A DNA stretch of 64,000 bases from Meira nashicola (taxonomy: Eukaryota > Basidiomycota > Exobasidiomycetes > Exobasidiales > Brachybasidiaceae), in NCBI GenBank assembly GCA_001600355.1, contig BCJU01000003.1:1492519-1556518 (forward strand), written 5' to 3'. Below the pieces are notes generated by a model, which had not been told where the DNA came from, did not search any database, and worked only from the letters and a program-made list of their open reading frames with translations. Shown piece after piece: positions 1 through 64,000 of the stretch. The position numbers and the translations under genes are program-made. Each line of letters opens with the position of its first letter. Positions within the stretch are counted from its first letter, which is position 1.

Positions 1-290
1 TGGTTATAAAAGGCGTAAATGCTATGTAAAAAAAGTAAAATGCTGTACAATAATATCTTTNAAATGGTTATAAAAGGCGTAAATACTATGTAAAAAAAAG
101 TAAAATGCTGTACAATAATATTTTTCAAATATGTATATTTATATGCTAAAATAATAGAAAGGCTAAAATACTGTATAATATAAATTTTTAGATTGTCGTA
201 TAAAAAAGCGTAAATACTATATTATATAAGCTTTAAATAAGTAATTATATATAAATACTAAAACAATAAAAAGTCGTAAATAGTATATTA
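1..290. repeat. AT-rich tandem repeat array with GGCGTAAAT cores
   Basis: Two near-identical units of about 64 bp lie at 1-63 and 64-128. Each begins TGGTTATAAAAGGCGTAAAT, and one ambiguous base (n) sits at position 61. Two degenerate units follow, with cores AGCGTAAATACTAT near 207-220 and GTCGTAAATAGTAT near 273-286. The same GGCGTAAATA core (reverse ACTATTTACGCC) occurs in promoters of the secreted-protein cluster at 5237, 6888 and 15899. The array may therefore be multiplied promoter DNA or the left flank of the Fanzor element. Confidence 0.7.
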
Positions 291-410
291 AGCATATATT
301 TTATAGTAAGATAGCTATACTATAGATATCATATACTATAGAAGTATTATCTAATCTTTATAATTTCAAAATAAGAACTACTGATTATAGAAATAAAAGA
401 CCCTTTTATA

Positions 411-490
411 CCCTTGCCCCGATGGCAATAAAGTATTCGACTCCCCGTAAATAAAAAGGTCGTCGTTTATAAAGTAATCTATGCCCCATT
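411..490 (+). promoter_or_regulatory. GCCCC boxes upstream of the Fanzor gene
   Basis: GCCCCGATGG at 416-425 and GCCCC at 483-487 lie about 210 and 145 bp upstream of the Fanzor ATG. GCCCCGAT is the motif seen upstream of many secreted-protein genes in this window. A role in Fanzor transcription is inference only. Confidence 0.35.
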
Positions 491-629
491 AAGTATGATA
501 TGATAAAGAGTCCGATGAGAATAGATAATTCTCCCTTTATATGTACTAGAGGAACTTAAAAAAGATCTAAAAGGTATAAAATAACTAGAAAATTTGAATC
601 ATTATACTTAAAAATCCATCAAAGCAGAA

Positions 630-3600
630 ATGTCAGTATTATCAGATACATATTTACAATATATCCCAGAGTATTCCTCACAGCTTCCCTCTGTACAAGG
701 GACTGCTTATAGTCGCCGTAACCTAAACGACGGAAGATGGATAGCAGCAGAGCTTCCTTATCAATCATGGACTACTGTTCAGGAAATTGATTTACAAAGC
801 CATAGAAACTTTATTTTATCGCAAAAAATGCAAGAATATATTTCAAAAGAATCACAAAAAATAGAAAAAGATAAGCAAAAATTTATCGTATCATCGACTT
901 TCAACTTAGTTAGAAGGAAACCGGAATACACTACTCGTACTATCCCTTTAGACTTCACTAAAGAGGATTATATGAAATTACGTTTAGCTGAAAATGCATA
1001 TCGTTTTATTTATAATCAAACGATCGCAGCAATCCAACAAGCTATACAAGATGGTGTTAGAGTCGAGCATGGCAAATTAGAAAAAAATATTACAACATCA
1101 GCTAATATTGCTCCAGAGAATAAATGGTTGATTGATGATTTACCATCAGTGTTACGACAAAAAGGTGAGTAATTTATAATCATTATACTAAGTATATGAT
1201 AGGATAAAATTTAACAATCATTTTATCAATATTGATATCACTTATAGCCGTCAAAGAAGCATACGATGCATATCTTTCGAATAGACGTAAGCAAATAGGC
1301 AACCCGGACCATCAATTCAAGCTTTTTTTTAAGTCTTTTGATAAATTTTACGGACTGATAAGCTTTACGTCTCAAAGTTGGAGACAAGGAGGACTTTGCC
1401 GTACTATTTTTCTACCTGGCCCTATCAAAAGTACTAAAGGCGAATATATCGAAAGCATTGATATCGATACGTCCTTAATTCGGGAAGGTAAAAGATGGAA
1501 ATTGATTTATAGAAAAGACTTGAATAAACGTCAAGATAGCTTGACCAAGTATATTGGCTATAAAGAATTCTTTTTTATAGACATTCAACGTAATAAAGAT
1601 ACACCTTTAGGTTATTCTTTAATAGAGCTAATATGGATTTCAAAAATATGGAAGCTTGAAGAAAGATCAGATGATGATCGTATAATGGTTCATTTACCGC
1701 CTATCAAGAGCATTATTCATGGTGATGCAAAAGATACTGCTTTTATTCGTTTTACTGCTCTTTCTGCTAAACGTATTACCTTTTCAAAGTTTGAGCAAGT
1801 AGTGATACGACAAAGGGTCCAAATTTCTATAAGTCAATCGGAAACAATTTCTATTCTCTTAGTTTATTTATATTCTCAAGATAATATACAACACGCTCTT
1901 CTTATCAAAGGAAAAAAAGGTGTTTGGACTGAACGATGTGATCGTATTTTAGATGGAAGAGGTAAAGCTATACCTCTGACACCTAAAAGACGATCAACAT
2001 TTTATCATCTTTATAATATTTGGGAGAAAGAACAAAATGAATCAGTGTCAATCTTTGCAAGACGTTATATTCTAGAAGAAGAAGTAAGTCAAATCTCTTC
2101 AACATTAAAAAGAATAACTGCTTTACAACATCTTGAAAAAGTAAAGATTTTAGAAAAGGAAAACAGTTCTTTATTAATCAATAAAAGGATTGATTTTCTT
2201 TATAAAAATCTCGTTATTATTGGTATTGAATCACAATGCAATACTCCGGCTCGGTATACGTTAAATGATTTAGAATTAGGTATAGAAGAAGATATAAGAA
2301 TAGCTGAAGCTCCTAGACAAAATATACAATCTGAACAAAGACAAGAATTTCTAGCTTCTATTATAGACCCGGATCTTATACCAGAAAATGGTGATGATGA
2401 GCAAGAGGAAGAAGTAGAGATTTTATCAGAGGAAAATCAATATAGCTCAGCGTTTATTGGTATAGCCCCTGAAGCACCTAGTATTTCTCAAACAACGCTT
2501 TTAGGTATTCAAACTCAAGCAGATATTTCTCGTATTCATTCAGAAGTAGTAGTAAGACCAGCTTTACAACGACTAGAAGAAATTCGATCACTTGAAGATT
2601 TAGAAGTAGTTGAGGAAGAAACTCCTATCGATCCTGATTTATCTACTACCTCTTCTATGGTAGCACAATTAATCGATAGTCTTTTACAAAATCGTTCGCG
2701 GCAACAATCTATTTATTCGTTTTTTCATCAACAGGCACCTGATTTAATTATTCCTACATCAAGTGGGAGTGATTCTATTAGTAATTATAGACCTGAATTA
2801 ACACCTTTACAGCTTGATGCAACAGCTCTTGTTCAATCAATATATCCTCAAACACAAATACCGCCAACCACTCAAGAGGATATTGTAATACCATTACCGG
2901 AAGAAATAGGTGTTTTTATTGAAGATGCAGAAAATCAATCTTTTGAAGAAGTACAAATAAGAATTTGTGCTATTGATCCGGGTATCCGAACGTTTGCAAC
3001 AATTATTGATCCAATCCGTTGTAAAGGTTTTAGATGGGGAGAGCAAGATTTTCAAAGACTTGTTATAATTCGAAAAAAGATTAGCCGTATTCAAAGTGAA
3101 TTAAGTATGCCATTAAAAAACAGTAAAAAAAGGGCTAAGCAAGAAGTTATCTTTAGACTTTGGCAAAAACATAATAATCTCGTTCGAGATCTTCATATCC
3201 GATTATCAAAATGGCTTAATGAAAATTATGATGTAGTCTTTCTTCCAAAGCTAGACGTAGCAAGAATGGTACGAAAAAAAGGTAGATTTAATCCTCCTCC
3301 TCCTCCTCGAATCACTACTGTGCCTACACAGGCGGAACAAATAGCTGAAATCCAACGTAGAAGAGAAGAAAGAAAAAAGGGACGTAAGATTAATAAACAA
3401 ACAGCTGCTTCAATGCATGCTCTTGCTCACAGTAAATTTTATAATCGTCTTCAAGAAACAATGGGATTTCTTCCTACTATCACAGAAGAGTTTACCTCAC
3501 AAGGATGCAGTTCATGTGGAACTAGAAAGACAAATCTCGGTAGTGCAAAAGTTTATAATTGTCCAAACCCTTTATGCCAATTACGAGCTGATCGCGATTT

Positions 3601-3670
3601 AAATGGTGCAAAGAACATTTTACAAAAGATTATCATTGAGGTAGAGAAGCTTGGTACAGTACCAAGTTGA
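630..3670 (+). CDS. Fanzor (TnpB-like RNA-guided endonuclease), two exons
   Basis: Spliced product of 985 residues from exons 630-1164 and 1248-3670. The intron 1165-1247 has a GTGAGT donor and a TATAG acceptor and joins the two open frames exactly. The C-terminal third is TnpB/Fanzor-like. RuvC-I is AIDPGIRTFATI (Asp 755). The RuvC-II region FLPKLDVARM lacks the usual Glu. TEEFTSQGCSSCG supplies Glu 925/926 before the zinc ribbon (C932-x2-C935, C950-x4-C955). RuvC-III is RADRDLNGAKNIL (Asp 962). A long acidic Gln/Glu/Ser-rich insert separates the N-terminal half from RuvC. Fanzors are transposon-associated RNA-guided DNA nucleases. The frame is intact, so activity is possible. No partner transposase was seen. 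Confidence 0.87.
3648..3668 (+). other. Hairpin overlapping the Fanzor stop codon
   Basis: CTTGGTA-CAG-TACCAAG forms a perfect 7-bp stem with a 3-nt loop at 3650-3666, extendable by a G-U and an A-U pair. It ends at the stop codon. In TnpB and Fanzor loci the guide RNA often overlaps the 3' end of the gene, so this could belong to the guide-RNA scaffold. That is inference. Confidence 0.45.
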
Positions 3671-4427
3671 TATCCCAAACGATTTGTCAAGATCTCCGCG
3701 TTCTTCGCCACTTTGGCAACAACATGATGGAAGTCTGAATTCAAATTCACACATCAAACAATCTTCAATTTTTTAATCTTGAAATCAAATTTGTTAGTAA
3801 GTAAAAACGCGTTCAAGTCTTAACTGTACCCTTCTCTCGGTGCTCTTATGCCGAAAATCTCACCGATCCCATCATACCGTCTTCACACGCTAAAATTCAT
3901 AAAGGGTAGGTCAATTTAATTCGTGTGGCTTTCATTGATTCTATTCATGCATATGATTCATATCTGCATCCTTCTTCCCCTGTGTTCTTTTCATTATGGT
4001 CCCTCTTTTTAATACTGCGATGAAATTTAGATAGATTAGCGTGCGTAAATTCCACTAGGATTTTATATTTAAGCAAACTTTTTATATTTGAGGTTCTTTA
4101 GATAGACAGATTAATGATATCAGTATTGAAGTTGTTTCTCAGAGCAAAGGAAGTTCAGATATTCACACGAGCATGCAATCACAATTTCATTGGCAATTTC
4201 ATCATCGCTTTGGACTTTTTGACTATATGAAAGACGTTAAAAGAAGATGTGAATCGTAGTCCCGAATTTATAGATATCAAAAAAGAGACGTTGTTATTTT
4301 ACGAAAACTGAAATGAAAATAAAACTCAAAGTACAAGAAATAATCAAGATTGGCGTGAGAATAAAAAAAAATGGAAGAAAGCTATATATGAGCGGGGGAC
4401 TATGATGTAAAAATATGTGTGACATCT
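3671..4427. other. Intergenic, Fanzor 3' flank
   Basis: No gene recognised. The first 150 bp are where a Fanzor guide RNA and the right element end would be expected, but no terminal inverted repeat or target-site duplication could be fixed by eye. The rest is AT-rich and leads into the 3' end of the first cluster gene. Confidence 0.5.
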
Positions 4428-5138
4428 TTATGCCTTTCCTGAGCGACTTCTGGCCAGTTTTGGAGAACTTGATGGTTCTGATGAAAAATTAGCTGAGCGA
4501 CTCTTTGAAAGTTCTGGATTTCTTGGAGAAGATATATGTCGACCATCACTTAAGTAACCTAACGAAGCAGAATCGTCATGGAACATTTGCGTTACGTAAT
4601 GCACATCTTTGTCGGTAAAGTTGCCTGCTTCTTTATGAATATAAGCATCTTTTCTAATATCTCGCATCTTTTCTCTATGTTTATCCCTTTCTTGTTTAGC
4701 TTCTTCATGCTTTTTATGTAACTTTTTTTCTTTTTTTAAAAGGAAAGTTTGTTTACCTGAAGTTGATTTTTTACGGTCCTTAAGTTCTTTGATATCATCA
4801 GCATACATGTTCATCATTGTATGATGAATATCACGACTACTTTCTGCATGTATATGTTCCCACCATGATGAAGCAACTCTTTCTCCTCCTATACGATTTT
4901 GAATGCCTGGATTTTGGTGGAGATCTCTTGCAAACTTTTCTTCAAGTTCTTTACCGTGATCGGAAAGATTAGGTAAATTAGGATTAGGTTTGTTGGCATT
5001 CGAACTTTTGAAAGCAGAATCGCCAGGATAACGGATTGTAAAATGATCTACTTTTAAATCATTCATTGCTAAAATTCCTAAATCAAGAGGAATAAGTAAG
5101 AGCAAAAACGCAATCAGCATCCTAGGCATATGTTGCAT
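4428..5138 (-). CDS. Secreted family protein, A type (intact)
   Basis: 236 residues. A hydrophobic signal peptide spans about 7-24. Block 1 is NPNLPNLSDHGKELEEKFA (52-70). A WWEH segment (92-95) and NMYADDIK (110-117) follow. A Lys/Glu-rich helical stretch (118-157) precedes block 3, MRDIRKDAYIHKEAGNF (158-174), then LGYLSDGRHISSPRNP (193-208). The tail carries RSRS and ends RSGKA. No cysteine is present. Closest relatives in the window are the genes starting at 6788, 15810 and 18063. It lies at the left end of the head-to-tail cluster with a GCCCCGATC box about 115 bp upstream. Function unknown; secretion is predicted, and an effector role is inference. Confidence 0.85.
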   Translation of the reverse strand: MQHMPRMLIAFLLLLIPLDLGILAMNDLKVDHFTIRYPGDSAFKSSNANKPNPNLPNLSDHGKELEEKFARDLHQNPGIQNRIGGERVASSWWEHIHAESSRDIHHTMMNMYADDIKELKDRKKSTSGKQTFLLKKEKKLHKKHEEAKQERDKHREKMRDIRKDAYIHKEAGNFTDKDVHYVTQMFHDDSASLGYLSDGRHISSPRNPELSKSRSANFSSEPSSSPKLARSRSGKA

Positions 5139-5236
5139 GATTGAAAAATAATAATCAATGATGTGATTAGAGTGAAAGGAAAAATTTTAGTAAACTTAGA
5201 CAATTTAAATATGTTCATAAAAAACCTTTACAGTAC

Positions 5237-5302
5237 ACTATTTACGCCTTGATCGGGGCTTTATAAGGGGGTATAATATTGTGCAAAAACATACCATGGG
5301 GC
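5237..5302 (-). promoter_or_regulatory. Composite promoter of the first cluster gene
   Basis: Read on the coding strand: GCGCCCCATGG, then CTTATAAAG, then GCCCCGATCAAGGCGTAAAT, ending about 100 bp before the ATG. The same order recurs upstream of the genes starting at 6788 and 15810. Confidence 0.6.
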
Positions 5303-5454
5303 GCAGACCATAGAAGGACACTATTGTTTGCTAATCCTTGTACAATCAAAAGTTTTCTTAATGTAATTGCTCTGTGTGTACACAATTTTAAAAGTTCTAC
5401 AATACTTTACGCAAATTGGATTGAAGATTGATTTAAGGTGTCATTTAACCCAAA

Positions 5455-5850
5455 GTAGAATTTAAAAAGGTAAATAGGTTGAATGAACAACATTTTTCTT
5501 GATCAATAATTGTTTGATGATAGGGAAAAGATACTCATGGAAAAAATATTAGCAACTTAAATATCAAAGTGGCTTCATAAAAAATGTAATTGCATAGCCT
5601 CTTAACACAGGTTTATATTTTTGTTTTTGTGAAGTGGATCATTGATTATTATATAAAAGCGGCTTAGGCAAAAAAGGCAATTGTATAGCCACACACGTAT
5701 ATATTTTATGTTTGTGTTTAGGCTTATGTTTGCATACTGAATTATTGATTATTATATAAAAGCGAAAAAATGCAAATATATAATCACAGGTATGCGTTTT
5801 GTGTTTATGTTTAGGCTTGTGTTCATATACTGAATCGTTAATTATTGTAT
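5455..5850 (-). pseudogene. 5' relic of a long-type family gene with triplicated promoter units
   Basis: On the minus strand, 5461-5500 reads as a decayed copy of the start of the gene at 18369-19106 (ATGTTGTTCATTCAAC is shared); homology is then lost. Upstream, three imperfect units (about 5560-5640, 5641-5745, 5746-5850) repeat ATTGATTATTATATAAAAGC and a TTGTGTTTAGGCTT-type segment that match the region upstream of that gene (19170-19290). Only promoter and leader sequence survive. Confidence 0.6.
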
Positions 5851-6032
5851 GTCGCAGGTAAATAAGGCTGGCTAAATTTATTAGTAAGCGCCACTCTCAT
5901 GTACTTAAAAAAGCCATTACTCAGTTGAAAAGAAATATAGAATTCATAAAAAGTGTCTAAAAAAGAAGATAAGAAGAAAAAAAATGACAAGTGATCAAGG
6001 AACTTATATACCTAAGAAAGCGTTTAAGTACT

Positions 6033-6788
6033 CTAAGCTTTGACAGTATTGATTGATGATCCTGAGCGTCTCTTTGTAAGTTTCGGAGAAGTTGATAAAG
6101 CTGAGAGAGGTGAAAGAGAAGTAGCAGAACGGCTTCTTGTAAGCTCAGGGTTTCTTGGTGATGATACATGTCGACCATCACTTAAGAAACCCATCTTATA
6201 AGAACCAGAAAGGTTGGATTGGGTGACGTACGCTACGTCATGGTCTATAAAATTACCTGCTTTCTTATGAACTTTTGCATCATTTATAATATCTCGTATC
6301 GTTTACCTATGTTTATCTCTTTCTTGTTTAGCATTGTTATACTTTTCGTTTAGTTCTACCCCCTTCTTATCTTGCTTTTTCTTAAGTATAGGTATTTTCG
6401 ATTTTGCTTTACCTATTATTAATTGTTTATACTTTTCATGTTCTTTAATATCATCAGTATATCTGTTCATTTTCTTATGATGAGTATTCCGTTCAATTTC
6501 CTCTTGACCATGACGCCACCATAATTTAGATGCTCTTGATATTCCTACTGCTTTAGTATTTATAGGATGATAGTGTTTTGCTAATTCCTCTTCAACCTCT
6601 TTCCCTTGAACGGAAAGATTCGGTAAATTAGGATTAGGACCATTGGCATTTCTCTTGTCAGTATCACGTAACAATGGAATTCTGGTTCGATGTATTGAGC
6701 GTTGATCGTTCATTGCTGAAGTGCCTAAATCATTCGAAATGAGTAAGAGTAAGATTGTAAAAATAATAGCGAGCGTAGTACGCTGCAT
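6033..6788 (-). pseudogene. A-type family gene with one in-frame stop
   Basis: Signal peptide, RDTDKR, and block 1 NPNLPNLSVQGKEVEEELA are open for 161 codons, ending AKQERDKHR. A TAA at 6303-6305 then interrupts. Past it the same frame continues to a TAG at 6033 with the expected family C-terminus: TIRDIINDAKVHKKAGNF, then MGFLSDGRHVSSPRNP, and an RSRS/KRRSGS tail. The full frame is 251 codons with one nonsense codon. The intact paralogue at 17344 has CAA (Gln) at this position. The copy at 15074 carries a stop at the same codon. It is a recent pseudogene, or a truncated 161-residue protein. Confidence 0.75.
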
Positions 6789-6879
6789 GATTTCAAAGAA
6801 TTAATCAACGAGGTGACTGGAGTAAAGAGAACTACTTTAGAAAAACTTGGAACATTTTTATACTTTCATCAAAATTATT

Positions 6880-7345
6880 TGCAGTACACTATTTACGCCT
6901 TGATTGGGGCTAAAAAAGGGAGAAGTATTGTGCAAAAAAAAACACCATGGGGAGTTGAACTATTGTCTGATAAACTGTCTAAAGTCAAAAGGAATTTTGT
7001 GTAAAGTGGCAGTGTTTTATGTTCTTGATTTATAACAATGATTGTTTATAGTATACTGTTTATGCCTTGATTGGGGCTTTAGAAGTATATAGTATTGTTG
7101 TAAAAATATACCATAGGGCGCAGACTACACAAACAAGTATTATTTGATAAGATGTTTAAAGCCAAAAGAATTCTATATACAGTGGCAGTGTTTTGTATTT
7201 TTGGTTGATAATAATAATTGTATACAATACACTGATTACGCCTTGATCGGGGCTTTATAAGGGGGTACAATATTATGCAAAAACATACCAAGGGGCGCAG
7301 ATCATAGAAGGACACTATTGTTTGCTAATCCTTATGCAGTCAAAA
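6880..7345 (-). repeat. Three tandem copies of a family promoter segment
   Basis: ACTATTTACGCC at 6888, ACTGTTTATGCC at 7055 and ACTGATTACGCC at 7231 each lead into TTGAT-YGGGGC, an AT block and an ACCATRGGG-like box. Each copy is then followed by similar AAAAG and TGGCAGTG sequence. The periods are 167 and 176 bp. The array lies directly upstream of the gene starting at 6788. The third copy closely matches the promoter at 5228-5350. Confidence 0.75.
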
Positions 7346-7555
7346 GTTTTCTTAATTTAATTGCTCTAAATATTTTAAACTTGGCACAAGTATGAATTAT
7401 ACGAACTGGCGTGTCTGTATACACAATCATAAAAGCTGAATTGAAAATTGATTCAAGGTGTCACACAATTGATGAAAAATAAATAAAGGAAGAACAGAAA
7501 GCTATATATGACAAGGAATAAGACGTTAAGAATAAGAGAAAGGGAAAATCAGTCA

Positions 7556-8359
7556 TCATTGTCGTTTACGTTTTGAAGTTGCTGTAGAGCTTGATGAAGG
7601 TTTATTAGAAGCATCAGAATTGAGGCTCGGTGTAGGTGAATGAATGCTGTATTTAGTTGAAGAAAGTGAAGGAATACTACTTGAAGAAGAATCTGACTCA
7701 GGCGAATGAGGAGGATATCGCTTAGGACGCGGAATAATTTCTACAGAACTGCTTGGGCTAGGCGATCTACTTCTATATCCATAAGAAGAGCCTTTAGAAC
7801 CTCCATCAGAACCGTATCCTAGAGTTTTTGAAGCTGACCAGATAGGTTTATTAATATAACGTGCATCTTTTTCTCTAATCGTATGAAGCTTTTTATGAAC
7901 ATTGGTATCATGAGCAATATCACGTAAAGTTTGTCTAAATTGATTTTTCTCAATTGATGATTCTTCTTTTAATTTCTTTGTACGTTTCAATTTTAATCCT
8001 ATTATACCATGAAGAGTTTTACTTCCTTGACGAATTTCATTCTTAAAGTTCAAAACGTGTTTATGCCTTGTATTTCTTCGATGTTCTGCATTTCCTTTAT
8101 CATACCACATATCCTTAACTCTTGCTTCTCCTACTTGTGAAGGATGAAGTTTTCCTTTCTTTACACGTTCTTGTAAATCTCTTTCAATTCGTTTACCATT
8201 TTCAGTCAATCCAGGTAAATTTGGCGTAATTTCGTTCGCATGTAATGGCCTTTCATGGGGTTTATTACGCTCTGGAAATGGTTCATTCAATTTTACTGAA
8301 AAGACAAAATTCGTCAAAAGGTAAAAAAGAACTAAAATGAATAAAATTCGTTTTAGCAT
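7556..8359 (-). CDS. Secreted family protein, long (HANEITPNLPGL) type
   Basis: 267 residues. A signal peptide (1-21) precedes the block HANEITPNLPGLTENGKRIE (40-59), shared almost verbatim with the genes at 8842, 16147 and 20618. VGEARVKDMW (77-86) and EHRRNTRH follow. A basic helical region leads to LRDIAHDTNVHKK and LGYGSDGGSKGSS. The tail is Ser/Pro-rich, with RPKR and a terminal KRKRQ that looks like a nuclear localisation signal. No cysteine is present. It has a damaged near-copy at 20618-21412. Boxes lie 98 and 135 bp upstream. Function unknown; secretion predicted. Confidence 0.85.
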   Translation of the reverse strand: MLKRILFILVLFYLLTNFVFSVKLNEPFPERNKPHERPLHANEITPNLPGLTENGKRIERDLQERVKKGKLHPSQVGEARVKDMWYDKGNAEHRRNTRHKHVLNFKNEIRQGSKTLHGIIGLKLKRTKKLKEESSIEKNQFRQTLRDIAHDTNVHKKLHTIREKDARYINKPIWSASKTLGYGSDGGSKGSSYGYRSRSPSPSSSVEIIPRPKRYPPHSPESDSSSSSIPSLSSTKYSIHSPTPSLNSDASNKPSSSSTATSKRKRQ

Positions 8360-8456
8360 TTTGATTTGGGAAAATATGAGTTGAAGGGAAAGGAAAAATA
8401 AAATATTTTGTCATTTATATCCCTATGACATAGAAAGTACGCTTTTGCAGATGTCA

Positions 8457-8498
8457 GCCCCATGCATTTCGTTCAAATGAATTATTCAGAGACGGGGC
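8457..8498 (-). promoter_or_regulatory. Paired GCCCC/GGGGC boxes
   Basis: GCCCC at 8457 and GACGGGGC at 8492-8498 lie about 98-139 bp upstream of the ATG at 8359. The same pair is conserved at 21511 and 21549 upstream of the duplicate gene. Confidence 0.55.
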
Positions 8499-8508
8499 TT
8501 ATGATACG

Positions 8509-8756
8509 ACGCTGAGTTCTAACTATCGCGGTTATGTTCGTATAAACAGTAATAGCTAGGATCGATGCATTTCTGGCTCTAAAGTGTTATTTATATGAGT
8601 TTTTACACATCTTCTGAAGTGGCAAAAGAGAAAATGAATAAGATTGAATTTAGATGAAGTAAAATGAAATAAAGATAAAACAAGGATGGATATTCGAAAC
8701 ATGTCAGGTATGTTACGAGGGAAAAGTATGTATGACATGTCGAAAACGTCAACGCT
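8509..8756. repeat. 243-bp segment present in only one copy of a duplicated block
   Basis: ACGCT at 8509-8513 and again at 8752-8756 brackets a segment missing from the duplicate, where a single ACGCT (21564-21568) runs straight into GTGCGGGCGG. It is either an insertion here or a deletion there between 5-bp repeats. No coding capacity recognised. Confidence 0.6.
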
Positions 8757-8841
8757 AGACATGACTGGGTGCGGGCGGTATGTATAGTGTTGAGTCCAAG
8801 ACAACAACTGTGCGTGAAATAAGAGAACAGAAAGTATTTAG

Positions 8842-9637
8842 TCATCTTTGTCGTTTACGTTTTGAAGTTGCTGTGGAGTTTGGTGAAGGTTTATTAGTAG
8901 CGTCAGAATTGAGGCTTGTAGTACGTGAATAATTTGTAAAGGCTACTACTTGAAGAAGAACTTGACTTAGGTGAAGGAGAATGATGAGTTCTGCGCTTTG
9001 GACGTGAAAGGAATTCAAATGAACTACCAGAGCTAGCTGATTTGCTTCTATAGCCGTGAGAAGAACCTTTAGACCCTCCATCGGAACCGTATCCTAAAGT
9101 TTTTGAATCTAACCAAATAGGTTTCTTAATATAATGTGCGTCTTTCTCTCCGATCGTACGAGCCTTCTTATGAATATCCGTATCGTGTTCTACATCACGC
9201 ATCGTTTGTCTAAATTGCTGTTTTTCTTTAGCATTCTGTTCTTTTAGATTTCTTACACCTCTAAGTCGTAAACGAACTCTTCCAGCAATAGTTTGACTTT
9301 CCTGTCGAATTTCATTTTTCAAATGTAAGACACTTATATGTCTATCGTTCCTTTGATGTTCTGCACTTGATTTAGTGTGCCATAATTCCCAAACTCTCCC
9401 TTCTCCCACTGTTCGAGGATGAAGATCACCTTTTACTAAACGATCTTGTAATTTCTCCTCGATACGTTTTCCAGTTTCACTTAATCCAGGTAAATTTGGA
9501 GTAATTTCATTTGCATGTATTGGTCTTTCTCTTGGTGAATTTTTGCTTGCATATGGTTTATCTAGCTTTTTACCTGCAAAAATAATATTTGCTAAGAATA
9601 ACAAAAAACATACGATGAAATGAATTTGTTTCAACAT
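8842..9637 (-). CDS. Secreted family protein, long type, C-terminal frameshift
   Basis: I chose the ATG at 9637 because it directly precedes a signal peptide (MLKQIHFIVCFLLFLANIIF). The open frame runs to 8903, giving 244 residues. It carries HANEITPNLPGLSETGKRIE, VGEGRVWELW, QFRQTMRDVEHDTDIHKKA and LGYGSDGGSKGSSHGYRSK. After a poly-Ser run the frame ends in YKLFTYYKPQF. The family tail (SLNSDATNKPS then SKRKRQR) is preserved in another frame and ends at 8842. A small indel near 8940 therefore removed the basic tail. It is functional with a shortened tail, or an early pseudogene, or a sequencing error. Confidence 0.75.
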
Positions 9638-10036
9638 GTTTTGCAAGAATGAGTTGAAGAGGGAAACAAAAAGATGAAATGAGCACATTTATCATTTAAA
9701 TATACTTTAAATTAGAACGTACGCTTTTACAGCCCCGATTTGTGTATTGTGTATAAAGTCTTTGTGTTTAAAGGTGGCAATACAAATGTCAGCCTCTTGC
9801 ATTTTTCAAGAATGCTGATGATCTGAAACTGAATCTTAGGACAGTGGTTGATGTGATGATCGTATTTCAAGTGAATAATATAAATAAACATGTACAACAA
9901 GCTGAAATGTGTTAAGTTAAAGGTGATTTAAAGAAGATGTTTATATGAAGCATATTGTACGACTTTCTTAAGAATCAGAGATACAATATTTTGCTTTCCG
10001 TACGGTGCGAAATGAAGATCATTAATAGATACGACT
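9638..10036 (-). promoter_or_regulatory. Upstream region with a GCCCCGAT box
   Basis: GCCCCGATT at 9732-9740 lies about 95 bp upstream of the ATG at 9637. The remainder is AT-rich 3' flank of the next gene with nothing else recognised. Confidence 0.5.
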
Positions 10037-10660
10037 TTAGTGCGCCCTTGGATTTCTTGGTGAGCCTTGACTTCTTGGTGAGCCTGGACCTGTATAACCT
10101 AGCTCTCTTGAACTCTTACGTCTACTCATTTTAATTTCATATTCATCTCTATCGTTTAAATGACCGAGTTCTTTGTGTACTGTTGTATCCTTATGAATGT
10201 CACTTAAAGTTTTTGTATGTTCATCCAATTTACGACTTGCATATTTATGTTTCGATTCCATCGTATCAGGAAATATAGATAAAGCTTTACCTAATTTTGT
10301 ATTCATACCACGATTTTTAGACTTATCAAGTTTTTCGTCAAGTCTTAGTTTTTCTTTATGCCAATGATTACGCAAAACTTCCGCCTCAAAGGCTTTATCT
10401 TTTAAGGTAAAGTATCTTAAACGAGGTAACTCTCTTTCAGTATAAGTTATTTCATTTCTTCTTGGCTGTAAAGTTTTTAAAATATCTCTTTCGATACTTT
10501 TGCCATGTTCTGTAAGGCGAGGATGATTCGGATGAGCTTGGTTTGCACTTGAAGAATAAGCATTTAAATCCGGATTTAAAGAGCATGAAATATTGATAGT
10601 CAATACAAGAAGGGCGAATAATAAGCATGAATTGAACGAGAAGAAGGCGTTCGATTTCAT
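10037..10660 (-). CDS. Secreted family protein
   Basis: 207 residues with a signal peptide to about residue 27. Block 1 is HPNHPRLTEHGKSIERDIL. A basic helical centre contains FPDTMESKHKYASRKLDEH. Block 3 is LSDIHKDTTVHKELGHLNDRD, then RELGYTGPGSPRSQGSPRNP. The tail is short. The PDTMESKHK element links it to the shorter members at 13857 and to the 28.4 kb gene (PGTMDYKHK, PGTTDYKFK). Mature part free of cysteine. A GCCCC box lies 89 bp upstream. Function unknown. Confidence 0.8.
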   Translation of the reverse strand: MKSNAFFSFNSCLLFALLVLTINISCSLNPDLNAYSSSANQAHPNHPRLTEHGKSIERDILKTLQPRRNEITYTERELPRLRYFTLKDKAFEAEVLRNHWHKEKLRLDEKLDKSKNRGMNTKLGKALSIFPDTMESKHKYASRKLDEHTKTLSDIHKDTTVHKELGHLNDRDEYEIKMSRRKSSRELGYTGPGSPRSQGSPRNPRAH

Positions 10661-10748
10661 CTTGCTTTAAAGTGAAGTGAAGATGGTTGTTACGAGAAAG
10701 TTGGAACTACTAGATTTCTCTTTTATATAGTTTTTTAAAAATATCAAA

Positions 10749-10860
10749 GCCCCTTTAAAGTTCAATCACTAGCTTGAAAAAAAAGGAATAGTATACGCAA
10801 AACATACGCAAAACATACGTACCACATACGCAAACTGTATGCAAACCACATCAAAGTGTA
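10749..10860 (-). promoter_or_regulatory. GCCCC box and CATACGCAAA repeats
   Basis: GCCCC lies at 10749-10753, about 90 bp upstream of the ATG at 10660. Four to five short direct repeats of the form AAAACATACG or CATACGCAAA run from about 10795 to 10850. Confidence 0.5.
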
Positions 10861-10947
10861 AATTTACACAGAGAGAGAAACTCTAGAACCTCTTGACCTG
10901 AGTGAAATCATCAATCGGGACAAAATTACAAGTATACGATCATAATT

Positions 10948-11434
10948 TCAGTGGCGAATTTGTGATCGCTTAGGACTTGTTGGATAAGCTTTGGCCTTTA
11001 GCTTTTCCTTGGTTGCATCTTGAGGTAAACGACCATTTTTCATATGAACGTCAACATCGGATAAGATACCGTTAACATTTTCACGCCATAAACCAGTAAG
11101 TTCTTTGATATCTTTATGTTCTTGTTGTAATTTTTTATGAGTTCCTGTACAACCAATTGCACATTTAAATCTTTGCATTTTACTTCCCATTTGTTTTTCA
11201 AATTTGTTTCGCTTGCTTTTCTTTAAATGCAATTCTTTCTCCGTGCGCACCTACTTCTTTTTCCATTAATTGCCAACGTTGATGTGGCTTATATTCTTCT
11301 TGTACGCCATTCGCATTCAAATATTTTTCGATTCGATTTCCTGCTCCGGATAATTCTTCATTACCCTCTGCGGCATTTATACTTATCAATAAAAAGTATA
11401 AACCAAATAAGAAATAATAAACTTTCGGTAACAT
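10948..11434 (-). pseudogene. Short family member split by a frameshift
   Basis: A first frame (11198-11434) encodes a signal peptide, then ELSGAGNRIEKYL (block 1) and RWQLMEKE, and stops after EKQAKQI. A second, overlapping frame (10948 to about 11235) continues with KRNKFEKQMGSK and ILSDVDVHMKNGRL, the block 3 signature. A one-base shift in the A-rich stretch near 11200-11230 would restore one protein. It is a genuine frameshift or a homopolymer sequencing error. No intron fits. No GGGGC box was found upstream, only ACGGGCT near 11519. Confidence 0.6.
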
Positions 11435-11728
11435 TATAGCAAAAGTGTGGTCATCAATGAAGATATATTCTGGATAGCGGTATTTATATAGTATAACGGT
11501 TCTATTGAGCGCAATGCTTACGGGCTCATCTTCTTGGAAGCCTCGAAGGCGTATTTAAAGCGCTGCTATATCAAGGGCGGCGTGCAGTTAAAGGACAGAG
11601 GCAGTCGTAACGATAATATTTTACTCAGTCATTTAAAACGATAATATTGTATGAAATAACCAAAAAGATAAAATGAGAATTTAAGGAGAAAAAAGAAACA
11701 AAAGTAGAAATTAAAACACAACATTCTC

Positions 11729-12406
11729 TCACCTCTTTGACGAAGATGCTGTATGACTAAATAAAGCTCCAGTTGGACTTTGATTCGGAGAATTGACTGG
11801 ACTACTTTATGAACTACTAGTTGGTTTACCTTGATAGCCTTTAGAGCTACTTCCGACAGGAGAAGGAGGAGGAGAAACATAAGTAGGATGTTCTTGTCGG
11901 ATAATTTGACGAAGTGATTGTACGGATGCATGTTTTGGAACATGATCACCATTATAAGATTGATAAGTTTTTAAGTCCTTTTCAGCAGCATGAAGAATAT
12001 CATTATAACCTTGTACCATAATTTCTTTGGTATCATGATAATATATATTATTTTCATGATGACGGGTATGCTTTGCTTTATGATTTGCTTTATATATCGG
12101 ATCATCGAGTTTATTTTTCATTTTATTTTTATCATTTAAATGTTTTGTTAATGCTTTAGCACGAATTCCAGTAAATTCTTTAAGTTTCTTCCAACGAACG
12201 TTTGCTCTTTCTTCTTTTGGTACTTTTTGACGTTGTAAGTGTTTCTCTACCCCATTACCTGTATATGAAAGACCATGAAAACGAACAGGTGACTGATTGC
12301 TAGAATGATCTTTTTGAGGACTACTTTGATGGCTTTGTGTTTTATCCACAGACCATACTGTAAGAATTAAGTTTAAGAAATAAATAAAAACAATAAAACT
12401 TTTCAT
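11729..12406 (-). CDS. Secreted family protein with premature stop near the C-terminus
   Basis: 199 residues are open to a TAA at 11807-11809. Signal peptide to about 20, block 1 HGLSYTGNGVEKHL, RWKKLKEF, a Lys-rich helical centre, then a divergent block 3 (YNDILHAAEKDLKTYQS). The tail is Pro/Ser-rich. In the same frame beyond the TAA, 25 more codons (SSPVNSPNQSPTGAL to SSSKR) run to a TGA at 11729, so the tail was probably longer. Little function is likely lost. The upstream GCCCCGATCC box (12532) overlaps the 3' end of the next gene. Confidence 0.7.
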
Positions 12407-12483
12407 TTTGCTGTTTATAATTGTTGTAAAGATAAAAGAATCATAGAAAGGCTTAAATATAAGGCACCTTTATGGCTTATTGC

Positions 12484-13008
12484 TTACATATTATATAAAT
12501 CATGCCCTTTTCCACTGCCTAGCCCCGATCCAAGGCTGTGACAACAAAAGGATGCGTATATGATAGCAAGTCTTTTAATAAACAAAATTTGAATAAATAC
12601 AGTCTGACGAATAAACAGTATATAAAAAGTTATATATAAGGTTTCGCGTAATGTATTTAAATGACCATCATTCTCCATTTTATGAACATCGATTTTGTCT
12701 TCCATTTTACGATGTTTATTTGGTATGATCACTTTACGTAAACCAGCATTTTTATTGAATTTCTTTTCCAGCCTTTTAATCGTGCCTTGACTTTTCATCA
12801 TATCGCCTTTATTCTTTATAGCTGACTCAACGAACAATTTTTCTCTTTGAATCTTTTTATTCTCGCCTTCAAAATTACCTTGATGTAGCTTTTTCTCAAT
12901 TGTATGACCGTGTTCAGAAAGACCTTTAGGAATATCAGCACCATTTGTGCAAGCGATAAGGACGGCATATACCTTTAAGAAGATGTATAAAATTACTTTA
13001 GACTTCAT
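12484..13008 (-). CDS. Short secreted family protein, degenerate C-terminus
   Basis: 174 residues. Signal peptide to about 22, block 1 IPKGLSEHGHTIEKKL, then a Lys-rich helical region with NKHRKMEDKIDVHKMENDGH in place of block 3. After about residue 120 the frame becomes hydrophobic and unrelated to the family and ends in GSGLGSGKGHD, encoded by sequence that contains the GGGGC box of the downstream gene. The true C-terminus may have been lost by a frameshift near 12650. Confidence 0.6.
   Translation of the reverse strand: MKSKVILYIFLKVYAVLIACTNGADIPKGLSEHGHTIEKKLHQGNFEGENKKIQREKLFVESAIKNKGDMMKSQGTIKRLEKKFNKNAGLRKVIIPNKHRKMEDKIDVHKMENDGHLNTLRETLYITFYILFIRQTVFIQILFIKRLAIIYASFCCHSLGSGLGSGKGHDLYNM
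12532..12536 (-). promoter_or_regulatory. GCCCCGATC box
   Basis: It lies 126 bp upstream of the ATG at 12406, inside the nominal 3' coding end of the neighbouring gene. Confidence 0.45.
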
Positions 13009-13135
13009 TTTTGCGAATGAATGAGGAAGTGGTATTGTTCTTTTATACTAATCAATTTGCATTTATACATATACACTATAGGCTGAATATAGCACCGCTC
13101 ACGATAAAGACCCAGTATTATTTATACTATATGCT

Positions 13136-13141
13136 CGGGGC
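13136..13141 (-). promoter_or_regulatory. CGGGGC box
   Basis: It lies 128 bp upstream of the ATG at 13008 and abuts the stop codon of the preceding gene. Confidence 0.45.
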
Positions 13142-13696
13142 TTACTCGTCATCAGAATCCCAATGTTTATGAGGATAATAAGGAGAAATATGCTTGGCAA
13201 TAGAGTGACCTGTTTCCCAATCCATGATGCCTGTTTGATGTAAAATCCTAGCATCATTCAAGATAGCATCAATTTCTTGATCATGTTCAAATCTTTTATT
13301 CATTGCCTTTTTATTTTTATTTTGCTTTGTGGTTGGTACTTTTGTAAGAAATGAAGTTAGTGAAGGGCTTTTGTTATACTTACTCTTATTTAATTTCCAT
13401 TGTAATTGATTTATTTTATTTTGAGCAGATTCACTTGCTTCACGAGCTTGATTACCAAAATGTACCATTTGTACATATCTAAATTTCTTTGCCTTTTCTC
13501 CTGACATTTTTTCCTTCTTTATTTTATCTTCAATTCTTTCACCTAGATGTGATAGAGATTCAATTTTATTTGATGATGTACTTGGTATATCTTTTGCTTT
13601 AGAAGGTGACATTAACCTCTTTGGTGAATGATCTGGTGATGAACAGTACACATGCGTGAAAAGAAAAATGATGAATAAGCTAGCTGAAAGTATCAT
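13142..13696 (-). CDS. Short secreted family protein, acidic tail
   Basis: 184 residues. Signal peptide to about 18, then a Ser-rich stretch. Block 1 is IESLSHLGERIEDKI. The centre is Gln/Asn/Lys-rich (NKINQLQWKLNKSK). Block 3 is IDAILNDARILHQTGIMDWETG. It ends HWDSDDE instead of a basic or RS tail and lacks LGYxSDGR. Boxes lie 100 and 128 bp upstream. Function unknown. Confidence 0.8.
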   Translation of the reverse strand: MILSASLFIIFLFTHVYCSSPDHSPKRLMSPSKAKDIPSTSSNKIESLSHLGERIEDKIKKEKMSGEKAKKFRYVQMVHFGNQAREASESAQNKINQLQWKLNKSKYNKSPSLTSFLTKVPTTKQNKNKKAMNKRFEHDQEIDAILNDARILHQTGIMDWETGHSIAKHISPYYPHKHWDSDDE

Positions 13697-13795
13697 TTTG
13701 CTCTAACATTTGTCATATGGTAATTGGATAACATTTGAATATTCCGCAACCTATAAAAGCCTAATGGTCATAATAATGCTAAATAAAACACATGT

Positions 13796-13828
13796 GCCCC
13801 GTATTTACATAAAGTTTTTCCTCGGGGC
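13796..13828 (-). promoter_or_regulatory. Paired GCCCC/GGGGC boxes
   Basis: GCCCCG (13796) and CGGGGC (13823-13828) flank TATTTACATAAAG, 100-132 bp upstream of the ATG at 13696. Confidence 0.5.
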
Positions 13829-13856
13829 TTCAAAAAATACAATCATTAAAAGTCTG

Positions 13857-14534
13857 TTAAAATCTTACTTCATTATGAAGTGTAATTCTTTGCTTTAACG
13901 CTCCTAGTGCTTTTGCGTTAAGCTTTTGAGCGGTTTCTTCGCTCATTCCGTTGTACAAATGATGTATACGAGTATCATGAATTACGTCTGTTAATGCACT
14001 TCCATGTATATTTGATTGTTTTATTGCTTGTTTATGTTTATAATCCATCGTTCCTGGTATCTTTGAACGTATTTTACTTGAAATGGAACTTGGATTCCTA
14101 TGAGCATAAATCATCTTTTGTTCATACGTATTCTGTTTTTCGATTGAATTTTTTAAATTATTTCCTGCGTTTGTAATTCTACCTTCTAAGAATCCTTTAC
14201 GAGAAACATTATTCTTTCCTAACCTTAATTGTTCTTTCTCAAATCGTTTTCCTGATTTTGATAACGATGGTGCTTTTGGTGCTTCTGCCGTCTCTGATGG
14301 AATTGAACGATAACCTGAACTTATCTTTGATGATACGCTTACATTATGAGAAGTCTTTCCACTTCCAGACTTATTAGATTGTGGATAATGACCAAGTTGA
14401 CTAATTTGACTAACTTGACTATAGTGAGTAGAATGACTTCCAGATTTATTTGATGACCCTCTCGATACCGGTCCTCCTATTGAAATATCTGCTGATAAGA
14501 GCAAAAAGATAAAATAAATCTTGAATAAACGCAT
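13857..14534 (-). CDS. Secreted family protein, Ser-rich N-terminus
   Basis: 225 residues. Signal peptide to about 20, then a Ser/Gln/Gly-rich segment (25-85) with HYSQVSQISQLGHYPQ. Block 1 is APSLSKSGKRFEKEQL. A basic centre contains KIPGTMDYKHKQAIKQ. Block 3 is LTDVIHDTRIHHLYNGMSEE. It shares the PGTMDYKHK element with the 28.4 kb gene (PGTTDYKFK), so it is the closest cluster relative of that dispersed member. Function unknown. Confidence 0.82.
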   Translation of the reverse strand: MRLFKIYFIFLLLSADISIGGPVSRGSSNKSGSHSTHYSQVSQISQLGHYPQSNKSGSGKTSHNVSVSSKISSGYRSIPSETAEAPKAPSLSKSGKRFEKEQLRLGKNNVSRKGFLEGRITNAGNNLKNSIEKQNTYEQKMIYAHRNPSSISSKIRSKIPGTMDYKHKQAIKQSNIHGSALTDVIHDTRIHHLYNGMSEETAQKLNAKALGALKQRITLHNEVRF

Positions 14535-15073
14535 CGTGATTGTTGTTCAAAGAGAAAATGATTAAATATTAAAAAAGCAACATAAAACTCACCGCCTTAC
14601 GGACTTAGAATGGGCGCTGTAATCATCATCATTATCTTTAGTGTACATTTTTAGGCGTAACATTCATAAAAGAACGTGCCAATAAAGAATTCATTTTACT
14701 TGGCATCGTTTCTCTCGTTATTATAATCGGGCTTAACTGAAGACGGGGCATTGATCGGGTAAAGAAGAACTGGCATCAATTTGTTCGGGGGGCTTTATTT
14801 TTATATTATGTTGTTTATACTATATTGTCTCTTTCTCTAAAAAAATATCAAATAGTGATCAACAGACTTTATAGAAATTTAATTAAATTTATGAGAAGAA
14901 AAGAAATAAAGAGAGATACGAAAGAAGATGAAAATAATAAAACGATAAAAACAAATCATTAGAGGGTAAAAGGTCAGAAGAAAAGAGAATGAAGAGATAG
15001 TATAAAAGAGGACTTTAAAGCAGCTTTTATACGTGAAAATCTCTTTTAATTTCTTCAACGCTTTTTACCTATT
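14535..15073 (-). promoter_or_regulatory. Intergenic with GGGGC boxes
   Basis: GACGGGGC (14742-14749) and CGGGGGGC (14786-14793) lie 211-260 bp upstream of the ATG at 14534, further than usual. GGCGTAAC occurs near 14653. The rest is purine-rich with no gene seen. Confidence 0.4.
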
Positions 15074-15810
15074 CTATAGCTTTCCTGAGCGAATCTTTTT
15101 GAGATTCGGAGAAGTTGATAGAGTTGAAAGAGGTGAAAGAGAAGTAGCAGAACGACTTCTAGTAAGCTTAGGGTTTCTTGGCGAGGATACATGTCGACCA
15201 TCACTTAAGAAACCTATCTACAAGATTGATCAAAGTTAGGTTGGGTGACGTATACTACGTCATGGTCTATAAAGTTGCCTGCTTTCTTATGAACACGAGC
15301 ATCATTTCCAATATCTCGCATCGCTTATCTATGTTTATCTCTTTCTTATTTAGCATTATTATAATTTTCGTATAGTTTAGCCCCCTTCTTATCTTGCTTT
15401 CTTCTAAGTATAGGTATTTTCGATTGTACTTTACCTATCTTTGATTGTTTATACTTTTTATATACTTTAATATCATCAGTATAATTGTTTATTCTTATAT
15501 GATGATAATTACGTTTATTTTCCTCTAGACTATTACGGTGCCATAATTCTAATGCTCTTACTGTTCCTACTGCTTTAGTATTTGTAGGATGATATTGTCT
15601 TGCTAATTCCTCTTCAACCTCTTTCCCTTGAATGGAAAGATTTGGTAAATTAGGATTTGGACTATTGGCATTTCTCTTGTCAGTATCACGTAATAAAGGA
15701 ATTCTAATCTGATCTATATCACCAAGGTGCATTGCTGAAGTGCTTGAATCATTAATCGAAATGAGTAAGAGTAAGATTGTTGCAAAAAGAATCGAAAGCA
15801 TACGTTGCAT
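15074..15810 (-). pseudogene. A-type family pseudogene: two stops and a frameshift
   Basis: The frame is open from the ATG at 15810 for 154 codons: signal peptide, RDTDKR, NPNLPNLSIQGKEVEEELA. A TAA (15346-15348) follows AK. Downstream the frame reads ERDKHR, another TAA (15328-15330), then AMRDIGNDARVHKKAGNF. A one-base loss near 15215 shifts the LSDGRHVSSPRNP part to another frame. The second TAA is at the same codon as the single stop in the copy at 6033-6788, so the two copies derive from an already interrupted ancestor or a gene-conversion event. Confidence 0.75.
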
Positions 15811-15898
15811 AATTTAATCAACAAGGTGGTTAGAGTAGAATGAAGCCTTTGAGCAAACTTGGTTTATTTAATGCTTTCGTCAAGACTAATTGTAGTAT

Positions 15899-16116
15899 AC
15901 TGTTTACGCCTTGATTGGGGCTTAAAAAGGGAGATGTATTATGCAAAATCACACTATGGGGCGTAGATCATATAAGCAACTTTTATTTGATAAAATGTTT
16001 GAAGCCAAAAGGAATTTTGTGTAAAGTGGCAATGTTTTGTATTTTTAGTTGATGATAATGATTGCATTTTCAATATAAAAAGCTCTATTTATAAACAAAA
16101 GGGTCCAGATCGGGGC
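15899..16116 (-). promoter_or_regulatory. Composite promoter and intergenic boxes
   Basis: ACTGTTTACGCC (15899-15910) plus TTGATTGGGGC (15911-15921) and ATGGGGC (15956-15962) copy the promoter type of 5237 and 6888, about 90-150 bp upstream of the ATG at 15810. ATCGGGGC ends at 16116. Confidence 0.55.
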
Positions 16117-16146
16117 AAAGCTATGTACAGAGAGAAGTACTGATGA

Positions 16147-16950
16147 TCAAATATGACGCTTCATCGATGATGATGCCGTTGAACGAGAGGGAGATTGAAG
16201 AGATCTAGATCTAGATTGACTAAAACTCTCAGGAGAAGAAACGTTTGGGAGAGATTCGGATGATGAACTTGAACCGTTTGAGTGAGAAGGAGTAGGACGT
16301 GAAGGGCGAGCGGTAAGAAAATCCCATGGACCCATAGTACTTGGACTAGGAGAACTAGTACGATAACCATAAGAAGAACCGTTTGATCTTCCATCGCTAT
16401 GGTAACCTAATTCTTTTGATTCTTTCCAATTTGAATTATTTATATGTTTTACGTCTTTATCGCCAAAAGTTTTAAGTTTTTGATGAATTGCTGAATCGTG
16501 AGCGATATCTTTTAAAAGTTGTCTACTCTTTCCTTTTTCATTTCTTTCATGTTCTAGTTTACGATAAACATCTCCATCTAATAATTTAAATCTTCCTTTA
16601 TATGTTCGACTGTTTTTACGAATATCCTTTTTATATCTGAGTGCTTGAGTATGATGTTGATTACGTTTATATTCTGCTTTTGAACGTGCCCATGAAGTTT
16701 CAATCATTCTATCAGTTCCAACGTCTTGAGGTTTAAGTTTTCCTGTTTTAACGAGAGATTCTAAATCTTTTTCAATCTTTCTTCCATGTTCACTTAATCC
16801 TGGTAAATTTGGAGTGATTTCGTTTGCATGAATTGGTCTTTCTGGTGATTGATTCGGTGAAGGTATGAAAGTTCTTCCCGATAAAGAGATAGGAATAAAG
16901 TATAAGAAGCTAATAAAAAGCAACTTGGGATAAAACATCATTTTCACCAA
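16147..16950 (-). CDS. Secreted family protein, long (HANEITPNLPGL) type
   Basis: 267 residues. Signal peptide to about 24. HANEITPNLPGLSEHGRKIE, then VGTDRMIETSW and EYKRNQHHTQ. The centre is basic. Block 3 is LLKDIAHDSAIHQKL, followed by LGYHSDGRSNGSSYGYR. The tail has RSRS and PSRS and ends MKRHI rather than KRKR. Intact. It is followed 336 bp downstream by the A-type pseudogene at 15074, a dyad like those at 7556/6033 and 18369/17344. Mature part free of cysteine. Confidence 0.85.
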   Translation of the reverse strand: MVKMMFYPKLLFISFLYFIPISLSGRTFIPSPNQSPERPIHANEITPNLPGLSEHGRKIEKDLESLVKTGKLKPQDVGTDRMIETSWARSKAEYKRNQHHTQALRYKKDIRKNSRTYKGRFKLLDGDVYRKLEHERNEKGKSRQLLKDIAHDSAIHQKLKTFGDKDVKHINNSNWKESKELGYHSDGRSNGSSYGYRTSSPSPSTMGPWDFLTARPSRPTPSHSNGSSSSSESLPNVSSPESFSQSRSRSLQSPSRSTASSSMKRHI

Positions 16951-17065
16951 AGATTGTTATTGTAGTACTGAATGACATTGATGTTGGAAAAATGTATACG
17001 TTTTATACGCCTGAAATTAAACAAAATTTGTTTTGGCGTTGTTGTGTACACGTTTTGTAAAGGAT

Positions 17066-17096
17066 GTCCCCGAATTCATCAATAACAGAAAGGGGC
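17066..17096 (-). promoter_or_regulatory. GTCCCCG and AGGGGC boxes
   Basis: Boxes at 17066-17072 and 17091-17096 lie about 116-146 bp upstream of the ATG at 16950. A TACGCC core lies at 17007-17012. The remaining 17100-17340 is AT-rich 3' flank with no gene seen. Confidence 0.5.
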
Positions 17097-17343
17097 TTTT
17101 TTATCTTACGCAAACATTCTGAGCGACTATTTGAAGAAAAATTCAAGTTTAATGAAAATTGAAAGAATCAAAAGTTCTATAACAATAGGGCATGCGATCA
17201 ACCAAAAATGTTTAATAGATTTTCATTGAAATATTCAAAGATAAGAAAGAGAGAAAATAAAGAGGATAAAAAGATAAAAGGAAGTATAAACATCGCAGTC
17301 TTTACACGCATAGGCCAGCGTTTAACGAGAATAGATCATATCC

Positions 17344-18063
17344 TTATGCTTTTCCTGAGCGACTTTTTCTCAAGTTGGGAGAAGTTGGTGAACTTGATGT
17401 AGAAGTAGCAGAACGACTTCTTGCAAATTTTGGGTTTCTCGGAGAGGAAACGTGTCGACCATCACTTAAGAAACCTAATTTATGAGAATCTTCAAAGAAC
17501 ATTCGGGTTGCATAGCGCACGTCATAATCGTTAAAATTACCTGCTTTCTTGTGAACATTGGCATCGTTTGCTATATCTCGCATACTTTGCCTTGCTTTTT
17601 CTCTTTCTTGCTTAGCATTATTATATTTTTCATTTAATTCTCTTTCTCTTTCTTTTTGCTTTGTTTTAAGATTAGGTAATTTTGACTTCAACTTACCAAT
17701 CATGGAATTTTTGCTTTTTTGGTGCGCTTTTATTTCATTAGTGTAATCGTTCATAGCGATTTGTTGAAGATTGCGTTCTTTTTCTCCATGTCCATATCCC
17801 CACCATGTTGAAAAAACTCTATCTCCTGCTACATGTCTTTGTTGATAATTTGGGTTAATTCGAAGACTGCTTGCTAGCTCTTCTTCAACTTTTTTCCCAT
17901 GAACGGATAAATTTGGTAAATCAGGATTAGGAACATTAACATTAGGTGAAGGTCTAGTTGAAGGTTCTTTAGAAGCCCGAATATAGACATGATCCGTTGC
18001 TAATACGCCTAAATTAAACGATATGAGTAAGACTATGAAAAACATGGTAATCGTACGACGCAT
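17344..18063 (-). CDS. Secreted family protein, A type (intact)
   Basis: 239 residues. Signal peptide to about 22. NPDLPNLSVHGKKVEEELA, WWGYGHGEKERN, MNDYTNEIK. A helical Lys/Glu stretch (LNEKYNNAKQEREKARQ) precedes block 3, MRDIANDANVHKKAGNF, then LGFLSDGRHVSSPRNP. The tail has RSRS and SRSGKA. It is the best-preserved A-type copy and shows what the interrupted copies lost: its Gln codon (CAA) in ARQSMRD is TAA in two paralogues. It sits 306 bp downstream of the long-type gene at 18369. Confidence 0.87.
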   Translation of the reverse strand: MRRTITMFFIVLLISFNLGVLATDHVYIRASKEPSTRPSPNVNVPNPDLPNLSVHGKKVEEELASSLRINPNYQQRHVAGDRVFSTWWGYGHGEKERNLQQIAMNDYTNEIKAHQKSKNSMIGKLKSKLPNLKTKQKERERELNEKYNNAKQEREKARQSMRDIANDANVHKKAGNFNDYDVRYATRMFFEDSHKLGFLSDGRHVSSPRNPKFARSRSATSTSSSPTSPNLRKSRSGKA

Positions 18064-18168
18064 GGCTTCAGACAGATCAAAGTTTGATAAAGTAGAAAGA
18101 AAACCTTTTTTTTACAAAATAAAATGATTTAAAAACTACCTTTTTGTAATACGCATTTTGCGCTTCAA

Positions 18169-18220
18169 CGGGGTTTATACAATTATGCAAGCAGGTGTAT
18201 GCAAAATTACACAATGGGGC
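18169..18220 (-). promoter_or_regulatory. CGGGG and GGGGC boxes
   Basis: ACGGGG (18168-18173) and ATGGGGC (18214-18220) with a TACGC core (18150) and TATGCAA repeats between them, 106-157 bp upstream of the ATG at 18063. Confidence 0.5.
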
Positions 18221-18368
18221 TTAAAAATATCAATCAGATTTGAACGGGATATGATCAATTTAAATATATAAGAGGATAAAATGGAGAAAGTGATATAGAA
18301 GGAAATAATGTTGAATAGTCATAAAAGATGAAAAGATAATATAAATATCAAGAAGATTTACGGCGAGG

Positions 18369-19106
18369 TTAATGCCTTGTTGAACCGGGAGATTTACGGC
18401 TTGCTGAATCAGGAGATAAAATACGTGGACGTTTGAATTCTGATTGGCCTGATGGAGAACCCGGTCGAGCTGAAGCTGATGAAGAGGCCGCTTCTGATGG
18501 TTTTCTCTTATAACCAGATGAATGATGAGGAGAATTTTCGTCGCTTGTATAACCTAGCTCACGAGTCTTTTTATAAATAGGATAATTGATTCTACGTTGA
18601 TCTTTTTCACCAATATAACCGTGTTCTTTAAGAATTTCAGAATCGATAGCGATATTACGTAATTTATTTTGATAACGAGCTTTTTGAGTTAATGCTCGAT
18701 CAAGTTTTTCTGTTACTTTTCTAGTTTTATAACTTTCAGAAGGTAAAAGTCTACGAGCTTTTTCAGTATATTTATCTACAGCTTCATGCTCTCTATTTCG
18801 TTTTGCTTCTGTATGACCTTTTCTGAACCATGTATCTCTAACCCTTTCGTCTCCTACTAAACTTGGATGTCTTCCTGACTCTAAGCCTTCATATAAGTGT
18901 TTTTCAACTTTTTTACCATGCTTACTTAATCCTTGTAAATTCATATTAGCAGTACTTGCAATTGGATTTCGCTCGTCTGGAGTGTTCATCTTAGGTAAAG
19001 GACTAACGATTTCTAAATCGTCTACAGCTCTTGGATACATCGAGTTTGCCAAAGACACAATGATAGATAAAAGATAAATAAGTTGAATGAACAACATGTT
19101 TTTCAA
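18369..19106 (-). CDS. Secreted family protein, N type
   Basis: 245 residues. Signal peptide to about 22 (MKNMLFIQLIYLLSIIVSLA). Block 1 is LQGLSKHGKKVEKHLYEGL; VGDERVRDTWF and EAKRNREHEA follow. The centre is basic. Block 3 is RNIAIDSEILKEHGYIGEKD, then RELGYTSDENSPHHSSGYK. The tail has YKRKP, FKRPR and SRKSP. Decayed 5' copies of this gene occur at 5455-5850 (minus) and 31200-31500 (plus). No GGGGC box within 150 bp; only ACGGGCGG about 180 bp upstream. Function unknown. Confidence 0.85.
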   Translation of the reverse strand: MKNMLFIQLIYLLSIIVSLANSMYPRAVDDLEIVSPLPKMNTPDERNPIASTANMNLQGLSKHGKKVEKHLYEGLESGRHPSLVGDERVRDTWFRKGHTEAKRNREHEAVDKYTEKARRLLPSESYKTRKVTEKLDRALTQKARYQNKLRNIAIDSEILKEHGYIGEKDQRRINYPIYKKTRELGYTSDENSPHHSSGYKRKPSEAASSSASARPGSPSGQSEFKRPRILSPDSASRKSPGSTRH

Positions 19107-19431
19107 TGACTTGTTGTATGATGATGAGGATAAAGATACTTTTAGAAAAGATAATTAGTAACTTATATAGTTTAGTCGCTTCACAAAAAAAAATGCAAAT
19201 GTATAGCCACTCAACACAGGTTTGCATTTTGTGTTTGTGTACTAAATCGTTGAATATTATGTGTCGCTGGTCAATAAGGCTGGCTAGATACGGGCGGAGC
19301 ATCAATTCAATAAACATACACACAACATATACACGTCCTGCTAAGATAAATTTCTAAGAAAAATCAAGATTGGTAGAAAGAATAAAAAAGAAAGATAGAG
19401 GTATATATAAGTGGAAAATCGAGAAAATAAT
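19107..19431 (-). promoter_or_regulatory. N-type promoter region
   Basis: This segment (ATGCAAATGTATAGCC, GTTTGCATTTTGTGTTTGTG, GTCAATAAGGCTGGCTAGA) is repeated at 5560-5880 and, in reverse orientation, at 31220-31330, so it is a mobile or duplicated promoter unit. No GGGGC box. Confidence 0.5.
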
Positions 19432-20064
19432 TCATGGTGATGGACTTGAACTACGTGAAGGAGGAGGAGAGGGAGAACGACTTCTATAACCAGGCTTTGA
19501 AGTAATTCTTCCGTCATGATTATATCCTAATGCTTCTGAGTCGTGCCAATTGTACGTTGTAACACGGCTCACATCATCTTCGTTCATATTTCCATGCTTT
19601 AAATGAATATTTGCATCCGATACGATCTTTCGTATAATCTCTTTATTTTTAGCTTTATTATTTAAAGCATACTTATGACAACTCTCCGTTGTTGTACAGT
19701 CAGCTGATCGAAGATGATATTTGATTGAATTTAAGCTACGTCCTTTTTCTTTGAGTTCTTTCCTTGTATCTAATTCACTTTGCTTAGCATGATTTCGTCC
19801 TGCTTGAGCTATTGCCATCCTGTGACGTAATTCTGCTACACGATGTTCACCTACTCGATGCCATCCTAACTCTTTATTCTTTACTGATTCGTACAATCTA
19901 TTTTCAACTTCTCTACCATGTTTCGATAATCCCTCAAGTTTAGAATTTGGTAGGTTATAATTCTTACCGCGATGTTCATAGACTTCATTATGACGTCCTG
20001 TATCACTAGCCATAACAACAACAAACATGTGTAGCATAGTATAAATGAGAATACTTGCAATCAT
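19432..20064 (-). CDS. Secreted family protein, N-related, two cysteines
   Basis: 210 residues. Signal peptide to about 19. Block 1 is LEGLSKHGREVENRLYESV, then VGEHRVAELRHRM. The centre includes SADCTTTESCHKYA, the only cysteine pair in a mature cluster protein apart from the frameshifted copy at 10948. Block 3 is KIVSDANIHLKHGNMNEDD, then LGYNHDGRITSKPGYRSRS. The tail is SPPPSRSSSPSP, close to RS-repeat composition. A GCCCC box lies 171 bp upstream. Intact; function unknown. Confidence 0.82.
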   Translation of the reverse strand: MIASILIYTMLHMFVVVMASDTGRHNEVYEHRGKNYNLPNSKLEGLSKHGREVENRLYESVKNKELGWHRVGEHRVAELRHRMAIAQAGRNHAKQSELDTRKELKEKGRSLNSIKYHLRSADCTTTESCHKYALNNKAKNKEIIRKIVSDANIHLKHGNMNEDDVSRVTTYNWHDSEALGYNHDGRITSKPGYRSRSPSPPPSRSSSPSP

Positions 20065-20617
20065 TAAAGATTTATAATAATTATTAGAGAGTAGTTGAAC
20101 AAGAATAAGAAGGTGATGTTATGATACCGGGAAAAGCTTTCTCAGTTTAAAAATCTCTTCTTAAATAGCTTCAAATTCATAAATTTTTCAAATTTTTTAA
20201 GGCGTAAGTAGTTGAACACAGGATTTATCCTGTTGCCCCTTTTACAAGTTTATATACGCAAATATTAACGACGAAAACGTCAGTAAATAAGGGATTAGAA
20301 GAGCAAAAATACAGAACGCCTTAAAAGGGTCTTTGTCATTGTGCAGTGCTATGCAAAATCATACCATGGGGCGCAGATCACATAAAGACCATTTTAAGTC
20401 AAACGTTTTCTTAATGTAGTTGCTTTTGATATATTAAATTTGGCACAAGTATGAATTGTACGAACTGGCATGTCAATGTACATAATTTTAAAAGCTGAAT
20501 TGAAAATTGACTCAAGGTGTCACACAATCGATGAAAGAAAAATAAAGGAAGAATAAAAAGCTATATATGACAAGGAATAAGACGTTAACAATAAGAGAAA
20601 GGGATAATTAGTCATCA
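20065..20617. promoter_or_regulatory. Intergenic with boxes and duplicated flank
   Basis: TTGCCCC (20233-20239) and GGCGTAAGTAG (near 20202) lie upstream of the gene at 19432. ACCATGGGGCGCAGATCA (20361-20378) and the next 200 bp are a copy of 7290-7500 and, in part, 5295-5445, that is, the shared 3' flank of the long-type genes. Confidence 0.5.
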
Positions 20618-21412
20618 TTATCGTTTACGTTTTGAAGTTGCTGTAGAGCTTGATGAAGTTTGATTAGAAGCATCAGAATTGAGGCTCGGTGTAGGTGAAT
20701 AAATTTTATATTTAGTTGAAGAAAGTAAAGGAATATTACTCGAAGGTGAACTTGATTTAGGCAAATAAGGAGGATAATGAGTATATCGCTTATCTACTGA
20801 ACTACTTGGAGTAGGCGATCTACTTCTATAACCATGAGAAGAGCCTTTAGAACCTCCATCAGAATCATAACCTAGTATTTTTGAATCTGACCAAACAGGT
20901 CTTTTGATAAATTGTGCGTCTTTTTCTCCAATCGTATGAAGCTTTTTATGAACATTGGTATCATAAGCAATATCACGTAAAGTTTGTCTAAATTGATTTT
21001 TCTCAATTGATGATTCTTCTTTTAATTTCTTTGTACCTTTCAATTTTAATCCTATTCTACCATGAAGAGTTTTACTTCCTTGACGAATTTCATTTTTAAA
21101 GTTTAAGACGTTTTTATGTTTTATATTTCGTCGATGTTCTGTAATTCGTTTGTTAAACTATATATCTTTAACTCTTGCTTCTCCTACTTGTGAAGGATGA
21201 AGTTCCCCTTTGTTTACACGTTCTTGTAAATTTTTTTCGATACGTCTACCATGTTCGCTTAAATGAGGTAAATTTGGCGTAATTTCGTTCGCATGTAATG
21301 GTTTTTCATCGGGTTCATTTCTCTCTGGAAATGGATCATTCAACTTAGCTGAAAAGACAAAATTCGTCAAAAGGTAAAAAAGATTGAAAATCAATAAAAC
21401 TTTTTTAAGCAT
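20618..21412 (-). pseudogene. Long-type family gene with one nonsense codon
   Basis: A near-copy of the gene at 7556. It starts MLKKVLLIFNLFYLLTNFVF and keeps HANEITPNLPHLSEHGRRIE and VGEARVKDI. A TAG at 21158-21160 replaces the Trp codon (TGG) of the parent. The same frame then continues to 20618 through FRQTLRDIAYDTNVHKK, LGYDSDGGSKGSSHGYR and a Ser/Pro tail ending KRKR. There is no frameshift, so the lesion is recent. The duplication includes flanks on both sides (about 20315-21630 against 7235-8820). Confidence 0.8.
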
Positions 21413-21510
21413 CTTGATTTAGGAAAAAATGAGTTGAAGGGAAACGAAAAAAATAAAAATTTTGTCATTTATATCCTTTTGACACAGCAAGTACGCTTTT
21501 GCAGATGTCA

Positions 21511-21553
21511 GCCCCATACATTTCGTTCGATTGAAACTATTCAAAGACGGGGC
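21511..21553 (-). promoter_or_regulatory. Paired GCCCC/GGGGC boxes
   Basis: GCCCC (21511-21515) and GACGGGGC (21546-21553), about 99-141 bp upstream of the ATG at 21412, identical in layout to 8457-8498. The cluster DNA ends about 21640; the rest up to 21789 is the 5' flank of the transporter gene. Confidence 0.55.
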
Positions 21554-21789
21554 TTATGATATGACGCTAGATATGAGAGGGTGCGGGCGGTATGTATAGT
21601 GTTTAGTCCACGACTTCAACTGTGCCTGAAGCCAGCTTTGGCATTAGGTCGGTGTCTATACGCGCCCATTGTGAAAGTTACAGCGCTGTCCGTGCATTTC
21701 ACATTTCTAGTTGCCAGAAGGGACCGGATCAACCTTTTGCTTCTTGACCACAAACTTAGAAAAGGGAATTCCATTCGAATAAGAAAAGA

Positions 21790-23919
21790 ATGTCTTCTAA
21801 TACGAAATCAAATGGAAGACAGCCTTCGAACAAATCCAGAAGGCCATCTGTTCGATTTTCAGAACAAAATCAAACTATATTTAACATTCAAGATGATGTT
21901 GAAGATGAAGAAGAAGCAGATTTGAGTAAAGGATTGAATGGAGATAAGACAAATAATAAAGATGGAATATTATTATTCGATAATGAAGAAAATGAAGATG
22001 ATGATAATAAAACCGGATCAGATAAGCGAAAAGGAGGAAGAGCATATGGTCTAAAATCAACACAATCTTCAAGAGAAGCGGAATTTGATGCAGATGATTC
22101 AGATGTTGAAGAAGAAGAATTACAAGCAGCTCTTCGAAGTACTGACGAATTAAATGCAGACGTTTCATCAAGATCACAAAGAAATGGATTCAGATTAATG
22201 GATCATTTGCCGCCTGCCGTTAATAGAGCAAGGCAGAGTATAAGTGATGCAACCGGTCATGATTTTCGCGAAAGTTTACGAAGAACGATAGAGAGCGAAG
22301 AATTGCCTGATTGGCTACGGAGAGGTGCAGGAATATTAGATAGTACTTGGAATATGAGCAATAGCATTTTAGGCGCAGGTGTAGTAGGTCTACCTTATTC
22401 ACTTCGGGCTTCGGGATGTTTTGCAGGAATTGGATTAATCTTATTGATTGCAATGTTGACAGATTGGACGATTCGTTTGATCGTTCTAAATGCAAAACTA
22501 TCGGGAAGGACTACGTATATAGATATTATGGATCACTGTTTCGGAAAGAATGGAAGGGTGGCTGTTTCAATCTTTCAAGGCGCTTTCGCTTTCGGTGGAA
22601 TGTGTGCTTTCATAGTGGTCATTGGAGATACTATACCTCATGTGCTATCGTCAATTATACCCTCACTTGAGCATTCATTCTTAACTTCAAGAGCTTTCAT
22701 CATGATCGTTTGCACGATGAGCATATCTTTTCCACTTTCACTCTATCGCGAAATCGAAAGCTTGAGTAGGGCAAGCGCAATTGCATTAATCAGTATGGTT
22801 TTGATCATCATCACAGTCATCGTTCGAGGACCTGCAATGCCTGCAGAATTAAAAGGTGACCCAAGCTTGCGATTCACAGTAATCAACATCTCTAATGTTG
22901 TACGATCAATCGCCGTCATTTCATTCGCTTTTGTTTGTCATCACAACTCTTTACTAATCTATGGAAGTTTGAAAGAACCTTCGATGGACCGGTTCGGTAA
23001 AGTTACTCATTATTCAACTGCCATTGCCGCTGCTGCTTTGGTTTCTATGAGCTTAGCAGGATATTGGACTTTCACAGATAAGACTTTGGGAAATGTTTTA
23101 AACAATTTCCCACCAGATGATACAATGGTCAATATTGCACGTTTCTGCTTTGGCATGAATATGCTTACAACTTGGCCTTTAGAGCTTTTCGTTGCACGAG
23201 AAGTCATCGAGACATACTTTTTCCAAGGTGAATACGATCATCGAAGGCACATCATCGTAACTTCAGCATTAACTGCAGCTTCATTAATTGTAAGCTTGTT
23301 AGCAACTGATTTAGGTGTCGTTCTCGAAGTGACCGGAGGATTGAGCGCAACAGCTCTTGCATTCATATTTCCAGCAATATGTTACTTGAAGCTTTGTGAT
23401 CAAGAACCTAATCAAAGTGCACAAAATGCAAGAAGGGAAGGAAATGGAGATTATGCGGGAATTGGAAGTGAAGATCAAGATGATGAAGATGATGATGCTC
23501 TGCATCGTGAAGTTCATGGTGATATCTCTGCAGATGATGTTGAATTACCGCTCCGGCCTGGAGCGCAATTACGAAGAAGGGGAGCAGAATTAAGCGGAAA
23601 AGAGACGCCTTGGTATTTAACAACGAAACCATTAGCTGTTGCATGTACTGCATTTGGTTGTTTCGTTTTAGTCGTTTCTACGATTACGACGATAAAAGAT
23701 GCATTAACAGGTAGCGGCGGGCCACCGATCCCATCTCCTGATCAATTACCCGGAAGTGCAGCAGGAAAAGAAGCATTGGAGTCAATTTCTTCGTCCATCT
23801 CTTCAGTACTTTCTGCAACGGCATCAACAACTAGCACAGATACCAGCGGCGGAACAATACTTAACACCGCAATTGCAACACTTGACAATACTAAAAATAT
23901 CCTAGAGATCCATAATTAG
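21790..23919 (+). CDS. AAAP-family (vacuolar AVT-like) amino acid transporter
   Basis: 709 residues, no intron. An acidic, Ser-rich cytosolic N-terminus (1-170) precedes a transporter domain starting STWNMSNSILGAGVVGLPYS, the typical first membrane segment of the amino acid/auxin permease family, with about 11 hydrophobic segments to about residue 650. An acidic loop (540-600) precedes the last segment. Yeast AVT proteins move neutral or acidic amino acids across the vacuole membrane; substrate here is unknown. The ATG lies 10 bp after a TAAG-rich leader. It is the first conserved gene right of the secreted-protein cluster. Confidence 0.85.
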   Translation: MSSNTKSNGRQPSNKSRRPSVRFSEQNQTIFNIQDDVEDEEEADLSKGLNGDKTNNKDGILLFDNEENEDDDNKTGSDKRKGGRAYGLKSTQSSREAEFDADDSDVEEEELQAALRSTDELNADVSSRSQRNGFRLMDHLPPAVNRARQSISDATGHDFRESLRRTIESEELPDWLRRGAGILDSTWNMSNSILGAGVVGLPYSLRASGCFAGIGLILLIAMLTDWTIRLIVLNAKLSGRTTYIDIMDHCFGKNGRVAVSIFQGAFAFGGMCAFIVVIGDTIPHVLSSIIPSLEHSFLTSRAFIMIVCTMSISFPLSLYREIESLSRASAIALISMVLIIITVIVRGPAMPAELKGDPSLRFTVINISNVVRSIAVISFAFVCHHNSLLIYGSLKEPSMDRFGKVTHYSTAIAAAALVSMSLAGYWTFTDKTLGNVLNNFPPDDTMVNIARFCFGMNMLTTWPLELFVAREVIETYFFQGEYDHRRHIIVTSALTAASLIVSLLATDLGVVLEVTGGLSATALAFIFPAICYLKLCDQEPNQSAQNARREGNGDYAGIGSEDQDDEDDDALHREVHGDISADDVELPLRPGAQLRRRGAELSGKETPWYLTTKPLAVACTAFGCFVLVVSTITTIKDALTGSGGPPIPSPDQLPGSAAGKEALESISSSISSVLSATASTTSTDTSGGTILNTAIATLDNTKNILEIHN

Positions 23920-24082
23920 ACAATAAAGCTTTTTTTCCACACGTCACTGTTGCACCATTTCAATTTCTTTCATAAGCACTCAGCACACGATTCATGATCC
24001 ACTTGCAATGTGTAAAATTCACAATTGAGTAAAAACGGTTTGATTGATACTATACAGATGATAATGTTTAACGTCTTTCGGT

Positions 24083-24538
24083 TTAATGAGATAAGAATCG
24101 ACTACCTTTTGCTCTTCTACGAGCGAGAATTTTACGTCCATTTTTGCTCTTCAATCTTGCCAAGAATCCATGTTTACGTTTACGTTTACGTTGCGAAGGT
24201 TGATATTCTGCTCCGTATGTTGCATGACGAATCGAAGAGCCAAAAGAGCCAGCTTGTGATGGAGAATGTGAAGAGGAGTTTGCCAAAAGTGCAACTATTC
24301 CTTTACTTTCATTAATTGTTGAAGATATTCTTGGACGTACTGAGAATCCCATCAGAGATCCATTTTGTTGAATAGAATTGTGATATGTCTTTGGTAATCT
24401 TTGAACAGAATTAGCATTCACTTGACCTACAGAACTGATTCGGGATGGTCCGGCAATCGATGTAGCAAATCTAGGTGCTTGAACAGATGGCAAAGGCAAT
24501 CTACTCGATCGCATTGCTGCAATCGTGAATCTTGACAT
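24083..24538 (-). CDS. MRPL34: Mitochondrial ribosomal protein bL34m
   Basis: 151 residues. The last 45 residues are the bL34 signature: [20 protein letters not shown] followed by [19 protein letters not shown]. The first about 100 residues are Ser/Arg/Pro-rich with a mitochondrial-presequence character ([16 protein letters not shown]). It is a component of the mitochondrial large subunit. Its 3' end faces that of the transporter gene. Confidence 0.93.
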
Positions 24539-25307
24539 GTTGAATGATTGGTGTGATTATGATGGAGTAACATTCATTTTTTAGCATTATACTACACTTG
24601 TTCATTTTACTGACTTGTGCTATTTTTCCTCTTTATCCATTCACGTGATTCGGCATTCACATGACCCTCCCAATCACCCGAACCCAAAAGACGCGCCGCT
24701 TCCGAAACACAAGACTGGCTTGCTTTGAACAACAAAAAAAGCCCAGAATTGCTTTTGAGTGTGCCTGGACATTGGGCTGTGCTATTCTACAAATGTTTAT
24801 TGTCGGACACGGAATCTCTTTGACATTTCACAAGGCTTGTACATATAGATTATATGCTAGTCTGCGATGTACCGTATGCATACAGGCAGGATATACCGAT
24901 TAAGTGCCCTACTATGAATAAAGTGTCTGTGCCATATTGCAGATCCGGATTGTGGGCAGAGGTTATTACATATTTAGGATTGGAAGGCATTAGCAACGTC
25001 GGCGCCGCACGACACAGGGACGGGTACGAGAAGATGGAAAGGATGTTTCTCGAAAGTATGTAGGAGCATTTATTCGGTAATTCCGTTTGCCGTCCTTTTC
25101 TCATACTCCTCCCCACAATCATTCATTCCTTCTCCTCATCTTCCATTTCACGCATACATTCTCTACCGGCTATTGAAAAACAATTCAGAGAGGCTGTGTT
25201 TCTCTGATTACTGTCATTTTTCTTACAGGATAACATTCTCTTTCTGCTATAAAATAAAGGACATTTTCGCACATTATTAACCAGATCGAACATTCTTTCA
25301 ACATATA
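24539..25307. other. Intergenic, nothing gene-like recognised
   Basis: Divergent promoter space between bL34m and the SET gene. TATAAAAT at 25248-25255 is a plausible TATA element 53 bp before the SET ATG. Short ORFs here have no family features. Confidence 0.5.
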
Positions 25308-25886
25308 ATGTCGCCTGCTGCTACTACCCTTTCTGCTCCCGCTTATACCGGTCATTTAACCAATGGCGATCCAACAAAAGCGGCAAAATCTTACAAACCA
25401 ACTCATCCAGGTAAATTTGAAGTTCAATTCAGAGATGGAGAATATAATAGTTGTTTAGTAGCTTTGCAAGATTATCAAAAAGGAGAAACGATTGCAGTTA
25501 TGAGTCATGCATCTCCAAGTAATGCAATTCGTTATTCAACCGTTCAAGTTACCGAAAACGATCATATAGAATTAAATAGTGATTTACTTTATTGTAATCA
25601 TTCTTGTAATCCTTCCGTTCATTTCAACGTTTCTTCTCCTGATCCAAGTAAATGGCACGCTCAAGCTTTACGTGATATCAAACAAGATGAAGTAATGGAA
25701 TTCTTTTATCCTAGCACAGAATGGGATATGTCACAACCTTTTGATTGTTCTTGCGGTGCGGGAAACAAGTGCTTGAAAAGGATTTCGGGTGCCAAATATA
25801 TCTCTCCTGAAGTTTTAAACACATACGTCGTCAATGATCATATCAAAAGGCTCAAAGCCCAACAACAACAACAACAAAAAGCATAA
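25308..25886 (+). CDS. Small SET-domain protein
   Basis: 192 residues. The SET core is present: YNSCLVALQDYQKGETIAVM, then LYCNHSCNPSVHFN (the NHSCxPN-type site), then DEVMEFFYPSTEWDM and a post-SET-like CSCGAGNKCLKRISGAKYI. It ends in a short poly-Gln. The protein is essentially a stand-alone SET domain, as in small fungal lysine-methyltransferase-like proteins. Substrate unknown; catalysis is likely but not proven because the canonical YDY motif is FYPS here. Confidence 0.8.
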   Translation: MSPAATTLSAPAYTGHLTNGDPTKAAKSYKPTHPGKFEVQFRDGEYNSCLVALQDYQKGETIAVMSHASPSNAIRYSTVQVTENDHIELNSDLLYCNHSCNPSVHFNVSSPDPSKWHAQALRDIKQDEVMEFFYPSTEWDMSQPFDCSCGAGNKCLKRISGAKYISPEVLNTYVVNDHIKRLKAQQQQQQKA

Positions 25887-26083
25887 AAAGACCTGAGCAA
25901 ATACTACTTCAGCTTCCATTCCGGAGCAGCTGAGATCATCCCTTCTTCAATAGACTTTAATAGACCTAAAATAATTAATCTGTCGCAATTTGATAAAAGT
26001 ACCCAAGAAAGGTAAAAGTGGTGATAATCTTCTATTGACTAGTATACATGTGGAAGTGAATTAAGTAGATACTTCGAATTCCC

Positions 26084-26530
26084 TCAGACGATACGCTCCT
26101 TAGGTGCTTTAGATGAAGTAGATTGTGATGCGAGTGTGTCAGGAGTAGCTGCTATCGAAGATGCTTTTGCTTGATTGGCTGGAACGGGTGCTCCTGCAGG
26201 TGTTCCGGCCGGCACGCCAATATCACTGAAATCATCTTGTTTAATCTGTGTGACAAAAAAGGTAGTAAATGAAGTCAATCTCCAGTCTAATAGAACAAGC
26301 TCAAATGTAATCTTTAAACTCACCTTGTATATACTGTACAAGTATAAATTGATTGCCGTTACTGTCAATGTTCCACCTACCAAAATATTTCGAACGACAA
26401 AAGGTCTTCTTGCCCTTTTCAATCCTTCCGAAACTCCATAACCACCTGGATGATAAGATGAATGTGCAGAAAGACCTCGTTGTGGCTTCTTTTGATGTTG
26501 ATCAAATACGCTCTGTCTGTTTGTTGCCAT
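26084..26530 (-). CDS. COA3: Cytochrome c oxidase assembly factor COA3, two exons
   Basis: Exons 26324-26530 and 26084-26245. The intron 26246-26323 is 78 bp with GTGAGT and CACAG borders; it is a multiple of three and has no stop, so the unspliced frame also reads through (148 against 122 residues). The spliced protein has GLKRARRPFVVRNILVGGT leading into a single membrane segment, LTVTAINLYLYSIYK, directly followed by IKQDDFSDI, the COA3 signature. COA3 acts in the mitochondrial inner membrane in COX1 translation control and assembly. Confidence 0.88.
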   Translation of the reverse strand: MATNRQSVFDQHQKKPQRGLSAHSSYHPGGYGVSEGLKRARRPFVVRNILVGGTLTVTAINLYLYSIYKVSLKITFELVLLDWRLTSFTTFFVTQIKQDDFSDIGVPAGTPAGAPVPANQAKASSIAATPDTLASQSTSSKAPKERIV

Positions 26531-26740
26531 GTTGATAATTTCTTGGTGATGGTGGCCAAAGAATTAGTAAGACTGACTTCTCTTCCGATTTTGTGGAGCC
26601 GAAAATTACGCGCACGTGGATTAATCACTAGTGCTCGACCAATGATTTTGTACGCGTAGTCTATTTGTTACGTGAACAACACCTAACCAACACTTTCCTT
26701 TTGTAATCATCAAACAAATGATGACTGATCATATTACACG

Positions 26741-27231
26741 ATGAAAGTCACAGTTTCTGATTGGTCAGCAGTGGGATATTGGGTTTGGGATGTGAATAAT
26801 GAAGATGATGAAGATGCGATTTGCGGTATTTGTCAAAATGCGTTTGATGGAGTTTGTGGAACATGTGATGAACCTGGTGATCAATGTCCGATCCTGTTTG
26901 GAAAATGTACGCATATATTTCATATGCATTGTATTATCAGATGGACGGAAAAGATGCAACCTGAACCTCTTTGTCCTTTATGCAAAAGAAAGTGGGGTAA
27001 GTGTCATGAAGAATTTTGGAAAAAGCTCAAAAATCCAATCATTTGTCGCTGACCCTTTTCATCTTCCCTTTTTTTAACAATACAGAAGAAATTACAGCTG
27101 AGGATAAAGCCACGACAAAATCAGATCAAACCAATGAAAGGGAACAGATGGGAGATATGACAACAGATATGCAAGAAAATGTTCCGACAAATACCCTCGA
27201 AGGCAGTTTGAGCATGGAATCTGAGCAGTAA
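26741..27231 (+). CDS. APC11: Anaphase-promoting complex subunit 11 (RING-H2), two exons
   Basis: Exons 26741-26996 and 27086-27231. The intron 26997-27085 has a GTAAGT donor and a TACAG acceptor and keeps frame; the product is 133 residues. MKVTVSDWSAVGYWVWDV, then CGICQNAFDGVCGTCDEPGD, GKCTHIFHMHCIIRW and CPLCKRKWG form the APC11-type RING with the extra zinc site. APC11 recruits E2 to the anaphase-promoting complex. The second exon adds an acidic Thr/Ser/Glu tail of about 48 residues not needed for the RING. Confidence 0.93.
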
Positions 27232-27507
27232 TTTGATTTCTTTCGACTGGATGTATCATTATTTATCATGTATCATACCCTATAGCTTATATTATTGAAG
27301 CTTTGCTAATTTTGCATATTTGCTTACCACTACGATGTGTTTCTGGTAGTGGTAATTTCAATAAGAAAGTTGACGCTCCTGGACGCGCTATAAGCTGGCT
27401 GCACAGACAGAAAAGACTTTGAAATTAGCGCAGAAAATATACTTCTTCCATGCAATCTTCCTGACATTTTTCTCTCTACTCACACGATCACCCTAAACCA
27501 AAACAAC
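27232..27507. other. Intergenic, APC11 to prefoldin
   Basis: 3' flank of APC11 and 5' leader of the prefoldin gene. No further signal recognised. Confidence 0.4.
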
Positions 27508-27987
27508 ATGTCAGGACAACAGCCAGTAGATGTGACCGAATTGAATGTTGCACAACTACAAGATGTACGAAAACAATTAGAGCAAGAATTACAACATCTT
27601 ACAGCATCTTACGGCCAATTGAAAGCAGCTCAAGCCCGATTCAGAACATGCATCGAATCGATCAATGCGATACAGCCACAAAAAGGTCAACGTGAACTTT
27701 TAGTTCCTTTAACGAGTAGCTTATACGTTCCTGGTAAATTAACCGATTCAAAAAAAGTTTTAGTAGACGTTGGAACAGGATATTACGTTGAAAGAAGTAC
27801 GGAAGATGCAAAAAAGATGTATGAAGGAAGAGTAGATTTCGTTGCAAAAAGTTTAGAACAATTACAAGAAACAATTACGAGAAAAGAAGATAATATGCGT
27901 GTTGTAAGGGATATTTTAGTCGTCAAAGTATCACAGCAACAACAACAACAAACAGGCGGTGCAGAAGGTCAATCACAAAAAGCATAA
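27508..27987 (+). CDS. GIM5: Prefoldin subunit 5
   Basis: 159 residues, single exon. An N-terminal coiled coil (LQDVRKQLEQELQHLTASY), then LLVPLTSSLYVPGKL and VLVDVGTGYYVERS, the beta-hairpin region typical of alpha-type prefoldin 5, then a second coiled coil (DFVAKSLEQLQETITRKED). A poly-Gln run is near the end. It is part of the hexameric chaperone that delivers nascent actin and tubulin to CCT. It borders the 28-33 kb secreted-protein island. Confidence 0.95.
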   Translation: MSGQQPVDVTELNVAQLQDVRKQLEQELQHLTASYGQLKAAQARFRTCIESINAIQPQKGQRELLVPLTSSLYVPGKLTDSKKVLVDVGTGYYVERSTEDAKKMYEGRVDFVAKSLEQLQETITRKEDNMRVVRDILVVKVSQQQQQQTGGAEGQSQKA

Positions 27988-28174
27988 CGTCATCATCGGC
28001 AATTGCAATTCACGTCCCAATCATTTTGTACACCAGGCAAATCAAATTTAATCAATTTTGTGTATACAAAGTACTTCTTCTAAATGAATGCTTTATTTTT
28101 TACCGACATGGCTGTGTCGGGTTGAGGGTGAAAAGGACTGACCAAAGCAAGGGCGAGCGTTTTATGGACTTTCC

Positions 28175-28253
28175 GGCGTAACGGGGCTTCTGTTACACAA
28201 ATTCGATTTTTTTTTCTAAAAGAGCGCATTTATCCGCCCCTTCTCTATAAAAG
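28175..28253 (+). promoter_or_regulatory. GGCGTAACGGGGC and GCCCC boxes with TATA element
   Basis: GGCGTAACGGGGC (28175-28187), CCGCCCC (28234-28240) and TATAAAAG (28246-28253) lie 105-183 bp before the ATG at 28358. The GGCGTAA core and GGGGC box are the motifs of the main cluster. Confidence 0.6.
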
Positions 28254-28357
28254 CTGAAAGCGTAATCGAATTCCAGCTTTTTTGTTGCCACATCTTTTTT
28301 GAATTGTATACCAACGATCATCAAATCGTCAGATTCACTAATACTTACGAGTATAAG

Positions 28358-29836
28358 ATGCGGATCATTTCAATCATCATTGCGCATACAATCTTGATGA
28401 TTGTGTTATCTCTTTCGATAGTACAAGCAGCAGGTTCAAGTGACAGAGGAAAGGGGAGCGGTAGTCCAAGCGGCAGCCCAAATAGAAAACTCGCAGATGC
28501 AGAAAAAGCTCGAGATGCTGCAAACTCAAAAATGATAGCCATGGTTCGCCAAAAAGCAGAAAACTTGAAAGGCATAACTGATGTTAAGATAGGCAAAGGC
28601 TGGAAGTCTTATGTTCCGGGTACAACGGATTACAAGTTTAAGCGATTGAAAAACAAAGAACAAAAGCAAAGTCAACTTGTAACCCAACTTGAACGGGAGG
28701 CAGGATTTTCCACTTCTCATCAAAAACCGCATTCACAACAATCAAGTTCTCATAATTGGCCGAAAGGATCCACATCTCCTGGAGGACATGGAAACGAACA
28801 TAACTTTCAAAAATCGCCTTCTTTTCGACGTAGCTCGAGTGGTTCTTCAAGTGGCTCATCTAGTGGAGCTAGAAGTCCAAGTCATGATCAAGAGCAGCGT
28901 GAAAAGATGTTACTTAAAATGTCGAATGAAAAAGGTGAACCTGTTAGACAAGGAGGAAGAGCCGAAAAGGGTGTAGCTTCATATGCAGGTATCGGAAAGG
29001 GAAAAGGGATCGCTCATAGTCCTCCTTTGGCCCATAGTGGCTCTTCTCCTGATTCGGCACATCTTGATCGACATACTAAAGAACAATTGTATGCTCATCA
29101 AAATAGCCAATCTCTACCACTCGAACTGGGTAAATCACGCATCAAGGAGAGACTTGGCAATTACTCATTACATTCTCCGGCTCATTCAGAGGGTTATTTG
29201 GGAGGAGGTAGCTCTTCTAGATCTGGCGGAGGATCTGGTGGTAAATCTAGCGTAGGATCTGTTGGATCAAAAGCAGCTGCGAAATTAAGCCCAATAGGCA
29301 AAGACATCGAAAGAAGGATCAAAAATACTAAAAATCCAGATGCTATACGTCAAATTTTGATAAAAGGAACCGGATTCCATTCAAGTGACAGAGTGAATGA
29401 AAATCAAGAAAAGATTCAACGTATCGATCAAAAGTTACTCGAGAAAAATCGACCTGCAGCTCTGAGTAAAATAAACAAGCACGTTCCTACGACATATGAA
29501 TGGGAAAAGGCTAAAGCTGAAAGATCTCATAAGAAGCATTTCGGAAGAATGCAAGATGTAGTACATGATGTGACCGTACATGCGGACCGAGGAAATTTAA
29601 ATTTGAACGTGCTCACAGAGATTAGTGAATTAGCTGATGCAGAAAAGCAACATCGAGCGATGTTAAGGCACGAAAGAATGCAAAATTCCTCACTTCCACC
29701 ACGACATCCTCAACCTTCAGCGTCTATTTCAAGAAATACCTCTACACGACATAGTCCTACATCTTCTCAACCTCATAGCCTTCCGCATACATCAAGTCAA
29801 GGATCCGATCGTTCGGAATCTCCCGGAAGAACTTGA
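28358..29836 (+). CDS. Large two-module secreted family protein
   Basis: 492 residues from the ATG at 28358, which immediately precedes the signal peptide MRIISIIIAHTILMIVLSLS. An N-terminal half-module ends in WKSYVPGTTDYKFKRLKNKE, matching PGTMDYKHK of the cluster gene at 13857. A long Ser/Gly/His-rich linker follows (about 110-300). The complete C-terminal module has LSPIGKDIERRI (block 1), a basic helical region, and MQDVVHDVTVHADRGNLN (block 3), then a Ser/His/Pro tail. It is more than twice the usual length and on the opposite strand to the main cluster. Function unknown; secretion predicted. Confidence 0.83.
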   Translation: MRIISIIIAHTILMIVLSLSIVQAAGSSDRGKGSGSPSGSPNRKLADAEKARDAANSKMIAMVRQKAENLKGITDVKIGKGWKSYVPGTTDYKFKRLKNKEQKQSQLVTQLEREAGFSTSHQKPHSQQSSSHNWPKGSTSPGGHGNEHNFQKSPSFRRSSSGSSSGSSSGARSPSHDQEQREKMLLKMSNEKGEPVRQGGRAEKGVASYAGIGKGKGIAHSPPLAHSGSSPDSAHLDRHTKEQLYAHQNSQSLPLELGKSRIKERLGNYSLHSPAHSEGYLGGGSSSRSGGGSGGKSSVGSVGSKAAAKLSPIGKDIERRIKNTKNPDAIRQILIKGTGFHSSDRVNENQEKIQRIDQKLLEKNRPAALSKINKHVPTTYEWEKAKAERSHKKHFGRMQDVVHDVTVHADRGNLNLNVLTEISELADAEKQHRAMLRHERMQNSSLPPRHPQPSASISRNTSTRHSPTSSQPHSLPHTSSQGSDRSESPGRT

Positions 29837-29910
29837 TGAAGGATTTCTTTGACGCCAATTCTTTTATTGTAGATAATTTCATTCAACGTAATTCGCAATG
29901 ACATTTTTCA

Positions 29911-30029
29911 GCCCCACAATTTACCAAATAGGATTCGATAGATCACGATAACCCCGATGGCATATTCTGCAACTCAAACAACGTGTACCAAACAAAAAAA
30001 CTTTACCATCATTTTTCTTCAATCGGGGC
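29911..30029 (+). promoter_or_regulatory. GCCCC/GGGGC boxes
   Basis: GCCCC (29911), ACCCCGATGGCA (29951-29962, near-identical to 416-427 upstream of the Fanzor) and ATCGGGGC (30022-30029), 125-243 bp before the ATG at 30154. Confidence 0.5.
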
Positions 30030-30153
30030 AATTGTTCAAAAAGTAGACTCTATCTACGGTAGACTTATAGCAAAAGTTGGACGTTGACGATGGATCAAAT
30101 CTTTTCGCAGGATTACCATATCCTTTGCACTTTTTTAACATTTATAAAAGGGA

Positions 30154-30957
30154 ATGATGTTTATGACAAAGAAAGCAATAGTGATTATACTTTTGATAAG
30201 TATACAATATTGCAAATCAAATAGTCTTCCAATAGGCGCAATTCAAGGTAAAGAAGAGTTTATCGTTAAAAGGGCTTCTTTGTGGGATCGTGTTAGAGGT
30301 AAATCGAATACTGAAGATTCTCCGAAGCAAACGTATAAATATCAAAAGTTAGGCAAAGTGAATTCAAAAGCAGATAAAGATTCACAAGGAGGATCAATAG
30401 GGTCAAATCACAGTGAAGGACAAAGTAGCGGAAGCAATTCTTCTGAAAAAAGTTCTATGCGTAAACCTACTCCTTCTTGGTTACAACCTGGTAATTTTCC
30501 TGAGTATGATTCATTACCTCTAAAATCACAATCTGAAAATAATAAATTAAGTTCAGGAGGAAGAAAGATTGAAAATAAAGCGAATCAATTTAGAGGAGGT
30601 GTTAGACAACGTGAATTTTATAGAGATGGTTTTACGTTAGTCAGAGGAGCAAAAGCAGCAAGGAATGCATTAAAATAAGGTGCAAAATTAGACAAGATTG
30701 ATTCGAAGAGAAATTCATCTACTTTCAAAAAAATCACAAATGCTATTCCAAGACAAATTACTCAAATGCAATATAATAAAAATCTTAAGACGTTGACTCG
30801 CGTTGAAAGTGATGTTAATTTACATATGAGACAAGGAAGGATGAAAAAGAACGTTCTTAAAGATATTGCTGAAACCGCTCATAGAATGAATGACATTAAA
30901 AATCAAATAAAGGATGAAAATAAAGCTAAAAAAGCTTCTATTAGTACCTCCTCTTGA
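30154..30957 (+). pseudogene. Secreted family member split by one in-frame stop
   Basis: A first segment of 174 codons has a signal peptide (to about 22), a Ser/Gly-rich region and block 1 (KLSSGGRKIENKANQF), then stops at TAA 30676-30678. The same frame continues uninterrupted to a TGA at 30955: GAKLDKIDSKRN, then block 3-like LTRVESDVNLHMRQGRM. One nonsense codon thus separates the two conserved blocks in an otherwise open 267-codon frame. Recent pseudogene, truncated protein or (unlikely) readthrough. Confidence 0.7.
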
Positions 30958-31199
30958 CTTATACTATTTCATTCCCTTTTATTCTTTTTGTTATACACTT
31001 GATGCTTTTCATATTTATAAATAAGAATCATATTTCCTCCTTATCCATCCTATACCACGTTCTTTGTAATGCATGAGTCTTAATGAAGGCCAAAGAGAAA
31101 ATTTAATTGGTAAGCTGATATAATATATTGCCGCCCTCCTACAATCCGCGAGGAGCTATCTTTTTTTGCGTACTTGTATAGACCCGACTTGGCGGTGAA

Positions 31200-31500
31200 A
31201 CGCAGCTGATAAAATTCTATACAATTGCATTTTTTGCCTAAGCCGCTTTTATATAATAATCAATAGTTCAGTACACAAACACAAAATGCAAACCTGTCTT
31301 GAGAGGCTATACATTTGCATTTTTTTGTAAAACCACTGAAATATATAAATTGCTAATTATCTTTTCTCTAAGTACCTTTTTCCCCATCATCAAACAATCA
31401 TTGGTCAAGAAACATGTTGTTCATTAAATTTATTTATCTTTGATGTATCATTGTGTCTTTAGCAAGCTCAATGAATCCAATAAGACCTTCTGAAGTTGTT
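31200..31500 (+). pseudogene. Decayed 5' copy of the 18369-19106 gene
   Basis: Promoter-like sequence (reverse complement of 5560-5660 and 19170-19250) leads to AACATGTTGTTCATTAAATT (31411-31430) and a leader that aligns with the signal peptide of the gene at 18369. A TGA at 31441-31443 breaks it, after which CATTGTGTCTTTAGCAAGC still matches. Homology fades by about 31500. It documents transfer of family DNA between the two islands, on the opposite strand. Confidence 0.65.
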
Positions 31501-31748
31501 TATCAATGAGACCAACTCGAACAGCAATTGCAGGTTGTATATAATACATATAATCAGCGCCTTCTCGCCCCCTTCACCCACCTGTAAAAACAAATTGACA
31601 CAGCATTTGCAGGTTGTCTATGCTTCATAGCTGCCTAAGTGTTCACTGCCATCTTTTGAATCACATGTATAAACCATGACATTATTCCTAAATAATAGTC
31701 TTGTATCTCATTCCTCCCTAAGGTTCAAACTATAGTACTCAATCAAAG
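31501..31748 (+). promoter_or_regulatory. Upstream region with repeated GCAGGTTGT motif
   Basis: GCAGGTTGTATATAATAC (near 31537) and GCAGGTTGTCTATGCTTC (near 31610) form a short direct repeat. A GCCCCC run (31568) lies about 180 bp before the ATG at 31749. The segment 30958-31199 contains nothing recognised. Confidence 0.35.
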
Positions 31749-32276
31749 ATGCTTGTTATCAAATTCTTTTTCTTCTGCCTCTTATTCTTCTTTGGTTCTG
31801 TCTTAGATATCATTTGCGCATCTATTCCAACTTCTTCTAATGGTATTACAACAAACTCTGAAAGTACTCAAGTGCCAAAGAAGCTCTCTAAACAAGGTAA
31901 AAAGATAGAAAAACAAAGTCATAAAGAAGCTAATGATGAGCATTCTTATCGTGATCAATCTCCTCATACAAGACGTGTAGCAAATCACCGTACAGTAGCT
32001 CGAGAAGCTATTATTAGACAAGGTTTTCATAAAGCTGAAATAGGAGATGCTGAAAATAGAGTAGAGGAATTCAAGAATCATCCTAAAGGTTTTCGAAATG
32101 AACAAAAAACGAGAAAAGCTCGTGCAATCAAAGGAGAAAAAAAGGAAAGTAAAAAAGTTGAAAATGTAATTCGTGATACAGATTTTCATGTTGCAAAAGG
32201 AACTATGACACATGAAGATAGTCAAAGTATTCATCAAGCTATTGGTTACGCGCGTACACTCGCCAGACTTAATTAA
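31749..32276 (+). CDS. Short secreted family protein
   Basis: 175 residues, intact. Signal peptide to about 24 (Phe-rich). A Ser/Thr segment, then block 1 KKLSKQGKKIEKQSHKEA. The centre is Arg/Lys-rich (RRVANHRTVAREAIIRQGF). Block 3 is VENVIRDTDFHVAKGTMTHE, then DSQSIHQAIGYAR. It lacks LGYxSDGR and the Ser tail, resembling the short cluster members at 13142 and 13857. No cysteine in the mature part. Function unknown. Confidence 0.8.
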   Translation: MLVIKFFFFCLLFFFGSVLDIICASIPTSSNGITTNSESTQVPKKLSKQGKKIEKQSHKEANDEHSYRDQSPHTRRVANHRTVAREAIIRQGFHKAEIGDAENRVEEFKNHPKGFRNEQKTRKARAIKGEKKESKKVENVIRDTDFHVAKGTMTHEDSQSIHQAIGYARTLARLN

Positions 32277-32435
32277 AATATATCGATGTGATCATCATTT
32301 ATTTCTTCCTATATATCTTTTATCTCATATTATTTATAGTACCTAGTATCAGATCGTAAACCATGTTTATACATTTGACTGAATATACATCTGTTAAGAG
32401 ATATTTGATAAAGTTTTAATGCTCGAAACGGCTAT

Positions 32436-32491
32436 CGGGGCAATAATGAACAAATTGTAAAGCTTGTGTTTTCCGATCCGAGATTAGCCCC
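32436..32491 (+). promoter_or_regulatory. ATCGGGGC and GCCCCG boxes
   Basis: CGGGGC (32436-32441) and GCCCC (32487-32491), 126-181 bp before the ATG at 32617, facing each other as at 8457-8498 and 21511-21553. Confidence 0.5.
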
Positions 32492-32616
32492 GTTCTACGG
32501 TAAAGGGTGTAAAAATAAATTTGTGATCGATTGAACAAATGAATAGATGTCTATAAAAATGCCTGTTTCAGTTCAATTTTAATCGTTTCCCTTTCTACAA
32601 ATAGCACCCATCAAAC

Positions 32617-32916
32617 ATGCACTCGCAAATATTCTTACAGATCGCTTTAATTGCTTCTTTATTGTATGGTGTAATTGCACCAAACGTTTTAGCCATTTTG
32701 CCCAAAATTAGAAGTGTAACTTATCATAAAAGTATGGTTGCACATAATTTAAAAAGAGCAAAACAGATGCCAATTGGAAAATCTTGGTATAAGAATCGAG
32801 CTCAACAACATCAAGATGTTTTAGATACATTTAATTCTCTCAGATTGAATGCACCTTTAAAAAAGTTTTTTGGCGTTCCGGTCAAAAAAGCTGCAAAGTT
32901 AAACCACAATTTATGA
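32617..32916 (+). CDS. Small secreted protein, 99 residues
   Basis: A signal peptide (MHSQIFLQIALIASLLYGVI, cleavage near 26) precedes a short basic mature part with KRAKQMPIGKSWYKNRAQQH and VPVKKAAKL. It lacks blocks 1 and 3, so membership in the main family is not supported, but it shares the GGGGC-box promoter and the island. No cysteine. Unknown function. Confidence 0.65.
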   Translation: MHSQIFLQIALIASLLYGVIAPNVLAILPKIRSVTYHKSMVAHNLKRAKQMPIGKSWYKNRAQQHQDVLDTFNSLRLNAPLKKFFGVPVKKAAKLNHNL

Positions 32917-33588
32917 TCATAAATATAAATTACCGTTTTCGTTCTCGTTTTTGGTTTCGGAAAGGCCCGTCTTTGATCTCTTTTCCTTGTAGAATTTTAT
33001 GCCGGGGACCTAATATTTTAATTTAAGTTTTATTGTAAATTTAAAGTTATCTTATTATTTGGTTTTGTTTTTTTCGTTCAACTCCGCTTATCTACCTTTC
33101 GCCCGTTAGCCCACTTTGTTCCCCCAACCAACAACCAACGGGAAATCTCAAAGGCACGACGCGTGTGAATGCAGCTCAAGCCGGAAACCGCGTTGGGAGA
33201 TGCACTAAGTGACAGGCAGGGACAGGATCTCTGTGTGTGTGCATGAGCGTATACGCTTTGCATAATCAGCCTTTAGCCCATACTGTGTGAACTCTGTCTT
33301 TATGCGCGCTTACGCACCAAAAAAAAAAGGACTCCGTTTGTTTGTAGAAAAGAAAAAAAAAAAACTGATAAAATGCTCAGAGATAATAAGATCTTTTTAT
33401 CATGCATATCTGTATGGCGTGACAGTCGTACGCATTGACAATTATCTCCTGTTGGGAGAGGTTCAAGCCCGAGGGAGACCTCCTCCTCTTAATCTTTACA
33501 ACTCAATCATCATCGTAAGCAAAAAACTAGAAGATCGGAAGTGAATCTTTTCTGACTTTGTAGCTTTCGTTATCAAATTTTCAAAACG
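32917..33588. other. Intergenic, nothing gene-like recognised
   Basis: Less AT-rich than the island. No tRNA could be folded from the GGTTCAAGCCC-like stretch near 33460. Marks the right border of the 28-33 kb island. Confidence 0.4.
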
Positions 33589-35478
33589 ATGGCTTTTCTT
33601 CATCATCAACCTTCTCGGCGAAATGGGAATCGACAAACGGATGCGATAAAATCTGATGAACAGATAAACCATCCAGACAAATACAATAAATTAGGCACTT
33701 CTAGAATTCGTAATTCTACTGCCAAGGAAGCAGAAGAAGATTGGAATATCGTTTTTCCAGGTAGAGCAAAAAATCTTACATCCACTTCAAACGATCTACA
33801 AAGACGGAATACAGATAGTTCACCATCTGATACGCCAGATGAAGAAGTAGAGTTAGATCTAACACTGCCACCAGCCCATGACGGGACGGGTAACTTTACG
33901 AGACCATCTTCTCCTTCTTATAATGCTGACGATGAACAAGATCGTGCATCTCTATCGCCAGAAGTATGGGGTGCGCCACCGAGTGAAGCAGTCACTTCGG
34001 AATTATTTACTGATGACGAGCTAGATTTATTGGATGAAGAGGAAGTTTCTTCTTCTGTACTATTTTCAGATTCGGAAAGCTTTAACGCAAGAAGATCAAG
34101 CAATCTTCAATCCGGTGAAGAACGTCGACCAAGCACATCCATTTCTGCACATCAATTACAAAGAGCATCTCGACTCAATCAACATGGGTCATCCATTTTA
34201 GCATCATCTTCTTGGTCTTGGATGAATGCTGCCCAGTCAAAAGTTATATCAACAAAAGATTTACCGAGGAGCAACGCGCATTCACAAGCGGTGCCTGCTA
34301 TCCTTACATCCGAATCCGAAGGCGAAGAGGAAGGAGAACGAAAGGCAAAGAAAGTTGCTGCGCAAGCCCGTAGAAGAAAAGATGATGCAGCATTCGAAGA
34401 GGCTCTTGGATCAGCTCATCAAGCTAATTCTGCCGGTTTGTATCCTCGGGTACCTAAACGCCGTCATCGTAAGAATGGTGAAAGTGAAAAAGGTAGCAAA
34501 CGTAGTAATAATAGCGCAGCTATTGCCAGTGAATTGTTATCTGCTCACAGAAGAAGGAATGCAGCAGGACGTAAAAGCCAAACTTCGGCCGCTTCCCTAC
34601 GAAGCAGAAGTCAAGTTGGTTCATCCGTCGGCCGCATTCGCTACAAATACGAAGAGGAAAGCAAAGATACTGTTACCACATATCGACCCGAAAATTCTTC
34701 TCGCTCCGAGCGTCTTTTGAGTGCAATCTTGCAGAGAGTTTTTGGCGTGGACGATGAGGAAGTGTTACAATCTTTCTTTCGCGATGAAGGGCCGCTGAGG
34801 ATCGAAGAAGGCGAAAAGGAGAGAGCAACGAGTGCAGCCATTGCAAGCAGAGCGCCTATTGGTAACGTAACAGATGACGATGTTTGGAGCAGGAACAGAA
34901 GACAACACCATATGAGACTCTTGCTCGATGGACGATCTGTTCCGGAAGAAGTAGAAGAAATCGACAGCGAAGGTGAGGCTGATGAAAAAATTAAGTCAGC
35001 CAAAACCAAATCGAGAACCATTTCAGATTCAAGTCGTCCCCATCGCACCTATGTCACTGGAAATGTTGCGGAACCCAGCTTGCCGGAAGCTCTGCATGCG
35101 ACATTGTTATCGGGTTTGCGAAGTGTGCCCAGCAGTCTTTCGCTCTTTTTGGCAGGTAGCAATAGTGTCCGATTTGTCAATTATTTGGTTGGCAGAATCG
35201 GTCCAAGCTTTACAGAAAGGATGCGAAAACTGGTGGATGAAGCTTCGGCAGAAGATGGTACAGATGATGCCGACAACGCAAGCCAATCTTCCGATATTAT
35301 TACCCGAGTTTTGAGAAGCCATAGCAATGCCGGCTCTTTGAGCGATTTAGGATCATGGGATGGCGTGGACGTGTCCACTTTACGCTTCAAAGGCAATAAG
35401 CATCCTGCACTCGCATCCTCTTCCAGTCGAAGTACTCGATCCAGTTCACAAAGTACCGTCCCAGCTACGAATATGTAA
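33589..35478 (+). CDS. Unrecognised acidic, largely disordered protein
   Basis: 629 residues, single exon. Acidic Ser-rich N-terminus (ELDLTLPPAHDGTG, DELDLLDEEEVSSS). A basic stretch near 285-305 (VPKRRHRKNGESEKGSKR) looks like a nuclear localisation signal. Two more ordered parts: ERLLSAILQRVFGVDDEEVL (about 380-400) and the helical EALHATLLSGLRSVPSSLSL to VGRIGPSFTERMRKLVDEAS (about 500-560). Ends in a Ser/Arg tail. Strong codon continuity makes it a real gene. Possibly a lineage-specific nuclear protein. Confidence 0.75.
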   Translation: MAFLHHQPSRRNGNRQTDAIKSDEQINHPDKYNKLGTSRIRNSTAKEAEEDWNIVFPGRAKNLTSTSNDLQRRNTDSSPSDTPDEEVELDLTLPPAHDGTGNFTRPSSPSYNADDEQDRASLSPEVWGAPPSEAVTSELFTDDELDLLDEEEVSSSVLFSDSESFNARRSSNLQSGEERRPSTSISAHQLQRASRLNQHGSSILASSSWSWMNAAQSKVISTKDLPRSNAHSQAVPAILTSESEGEEEGERKAKKVAAQARRRKDDAAFEEALGSAHQANSAGLYPRVPKRRHRKNGESEKGSKRSNNSAAIASELLSAHRRRNAAGRKSQTSAASLRSRSQVGSSVGRIRYKYEEESKDTVTTYRPENSSRSERLLSAILQRVFGVDDEEVLQSFFRDEGPLRIEEGEKERATSAAIASRAPIGNVTDDDVWSRNRRQHHMRLLLDGRSVPEEVEEIDSEGEADEKIKSAKTKSRTISDSSRPHRTYVTGNVAEPSLPEALHATLLSGLRSVPSSLSLFLAGSNSVRFVNYLVGRIGPSFTERMRKLVDEASAEDGTDDADNASQSSDIITRVLRSHSNAGSLSDLGSWDGVDVSTLRFKGNKHPALASSSSRSTRSSSQSTVPATNM

Positions 35479-35565
35479 GCGAAGTATACCCACCACTTAT
35501 TTCTTTTTTTAATCTGTAACACAATTGCAAATTTGATAGAAAGCATTTCTGAGATTTTGACCGAA

Positions 35566-36714
35566 TTATTGGATTGCCATTTGTGTATCCTTTTCTATTT
35601 TTGAGCCAATTTGTGCTTCAATGGCGGAATGCAGAGCTCTTGCGTATATTTGCCCTTGTTTGATTGCATTTTTAATCGTTGCGAAATCACATGTTCCCAA
35701 AATGGCTTGTTGACTGGCTATTGGACCGTTTGTTTTTTCTTCTCCTAATCTGCTCGATCCTGTCTCGAAAGAGGCTGTTAGCATTTGTGTACCTAGAACA
35801 TTTCCAGTCAAAGCGTCGCAAAGGATCAATATTCGGCGTGTATAGGGTATACATGCCTCTTCCGTTTGAGTTGCGTCCAATAAGATCCCATTCGGAAGAA
35901 TGTTGATTGTGATAGCAATTGGAAATCCCCGTGTGCCTTTTAGCGGGTTGGACCCATCATATATATCTTTTATTTCAAAATCCACTCCCACTTTTGCCCT
36001 TTGCTCTGCATCCAATTCGAAAGAACTATCATCCGATTCGACTGTTCGTGTTGCATCGGAGGAAGGTATTCCAGCACCTCGTGTTCGTGTTAGCGATCCC
36101 CGAACATCAAAGATGTCAACCTTTTCAGATCCTTGACCGCTGTTTGCTTGTGCTGCTTGCATAGATTGAATATCAAATCCGATCGCTCTTGTTTTTGGCA
36201 ATTGAACATCTTGCAAAGCAGCATATATTGTTGCAAATACAACGTCTGCAACATTTCCACCTGAAACGTCCAAAAGTGTGACATCAATGATCAACTTCCA
36301 TGCTCGTGTAGGCTTATGCGGTGCTTTTGGGTTTCGTAAGATGATCAATTGAGAAGTATCGAAAGCGCTTGCATTTGAGTTGAACAATTGATCGAGTAAT
36401 TTTTGTAAACTGACTAAAAGTGCTGATAAATTTGCACTTGAAGGAATTGCAGGATGAACGTCAATGAAAGATTGTACGAGACCGCTTTCAATTTCACTAT
36501 TATCTTGAACGACTTCACTACTGATCACCACCGAACATCTTGTGTTATCGCCTAAAGTGCAATTTGCACTTCCTGCCGCTTGATCTGCCACTCCAGTAAC
36601 AATCTTTAATGGTCTAAAAGCCAAAAGATCCCTTCCATCTAATCTATCAATAGGTTTAGACAATAATCCAGCTGTTGTATAGCTCAACTGGGTTAGCGAA
36701 AGTGTTGGTGCCAT
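35566..36714 (-). CDS. RRP42: Exosome complex subunit RRP42 (RNase PH-like)
   Basis: 382 residues. RLDGRDLLAFRPLKIVTGV, then an SANCTLGDNTRCSVVISSEV strand region and AWKLIIDVTLLDVSGGNVAD give the RNase PH fold. The C-terminal half has FPIAITINILPNGILLDAT, TQTEEACI and IKNAIKQGQIYARAL, as in yeast Rrp42. An extra Ser/Asp-rich insert (about 190-240) is not in the yeast protein. Structural ring subunit of the RNA exosome, without the bacterial catalytic set. Its 3' end faces the gene at 33589. Confidence 0.87.
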   Translation of the reverse strand: MAPTLSLTQLSYTTAGLLSKPIDRLDGRDLLAFRPLKIVTGVADQAAGSANCTLGDNTRCSVVISSEVVQDNSEIESGLVQSFIDVHPAIPSSANLSALLVSLQKLLDQLFNSNASAFDTSQLIILRNPKAPHKPTRAWKLIIDVTLLDVSGGNVADVVFATIYAALQDVQLPKTRAIGFDIQSMQAAQANSGQGSEKVDIFDVRGSLTRTRGAGIPSSDATRTVESDDSSFELDAEQRAKVGVDFEIKDIYDGSNPLKGTRGFPIAITINILPNGILLDATQTEEACIPYTRRILILCDALTGNVLGTQMLTASFETGSSRLGEEKTNGPIASQQAILGTCDFATIKNAIKQGQIYARALHSAIEAQIGSKIEKDTQMAIQ

Positions 36715-37355
36715 TTTAGGATGGCGTCTATGGTAGGGTATATGTATGATTGGAAAAAGCCTTTTTCCAACTTCTTCGCGAAATTTTTTATACTAGTCCA
36801 TGTACTTTACTTTTTTAATTCCTCACGCGTTACCCGTCTCCCGCGCCAAGTTGAATGCTTACTATCAAGCAACGCATGACAAAGCCAAACATTACTTCAG
36901 CAATTTCGTACACAGCAAAGCGAATATGTTGTCCCGATCCCATCTCCGACAGATAAAGTATGTTTTCATTAAATGAAGTGCTGATGTTCGTCAAATTCAC
37001 AACTTTCCGGCCTGCCGTACGAGAAGGATTGCTTACGGGGGGCAGCCCAAATCGTCCGTGTTTTCCTCTCGTACGTAGGCTATTCATTTGGCGCAGCGCA
37101 GAGCATGCGTCTGATTGCAAAATGCTAATGCGTGCGTGTGTGCGTCCGTTTCCCCACACACATACGAAAGCTCACATAAAATTGACGGACTGAGGGACCG
37201 AAAGGGAGAAAGGTATCAGGCAGTACAACAGTGATACTCTTTACCAGGAACCAAAAAGAGAGAATTAAACTTCTTTTTGTTATAAAAAGAAAGCCTAAGA
37301 TTGGTACACGTTTATTTCTCTTTTGTCCCCCTCCCTCTTTATCTCCTACACAAAG
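36715..37355. other. Divergent promoter region
   Basis: Between RRP42 (minus) and the ligase gene (plus). A pyrimidine-rich leader (37318-37350) precedes the ATG at 37356. No other signal recognised. Confidence 0.4.
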
Positions 37356-39587
37356 ATGGCAAAACAACCTGGCGATCAATTGGCTGTGGCCATCGGACCA
37401 AAAGCCGAAATGCCATCGATTAATTTGGCAGAATTTGCATTCTCTAATCCTTTTCAACATAGTCCTAATACTTATGCTTCTCCGAGTACAAAGAAGATCA
37501 ATAAAGGGCATTCATTCGAAGGATTACCCGTTCCACCACAATCAACAATCATGTACGATGCTAAAACTGGAGCATCAATCACTTGGGAACGTTTACGTGG
37601 TGATAGCTTACGAATTGCACGTTCTATCAATGCATTGATTGGACCTGAATTACCTTTTGATGGTCAAGATAATAATGTTCCCATTCACTCACCTCGAACA
37701 ACGATTATGGTTTGTTTGCCAAATTGCATGCCTTACGCTTCGATTGTTTTAGGAGCATGGTCTGCTTTGTGTACGGTAACAACGGTCAATTATCTACTTA
37801 TGCCTGATGAATTGGCGCATATACTCGCTAAATCTCGACCACAACTTATCTTCTGTGCTGCAGGAGAAGAAGGTGAAGAAAGAATGTGGCAAGCATTAGA
37901 AAGAGTGCACAACGGAAAGGTATCCAATCTAACTCCAGCAATTGCTGAACGTGCGCAAAAATGGTCAAAAGAATTAGCAACCGTTTGGCAAGCACAAAGG
38001 ACAAGATATTATCAGAGAGGAGATTTACCACCAAATGCTGCCAGACGAGTATTTACCGTTAATGTAGGTGCGACGTATGCTGGAGGGGCAGATTACTACG
38101 GTAGCAGTGCAAGAAAAGATGGTGTTTCTGCTTTGTCGGATCCTAATGATTGGTCACATCTTCTCGCGCCACCACAAGGTCATAAACAATCAGGTATTCT
38201 AGACAGTCTTTCTCGACCTGCATTCACAATCCGAAAATTATCTAGAGCTGAGCAACGTAGAAGGACAGCATTGATATTATGGAGCTCAGGAACTACAGGG
38301 CCAAGTAAAGGTGTTTTATTGAGTCATTTCGCTTTCATTTCTTCGATTTATTCCGGTTGGACTGCTTTGCCAATCTTGCATGGTCCTCCACACGGAGGTG
38401 AAAGATGGATCGCTATTGCACCTTGGAGTCACATGTATGGCTTGACTGTGATTTTATTACCAGCAATCACGATAGGAGCAACTGTAATCATTCCTGCTAA
38501 TCCAAGATTCGATTTGAAAGATTACCTTTCTTTAGTTGAACGTTATCGTGTTACGCATATGCATATTTCACCTCCAGTCGTCGTTCATTTAAGAAATTTA
38601 ATCGTTGAACAAAAACGAAAAGGAAAGCTTAATTCAAAGATCATAGAAACCGTTCGTGCAATATGTTGTGGAGGAGCACCAACTTCGAATGCAGCCATTC
38701 AAACGATATTCAATGCTATGGGTAAACCTGTTCATCAAGCATACGGAAGTACGGAAGCTGGATCAACTTCACATGCAACAGCAACGGATTACGAGGAGAA
38801 CAATACATCTGCACAAATGGAAATCGGAAGTGTAGGAACACCAATGACGAATGTAGAAATTGCAATTCATGCTATTCCGGGCTGTTTGACTTCAGAGGAA
38901 GTTGAACGTAGACGTCAAGATATTATTCGTCAAGTAGAAAGTTCTGGTTTAGAAGGAAAGAAGAGATTACATGCTTTACAAAAAGGCTTACCAGGAGAGA
39001 TTTGGGTTCGAGCTAATTCGAATATGCAAGGCTATTATTCTGGATTAGGATCAGATGATACACTTCAAACGGAAGCAATATCTGGTGCATTGGATTTGAC
39101 AAATACCAATAATTCGATCACCAAAGATGGTTGGTTTAAGACGGGAGATGAAGGTGTTTTGGACGCACACGGTCAATTATGGATCGTTGGAAGATTGAAA
39201 GAATTGATCAAAGTGAAAGGGTTTCAAGTTGCGCCTGTAGAATTGGATAGCATTTTTGGAAAACATGAAGAAGTGAATGATGCAGCTGCAGTAGGCGTTT
39301 CTGATAAAGATGGAAGTGAAGAGATTTGTATGTACGTTGTACCAAATCAATCTTCAATCTTAAAAGATGAAAAAGCGCAAGAAGAATTAATTAAAAGGTT
39401 AACGAATTATATTATCAATTTATCAGTTTATTATAAATGGCCAAAATTTTTTGTCATTTGCGAAAATCTCATCAAAAATCCTTCTGGTAAAATTTTACGC
39501 AAAGATTTACATACGATTCCGGGAAAACGACATATCGCTCCAAGACCAACAACAAAGATGCCATTGATGAGAGAGGCGAGATTGTGA
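37356..39587 (+). CDS. AMP-binding acyl-CoA synthetase / 4CL-like ligase
   Basis: 743 residues from the ATG at 37356. ANL-family motifs in order: LILWSSGTTGPSKGVLLSH (P-loop), APWSHMYG, GGAPTSNAAI, YGSTEAGSTS, WFKTGDEGVLDAHGQLWIVG, RLKELIKVKGFQVAPVELD, and NPSGKILRKDL with the catalytic Lys. A Tyr/Arg-rich insert of about 100 residues (near 190-290) before the P-loop makes it longer than usual. It likely adenylates a fatty or aromatic acid and transfers it to CoA. No SKL-type peroxisomal C-terminus. Confidence 0.87.
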   Translation: MAKQPGDQLAVAIGPKAEMPSINLAEFAFSNPFQHSPNTYASPSTKKINKGHSFEGLPVPPQSTIMYDAKTGASITWERLRGDSLRIARSINALIGPELPFDGQDNNVPIHSPRTTIMVCLPNCMPYASIVLGAWSALCTVTTVNYLLMPDELAHILAKSRPQLIFCAAGEEGEERMWQALERVHNGKVSNLTPAIAERAQKWSKELATVWQAQRTRYYQRGDLPPNAARRVFTVNVGATYAGGADYYGSSARKDGVSALSDPNDWSHLLAPPQGHKQSGILDSLSRPAFTIRKLSRAEQRRRTALILWSSGTTGPSKGVLLSHFAFISSIYSGWTALPILHGPPHGGERWIAIAPWSHMYGLTVILLPAITIGATVIIPANPRFDLKDYLSLVERYRVTHMHISPPVVVHLRNLIVEQKRKGKLNSKIIETVRAICCGGAPTSNAAIQTIFNAMGKPVHQAYGSTEAGSTSHATATDYEENNTSAQMEIGSVGTPMTNVEIAIHAIPGCLTSEEVERRRQDIIRQVESSGLEGKKRLHALQKGLPGEIWVRANSNMQGYYSGLGSDDTLQTEAISGALDLTNTNNSITKDGWFKTGDEGVLDAHGQLWIVGRLKELIKVKGFQVAPVELDSIFGKHEEVNDAAAVGVSDKDGSEEICMYVVPNQSSILKDEKAQEELIKRLTNYIINLSVYYKWPKFFVICENLIKNPSGKILRKDLHTIPGKRHIAPRPTTKMPLMREARL

Positions 39588-40085
39588 TGTGAAAAAGATT
39601 ATACACTGTACTTTAAATGTATGAATGTCCCCGAATTTATATATAGAATAGTCGTAGTCCGTTGTAAGCATGCATGACTTTAATTTCAAGCCGAACAAAG
39701 AAAGAAGGCTTGGGAAGATCGAATACGCTAAAACGTATGTGCATGGAAAATGTGTTGGTCTTTTGTTGTTTTTTTTGCGGGGGAGAGAGAAAAAGTGCCT
39801 TTAAGTGGAGGGCGGCGGTGTGCATGAGTGTATAAAAGTAGATGACTCCAAAAGCCGTTGGAAGCAAATACCGTTCTGTTCAATTCTACATACATACATA
39901 TTCGTCCATCACAAAAGCGGGAGAAAGTGCACAGGATCACCCGAAAAAAAGCCACTCCACATCCCAATTTAACTGGAAAGTGGAAAAGTATATAACATTA
40001 CAACATTCTAATTTTCACTCGTGCATTTTAACCACCACATCTTCTAACAACAACACTTGAAAAATAACAACAAATTTTAATAACA
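39588..40085 (+). promoter_or_regulatory. Promoter region of the peroxiredoxin gene
   Basis: CA/AC-rich leader before the ATG at 40086 with AGTATATAACATT near 39988 as a TATA candidate. GTCCCCGAATT occurs at 39627, near-identical to 17066, but next to no secreted-protein gene. Confidence 0.4.
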
Positions 40086-40607
40086 ATGGCAGACTTATTT
40101 GACAAGCTTAAAGCAGCTACAGGCTCAAAACTCAAGCAAGGCTCTAAAGTTCCAGCAGGAATTGCATTGAAAGAAGATGATCCACACAAAGGAACTGTTC
40201 AACTTGATCAAATTGGTGGAAAATTCCTAATCGTTGGAGTTCCGGGTGCATTTACACCACCTTGTTCTTCTCACGTACCAGGATACGTTGAACATGCAGA
40301 TAAACTTGCCGAAAAAGGAATTAAATCAGTTTATATTGTTGCAATTAATGATGCATTCACAACTCAAGCATGGAAAGAAAAACTTGGTTCTTCAAATCCA
40401 AACGTTCACTTTTTAGCAGATGATACAGGTGCATTTACAAAAGCTGCAGGTCTTTCATTCGATGCAACAGGTTTATTAGGTAACACACGTTCTCAACGTT
40501 ATGTTGCCGTAATTGAAAATGGAACAGTTCAACAAATCTTTATCGAAGATGAAGCTCCAAACGTTACAGTAACAAAAGCTGATAACGTTTTACAAGCTTT
40601 GTCTTGA
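40086..40607 (+). CDS. AHP1: Peroxiredoxin, Prx5/Ahp1 type
   Basis: 173 residues. The peroxidatic motif PGAFTPPCSSHVPGY carries Cys 60. AINDAFTTQAWKEKLG and VHFLADDTGAFTKAAGL are typical of fungal Prx5/Pmp20 proteins. No second conserved Cys is evident, so it is probably of atypical or 1-Cys type. It reduces peroxides with thiol donors. No N-terminal presequence, so cytosolic; the C-terminus LQALS is not a clear peroxisomal signal. Abundant-protein codon use (GCA, GGT, AAA). Confidence 0.95.
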   Translation: MADLFDKLKAATGSKLKQGSKVPAGIALKEDDPHKGTVQLDQIGGKFLIVGVPGAFTPPCSSHVPGYVEHADKLAEKGIKSVYIVAINDAFTTQAWKEKLGSSNPNVHFLADDTGAFTKAAGLSFDATGLLGNTRSQRYVAVIENGTVQQIFIEDEAPNVTVTKADNVLQALS

Positions 40608-40640
40608 ATATAATAATCTACTTATATTATTGTTTGAAAC

Positions 40641-40645
40641 GCCCC
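40641..40645 (+). promoter_or_regulatory. GCCCC box
   Basis: It lies 144 bp before the ATG at 40785, inside the spacing range seen in the main cluster. Confidence 0.4.
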
Positions 40646-40784
40646 ATGAAAATATAATGAATATGATTATAAACGATTATTGTGCTCCGATGGCAGTGTT
40701 GAATGAAATTATAAGTGAGCGGTAAGGTTTTGTGGTGATAGTCTTTCTGCATAACATCTTTGTTTCCGAGCAATTCACTTAGAA

Positions 40785-41231
40785 ATGTTTTCTAACTCGA
40801 TCTTTCTTATTATTGTTCTTTTTTGGATTATACTTCCCTTTAGCAACTCATTGCCTATATTTGAATGTTTAGGTCAATGTTCTCAACAAAGAGATCCTAA
40901 TATGATGACAAATGTGAGTCAAAACTAAATGCCTCCTTTTCTTGGTTGATTGATTGTTTATTCTTTTCTATAGAGAGAAGCAAGAAAGTACAATGATAAA
41001 TATCCATTTAGATATGATTCTTTCATTGCTGAAACGTACCCTAACAGGGTAGGAGATTTAATTAAAACAAAAAGTAATAAGATTGAACATGCACTAGCTT
41101 CAATAGGTTTACCTACAAATAAACATGATTTAAAATACGGACCAGAAGGTAAAAAGAAAAAAAAGACTGATCCAATTCGTATCAAAGAGCAATATTGGTT
41201 TGCAGTACAACCAGGTCAAAAGAGAATTTAA
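40785..41231 (+). CDS. Small secreted protein, second family, two exons
   Basis: Exons 40785-40913 and 40974-41231. A 60-bp intron (GTGAGT, CTATAG) joins phase-0 exons; product 128 residues. Signal peptide to about 22, then CLGQCS with two cysteines. Exon 2 has YPFRYDSFIAETYPNRVGDL, NKIEHALASIGLPTNKHDL and YWFAVQPGQKRI. Paralogue of the next gene: YPF-x2-DSF-x-AE-x-Y-x2-RVGD is shared and the intron falls at the same place, just after the secreted N-terminal segment. Function unknown. Confidence 0.8.
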
Positions 41232-41313
41232 CTGCATTTTCTACACAGCAGCAAACGCACGCACGCACGCATTCCAGTACAATTCTCGGAGCTTGAGAGA
41301 ATGCTTTTAGATA

Positions 41314-41324
41314 GCCCCCCCCCC
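41314..41324 (+). promoter_or_regulatory. GCCCCCCCCCC run
   Basis: Runs of C preceded by AG at 41313-41324, 121-131 bp before the ATG at 41445. Possibly an expanded GCCCC box. Confidence 0.3.
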
Positions 41325-41444
41325 AAATAAACCGAAATGAGCCGAATTCATACCATTTCTAAAAAAAAGGCTGTACTTTTGATAGTTATAAAAGATATAT
41401 TGTACTTTTCCTTTCATCTTCATCTTCTCCCCCATTTGAAAAAA

Positions 41445-42070
41445 ATGGAGTTCCTTAGTATCTTTGTCGTTATCGTTCTGTTCTCTTTCTCTTCAGCTAC
41501 ACCTATACCAGGTAAAAAGGCAAGACTTGAACGTGCAAAGTATAATGAAGTGAGTAATTTTGTCGTACGTGAATCATTCAATTTATATTTCTAAAAACAC
41601 AATTTATTCTTTTTAAATATATACAATCTCAGAAAGGAGCAGCAAAGCAAGTAGAATGGTATCCATTCTCAAGTGATTCTTTTGTTGCAGAACATTATTC
41701 TGATAGGGTAGGTGATGTTATTCATTCACATCCTAATAAAATCTTAAATGGAATGGCAAAGATTGGTGTTGAAACTGATAAACATGATATGGAATGGGGT
41801 AAATGGGGAAAACCACAAGAAAAAAGACTTAAACCACAATTATGGTACGTTCGTGATTGGGGTCAAAAGAAATCTCCTCCTCCAAAAGAGACAGTAGTTC
41901 ATGAAGATTTACCAAAAGCTAAACAATTAGGAATGGTAGAAGAATATCCGAATTCTAATAAATCCAATCAATTGAATGGTAGAAATGTTGCAAATAGAAA
42001 AGTACGTGAACCTCGAAAGGAAGTACTTCCTACCACTTCTAAACGTAATTCACGTAATCCCAAATCCTAG
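41445..42070 (+). CDS. Small secreted protein, second family, two exons
   Basis: Exons 41445-41549 and 41633-42070. An 83-bp intron (GTGAGT, CTCAG) is at the same position and phase as in the gene at 40785; product 180 residues. Signal peptide MEFLSIFVVIVLFSFSSATP. Exon 2 has WYPFSSDSFVAEHYSDRVGD, NKILNGMAKIGVETDKHDM and LWYVRDWGQKK. A Lys/Arg/Asn-rich C-terminal extension is absent in the neighbour. I chose the ATG at 41445 because the upstream in-frame ATG (41337) would bury the signal peptide. Confidence 0.8.
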
Positions 42071-42295
42071 CTCTTTCTCTGGCATTTATTTCTTTTTTTT
42101 TATTTCCAATTTATGTCCTACACTCGTTTGATTTAGCCCGAGTAAGCGAAAGATATAAAAGTATGCTTCTTAGACTTGGCGGACGCGTCTTGATAGGCTT
42201 GGGAATAAGGTTTGTTTGTATGCATACACACATTGTGGACTTCAGTGGAGAATTCATTTCTTCTTACCCGCCATCCTTCTTCTTCTAAACAAACA

Positions 42296-43339
42296 ATGGT
42301 ACTACGTTGTGGATCTGAAGCTTTCTTACTTTTAAGACAAGGGTGTTCAAGATCTATAAGGGTGCCTAGTGTTTCTTCATCAAGTCTTCCACATTTAAGA
42401 AGCTTCAGTGTATCTTCATTTCGACAAGCAGAAGGTCCAGTAGAATTAGCATATGAATCCTACCAGCCACCAAAAGACAAAGACCCTATAACGGATGCCA
42501 AAGCGGTAGTATTATGTCATGGATTATTCGGTTCAAAGCAAAATTGGAGATCTTTAGGTAAATCAATCGCTCAAAGATTAGCAGTTCCAGTTTATGCAGT
42601 AGATTTACGCAATCATGGAACGTCACCGCATACATCAAGTATGAGATACGATGAAATGGCAAAAGATTTAATTAGATTCTTTGAAGATCATAAAATTAAA
42701 CAAGCAATTTTAACTGGACATTCGATGGGAGGTAAAACTGTTCAAAGTATGGCATTAGATAAAGATGTTCCAAACGATTTTATACGTTATCTTATCAGTG
42801 TTGATATGTCACCGGCTCGTGGACCGCTTAGTAAAGAATTCGCACAATACGTCCAAAAGATGTGTGAAATTGAAGAAAAACAATGTTCATCAAGACAAGA
42901 AGCTGATAAAGTATTAGAAGAAGTTGAACCTGAATTAGGAATACGTCAATTTTTACTCACAAATCTTACTCGAGCACCTGGATCAGATCATTGGACATTC
43001 AGAATTCCTATTAAAACGATTGGTGGAATATTGGAAGAACAAATTGGCGATTTTCCATACGAAGATGAACAAGGTTTAATGAGAAAAGCTGATGAAGCAC
43101 TTGCAGAAAGGTTAGGTAAGCAATTCACATCAACTAAACAAAGGCCAACGAGTAGATGGGACGGAGAAACATTATTTATTAAAGGTGCAAATAGCAAATA
43201 TATCAATAAAAGAAATATTCCAATCTGTGATGCACTTTTCCCAAAAGCTAAACATGCAACTTTACAAACTGGACATTGGGTACAAGCTGAAAAACCAAAT
43301 GAATTCGTTGATGAGATGGTGAATTTTGTAAGCAAATAA
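42296..43339 (+). CDS. Mitochondrial alpha/beta hydrolase, ABHD11/Imo32/Eat1-like
   Basis: 347 residues from the ATG at 42296. An Arg/Ser-rich presequence (MVLRCGSEAFLLLRQGCSR to about 48) suggests mitochondrial import. The hydrolase fold has VVLCHGLFGSKQNWRSLG (oxyanion region), VYAVDLRNHGTSPHTSSMRY, the nucleophile elbow LTGHSMGGK (Ser 143) and the late HWVQAEKP with the catalytic His. The closest known proteins are human ABHD11 and yeast Imo32/Eat1, esterases or ethanol acyltransferases. Exact substrate not readable. Confidence 0.88.
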   Translation: MVLRCGSEAFLLLRQGCSRSIRVPSVSSSSLPHLRSFSVSSFRQAEGPVELAYESYQPPKDKDPITDAKAVVLCHGLFGSKQNWRSLGKSIAQRLAVPVYAVDLRNHGTSPHTSSMRYDEMAKDLIRFFEDHKIKQAILTGHSMGGKTVQSMALDKDVPNDFIRYLISVDMSPARGPLSKEFAQYVQKMCEIEEKQCSSRQEADKVLEEVEPELGIRQFLLTNLTRAPGSDHWTFRIPIKTIGGILEEQIGDFPYEDEQGLMRKADEALAERLGKQFTSTKQRPTSRWDGETLFIKGANSKYINKRNIPICDALFPKAKHATLQTGHWVQAEKPNEFVDEMVNFVSK

Positions 43340-43833
43340 AAACAAAAATGAAGTCTTATCAAAATACTTGAGAAGTATTGACTAAACGATCCAATAATAA
43401 AAATAGATTGTTTTGATTTAAGAAAATGTTAAGAGGATGTATTGAACGTGAAAACAAGGACATACTTGAAGGTGGGTTTAAATTGTTCCTACTTGCAATA
43501 AAAAGTTGTCAGATTTGTTTCTTGAATGTTGAAGTTGGCTTGATAGAGAGAACCTACATCATACATCTCTTTCAAGCATCTACATTACCAACATCACTTT
43601 CTTTCCAAACAAGTCTAATCGTCATCGTAGATAGAATAAAAGGTCGTAAAGCAGAACCATCGCGCACGGTCATAAAATTTGGGCGTGTGTCCTGGAAAAG
43701 CGTGGAAAGTAGTTCGTGCGCAAACACACAGGGCGTATGCAGTATGATTTAGTCTAGTCTAATCTTTTCAATACAGGCAGATTTTTTGATAGATTGCTTA
43801 ACATCTTCTCCATCACCCAAAATTACATTCAGC
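43340..43833 (+). other. Intergenic upstream of the PFK2/FBPase-2 gene
   Basis: 3' flank of the hydrolase gene and leader of the next. No motif stands out. Confidence 0.4.
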
Positions 43834-46326
43834 ATGTCTTCAGCCAATTCTCCACCAAGTGGTGGTGGTAGCACAGGCACCAGCAATACAAACGATAATC
43901 AAAACAATAAATCTCGCTCTCAAACACGCTCTCCTATGTTACCTTTTTCTCGTTTACCACATGCTACAATCAGTTCTTCAACTTCTCCTTCAGCTACTCC
44001 ATTACCTGGATTGACAACAGGCAATAATTCACAAAGGATCACTCGTGGTGCAAGTGTTATTCCGCCTGCAGCACATTCTACTTCAGCACCTAATCTTGCC
44101 AGATCTACTTCATTGCATTCAAGATCATCACAAAGATCAATCAGTTCGGCTACTTCTTCACCGCCTTTACAACCTCAAAATGCACCGCCTCTAACCAGTA
44201 AACAATCTCGTCATTTATCACATGGAGCTCAAACAAGGCCAGTTCCTCAACCTACAACTCATCAAAAAGATGCATTTGATATGGCAGTAGCTTCTTCAGC
44301 ATTATCCAGTAGCTCGGAAGGTTTACAAGCTTTATTACGTGATCATCCTGAATTGGTCAGTTCAAGTTTAAGTCGTGCTGCTGGTCCTGAATATAATGAA
44401 GTAAGCGAAAGTACTCGTGGAAGTCGTGGAGGCAGTCAAAAAGGTAGTTTACCCGGAACGCCAGCAGAAGAAATTGCTGCTCCGACTACGATGAGTGAAG
44501 TATCAGTCGCTACTGGCGATGTTAAACCAAATTTAGGAGCAACAGGTAAGTGTCAAAGATCAAAAAAAGATATTTTCATCATCCTTCTCACAAAAAGGCG
44601 CCGGCTGAAAGATAGCTTACGTACTTCAGCTCCGGTCTTGCCTCCGCTCCCGGCTCACCCGCACGAAATGCTTGCGCGTGATTCTCCGAAGCGGGCGAAA
44701 GTACACTTGTCGTGTGCCTGAACTGTGGCTGAACAAACATGCTGATACATCTTTTGATATTCTTTCCTCCTTTCTCTTTTACCCCACTTTCCTTCAACGA
44801 TTATTATCGCGATGGTCATTCAACATCATGATCCCTCTTCATCACGATCCTCCACTTCTATCCCTCAATCGCCACTAATTGATGGCGGCGAACAAGGTGC
44901 GAAGCCGGACTATTCTCAGGCAAAGATTGTTGTTGCAATGGTGGGCTTGCCGGCGCGGGGAAAGAGTTATTTGAGCAACAAATTGATGAGATATTTACGA
45001 TGGTTAGAGTATGACGTCAAAGTTTTCAACGTAGGTCAATTGCGAAGAGCTTTAGCAAAAGCAAAACTCAAAGAATCTGGACAAAAGGAAGATCATACAG
45101 CAAAGTTCTTTGATCCCCACAACCCACAAGCTTATCAATTACGTACACAAATGGCAGAGGAATGCTTGGAACAATTGATTGGATGGCTTAAAAACGGAGG
45201 AAATGTTGGAATTCATGATGCTACCAATAGTTCCAAAGCACGCAGAGACGCAATCGCAGCTCGCATTGCCAAAGAACCAGATCTCAAATTGGTCTTTTTA
45301 GAAAGCATCTGTACTGACCCTGCCGTAATTGCAGCCAATGTGGCAGTCAAAGTAAGCAGTGGAGATCCAGATTACGCCAATATGAGTCCAGAAACGGCAA
45401 AGAAAGATTTCTTGGAGCGTATCAAACACTACGAAGAAGGTTATGAATCGGTCGATGCAGATGGTACTGAATCACATTTGAGTTATTGCAAAATTTACGA
45501 CGTTGGTAGAGCAGTGACTGTGAATCAAATTCATGGATATTTAGAAAGTCGAATCGCATTTTACCTGATGAATTTGCACATCACACCTAGAAACATCTTC
45601 TTCTCCCGTCACGGAGAATCTCAATATAACGTCGAAGGAAAGATTGGAGGAGATTCAGATTTATCAGAACGCGGTTGGCAATACGCAAAAGCTTTACCTC
45701 AATTAGTCAAAGATGCCGTTGGCGATGCACCTTTGACGGTATGGCATAGTACGTTAAAGAGAACAGCACAAACTGCTTCATTTTTACCTTATCCAAAGCT
45801 GGCATGGAAATCATTAGACGAATTAGACGCAGGCGTTTGCGATGCAATGACGTATGAAGAAATTGAACAATATTATCCTGAAGATTATGCAAGTAGAGAT
45901 GAAGATAAATTCAATTATCGTTATAGAGGAGGAGAAAGTTATCGTGACGTTGTCGTTCGATTGGAACCTGTAATTATGGAATTGGAACGACAAGAAAATA
46001 TCTTGATTATTGGTCATCAAGCCATCTTGCGTGCTCTTTATGCTTATTTCCATTCATTAAATCAAGAAGATTTACCTTATATCAAAATTCCGTTGCATAC
46101 TTTATTGGAATTAACTCCAGCCGCATTTGGAACTCGTGAAAGAAGGTATAAAGCACCGATCGAAGCTGTCAATACTCATCGCGATAAACCACCTGCAAAA
46201 GAGACAATCGCACCTGATAGTCCAGTCAGTCCGGACGAATCTACCGTTTCGAAAGAATTGATGGAAGCAGCCACTTCTTTACCTCCCAGTCAGATAGATC
46301 CTGCTGGAGGTGTCATTCTCGATTAA
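43834..46326 (+). CDS. PFK26: 6-phosphofructo-2-kinase / fructose-2,6-bisphosphatase
   Basis: Likely two exons, 43834-44545 and 44897-46326, with an intron of about 350 bp (GTAAGT donor, AACAAG acceptor). Phases agree, and no acceptor exists between the in-frame stop at 44755 and the ATG at 44812. Exon 1 is a Ser/Pro-rich N-terminal extension of about 237 residues. The kinase domain has VVAMVGLPARGKSYLSNKL (P-loop) and VFLESICTDP. The phosphatase domain has IFFSRHGESQYN and ILIIGHQAILRAL. It makes and breaks fructose-2,6-bisphosphate, controlling glycolysis. An alternative start at 44812 would give a 504-residue enzyme without the extension. Confidence 0.85.
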
Positions 46327-46807
46327 ATAGTAAAATCAATACAAATATACACCACTTACGTTTATCATTGTCTAGAACTTCATCACCACTTGTACTTTAC
46401 GCATATCCTAAAAGAAAGCAATACAATATAGCATCTCACGTTGTTCTGACAAAAGAGCTGAATTTTATGAGTTCCGTGAAATAGCATCATAGGAATAAGA
46501 GAGAAAAGAGACAAATTGAAACGAGAAAGAGGAGACTACAGTTCATATAAAAATTGCAAGAGAGAGAGAATGAATGATGATGAATTTATATAGAAGGAGA
46601 GAAAGTGGATGGGAGAAAAATAAAAGAAGCAACCACAAGCTGCCTCGTGCTTCCTCGCAATTTGTGCTTAAAATGGAATCTTGAGAAGTGTTTAAAAGAG
46701 TAATGTCCATATTTATATTGATTTGAGTCCATGAGAAATCCTGGCACGATCGGAAAGGTCAGGGACCGAGCAAGTCATATGAGAGAGAGAGAGAAAAAAT
46801 TTATTGT
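46327..46807. other. Intergenic between convergent genes
   Basis: Shared 3' region of the PFK2 gene (plus) and the chitin synthase gene (minus); purine-rich GAGA stretches near 46490-46620 and 46780-46800. No gene seen. Confidence 0.4.
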
Positions 46808-49800
46808 TCATTGGTGTCTGCTAAATCGATTAGTTCCACCACCGTTTGCCGGACTTCCAGCGTTATTGCTTGACATACGTCTTGCACCTCTTGTCACCAT
46901 TCGTGCACCTTCAGCAGGTCCATCATCCACTAAAGAGAAACCTCTACTAGCAGAATTTTGTCGCGCTCTTGGTTCTCTTCCAGTACCATTTTGACCGCCT
47001 GCTTGACGGTGTGAATCAACTGAAGCAAATGTTTCTTCAGGCTCAGCTGTGAATCCTTGAGCAAATGTTGCTTCATTTAGATGTGGGTAACGTTGTTCAG
47101 AAACAACACTTCCAAAGCTAGGTTGACTTCCTCCGCTGACACCATGATGCGAAGAAGATGCTGCAGGAGATAATGCGCCGGAAGAGTTTAGATTATTGTT
47201 GCTATTGCCACCACCAGTATTTGCTAATGCTGATAAAAGTCTATTTGTAGCATCATGATTCGAACTTGATTCGTGAGAATGAATTGGAGATCCAATAGAT
47301 GATGCAGAATCGTAAGGAGGCTTTGCCACTGGACTTGAATCACGAGGTCTAGGGATAGTAATACTGCCTGGCGTCATTGTCGTTCCTCCTGCTGCATTCA
47401 CCCTTGGCTTTCCGCCTGCGTCGGGTCCTAGAGGAGCAGGAAGTTCGAGTAATGGAACGGTATCTAATCTTGCACGAGCGCCTTGAGAGCCAGATTTGAC
47501 GTGACCAACATCTGATCCGTCATATCCGCCTTGATGGGATAATAATCTACCACTTGCGTCATTCAATCCACTTGGTTGAGATTGGAAAGTATCCGAGCTT
47601 ACGACACTATAACGTGTACTTCCACTACGTTCAGGACTTGCACTTCTATGAACAATATCATACGTTGAATCACGAGAATGAGTTCCAGATTTGAATCTAC
47701 GTTCACGTTCGAACTCGGCCCAACGTTTCATGATAATATTTGTAGGATCAAATTTACCTTCTGCATCACCATGATTTCCGCCTTTCTTGTCACCTTGAAC
47801 GACACGGGTAGCACCCCAACTGAAATCGTCCATATGCCAGAATGCATATGCAGGGAAGGCAAAATTCCAAATTGGCAAACTGCACAAATAGATAAACATC
47901 CAACCAACGTAACTGATCCTTCTTGAAGTAACAACGATCAGAAGACCAGGCAAACCCAAAATGATACCCAAGAGAATCAAAGGAATCATGTTTTGTCTAG
48001 CATCACCCTTGATTGAGGAAGCAACGACATAAATTGTGAAAGCGATAGCTGCAGGAAGCACCAAAGTACCGACTAAATCCATAAATACGACGAAACGCAT
48101 CGAGAAACAGAATGTACCACACAAATCATTGACGAGCAATAATTCTGCCAAATTATGCACGGTTGAATTAATCCATCTTCTACGTTGAGATAAAAGAACG
48201 CGGAAAGTGTCGGGAACGATTGTCTTACAAACTGCTTGAGGTGTGAACATCATCTTACGTTTTGGGAACGTCTTTAACATCAATGTTGTCAAATAACGAT
48301 CTTCTCCCAAAAGCAACAAATTCTTCTTGTGCAACGTATCAACAACATTTTCTGAGTAATGCTCCACAATATCGGGATTCGCCAAGATTGGTACCCAATA
48401 ACCATTTGGTCCTTTGGGTGCTTTGATACGATAAGCACTGAAACAACCGGGCAAACAAGTAACACCACCAAAGCATGCTTCAAACGCCTTGGTTTGATGA
48501 TGGGAAATGTAATATTCGAAAACTTGAATCATAGTGACCCAGGTTTCTGTCTTGTTTGCAATCTTTGTTTCACCGCACAAACCCATAATTTCCGGATCTT
48601 CAACCATACAAGCAACCATTCTACTTAGACTGTCTGGGAAGACCTTTGTATCGGCATCCACCATGAGAACAATTTCGTATTGATCAGGACTGACTCCGGT
48701 TACGCGCCAGATTGAATTGAAGAATTCATATTCGAGTAAAGTCATACGTTCGTCAAACATGACTTTTTGCATGAATGCCATCAACAAGACTTGCGAATCA
48801 CGTTTACCTCTATTACCCGGTTTAGCGCTATCGGCTTCCATTGGAGAACCACATTTTGCGACCAAGACCATAGGAACACGTTGTTGCTTGCTTCGTTCAA
48901 CAGTTTCGTCATCATAATCATAGAAACCTGCATAAACTTTTGCCATATTGTGACGTTTGTATCCATCTGCAATTGCCACGTACGAATTACCTTCAACTTC
49001 TTCAGGAGGAACGACGAATTCTTTCATCATCGAAAGGCAAATATCCGGAGTTGACATATCCGATCCTGCACCTTTGACGATACCATCACAAATAATGAGA
49101 AGCAATTTATGACTGTTGGGATAATCTGTTGTTGCAAGACTGTCCAAAGTTGTACGTAAACCTTCAAATGATTCACTGTAAGCTGTAACCATGCAAATGG
49201 AATGAGCCAAAGGGAAGTTGAATGGTTGATAATCCGAAGGTGGTTGAGGAACAACATTATTAAGAGGGAAAGGACAAGCACCCATTGCACCAACATGCGC
49301 ATTACTCGAAAGATCATTGCTAAACGAAGAACGGCGAGAACTATGGCTATAACCTTGCACGTCTCTGCCAGCTTGTGCCAAGGATGTAGAGCTGCGAACG
49401 CCATGTAAGCTTGGAGAACCTGGAGGACTGCCGAGAGGTGATCCGATACCCATACCCAATCGGCTGGCACGCATTTGTGGGCTGCGAGATTTCTCTGAAA
49501 GAGCTCCTGTCGTGCTGCGAGGTCCGGCTCGCTTGGCATTTGCACCAGCTCCAGCTTGTGACAAAGCATAACCTGTACTGAAACGACTTGTAGTGGGCAA
49601 GAAGCTACGATGTTTCTTTGCATTGGGGCGATAAGAAGCAGGCGCAGGTCTATAGATATCCTCTGACCAATCTTCAATTTCGGCAGCTCTCTTCATTCGT
49701 TCTTCATAAGTCTCATTACCGTAATTGCCCAATCTCCATCCCAAGAACCATCCAAAGATGACGGCCATGAAGAATTTGATTGCTACGACACCAATAATGA

Positions 49801-51592
49801 AAACGAGAGAGAGGTACAATTCTACCTTGGAAGCAACACAACCAATCGTTTCAGAATCAATGAAACCAACACGAATGACATCCTCTAAACAATCAAATTG
49901 TTCATCTTGTCTAGTTCGCAATACCATGGCGCTAACATCACGACCTGCATAATCAGAGTTACGCGAGCTAGATAATGTTTTGAAGAGAGGATCTTGATTA
50001 ATGGTGGGCAAGATTGTTGAAAGTCGACTTAAGTCCAAAACCGCACCTTTCCATACTGCCAAATTCTTTGATGTATCCTCGATTTGAGACCAATTGTATG
50101 AGATTTGACCTGCTACTTTGGCGGTCGTTTGTCTAGGATCATTGACAAACGAATTGACAACGTTTGCATTATGGCACCAAGATGTATTAGTTGTGGCAAC
50201 TTGACCTGATTGGAGGTATACATTGCAAGGGAAATAACTAGTAGGTGCGGATCCGTCTGCGTTTTTGAGATAATTTGCACATCTGGGACTCGTTTTGGGG
50301 AAAATGTTAGAAATATCCTTTCCTCCGGTCAACCAAGGTTGAGAGTAGGCAGGGTTGGTATGATTATAAAGTGTATTCTTGCCAAAGATTCCAACTTGCG
50401 GATGGAAGAAATCGCCAAAGCTGTATTGATAACCATAAAGGACTGAAGACCCGGCATTCACATCTCCTGCTGCTAAACGTACTTCCTTGGTTTTGCAGAC
50501 GGCTTTGGTGAAACCAAAAGTGAGGAAACCGACAAAAGCCATACAAAGAGTGACGATGCTCATAATACCAATCTTTTCACGCCAAGCACGCTGTTGCTCG
50601 GGCGATTTGAGACCTACAACCTTGAGACATGGTGAAGGGAAACAGATTGTCAAGCAATAGCAATAGATCATCCAAGGACCTACAGGACCTGGTGCAATCT
50701 TGGAAGCACGAGGGGCGTCATCCAATTCGCGAGGAACTTCTTTGCGATCCTTTTGGCTTGCTCGTCTTCTTAGACTCACACCACGTTTGAGAATATTGAT
50801 GCCAGATTCGATTTGATCTTCATCACGTCCCAATATGGATTTACCACGTCGCAGTCCAGTTGCACCTGGAGGAGCAGGTCTTCCTAAACCACCGGGAGGC
50901 AAATTATTTGGACCACCAGGTCTTGGAAATCCTTGACCTGGTGCCATTCCCAAACCACTTAAGCCCCCTCCTGGACCTTGCATACCAGCAAATGTGCTAC
51001 CATATGGCGCAGCACCATGTTGTGGAAGATGTCCGGTTGTGGAAGGCATATAGCTGAAACCTGCAGCGCGTCCATTTGCATCGATTGCATCCATATTAGC
51101 AGCATGATTGCGATAATACCACTGTCTATGCGACGGATCCATGCGTTCACGATCTGGTCGAACGAGACTCTTTTTTCTTCTGAAATTGGGATTTGCACCT
51201 GAGAAACCAGATTCAGGATCGGAAAGAAGAGTGTTCGTTGCTGCTAAAGCGCTATTTGTTCTTTCTATATCGTGGAATCCAGGTGAAGCGGTTCCATCAC
51301 TATCGCGTCGAGAAAAATCTTTCTTTTGAACGGTATCTGCGGAAGCGGCATTCCTTTGAAATGGAATCCTTGATGGCTCTTGAAAAGAAACTGAAGGCAT
51401 TCCAGCTCTTGGAGCATTGGCATATGCGTTAAAGCTTCCTCCAGCAAAGTATTGATCTTGTGTTGGAGCGGGCGGGGAAGACAATCTAGGATATTGTTGA
51501 GGCGGTGAGCGCATTGATGGTGGCGCTTCATCCCTTGGCGGGCGTTGAAACGGAGAGCCAGGTCCGTCCTGTCCGGGAGGTCGGAAGCTCAT
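46808..51592 (-). CDS. Class IV-type chitin synthase
   Basis: 1594 residues, single exon. A disordered Pro/Gly-rich N-terminus (1-310) precedes two membrane segments and a Cys-containing extracellular region. The catalytic domain has [56 protein letters not shown], then the hallmark [12 protein letters not shown] (about 1135). Several membrane segments and a Ser/Gly-rich C-terminal tail follow. Lack of a myosin head fits class IV (yeast Chs3-like). It makes cell-wall chitin at the plasma membrane. Confidence 0.93.
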
Positions 51593-53798
51593 TATGTATA
51601 TGTGGGGCGATGAATAAGATCGATATAGTGATTGAGCGTATTGTAGGCAATGTCAAAATCTCCCTGGTCCTTTTCTTACTTTATCGACACCAATTTTGAT
51701 TCGCGCTCGAATATCCTGGATTTAGACAAACGAGGTGCACTTTAAAGCAAGAGGTAATCGTAAGCAAGGAAGTTGAAGTGATATGTACAATGAGCGATAT
51801 ACGATTGACGCGGTCAGAGTTGATCGCAATCGATTATACGTTCAACGAGGTTAAAAGCTGACCAAAGAACCGCGTTGGACCGATCTTTTTCCCTATGTAA
51901 AGAAGGGAAACGATTTGTCGACTTGTCGCGATTAATAATGGTCAGTCGATTTTCACCTTTCCTTGCTTCAAAACTCCTTTTATCACGGCAAGCTGTTCTT
52001 CTCGTTGTCGCTGTTGTTAACTGAAAAAAGGATGATGATCGGAATTGCATTTGAATAATCAAAGAGAAAAAGGATTGCGCCCTGGCGTGCTTCAAATGCA
52101 ATAAACACTGCAGTTTGCTTCGTTAGCGCGTATGCAGCAGGGTGCACATATAAATGAGAAAGGGAAAAGTTTCGCACAAGGGTTTTATGATTAGGTTGAC
52201 TGATATTGTTCCTTAAAAGAGAGAAAATAAGGAAGAATTTATTATTTTTTAACGTAACGGCGCATAAACAGTTCCGAAACGGCATGCAGCGTACTTATTA
52301 TCTGTTGTAAAATACGTACGGCATTCAAACTCTCTTTATTTTTACACAGCCCTTTATCACCGGGCCCAAAATTGAATTTTGACTTTGTGATCATCAAAAA
52401 CAATATTGTTTAAAACCCTTTATTATCTTGTTGGTGATATATAAATCTTCTTTCTAGAAAAAATGGAAACGATTTTCTCATATTATCGTATAGGGGTGTT
52501 TCTTTTTGATGGCAATGGATTAATGATCATTCATCAAACCACGGAAGACTTTTGATGGCTTGCATATAAATCGTAAATTACATGGAAAAGGGGTAAATTT
52601 TTTTATAGCGTGCTTGCGCACGCACGCACGCACAGTAAAAGTCCGACACGCATTCCTAACGTGGCGCACGGATTATTCCAATTTTGCAGCACACGTGAAG
52701 CACGTGTACCTCCGATCACCTTTAATTCAAATCAATTCATCACCATGACACGTGTAAAAAAAGCTTTTAAGTAGTATGATGATAGAGAATGTTATGCTTT
52801 ATGTAGATAGCAGATAGTCAATAGGCTGGGGGTAGCTCAGCAATGATTAAAGATAAGATGTAAGGGCGATGTTGGTGTTATATAAGAAGATACGGATAAT
52901 CTTTTCTTGGAATATAAATATTTTAAGTTTTCAGTGTAACACGTTTTCAGCTATTGGAAGATGCAATGAGAAATCAGATCTACAATTTCATTGAGAAGAT
53001 CTATCCTATATAATACCAGCTATGTGAATAATATGACAATGTATAAGTCAAATAAATCATAAAATTATCATACACTATTATAATACTTAAATAAGGTTTT
53101 TATAAATAAATACCTAGTCAGACCTTAAAAGTATCTTGATTACACCCACATAATCTCCCAGGCTGATACAGCTGAATCGAGAGAAGAGTATATAGACACA
53201 AATGATGAACGTATATATTATACTCATAAAATGTTTTATTTAGTTAACGCTATAATACAAGAGGGAGGGTTGTTCGGATGGTAAAGAACCGAAGAAGGTA
53301 TGACTTATATATCTAAACTATATTAAGAAGTTGTACAACCTACCAGGTCTATGGGTTCTCAGTATATTTCTTACACTTATAAATATCTCTACCGTAACCT
53401 CTTCTTTTTAAAAAATTTATTAGGTAGGTATACCCGCGGAGTTTTAGCGGTGTAAAAATTCGGAAGATAACCGGCAACCTCGGTAATTTTTATAGCTTAG
53501 CTCCAAAATTGCTGTTGTACGTGCTTTTTCACTATAGCCAATATTTTGAATTCACCCGAAACAGGGCATTAGAATTATGTTTTTTAACGAAATGTTTACT
53601 ATGGTAGGGTGTACAGGCAGAAATCGGGTTGCACCCTTTGCACGTTCCTGATCACATTTGCTGGCCTGAAGAGCCCGAACGATCGTTATGATGAGCGATA
53701 GATAAATGATCATTCATAAATGGTGCTTGATTAATAAATAGATGAATTGTATATAGGATTACATTGATTATCATTAAATTAGAGGAAACTATCTTATT
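51593..53798. other. Long gene-free region
   Basis: 51593 to about 52550 is the upstream region of the chitin synthase gene. (CGCA)n lies at 52617-52634. Three CACGTG sites lie at 52692, 52701 and 52749. 52750-53650 is AT-rich with no long frame and no recognisable domain, possibly old mobile-element debris. No tRNA could be supported. Confidence 0.5.
52692..52754. promoter_or_regulatory. Cluster of three CACGTG E-boxes
   Basis: CACGTG at 52692-52697, 52701-52706 and 52749-52754. CACGTG is the core site of fungal bHLH factors such as Cbf1 and Pho4. The nearest coding starts are over 1 kb away (51592) or the 3' end of the gene at 53799, so the target is unclear. Confidence 0.4.
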
Positions 53799-54569
53799 TT
53801 ACAATTTGGATTTCTCTTGAGAGGATGCCTTTCGCCACAGCCTCATAACCATTGTACTGGGTGCGACACCAAATGAATCATCAATTCGTAAACCGAGTTC
53901 ATGAACGAGAATGACGCGAGATAAAGCGTAATGATGTATCGCATGTAGACAAACGAACCACATCTCTCTACCTAAGCTTGTGCCTAATTCAATCTCTGCC
54001 GGCGTGGTGGCGGTTAATCGAATAGGTCTATCAAGATGAGCATCCCATGATCCATCTTGTCCTCCTCGTTTTCCGTCGCCAAATATTCTTTGTATGCGGT
54101 CAATTGTTAGTTCGAATTCTTGTAAAGCGGATTTTGCACTGGTTTCTAAAGGAACAACACGTGTACGTTTATCATAATCCAAATCAATCGCCACATCATC
54201 GCCTTTTCGTTTTGACGATTCTAAGCTATCCAAAAGTACTCGATAGTGATCGTGAACATGTCGAAGATGCTTTCCAAGCGAACTGCCAGGAATTAAGCGT
54301 GATTCTGCTCTCATTTGTTGATCTCCAACCGTTCCGTCACGTAACATACCTAAAGGTTGTTCTAAGATTTGCACTAAACTTGCAACGATCGTTTGTCGTG
54401 CTTCTTCTCTGGATATTGATTCCAAATTTACCGATGTAGAAGATGATTCTGCTTCATGTGAATTGTGAGTACGTTCCATTTGAGCGTGATGTGTGATGGT
54501 ATAATTAGAAGATGAAGAAGATTGATAGACTGAATTCGAATTTGATGGCGAGGAAGAAGAAGAAGGCAT
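53799..54569 (-). CDS. DinB-like helical-bundle protein
   Basis: 256 residues, single exon. A Ser-rich N-terminus (1-45) precedes a four-helix type domain: SLGKHLRHVHDHYRVLLDSL, then RIQRIFGDGKRG, and REMWFVCLHAIHHYALSRVI, ending in DDSFGVAPSTMVMRLWRK. The spaced His residues (HLRHVHDHY and HAIHHYA) resemble metal-binding DinB-superfamily proteins. No catalytic function assigned; divergent from the transporter-kinase gene at 55352. Confidence 0.7.
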   Translation of the reverse strand: MPSSSSSPSNSNSVYQSSSSSNYTITHHAQMERTHNSHEAESSSTSVNLESISREEARQTIVASLVQILEQPLGMLRDGTVGDQQMRAESRLIPGSSLGKHLRHVHDHYRVLLDSLESSKRKGDDVAIDLDYDKRTRVVPLETSAKSALQEFELTIDRIQRIFGDGKRGGQDGSWDAHLDRPIRLTATTPAEIELGTSLGREMWFVCLHAIHHYALSRVILVHELGLRIDDSFGVAPSTMVMRLWRKASSQEKSKL

Positions 54570-55351
54570 TATATCGAATTTTAACAGTTTTTGATCTTTC
54601 TTCCTTTTGACGTGCAGCTCCTTCCGAAGATTCCGAAGATGAGAGCAAATTGTACAGCTTTTCTAGACGTGAAGGAGAACAAACAAACTTAAATTCTTCA
54701 ATTTTTTTTTTAAAGAGTTGGTCTGGCCTGTCAGCTTTTTACATTATTTATTTCGATTGCCGCCCGAGGCCCATTCTTTTTTTTTTCTGGAGAATTTCAT
54801 ATAAACCTTCTCTTAGCAAAGACATCGCCAGGCTAACAGCAATGTACGCGTTTTTTTTATTTTCCATTGAATTATTCCATACAGTTAAAAGGAATTAGGA
54901 TTTTATTGCCAAGAAGCGCGTTTCGGTACAAGATCAGTTTCGTTTCTAGATTTTGAGAGAAAAGGCGAAAGATCTGTCAACATGTTAGTGTGACGTACTA
55001 TGGCTTTTTAAGTGTTGCTTGCATTCTGAATGTGGATCATAAAAGCGGCTAACTTTTTCATTTGATCGAAAAAGGGATTGATTGCATTAGAGCCGTCAAG
55101 GCATTACTAAATAATGGCACATGTTTGGTCTATGTAAAACTCCTGCTCCCACATTTTATTCTTTTCATTTTCATCAACATTCTTTCTTCTTCGCCATCGA
55201 AATCACGTTTGCCCTCCTTCTCTCTTTCTTCTTCTTGGAAACAGGATACATACCCGAGGACGGCATAAACACGTGAAATAAGAATTGATCGAATTCGAAA
55301 CAATATACCTCCTATATATCCATTTGGGCATAGTGTCCATCAAATAATAAA
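54570..55351. other. Divergent promoter region
   Basis: Between the DinB-like gene and the transporter-kinase gene. Poly-T tracts and a pyrimidine-rich leader (55140-55240) before the ATG at 55352. No repeats or RNA genes seen. Confidence 0.4.
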
Positions 55352-58300
55352 ATGGCGGAGCCCGATTTGACAGATTCAACTTTAATCGGCAACAGAATGT
55401 CATCCAATGCATCGCCAGCGCTAGGCATACAAGCAACAACGGACAAAGCTACAAGGATAGAAGATGAGAAAGAGACAACAAACGCTGCCGTTCAAAATAA
55501 TCCAGGAGCTTACGAATCAGCTCCGGGAGGACCACATGTGGATGAAACGATAGAAGATAGCGATGACGAGAATGGTGATAGAATAGGATCAAAGGAGAAA
55601 CCTTTTCCGCTCTTTGCAGGCGATAAACCCTGGAGTGAACGTTCTTGGTGGTATGAAATTATACCCTTCAGAGGAATGTATTATGACGTTCGTAGAAGGT
55701 TACCATTCTATGTAACCGATTGGACAACAGCTTTCGCACCTCGCAATTGGTGGACAGTATCTCAATACGTTATCCGAATGTACTTTATCAATTTGATGCC
55801 CGCAATCTCTTACGTTTTGGATATGAATCATCGTACGAACGGTGCTTACGGTATCAATGAAGTCATCCTTGCTTCTGCATTAGCAGCAATCGTCTTTCCA
55901 ATATTTTCCATTCAACCTCTTACATTTGTTGGTGTGACAGGTTTGATTAATTTGGTCAATTATACCCAATACGATATCGTTGTGCAATATTACGGCTTAA
56001 GTCAAATGGATTATTTACGTGTTCAAGCTTGGTCATTAATTTGGGCTGCTGGTTTTCACTTTATCGTTTCCATCTTCAATCTTTGCGATTTCACTCGATT
56101 TATTACAGATATGACAAGTCAAACTTTCGGTTTCTATGTAGGAATTGTTTATATTCAAAAAGGTATCGAATTACTCATTCTTGAATATGAACCCGCTCCA
56201 CTCGATAATGCAACGGGATGGCTCAGTGTAACGATTGCAATCTTATTCACTATTAGTGTATACTTGGTATCAAAGATTGGTCAAACATCCTTTTTACCTT
56301 TCAAGATGCGTTACTTTGTCTCTTCTTTTGCCTTCACAGCTGGAATCATCTTCTGGACCGGTTTTAGCAATTTCCCAGATTACAGCTTGCGTCGTGTGCC
56401 ACTCGAACGTTTGCCAATCACAAAAGCGTTCTTCCCAACCATGGATCGATCTTGGTTCATCGATTTCTGGAATATTGAATTACGCTGGGTCTTTGTCGGC
56501 GCACCTTTAGGCTTTTTGATTATGATCCTCTTCTATTTCGATCATAATGTTAGCTCAGTTATGGCACAATCACGCGCATTCCCCGTCAAGAGACCCGCCG
56601 GTTTCCACTGGGATTTCTTCCTCTTAGGTATTACCACCTTCGTTTCAGGAATTCTTGGTTTACCTGCACCAAACGGTCTGGTTCCTCAATGTCCATGGAG
56701 CACAGATTCTCTTTCTGTTTACAAACAAGTCGACAAGCCAAAGAACGATGAAGAAGAGAAGCCATTGATTGGTGTTAAAGGCAAGCAATATACTCGTCAG
56801 CATATCGCTAATACTCGAGTAGTTGAAAATCGTGTCGGTCATTTGATCGTCGGTTTGTTGACGATCGGTACAATGACTCGTCCTTTATTGGTGGCCCTTG
56901 GTACAATGCCTAGAGCTTTATTTGCCGGAGTATTTATCCTTGTAGGCTGGAGTAGTATTGAAGGCAATGGAATTACAACACGTACATTGGCAATCTTTAA
57001 AGATCGCAGAATGTCAAAACCTGAAGATCCCTTACTTAAAGTAAAAAGATCAAAGGTTGCCTTGTATGTTGGTATTCAATGGGTCTTTTTTGCGCTCACA
57101 ATTGCAATCAGTCAAACAATTGCTGCTATTGGATTCCCGGTGATTATCGTGCTTTTGATTCCTTTCCGTTATTGGATCGTTCCTTTGTGGTTCTCGCCTC
57201 TCGAATTACGCGTCTTAGATGCCCCAACAGCTGATGCTGATGTTGTTTTAGCTTCGATTGGACATGAAACGGAAGCTGTAACTGGTCAAGGTTTACGAAT
57301 TGCCCGCGATACAAAGATTGCAGGCACGGAATGGAATGATGACGATGATGAAGATTATGATGACGGAGGTTATCATGAACGTTTACATGAAAAGCGTCCA
57401 ACTAGCAGCACCTTGGATCTCGGAAAACAACGTTCTACAAATGTTAAAGGATACAAGATTGGCGAAGAAGAAGAAGAAGATGATGACGATAATGATCAAT
57501 TTGTTGCCATAACCGCTAATAAAAGTGGCGCTTCGAATTCTCAAGCAATTAAAGCAGGTAATGCTGCATATGGAGATGGCGCACGAACACCAGAAGTTGA
57601 TCCTGAAGGTCATTATCGCGCTTGGCTTAAAGGATCCATGAATGGGGAAGAGGCAGCACAAATTGAAAAAGAACGACCTGGACCAATCAAGGAAGCAAAA
57701 CGCAGCAAAAGTGTAACACAAAGCTGGTGGGGACAAGGTGGTGAATTAGAAGCAGTAGAGAGAGCACCTACTCCACATACGCCGGCAACTCCACTCGACA
57801 CTGAAGATGGTCAAACACCTTTGACAAGGCTTGAGAATGTCAAGAGAGGTAGTACTTTGGAAGTTCCCGCTTCTACCGCTGGAGGAGCAGGATTAACGAA
57901 ATGGTTAAGCAGTAAGATTAAAAAAGTACCTCAAGCTCAAACAGTCACAGTTGTTGATGATGCAAAAGCTGACAAAAGTGTTAAAGCTCTTTCTACGCCA
58001 GAAGAACGTTCACTTTTTGCAGCATCACCAATATCTGTTAATGATGCGGAAAGTGGTATTCATCCTGCTCAGAATATTGCCATTCCAACAGCAGAATCAT
58101 CTCCTGCTCCATTACATCCAGAACAACCAATCGATCATGATACTGTTAATGCAGCTCAAGCAAACCTATTCGTTGGAGGAGGTTTGAACCCTTCACAAGC
58201 AGGAGAAGCGGCTGCAAACGCTGTTCGTGAGATCCAAAGTAGCACAGACGAAACTCCAATACATCACTCAATGATACCAAACATCAGCGATACGCAAGGA

Positions 58301-61300
58301 CCAACCGTTCATGGCTCTATTCAAGGTCCTGCACAAGATCAAGAAGGTCATGGTCATGCTGTCTTGGCCGCAGTGCAGAATATCCTGCCAGGTGCTAAAC
58401 CTAATGCTGACGCCGTTGTGGAGGCTGTGAAAGAACACGTTCCTCAAGCTGGATCATCATCAAAGGAAGAAGGTCAGACTGGTGAATCATCATCAAAGGA
58501 AGCAGATAAGACCAAAATGGCGCAAGGTGAATCAGCAAATGCTCCAACTCCAATCAAGTCCATCAGTGAAAAGGACGAGAAGAAATTGGAGAAGGAAAAG
58601 AAAGAATTAGAAAAAGCCAAATCAAAAGAGTCAAAAGCAGAAGCGAAACGTTTGGCAAAAGAACAAAAGCAAAAAGAGAAAGAAGATGCACGTAAAAAGA
58701 AAGAAGATGCAAAACGTCAAAAAGAAGATGAAGAGTTGCAAGCGGTATTGGCAAAACAAGCAAATGCAAGAGCAGAATCAGAAGAAAAGAGACGAAAGTT
58801 GGAAGAACAAATTAAAGCACTTGAGAGCAAAACAAATCAATCATCTTCTTCCGTCAAGAAAGATCCTGCTCCGATCACTGCCGCTTCGGCACCTGTTGTT
58901 GCAGCTGCTGCCGTGCCAGCAGTAACAGATACTAAAGAAAAGAGCAATGAAGATGTCAAACCTGTTGAGCCTTCTTCTAACAATGTTCCAACTCCCAAAA
59001 TCGTTTCTAAAAATGATTTACTAAGCCATACCAATCAAGTTGCTGGACATGATGCTGCCGTTTACACTACACAAGGTGGAGATTTGGTCGTAAAGCCTTG
59101 CTTGCCAGGAGAAGCAGAATTCTACCAATCAGCTTTGATCAAGCAACCTTCAGGTATTAGCAAATCACACGCAGCATTGTTGAAACGTCTTTCAGTCTTT
59201 TTGCCAACATATCACGGTACGGTTGATATCGATGAAGGAAACAATACTGCTGCAACTAGAGCTGTTATCATTGAAAACTTAACTCGTGGATATAAACATG
59301 CGAATGTGTTAGATCTTAAACTTGGAAAGCAATTCTGGGATGAATCATCTTCAGTCGAAAAGCGTACTCGAATGGAAGAATCATCAAAGAATACCACAAG
59401 TGGCACAACTGGAATTCGTTTGACCGGATGGCAAATTTGGGATAGCATCACTTCACAAACAGTTAAAGTTGATAAAGCCTTTGGCAAAGGTATCAACGTT
59501 GACCAACTTGAGATTGGTTTGCGTTCATTCCTCGGTTTAGGTAGCGATGCAGATGCACAAGTTGTTTCACAATTTAATAGCAGTCCGGTCGAAAGAGTTC
59601 GCTTACCTGTCAAAGCTGTGGAACACATCATCAGCGATGGTATTTTACCCGCTCTCAAAGAATTAAATGATATCGTTAAGAAACTCGAATGGCGCGTTCG
59701 TGGAGGAAGTCTATTGATCGTTTATGAAGGTGATCCAGAGGTGTTGACAAAGAGGGCAAATAAATCTTTCCCCCGTGCAGGTCGTTCACTTAAACAAAAG
59801 GATGACCAAATTGAAATTTCTCAACTTTCCACGTATTCAACAAGTGATCATGTTGATCGTTTAGTTGATGTTCGTTTGATTGACTTTGCTCATGCTACTT
59901 TCACGCCTGGTAAAGGTAAAGATGATGGTTATCTGTCTGGATTGCAAACTACAAATACTTTGTTGACCAAATTAGCAAAAGATGCTCGTAAGGGTAAGAT
60001 TGGTTTGGATAAGAAAGATTCTGCTGCTGCAGCTCCGGCTGCCATTTCAGCCCTGAAAGAAAAAGTCAAGAAGGATGAAAATGAAAAGTCAACCAAGGAC
60101 GATAATGAAAAGTCAAAGGCTGATGAAAAGACTAAATCCACAACAGTCACAGACAAGAGCGAAACAATTGTTGCGCCAAGCAAGGAAACACAACCAAAAG
60201 ATGAAGAACAATCGCCCGAAAAGATGAAGGGAGAGGAAGTTGCTGCCGTTGCTGCCGCTCCTTTGATTGCTACTGCTCTTCCACTTGCAGCAAAAGATTC
60301 GAAAGAAGAGCCAAAGACTGATTCTGCTGAAGAAGCAAAATCAAAAGAAAACAAACCTCGTCGATTCGCATCAATCTTTGGTCGCAAGAATAACGCTGAT
60401 AGCAAGGACAAGGATGATGAAAAGAAAGAGGCTAGAGATGAGCCTAAACCTATTGTTGCGACAACCATCGCACCTGCTGTTCCTACTCAAGACGATTCAC
60501 GTCCATCCAACGTTTCCAAAGACGCTCCAGTCTTGCCTGAGATTGGAAGCTCACAGACTCAACAGCCTTTGTCAGATGAGTCAGCTGCTCAAAAAGATGA
60601 TGCATTTGAAAAAGGTTTGGTTGGTACGGTAGGAGTTGGTGCAACTATTGGTTCAGGCGCTATCCTTTTGAGTTCGCAGGAAGAAGAATCAGAAGCTGTT
60701 AAGCAGCCCTTTGAGCCTAAAGGTAAGGAAATCGAAACAAAAGCAGAGCCAGTCATTACTACAGCTCCAGCCATTAGTGAATCTAAACCAGAAAGTGCTA
60801 CGATAACACCGCAAACGGCTGACAAAACATTAGAACAACCTGCGACAGCTACAACAGCCTCTGAACAGCCTGCTCCGGAGAGTTCAACCGCTATACAAGA
60901 AGGCGCTACCGATAAGGAAGCAAATGATGAAAAGTCAAAAGATGGTGAAAAAGGCTTATTGGCTGCTATCGCTGGTGCTGCTGGTTTGACGACTGCTGCT
61001 GCTGTTGCTAACAAGGACGAAAAAGACGAAAGGGAAGAGGAAGAAGAGAAGAAGCGAAAAGAAGCTGAAAAGGAAGCAGAAAAACAACAGAAGGAAGAAG
61101 AAAAGAAACGCAAAGAGGCAGTGAAAGAAGAGGAGAAGAAGCAAAAGGAAGCAGCACTTTTAGTTGAAAAGCAAAGAAAGGACGAGGAGAAGAAGCAAAA
61201 GGAGGCAGAGAAAGAAGCGGAAAAGAAGAAGAAGGAAGAGGAGAAGAAGCAAAAAGAGGCAGAGAAAGAAGAAGAGAAGAAACAAAAGGAAGCAGCAGTT

Positions 61301-63307
61301 ATAGCAGAAAAGCAAAGAAAGGAAGATGAGAAGAAGCAAAAAGAGGCAGAGAAGGAAGCAGAAAAGAAGAAGAAGGAAGAAGAAGAAGCACAAAAAGAGA
61401 AAGAGAAGCAAGAGAAAAAGGCAGCACAAAAACAAGCAAAGGAAGCTCGCAAAGAGAGCTCAGAGGCTAATTCTGAAAAACGCAAATCTCGCTTCTCTAC
61501 TATATTTGCATCTTCTGGCAAGCATTCTCAACAAAATTCGTCTTCTGAACCTGATCAGACTTCTGAAGCTGCAAAGTCTCCTAAAGACAATCAATCTACC
61601 GGCCCAAGCTTTTCTGGTGCTCCTTCTGGTGGTCAAATAGACACACGTGCACCTCATGAGATTGAAGAAGAAAGAACAAAGTCCGCTGAAGAAGGATCGA
61701 AACAAAGCGGTGTAAGTGCTCTGTTGGGACCATTGATTAGTACAAAGAAGCAAGACAAAGTTCATGACAAAGGTTCTTCTTTCTCCGCTGCTCCGGCTGG
61801 TGAAGAAGTGACTGATCAATCCAAAGCAACAAAGAAGAATGATGAGCCAAAGAAGAAGAATAGCAAGATTGGCTTGTTTGGATTGGGCAGGAAAGCTTCT
61901 GAAGATCGTTCCGATGACATCAAAGATGCTTCTCCCGCTCATAAAAACATCGAGCCTGTTCAAGAAAGCAAAGATGAACCTCCTGTTTTGCCTGCTAAGA
62001 GTGAGACGATCGCTGAGCAACCGAAAGAAGCGGAAGCTTCCACTGAGAAGCATGATGGTGCCGCATTTGCTACTGGAGCTGCAGTCTTAGCAGCACCTGC
62101 TCTTGCACTTGCTACAACGAGTCATAAAGTTGACGATCAAGACAAGGAAGCCTCTCCACAACAGGCCACTATTGCAAATAAGGATGTATCGGAAAACAAG
62201 TTACCCGAAAAGCAAAAGGAAGACAGTGACGAAAAAGAGCAAGGATCTGGTTTGTTAGGTTTGATCAGAAGAAAGACAACAAAGAAAAATAAATCAGATG
62301 CAGATGAAGGAGAAGCAAAGAAAACAATGAACGAACCAGCTCTTATCGCAAAGCAATCATCTCCTGAAGATAAATTGATCAGAGAAGAAGCGGCCAAAGC
62401 TCAAAAAGCTGCTGAAAGGGCTATCGCAGAAGCCGAAAAAGCACGTCAAGAAGCTAAGAAAGCACATGAAGAAGCTGAAAAAGCTCATGCTGAATTAGAA
62501 CGTGTCAAGAAGGAAAGACAAAAAGCCGAAGAAGCTGCAAAGAAGGCCGAAAAGGCACGAGAAAAGGAGAAATCTAAAAAGGATACACCTCTTCCGATTC
62601 CTGTTCCACTTCCTGAACATGATAAAGCTCAAAAAGGTCTTGATCAGCCAACAACTGAAGCTGTTGAAGGAAATGAGACTGAAACTTCTCCACGAAGATC
62701 ATTGGATGCCAAGAGCTCAAAGAGTTCCAAGCGCAAGAGCGGTTTAGCATTCTTAGGTTTCGGAGGAAAAAAGACGGATGAGAATAAATCATTACCAGTT
62801 CCTCCAAAGAAACAGGAAGAAGAGCAAGCCAAAGCACCTCAATCAAGAATTTCAACTTCGAAAGAAAATGCTCCACATCCAAGTGATGCTGATGGTAGCG
62901 CAGCCGATGCTCAAATTCCACCTGAAATTCTTGCTGCGATCGAAACAGGTGATCAGAAAGAAGTTCCTCCTCCTCCTACTCCTGCCAAAGCTAGCAGAAA
63001 ATCTATTGATAAGAAGCCAGCTCCTATCGAGAAAGGCAGAAAGTCGGAGAAAGATCAACCCCTTATTGCTGAAGAAGGTCAACAAGACGGCAAGGCGCCA
63101 TTCTGGAAATTGGGTGGAACTGCAAGTGGTCTTGCTAGATCTTTAACACAAAAGAAACAACAAAATTCCGAACCACATCCAGCCGCAACGGTTGAAGAAG
63201 TGATTGAAGAAACCAAACATGGATCAAGAAAATTACTCATGGTTACAAATCCACCACGTGGATCCGGTCGAGCAGCTTCTGCTGTTCAATGGCGTGACCC
63301 AAAATAG
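55352..63307 (+). CDS. BOR1/SLC4-like anion transporter fused to inositol polyphosphate multikinase, with repetitive tail
   Basis: 2651 residues in one uninterrupted frame. Residues about 80-625 are a borate/bicarbonate (SLC4/BOR1) transporter: KPWSERSWWYEIIPFRGMYY, ISYVLDMNHRTNGAYGINEV, FVGVTGLINLVNY. A disordered linker follows. Residues about 1228-1550 are an inositol polyphosphate kinase: GHDAAVYTTQGGDLVVKP, VLDLKLGKQFWDE (Asp 1321, Lys 1323), TTSGTTGIRLTGWQ, SLLIVYEGD and LIDFAHATFTPGKGKDDGY (Asp 1511). The rest is Lys/Glu-rich coiled coil (about 1890-2030, with a 47-residue repeat in two copies) plus recurring hydrophobic-basic motifs such as SIFGRK and LFGLGRK. In budding yeast BOR1 and ARG82 are separate genes. 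Confidence 0.88.
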   Translation: MAEPDLTDSTLIGNRMSSNASPALGIQATTDKATRIEDEKETTNAAVQNNPGAYESAPGGPHVDETIEDSDDENGDRIGSKEKPFPLFAGDKPWSERSWWYEIIPFRGMYYDVRRRLPFYVTDWTTAFAPRNWWTVSQYVIRMYFINLMPAISYVLDMNHRTNGAYGINEVILASALAAIVFPIFSIQPLTFVGVTGLINLVNYTQYDIVVQYYGLSQMDYLRVQAWSLIWAAGFHFIVSIFNLCDFTRFITDMTSQTFGFYVGIVYIQKGIELLILEYEPAPLDNATGWLSVTIAILFTISVYLVSKIGQTSFLPFKMRYFVSSFAFTAGIIFWTGFSNFPDYSLRRVPLERLPITKAFFPTMDRSWFIDFWNIELRWVFVGAPLGFLIMILFYFDHNVSSVMAQSRAFPVKRPAGFHWDFFLLGITTFVSGILGLPAPNGLVPQCPWSTDSLSVYKQVDKPKNDEEEKPLIGVKGKQYTRQHIANTRVVENRVGHLIVGLLTIGTMTRPLLVALGTMPRALFAGVFILVGWSSIEGNGITTRTLAIFKDRRMSKPEDPLLKVKRSKVALYVGIQWVFFALTIAISQTIAAIGFPVIIVLLIPFRYWIVPLWFSPLELRVLDAPTADADVVLASIGHETEAVTGQGLRIARDTKIAGTEWNDDDDEDYDDGGYHERLHEKRPTSSTLDLGKQRSTNVKGYKIGEEEEEDDDDNDQFVAITANKSGASNSQAIKAGNAAYGDGARTPEVDPEGHYRAWLKGSMNGEEAAQIEKERPGPIKEAKRSKSVTQSWWGQGGELEAVERAPTPHTPATPLDTEDGQTPLTRLENVKRGSTLEVPASTAGGAGLTKWLSSKIKKVPQAQTVTVVDDAKADKSVKALSTPEERSLFAASPISVNDAESGIHPAQNIAIPTAESSPAPLHPEQPIDHDTVNAAQANLFVGGGLNPSQAGEAAANAVREIQSSTDETPIHHSMIPNISDTQGPTVHGSIQGPAQDQEGHGHAVLAAVQNILPGAKPNADAVVEAVKEHVPQAGSSSKEEGQTGESSSKEADKTKMAQGESANAPTPIKSISEKDEKKLEKEKKELEKAKSKESKAEAKRLAKEQKQKEKEDARKKKEDAKRQKEDEELQAVLAKQANARAESEEKRRKLEEQIKALESKTNQSSSSVKKDPAPITAASAPVVAAAAVPAVTDTKEKSNEDVKPVEPSSNNVPTPKIVSKNDLLSHTNQVAGHDAAVYTTQGGDLVVKPCLPGEAEFYQSALIKQPSGISKSHAALLKRLSVFLPTYHGTVDIDEGNNTAATRAVIIENLTRGYKHANVLDLKLGKQFWDESSSVEKRTRMEESSKNTTSGTTGIRLTGWQIWDSITSQTVKVDKAFGKGINVDQLEIGLRSFLGLGSDADAQVVSQFNSSPVERVRLPVKAVEHIISDGILPALKELNDIVKKLEWRVRGGSLLIVYEGDPEVLTKRANKSFPRAGRSLKQKDDQIEISQLSTYSTSDHVDRLVDVRLIDFAHATFTPGKGKDDGYLSGLQTTNTLLTKLAKDARKGKIGLDKKDSAAAAPAAISALKEKVKKDENEKSTKDDNEKSKADEKTKSTTVTDKSETIVAPSKETQPKDEEQSPEKMKGEEVAAVAAAPLIATALPLAAKDSKEEPKTDSAEEAKSKENKPRRFASIFGRKNNADSKDKDDEKKEARDEPKPIVATTIAPAVPTQDDSRPSNVSKDAPVLPEIGSSQTQQPLSDESAAQKDDAFEKGLVGTVGVGATIGSGAILLSSQEEESEAVKQPFEPKGKEIETKAEPVITTAPAISESKPESATITPQTADKTLEQPATATTASEQPAPESSTAIQEGATDKEANDEKSKDGEKGLLAAIAGAAGLTTAAAVANKDEKDEREEEEEKKRKEAEKEAEKQQKEEEKKRKEAVKEEEKKQKEAALLVEKQRKDEEKKQKEAEKEAEKKKKEEEKKQKEAEKEEEKKQKEAAVIAEKQRKEDEKKQKEAEKEAEKKKKEEEEAQKEKEKQEKKAAQKQAKEARKESSEANSEKRKSRFSTIFASSGKHSQQNSSSEPDQTSEAAKSPKDNQSTGPSFSGAPSGGQIDTRAPHEIEEERTKSAEEGSKQSGVSALLGPLISTKKQDKVHDKGSSFSAAPAGEEVTDQSKATKKNDEPKKKNSKIGLFGLGRKASEDRSDDIKDASPAHKNIEPVQESKDEPPVLPAKSETIAEQPKEAEASTEKHDGAAFATGAAVLAAPALALATTSHKVDDQDKEASPQQATIANKDVSENKLPEKQKEDSDEKEQGSGLLGLIRRKTTKKNKSDADEGEAKKTMNEPALIAKQSSPEDKLIREEAAKAQKAAERAIAEAEKARQEAKKAHEEAEKAHAELERVKKERQKAEEAAKKAEKAREKEKSKKDTPLPIPVPLPEHDKAQKGLDQPTTEAVEGNETETSPRRSLDAKSSKSSKRKSGLAFLGFGGKKTDENKSLPVPPKKQEEEQAKAPQSRISTSKENAPHPSDADGSAADAQIPPEILAAIETGDQKEVPPPPTPAKASRKSIDKKPAPIEKGRKSEKDQPLIAEEGQQDGKAPFWKLGGTASGLARSLTQKKQQNSEPHPAATVEEVIEETKHGSRKLLMVTNPPRGSGRAASAVQWRDPK
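60361..63150 (+). repeat. Recurring short hydrophobic-basic motifs and a 47-residue repeat in the fusion tail
   Basis: Motifs in order, as residues of the fusion protein: FASIFGRKNN (about 1672), RFSTIFASSGK (about 2046), KIGLFGLGRK (about 2171), GLLGLIRRK (about 2299), GLAFLGFGGKK (about 2462) and FWKLGGTASG (about 2584). Two copies of a 141-bp unit, in DNA about 61140-61420, encode KKQKEAA-x2-x-EKQRK and then KKQKEAEKEAEKKKKEEE. Confidence 0.65.
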
Positions 63308-63554
63308 ATGATATTGCTCGTATTGATGCTCTCACATTGCTCGGATGGTAATTATAGTGCGAAAAATGTCATTCAAGATACCCTAGTTCTTAATATAGAA
63401 ACAAGAAAAATACTCATAACCACACATTCATTACAACATTTTTTTTCTCCCTGATTCGTAGTTCCGTTTTTTTTATTATCTACTGTCCGATTTTTCTCAA
63501 TTTTCTGGAATAAATCTTTATTAACATCATCATTAATTTTTGAATTTAGTGTAC
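63308..63554. other. Intergenic between convergent genes
   Basis: AT-rich 3' flanks with poly-T tracts; nothing else seen. Confidence 0.4.
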
Positions 63555-64000
63555 TTATACAATTGATCGGGAATTTGCCCGAATTTGACGTTGAACAAGA
63601 GCGCTTAGATTAGTGATCTTTTCTTTGCTGGCTGTCAATAATTCCTGCTCTCGTGCTATTTTCATTTCGATTTCTTGCAACTGATTGACACCAAACGATT
63701 TAGATGATACCGTCTCAGACTGATTTCGAATTGAAGAAGATGAACGTTCAAGATCAGGTTTTAATGTGTCCAATTTATGTCTCAATGCTTGGATATGCGC
63801 ACTAATGTTTATCTCTTCCTCATCGTCATCCTCTTTTACTTCCTTCTTGATCTTCTCGCCCAGCTCTTTCTTCATACTTGTCATCTCACTCAACCAACGT
63901 TGCTCATATACACTCAATCCAGGAGAATGACTTTCCATCAATTTTTGTAAGAGTCGATCACTTTTACGTTCAAGAGATGTTTGACGTTCAAGGATACGTT
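63555..64000 (-). CDS. C-terminal coiled coil of a larger protein, possibly Nup82/Nup88-like (partial)
   Basis: The frame is open to the window edge, so the start lies beyond 64000. It reads RILERQTSLERKSDRLLQKL, then SPGLSVYEQRWLSEMTSMKK, an acidic linker (KEDDDEEEINISAHIQALRH), and EMKIAREQELLTASKEKITN. The pattern of heptads followed by LS-x2-EQRW resembles the C-terminal coiled coil of Nup88/Nup82 nucleoporins, but coiled coils are easily confused. Function assignment is tentative. Confidence 0.55.
   Translation of the reverse strand, partial: RILERQTSLERKSDRLLQKLMESHSPGLSVYEQRWLSEMTSMKKELGEKIKKEVKEDDDEEEINISAHIQALRHKLDTLKPDLERSSSSIRNQSETVSSKSFGVNQLQEIEMKIAREQELLTASKEKITNLSALVQRQIRANSRSIV

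Follow-up and report, generated by a model that had tools for sequence, protein, structure and literature searches.

Genes, decayed copies and the extent of the family

What is a run of sixteen related genes, lined up on one strand in the genome of Meira nashicola, there to do, and how many of them still work as genes? The window, i.e. the whole stretch of 64,000 nucleotides analysed here, carries sixteen family copies head-to-tail on the minus strand between positions 4428 and 21412 (Table 1). A sequence-only reading of this DNA had proposed such a tandem array, and the open reading frames, a family HMM (matching 14 of the 16 copies) and leave-one-out searches (10 of 10 seeds) confirm it at these positions. 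Its count of sixteen holds for copies; ten are full-length and open, two have an altered C-terminal part, and the remaining four are interrupted by stop codons or by a break of the reading frame. Its limits are those of the cluster and not of the family, which continues past 21412 with three plus-strand copies at 28358-32276. Outside the window there are a second cluster of six copies and four scattered ones, and the 17.9 Mb genome holds 29 copies in total, four of them weakly supported.

Table 1. Family copies in the window (positions count from its first letter)
Positions	Strand	Copy	Basis
4428..5138	-	full-length, 236 aa, RS tail	HMM E 2e-82
6036..6788	-	broken by a premature stop into open piece 6303-6788 and a piece downstream of it, 6036-6302	
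7556..8359	-	full-length, 267 aa, KRKR tail	HMM E 1.3e-69
8903..9637	-	altered; core open, tail frame shifted and unlike neighbour 7556-8359	HMM E 1.4e-55
10037..10660	-	full-length, 207 aa	HMM E 3.8e-61
10951..11434	-	broken, frame lost mid-gene	HMM pieces E 0.06, 4e-4; motif and position
11807..12406	-	open, 199 aa, most divergent of the ten	left-out HMM E 7e-7
12484..13008	-	altered; open frame, N-half family-like, C-half unlike, probably decayed	HMM E 0.096, domain 0.002
13142..13696	-	full-length, 184 aa; AlphaFold2 model mb31c0feea2c7	HMM E 2.2e-51; left out 1.5e-11
13857..14534	-	open, 225 aa, Ser/Gly-rich N-terminal insert	HMM E 1.8e-44; left out 9.5e-11
15077..15810	-	broken, three pieces	ORFs and HMM
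16147..16941	-	full-length, 264 aa	HMM E 2.6e-74
17344..18063	-	full-length, 239 aa; AlphaFold2 model mfafbe30a3880	HMM E 3.6e-81
18369..19097	-	full-length, 242 aa	HMM E 1.4e-59
19432..20064	-	full-length, 210 aa, two Cys past residue 30	HMM E 2.4e-69
20617..21412	-	broken, premature stop; sequence and upstream region near 7556-8359	HMM E 6.6e-27
28358..29836	+	492 aa, signal-peptide-like start, family domain C-terminal of long low-complexity stretches	HMM E 3.6e-10
30154..30957	+	probable broken member, two open pieces	motif alone; one piece at HMM E 0.61
31749..32276	+	open, 175 aa, without tail	HMM E 2.4e-8

The HMM was seeded with 12 proteins (ten of the sixteen cluster copies, P0002 and P0003) and searched against six-frame open stretches of at least 30 aa from the window and two other loci. 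In the 14 matched cluster copies, ten of which are seeds, the best piece reaches E <=7e-27, and when the seeds are omitted from the model one at a time, 11807 is recovered at E 7e-7 and the remaining nine at <=1e-10. Four of the six non-seed cluster copies also match at E <=7e-27; the matches of 10951-11434 and 12484-13008 are weak, and we assign these two tentatively, in part by the LSxxGxxIE motif and their position. As background, the best non-member scored E 0.35, and 5600 shuffled sequences gave nothing better than 0.012.

Introns as the source of the broken frames were rejected, because the pieces of 10951-11434 overlap while the HMM positions continue, others break at in-frame stops, and M. 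miltonrushii is described as intron-poor in the cited passage (PMC8476143). An assembly error seems unlikely for 8903-9637 and for one piece of the second cluster, since the same proteins (P0006 and P0012) occur on other contigs, which could however derive from the same reads; such an error may still lie behind other broken copies. For 8903-9637 the start at 9637 is our choice, the first ATG of the frame being at 9688. Its identical counterpart P0006 lies on a contig of 7329 bases, and an intact close relative of 6036-6788, P0002, occurs in a metagenome.

Predicted secretion, conserved residues and fold

The signal-peptide check supports the expectation of a secreted family: a signal-peptide-like N-terminus is present in 27 of 28 copies and in 1 of 34 control ORFs, as scored by our own hydrophobicity rule and not by SignalP, with a later Met taken in three copies and the first Met in the controls. 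From these N-termini we predict that the family proteins are secreted. They are cysteine-poor, as had been read from the letters, 25 of 28 copies being free of Cys past residue 30 (first open piece counted for broken copies). The 18 open copies or domains of this genome for which charge was calculated are basic, with a pI of 9.9-11.2 and a mature charge of +8 to +23. The shared motif blocks named by the sequence-only reading stood in part. In LSxxGKxIE, the L, G and E are at least 90% conserved across 21 sequences, as are one Arg and the D-H-K block's Asp, while LGYxSDGR is missing or degenerate in at least four copies (10037, 11807, 13142 and 13857).

Structure prediction of the 17344 product, which had been singled out from the sequence, returned a helical hairpin (AlphaFold2, pLDDT 85, pTM 0.70), as did that of 13142 (pLDDT 85, pTM 0.69). 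The two proteins are 14% identical and have an equal predicted helix order, i.e. a short helix, a long helical hairpin and a short helix, although both models were built on one 21-row family alignment and their agreement is therefore not independent. Both are all-helical, one of them with isolated bridge residues only. A single helical hairpin fold is predicted by these models to be common to diverged members. We dropped the view of a hairpin with conserved base and variable tip, as conservation within the hairpin is lowest (0.51) in the first half of its first long helix.

Among solved chains there was no profile match at E <0.96 and no Foldseek match at E <0.84, and the PDB matches of the models were no better than common helical arrangements. 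AvrM of rusts and the WY-domain RxLR proteins of oomycetes are all-helical effectors that combine a conserved scaffold with a variable surface; their structures were not among the matches listed in the PDB searches, and a distant relation is possible.

Homologues and known domains

No Pfam model reaches its cut-off among the family members. A hit of 10037 to the calmodulin-binding domain CaMBD (PF02888; E 4.6e-5), seen in one of 21 members and scoring 23.8 bits where 25 are required, was put down to a chance resemblance on the part of a basic helical hairpin. The remaining Pfam or NCBIfam matches at E <=0.01 concern one member each, the Pfam ones lying under their cut-off where shown.

The label "undescribed" fits with respect to annotation, but not in the sense of a family without relatives. 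Two Meira miltonrushii proteins with the same blocks, FA14DRAFT_153501 (E 1e-47, 45% identity over 80%) and FA14DRAFT_183755 (E 1e-33, 33% over 72%), are the sole named homologues; both are uncharacterised, and identity does not exceed 45%. Five further homologues carry no species name. Together, the outside homologues fall into five subfamilies, four of them strongly supported, and the M. miltonrushii proteins represent two of them. This nearest named fungus, a member of the Ustilaginomycotina, is not a known plant pathogen. In the accessible parts of open-licence PMC papers we found no description of the family.

Selection and a common upstream word

Divergence within the family is mostly constrained. 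Pairwise NG86 dN/dS lies at 0.33-0.63 in 23 of 26 pairs more than 33% identical; the three pairs above this range are one of two broken copies (0.90) and two more at 0.70 and 0.87, the latter formed by two open genes. In one mid-hairpin window of the pair 7556/16147, dN (0.77) exceeds dS (0.68). Whole-gene pairwise dN/dS gives no support for positive selection. The expectation of highly diverged tandem genes resembling those of smut effectors is borne out as to kind, with this mostly constrained divergence.

Among hexamers in 12 non-redundant upstream regions of the cluster, AGCCCC ranks first; it is found in 8 of the 12 and in none of 23 controls. Of 11 members that played no part in picking the word, 3 have AGCCCC (P 0.03) and 7 have GCCCC, versus 3 of the 23 controls for GCCCC (P 0.005). 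Within 200 bases, GCCCC is absent from 3 of the 12 and 4 of the 11 upstream regions. A common word of this kind suggests co-regulation of the members. GCCCC also precedes two of three unrelated small secreted-looking genes adjoining the clusters.

Possible functions

Our best reading is that of effector-type proteins evolving by gene birth and death. We consider it reasonably probable that they are secreted proteins of the Meira lineage, most likely effectors in host or niche interaction. A signal peptide would release a small, basic, nearly Cys-free all-helical protein, in which a short helix starting from LSxxGKxIE would be followed by a long antiparallel hairpin, a short helix and often a disordered Ser/Arg/Pro-rich tail. 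This scaffold may be held by a few near-invariant residues, namely Gly and Glu in the first helix, an Arg early in the hairpin and an Asp near its end, and binding specificity may lie in what varies between copies, i.e. the remainder of the hairpin, the hairpin length and the tail. Copies would turn over by tandem duplication, divergence and pseudogene formation, and the shared AGCCCC promoter word could place them under co-regulation.

Other roles have to be weighed against this. Self-directed cell-wall, adhesion or mating proteins, amplified by chance, would agree with Ser/Pro-rich tails, which can be O-glycosylated and wall-attached; we consider them quite improbable, as 27 of 28 copies lack a further hydrophobic segment of membrane or GPI type after the N-terminus (hydrophobicity rule, broken copies by first piece), and fast turnover with pseudogenes is unusual for core wall genes. 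The hairpin has some likeness to the SPX domain, which senses inositol pyrophosphates, and secreted copies of an SPX-like scaffold would disturb host phosphate signalling; this is the least probable of the alternatives. In the sequence searches none of the 21 members has an SPX match at E <=0.01. An unlikely but somewhat better candidate is a set of cationic antimicrobial or anti-competitor proteins aimed at other leaf-surface microbes. The basic charge of all 18 computed copies or domains and their predicted helices fit, but instead of a short amphipathic peptide, a stable hairpin that conserves polar residues is predicted for the core, Cys is nearly lacking, and such peptides seldom have long disordered tails. 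As to antagonism, M. geulakonigii lowers powdery mildew (PMC8840373) and another phyllosphere fungus acts on Albugo via a GH25 lysozyme (PMC7870139).

Proteins aimed at mites or insects would suit a genus first found in mite cadavers, with M. geulakonigii killing mites (PMC10583550, PMC8840373). However, the cited text ascribes the killing to toxic metabolites such as argovin (PMC8840373), and the phylloplane fungus M. miltonrushii (PMC7766764) also has the family, so that we give this role as little credence as a self-directed one. We treat the "virulence island" of the sequence-only reading as conjecture, the known Meira being described as phylloplane or endophytic yeasts and mite antagonists (PMC8840373, PMC10583550, PMC7766764).

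Going beyond effectors of host or niche interaction, it is possible, if still short of probable, that the genes form an undescribed all-helical effector superfamily that spans the genus and has its own regulon. Its 29 copies in a single Meira-like genome would share one hairpin scaffold with a few near-invariant residues, faces and tails being otherwise variable, and have an AGCCCC-type promoter word in common. If true, endophytic, mite-associated smut relatives keep an effector arsenal on a scaffold that no solved structure matches convincingly. Effector clusters are known chiefly from smuts that cause plant disease, and a comparable, structurally coherent set in a lineage of endophytes and mite antagonists would allow a test of which role such clusters serve, namely disease, silent plant colonisation, mite killing or competition, the clusters being compact enough for deletion as a whole. 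With the scaffold model and the promoter word, the rest of the set could be sought in other Exobasidiomycetes.

Comparison with known effector clusters

By arrangement, the family appears analogous to the Tin2-like cluster 19A of Ustilago maydis, also in the Ustilaginomycotina, as both consist of clustered, diverged, tandemly duplicated genes for secreted proteins (predicted here), with outlying paralogues (for cluster 19A on other chromosomes), purifying selection and fusions with disordered stretches (PMC4081774, PMC9816061). For the Tin2-like effectors, the cited text describes subcluster expansion together with this selection and these fusions (PMC9816061). The analogy does not extend to the predicted fold, since beta strands form the core of the Tin2-like fold (PMC9816061) and both of our models are all-helical. 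The fungus-derived FTSP salivary proteins of whiteflies, possibly from Meira, are likewise small and secreted and have a M. miltonrushii relative; by description their distribution differs, as relatives of FTSP have been described in many fungi as well as some oomycetes (PMC10583550), whereas the present family is found only in Meira or in sequences without a species name. A further comparison is with the sequence-unrelated structurally similar (SUSS) effector families, whose common fold with little sequence similarity resembles the helix order predicted for our two models, and whose purifying selection is also seen here in all but three of the pairs, with one short window above 1.

Family copies within and beyond the cluster

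Sixteen copies of the family lie head-to-tail on the minus strand at 4428-21412, in a window (G000:C3:1492519-1556518) taken from a genome of 17.88 Mb in 20 contigs. A profile built from 12 proteins and searched against all six-frame open stretches of at least 30 aa from the window plus two further loci matches 14 of the 16 with E 7e-27 or better for the best piece; ten of these 14 are seeds of the profile, and all ten were recovered in leave-one-out searches (E 7e-7 for 11807, 1e-10 to 3e-56 for the others). Non-members scored no better than E 0.35, and 5600 shuffled sequences no better than E 0.012. The weakly scoring 10951-11434 and 12484-13008 were accepted by motif and position. The tandem array claimed by the sequence-only reading is thus present, but the word "genes" suits it only in part: ten copies have full-length open frames, two carry a changed C-terminal part and four are broken. 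Its extent also proved too narrow, as the family continues beyond an amino-acid transporter at 21790-23919 and elsewhere in the genome, giving 29 copies in total, four of them weakly scored (10951, 12484, 30154, C1:3255.9k), with genome-wide copy numbers being lower bounds. GC content is 0.32-0.35 in the 2-kb bins of the cluster region and 0.37-0.46 in 18 of the 21 bins to its right; one of the three exceptions, 30001-32000, coincides with the plus-strand members.

Family copies outside the main cluster (C1 and C2, other contigs of the same genome)
Feature	Position	Strand	Evidence
Further member	28358-29836	+	profile E 3.6e-10
Further member	31749-32276	+	profile E 2.4e-8
Probable broken copy	30154, between the two members	+	motif only
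Second cluster, six copies (three open, three broken)	C1:3289535-3295435		
Single copy	C2:167696-168568		
Single copy, 238 aa	C1:1617k		profile E 1.6e-9
Short, weak copy	C1:3255.9k		E 0.09; motif and signal-peptide-like start
Broken copy	C1:6234k		E 1.7e-7

Predicted secretion, selection and relatives

The claimed common signal peptide is supported by prediction, and the cysteine poverty holds. Under a rule asking for a hydrophobic 10-mer within the first 30 residues and no later membrane segment, with a later Met taken as start for 8903 and for 2655 and 5746 of L049 (the second-cluster locus, in local coordinates), 27 of 28 copies look secreted, compared with 1/34 other window ATG ORFs of at least 100 aa. 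Only 12484-13008 fails; it contains a hydrophobic stretch in the C-terminal half. Cysteine is absent after residue 30 in 25/28 copies, and the pI values computed for 18 of the genome's own open copies or domains are all basic (9.9-11.2).

Among pairs more than 33% identical, many of them near or beyond saturation at synonymous sites, dN/dS is 0.33-0.63 in 23 of 26 (7556/8903, 0.35; 4428/17344, 0.45). The others are a pair involving one broken copy (0.70), 16147 with the C2 singleton (0.87) and the broken pair 6303/15346, compared over first open pieces (0.90). This fits overall constraint on open copies and release of broken ones. Short-window values are scattered (7556/16147, residues 110-160: dN 0.77, dS 0.68), and the pattern falls short of proof of positive selection.

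Protein searches of ~5.8 billion sequences yielded 15 proteins, although the method requires common 5-residue words, so that distant relatives from other genera could be missed. Eight are from this genome (P0001, P0004, P0006, P0007, P0009 and P0014 from the window; P0012 and P0013 matching the second cluster) and seven from outside, Meira miltonrushii (P0003, P0010) being the sole named organism. In a tree with 10/25 inner branches open and eight rows on long branches, the outside proteins are distributed over five subfamilies: P0003/P0002 with 4428/17344/6303/15346, P0005 with 7556/8903, P0015 with two second-cluster genes and P0010/P0011 with two other copies, with strong support for each of these four; P0008 falls near 16147 (90/94). 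Diversification is therefore older than the split of these genomes. P0002, an intact metagenome protein, lies very close to 6303-6788, broken here; it is close enough for its source to be a near relative or another strain, and decay thus differs between strains or close species.

An effector-type reading is best supported. In arrangement, secretion signals, constrained divergence, disordered tails and decay the family resembles the Ustilago maydis Tin2-like effectors as described in PMC9816061 and PMC4081774, and also in fold conservation, here predicted from AlphaFold2 models. Unlike theirs, the predicted fold is all-helical, and the family is therefore not placed among them. Of the proposed virulence or host-interaction island, the virulence part is only putative: known Meira live as endophytes or phylloplane yeasts or antagonise mites (PMC8840373, PMC10583550, PMC7766764), and the family could accordingly act on a plant, a mite or a microbe.

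Upstream regions

Twelve 200-base upstreams, with each recent duplicate group represented once (6788, 9637, 15810 and 21412 dropped), gave GCCCC, AGCCCC and AAGCCCC as top 5-, 6- and 7-mers; AGCCCC or its complement occurs in 8/12, compared with 0/23 control genes. Among the 11 remaining members, kept out of word choice though their upstreams had been inspected beforehand, AGCCCC occurs in three (P 0.03) and GCCCC in seven (3/23 controls, P 0.005). By position, GCCCC at -165 to -90 marks 17/27 family upstreams (2/24 controls) and TATAW at -80 to -50 marks 15/27 (5/24).

Five repeats of an 82-base upstream block around GCCTTGATYGGGGCT lie at 5205-7280 and 15867-15948. Two repeats (7023, 7199) have no gene directly behind and are either lost-copy remains or promoter duplications.

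Other genes in and near the window

Other short secreted-looking ORFs, some with a mid-protein Cys pair, flank both clusters (32617-32916; L049 7695-8153, 8698-9099 and ~9237 onward); none matches the family HMM. GCCCC lies near -125 of 32617 and L049 7695, two of three such unrelated genes, and was not found within 200 bases upstream of the third, L049 8698.

A Fanzor/TnpB-like gene adjoins the cluster (630-3670, plus strand). Its ORF 1685-3670 matches Cas12f1-like_TNB above cut-off and OrfB_IS605 slightly below; ORF 630-1172, without a Pfam match, looks by eye like the N-terminal part. No second close copy was found in the genome, one partial C2 match (E 2e-6) apart. At 55352-63307 (plus strand), a single 2651-aa open frame with long Lys/Glu-rich stretches carries HCO3- transporter (E 4e-59) and inositol polyphosphate kinase (E 9e-37) domains; this is either an unusual gene fusion or a pair of genes run together in one reading.
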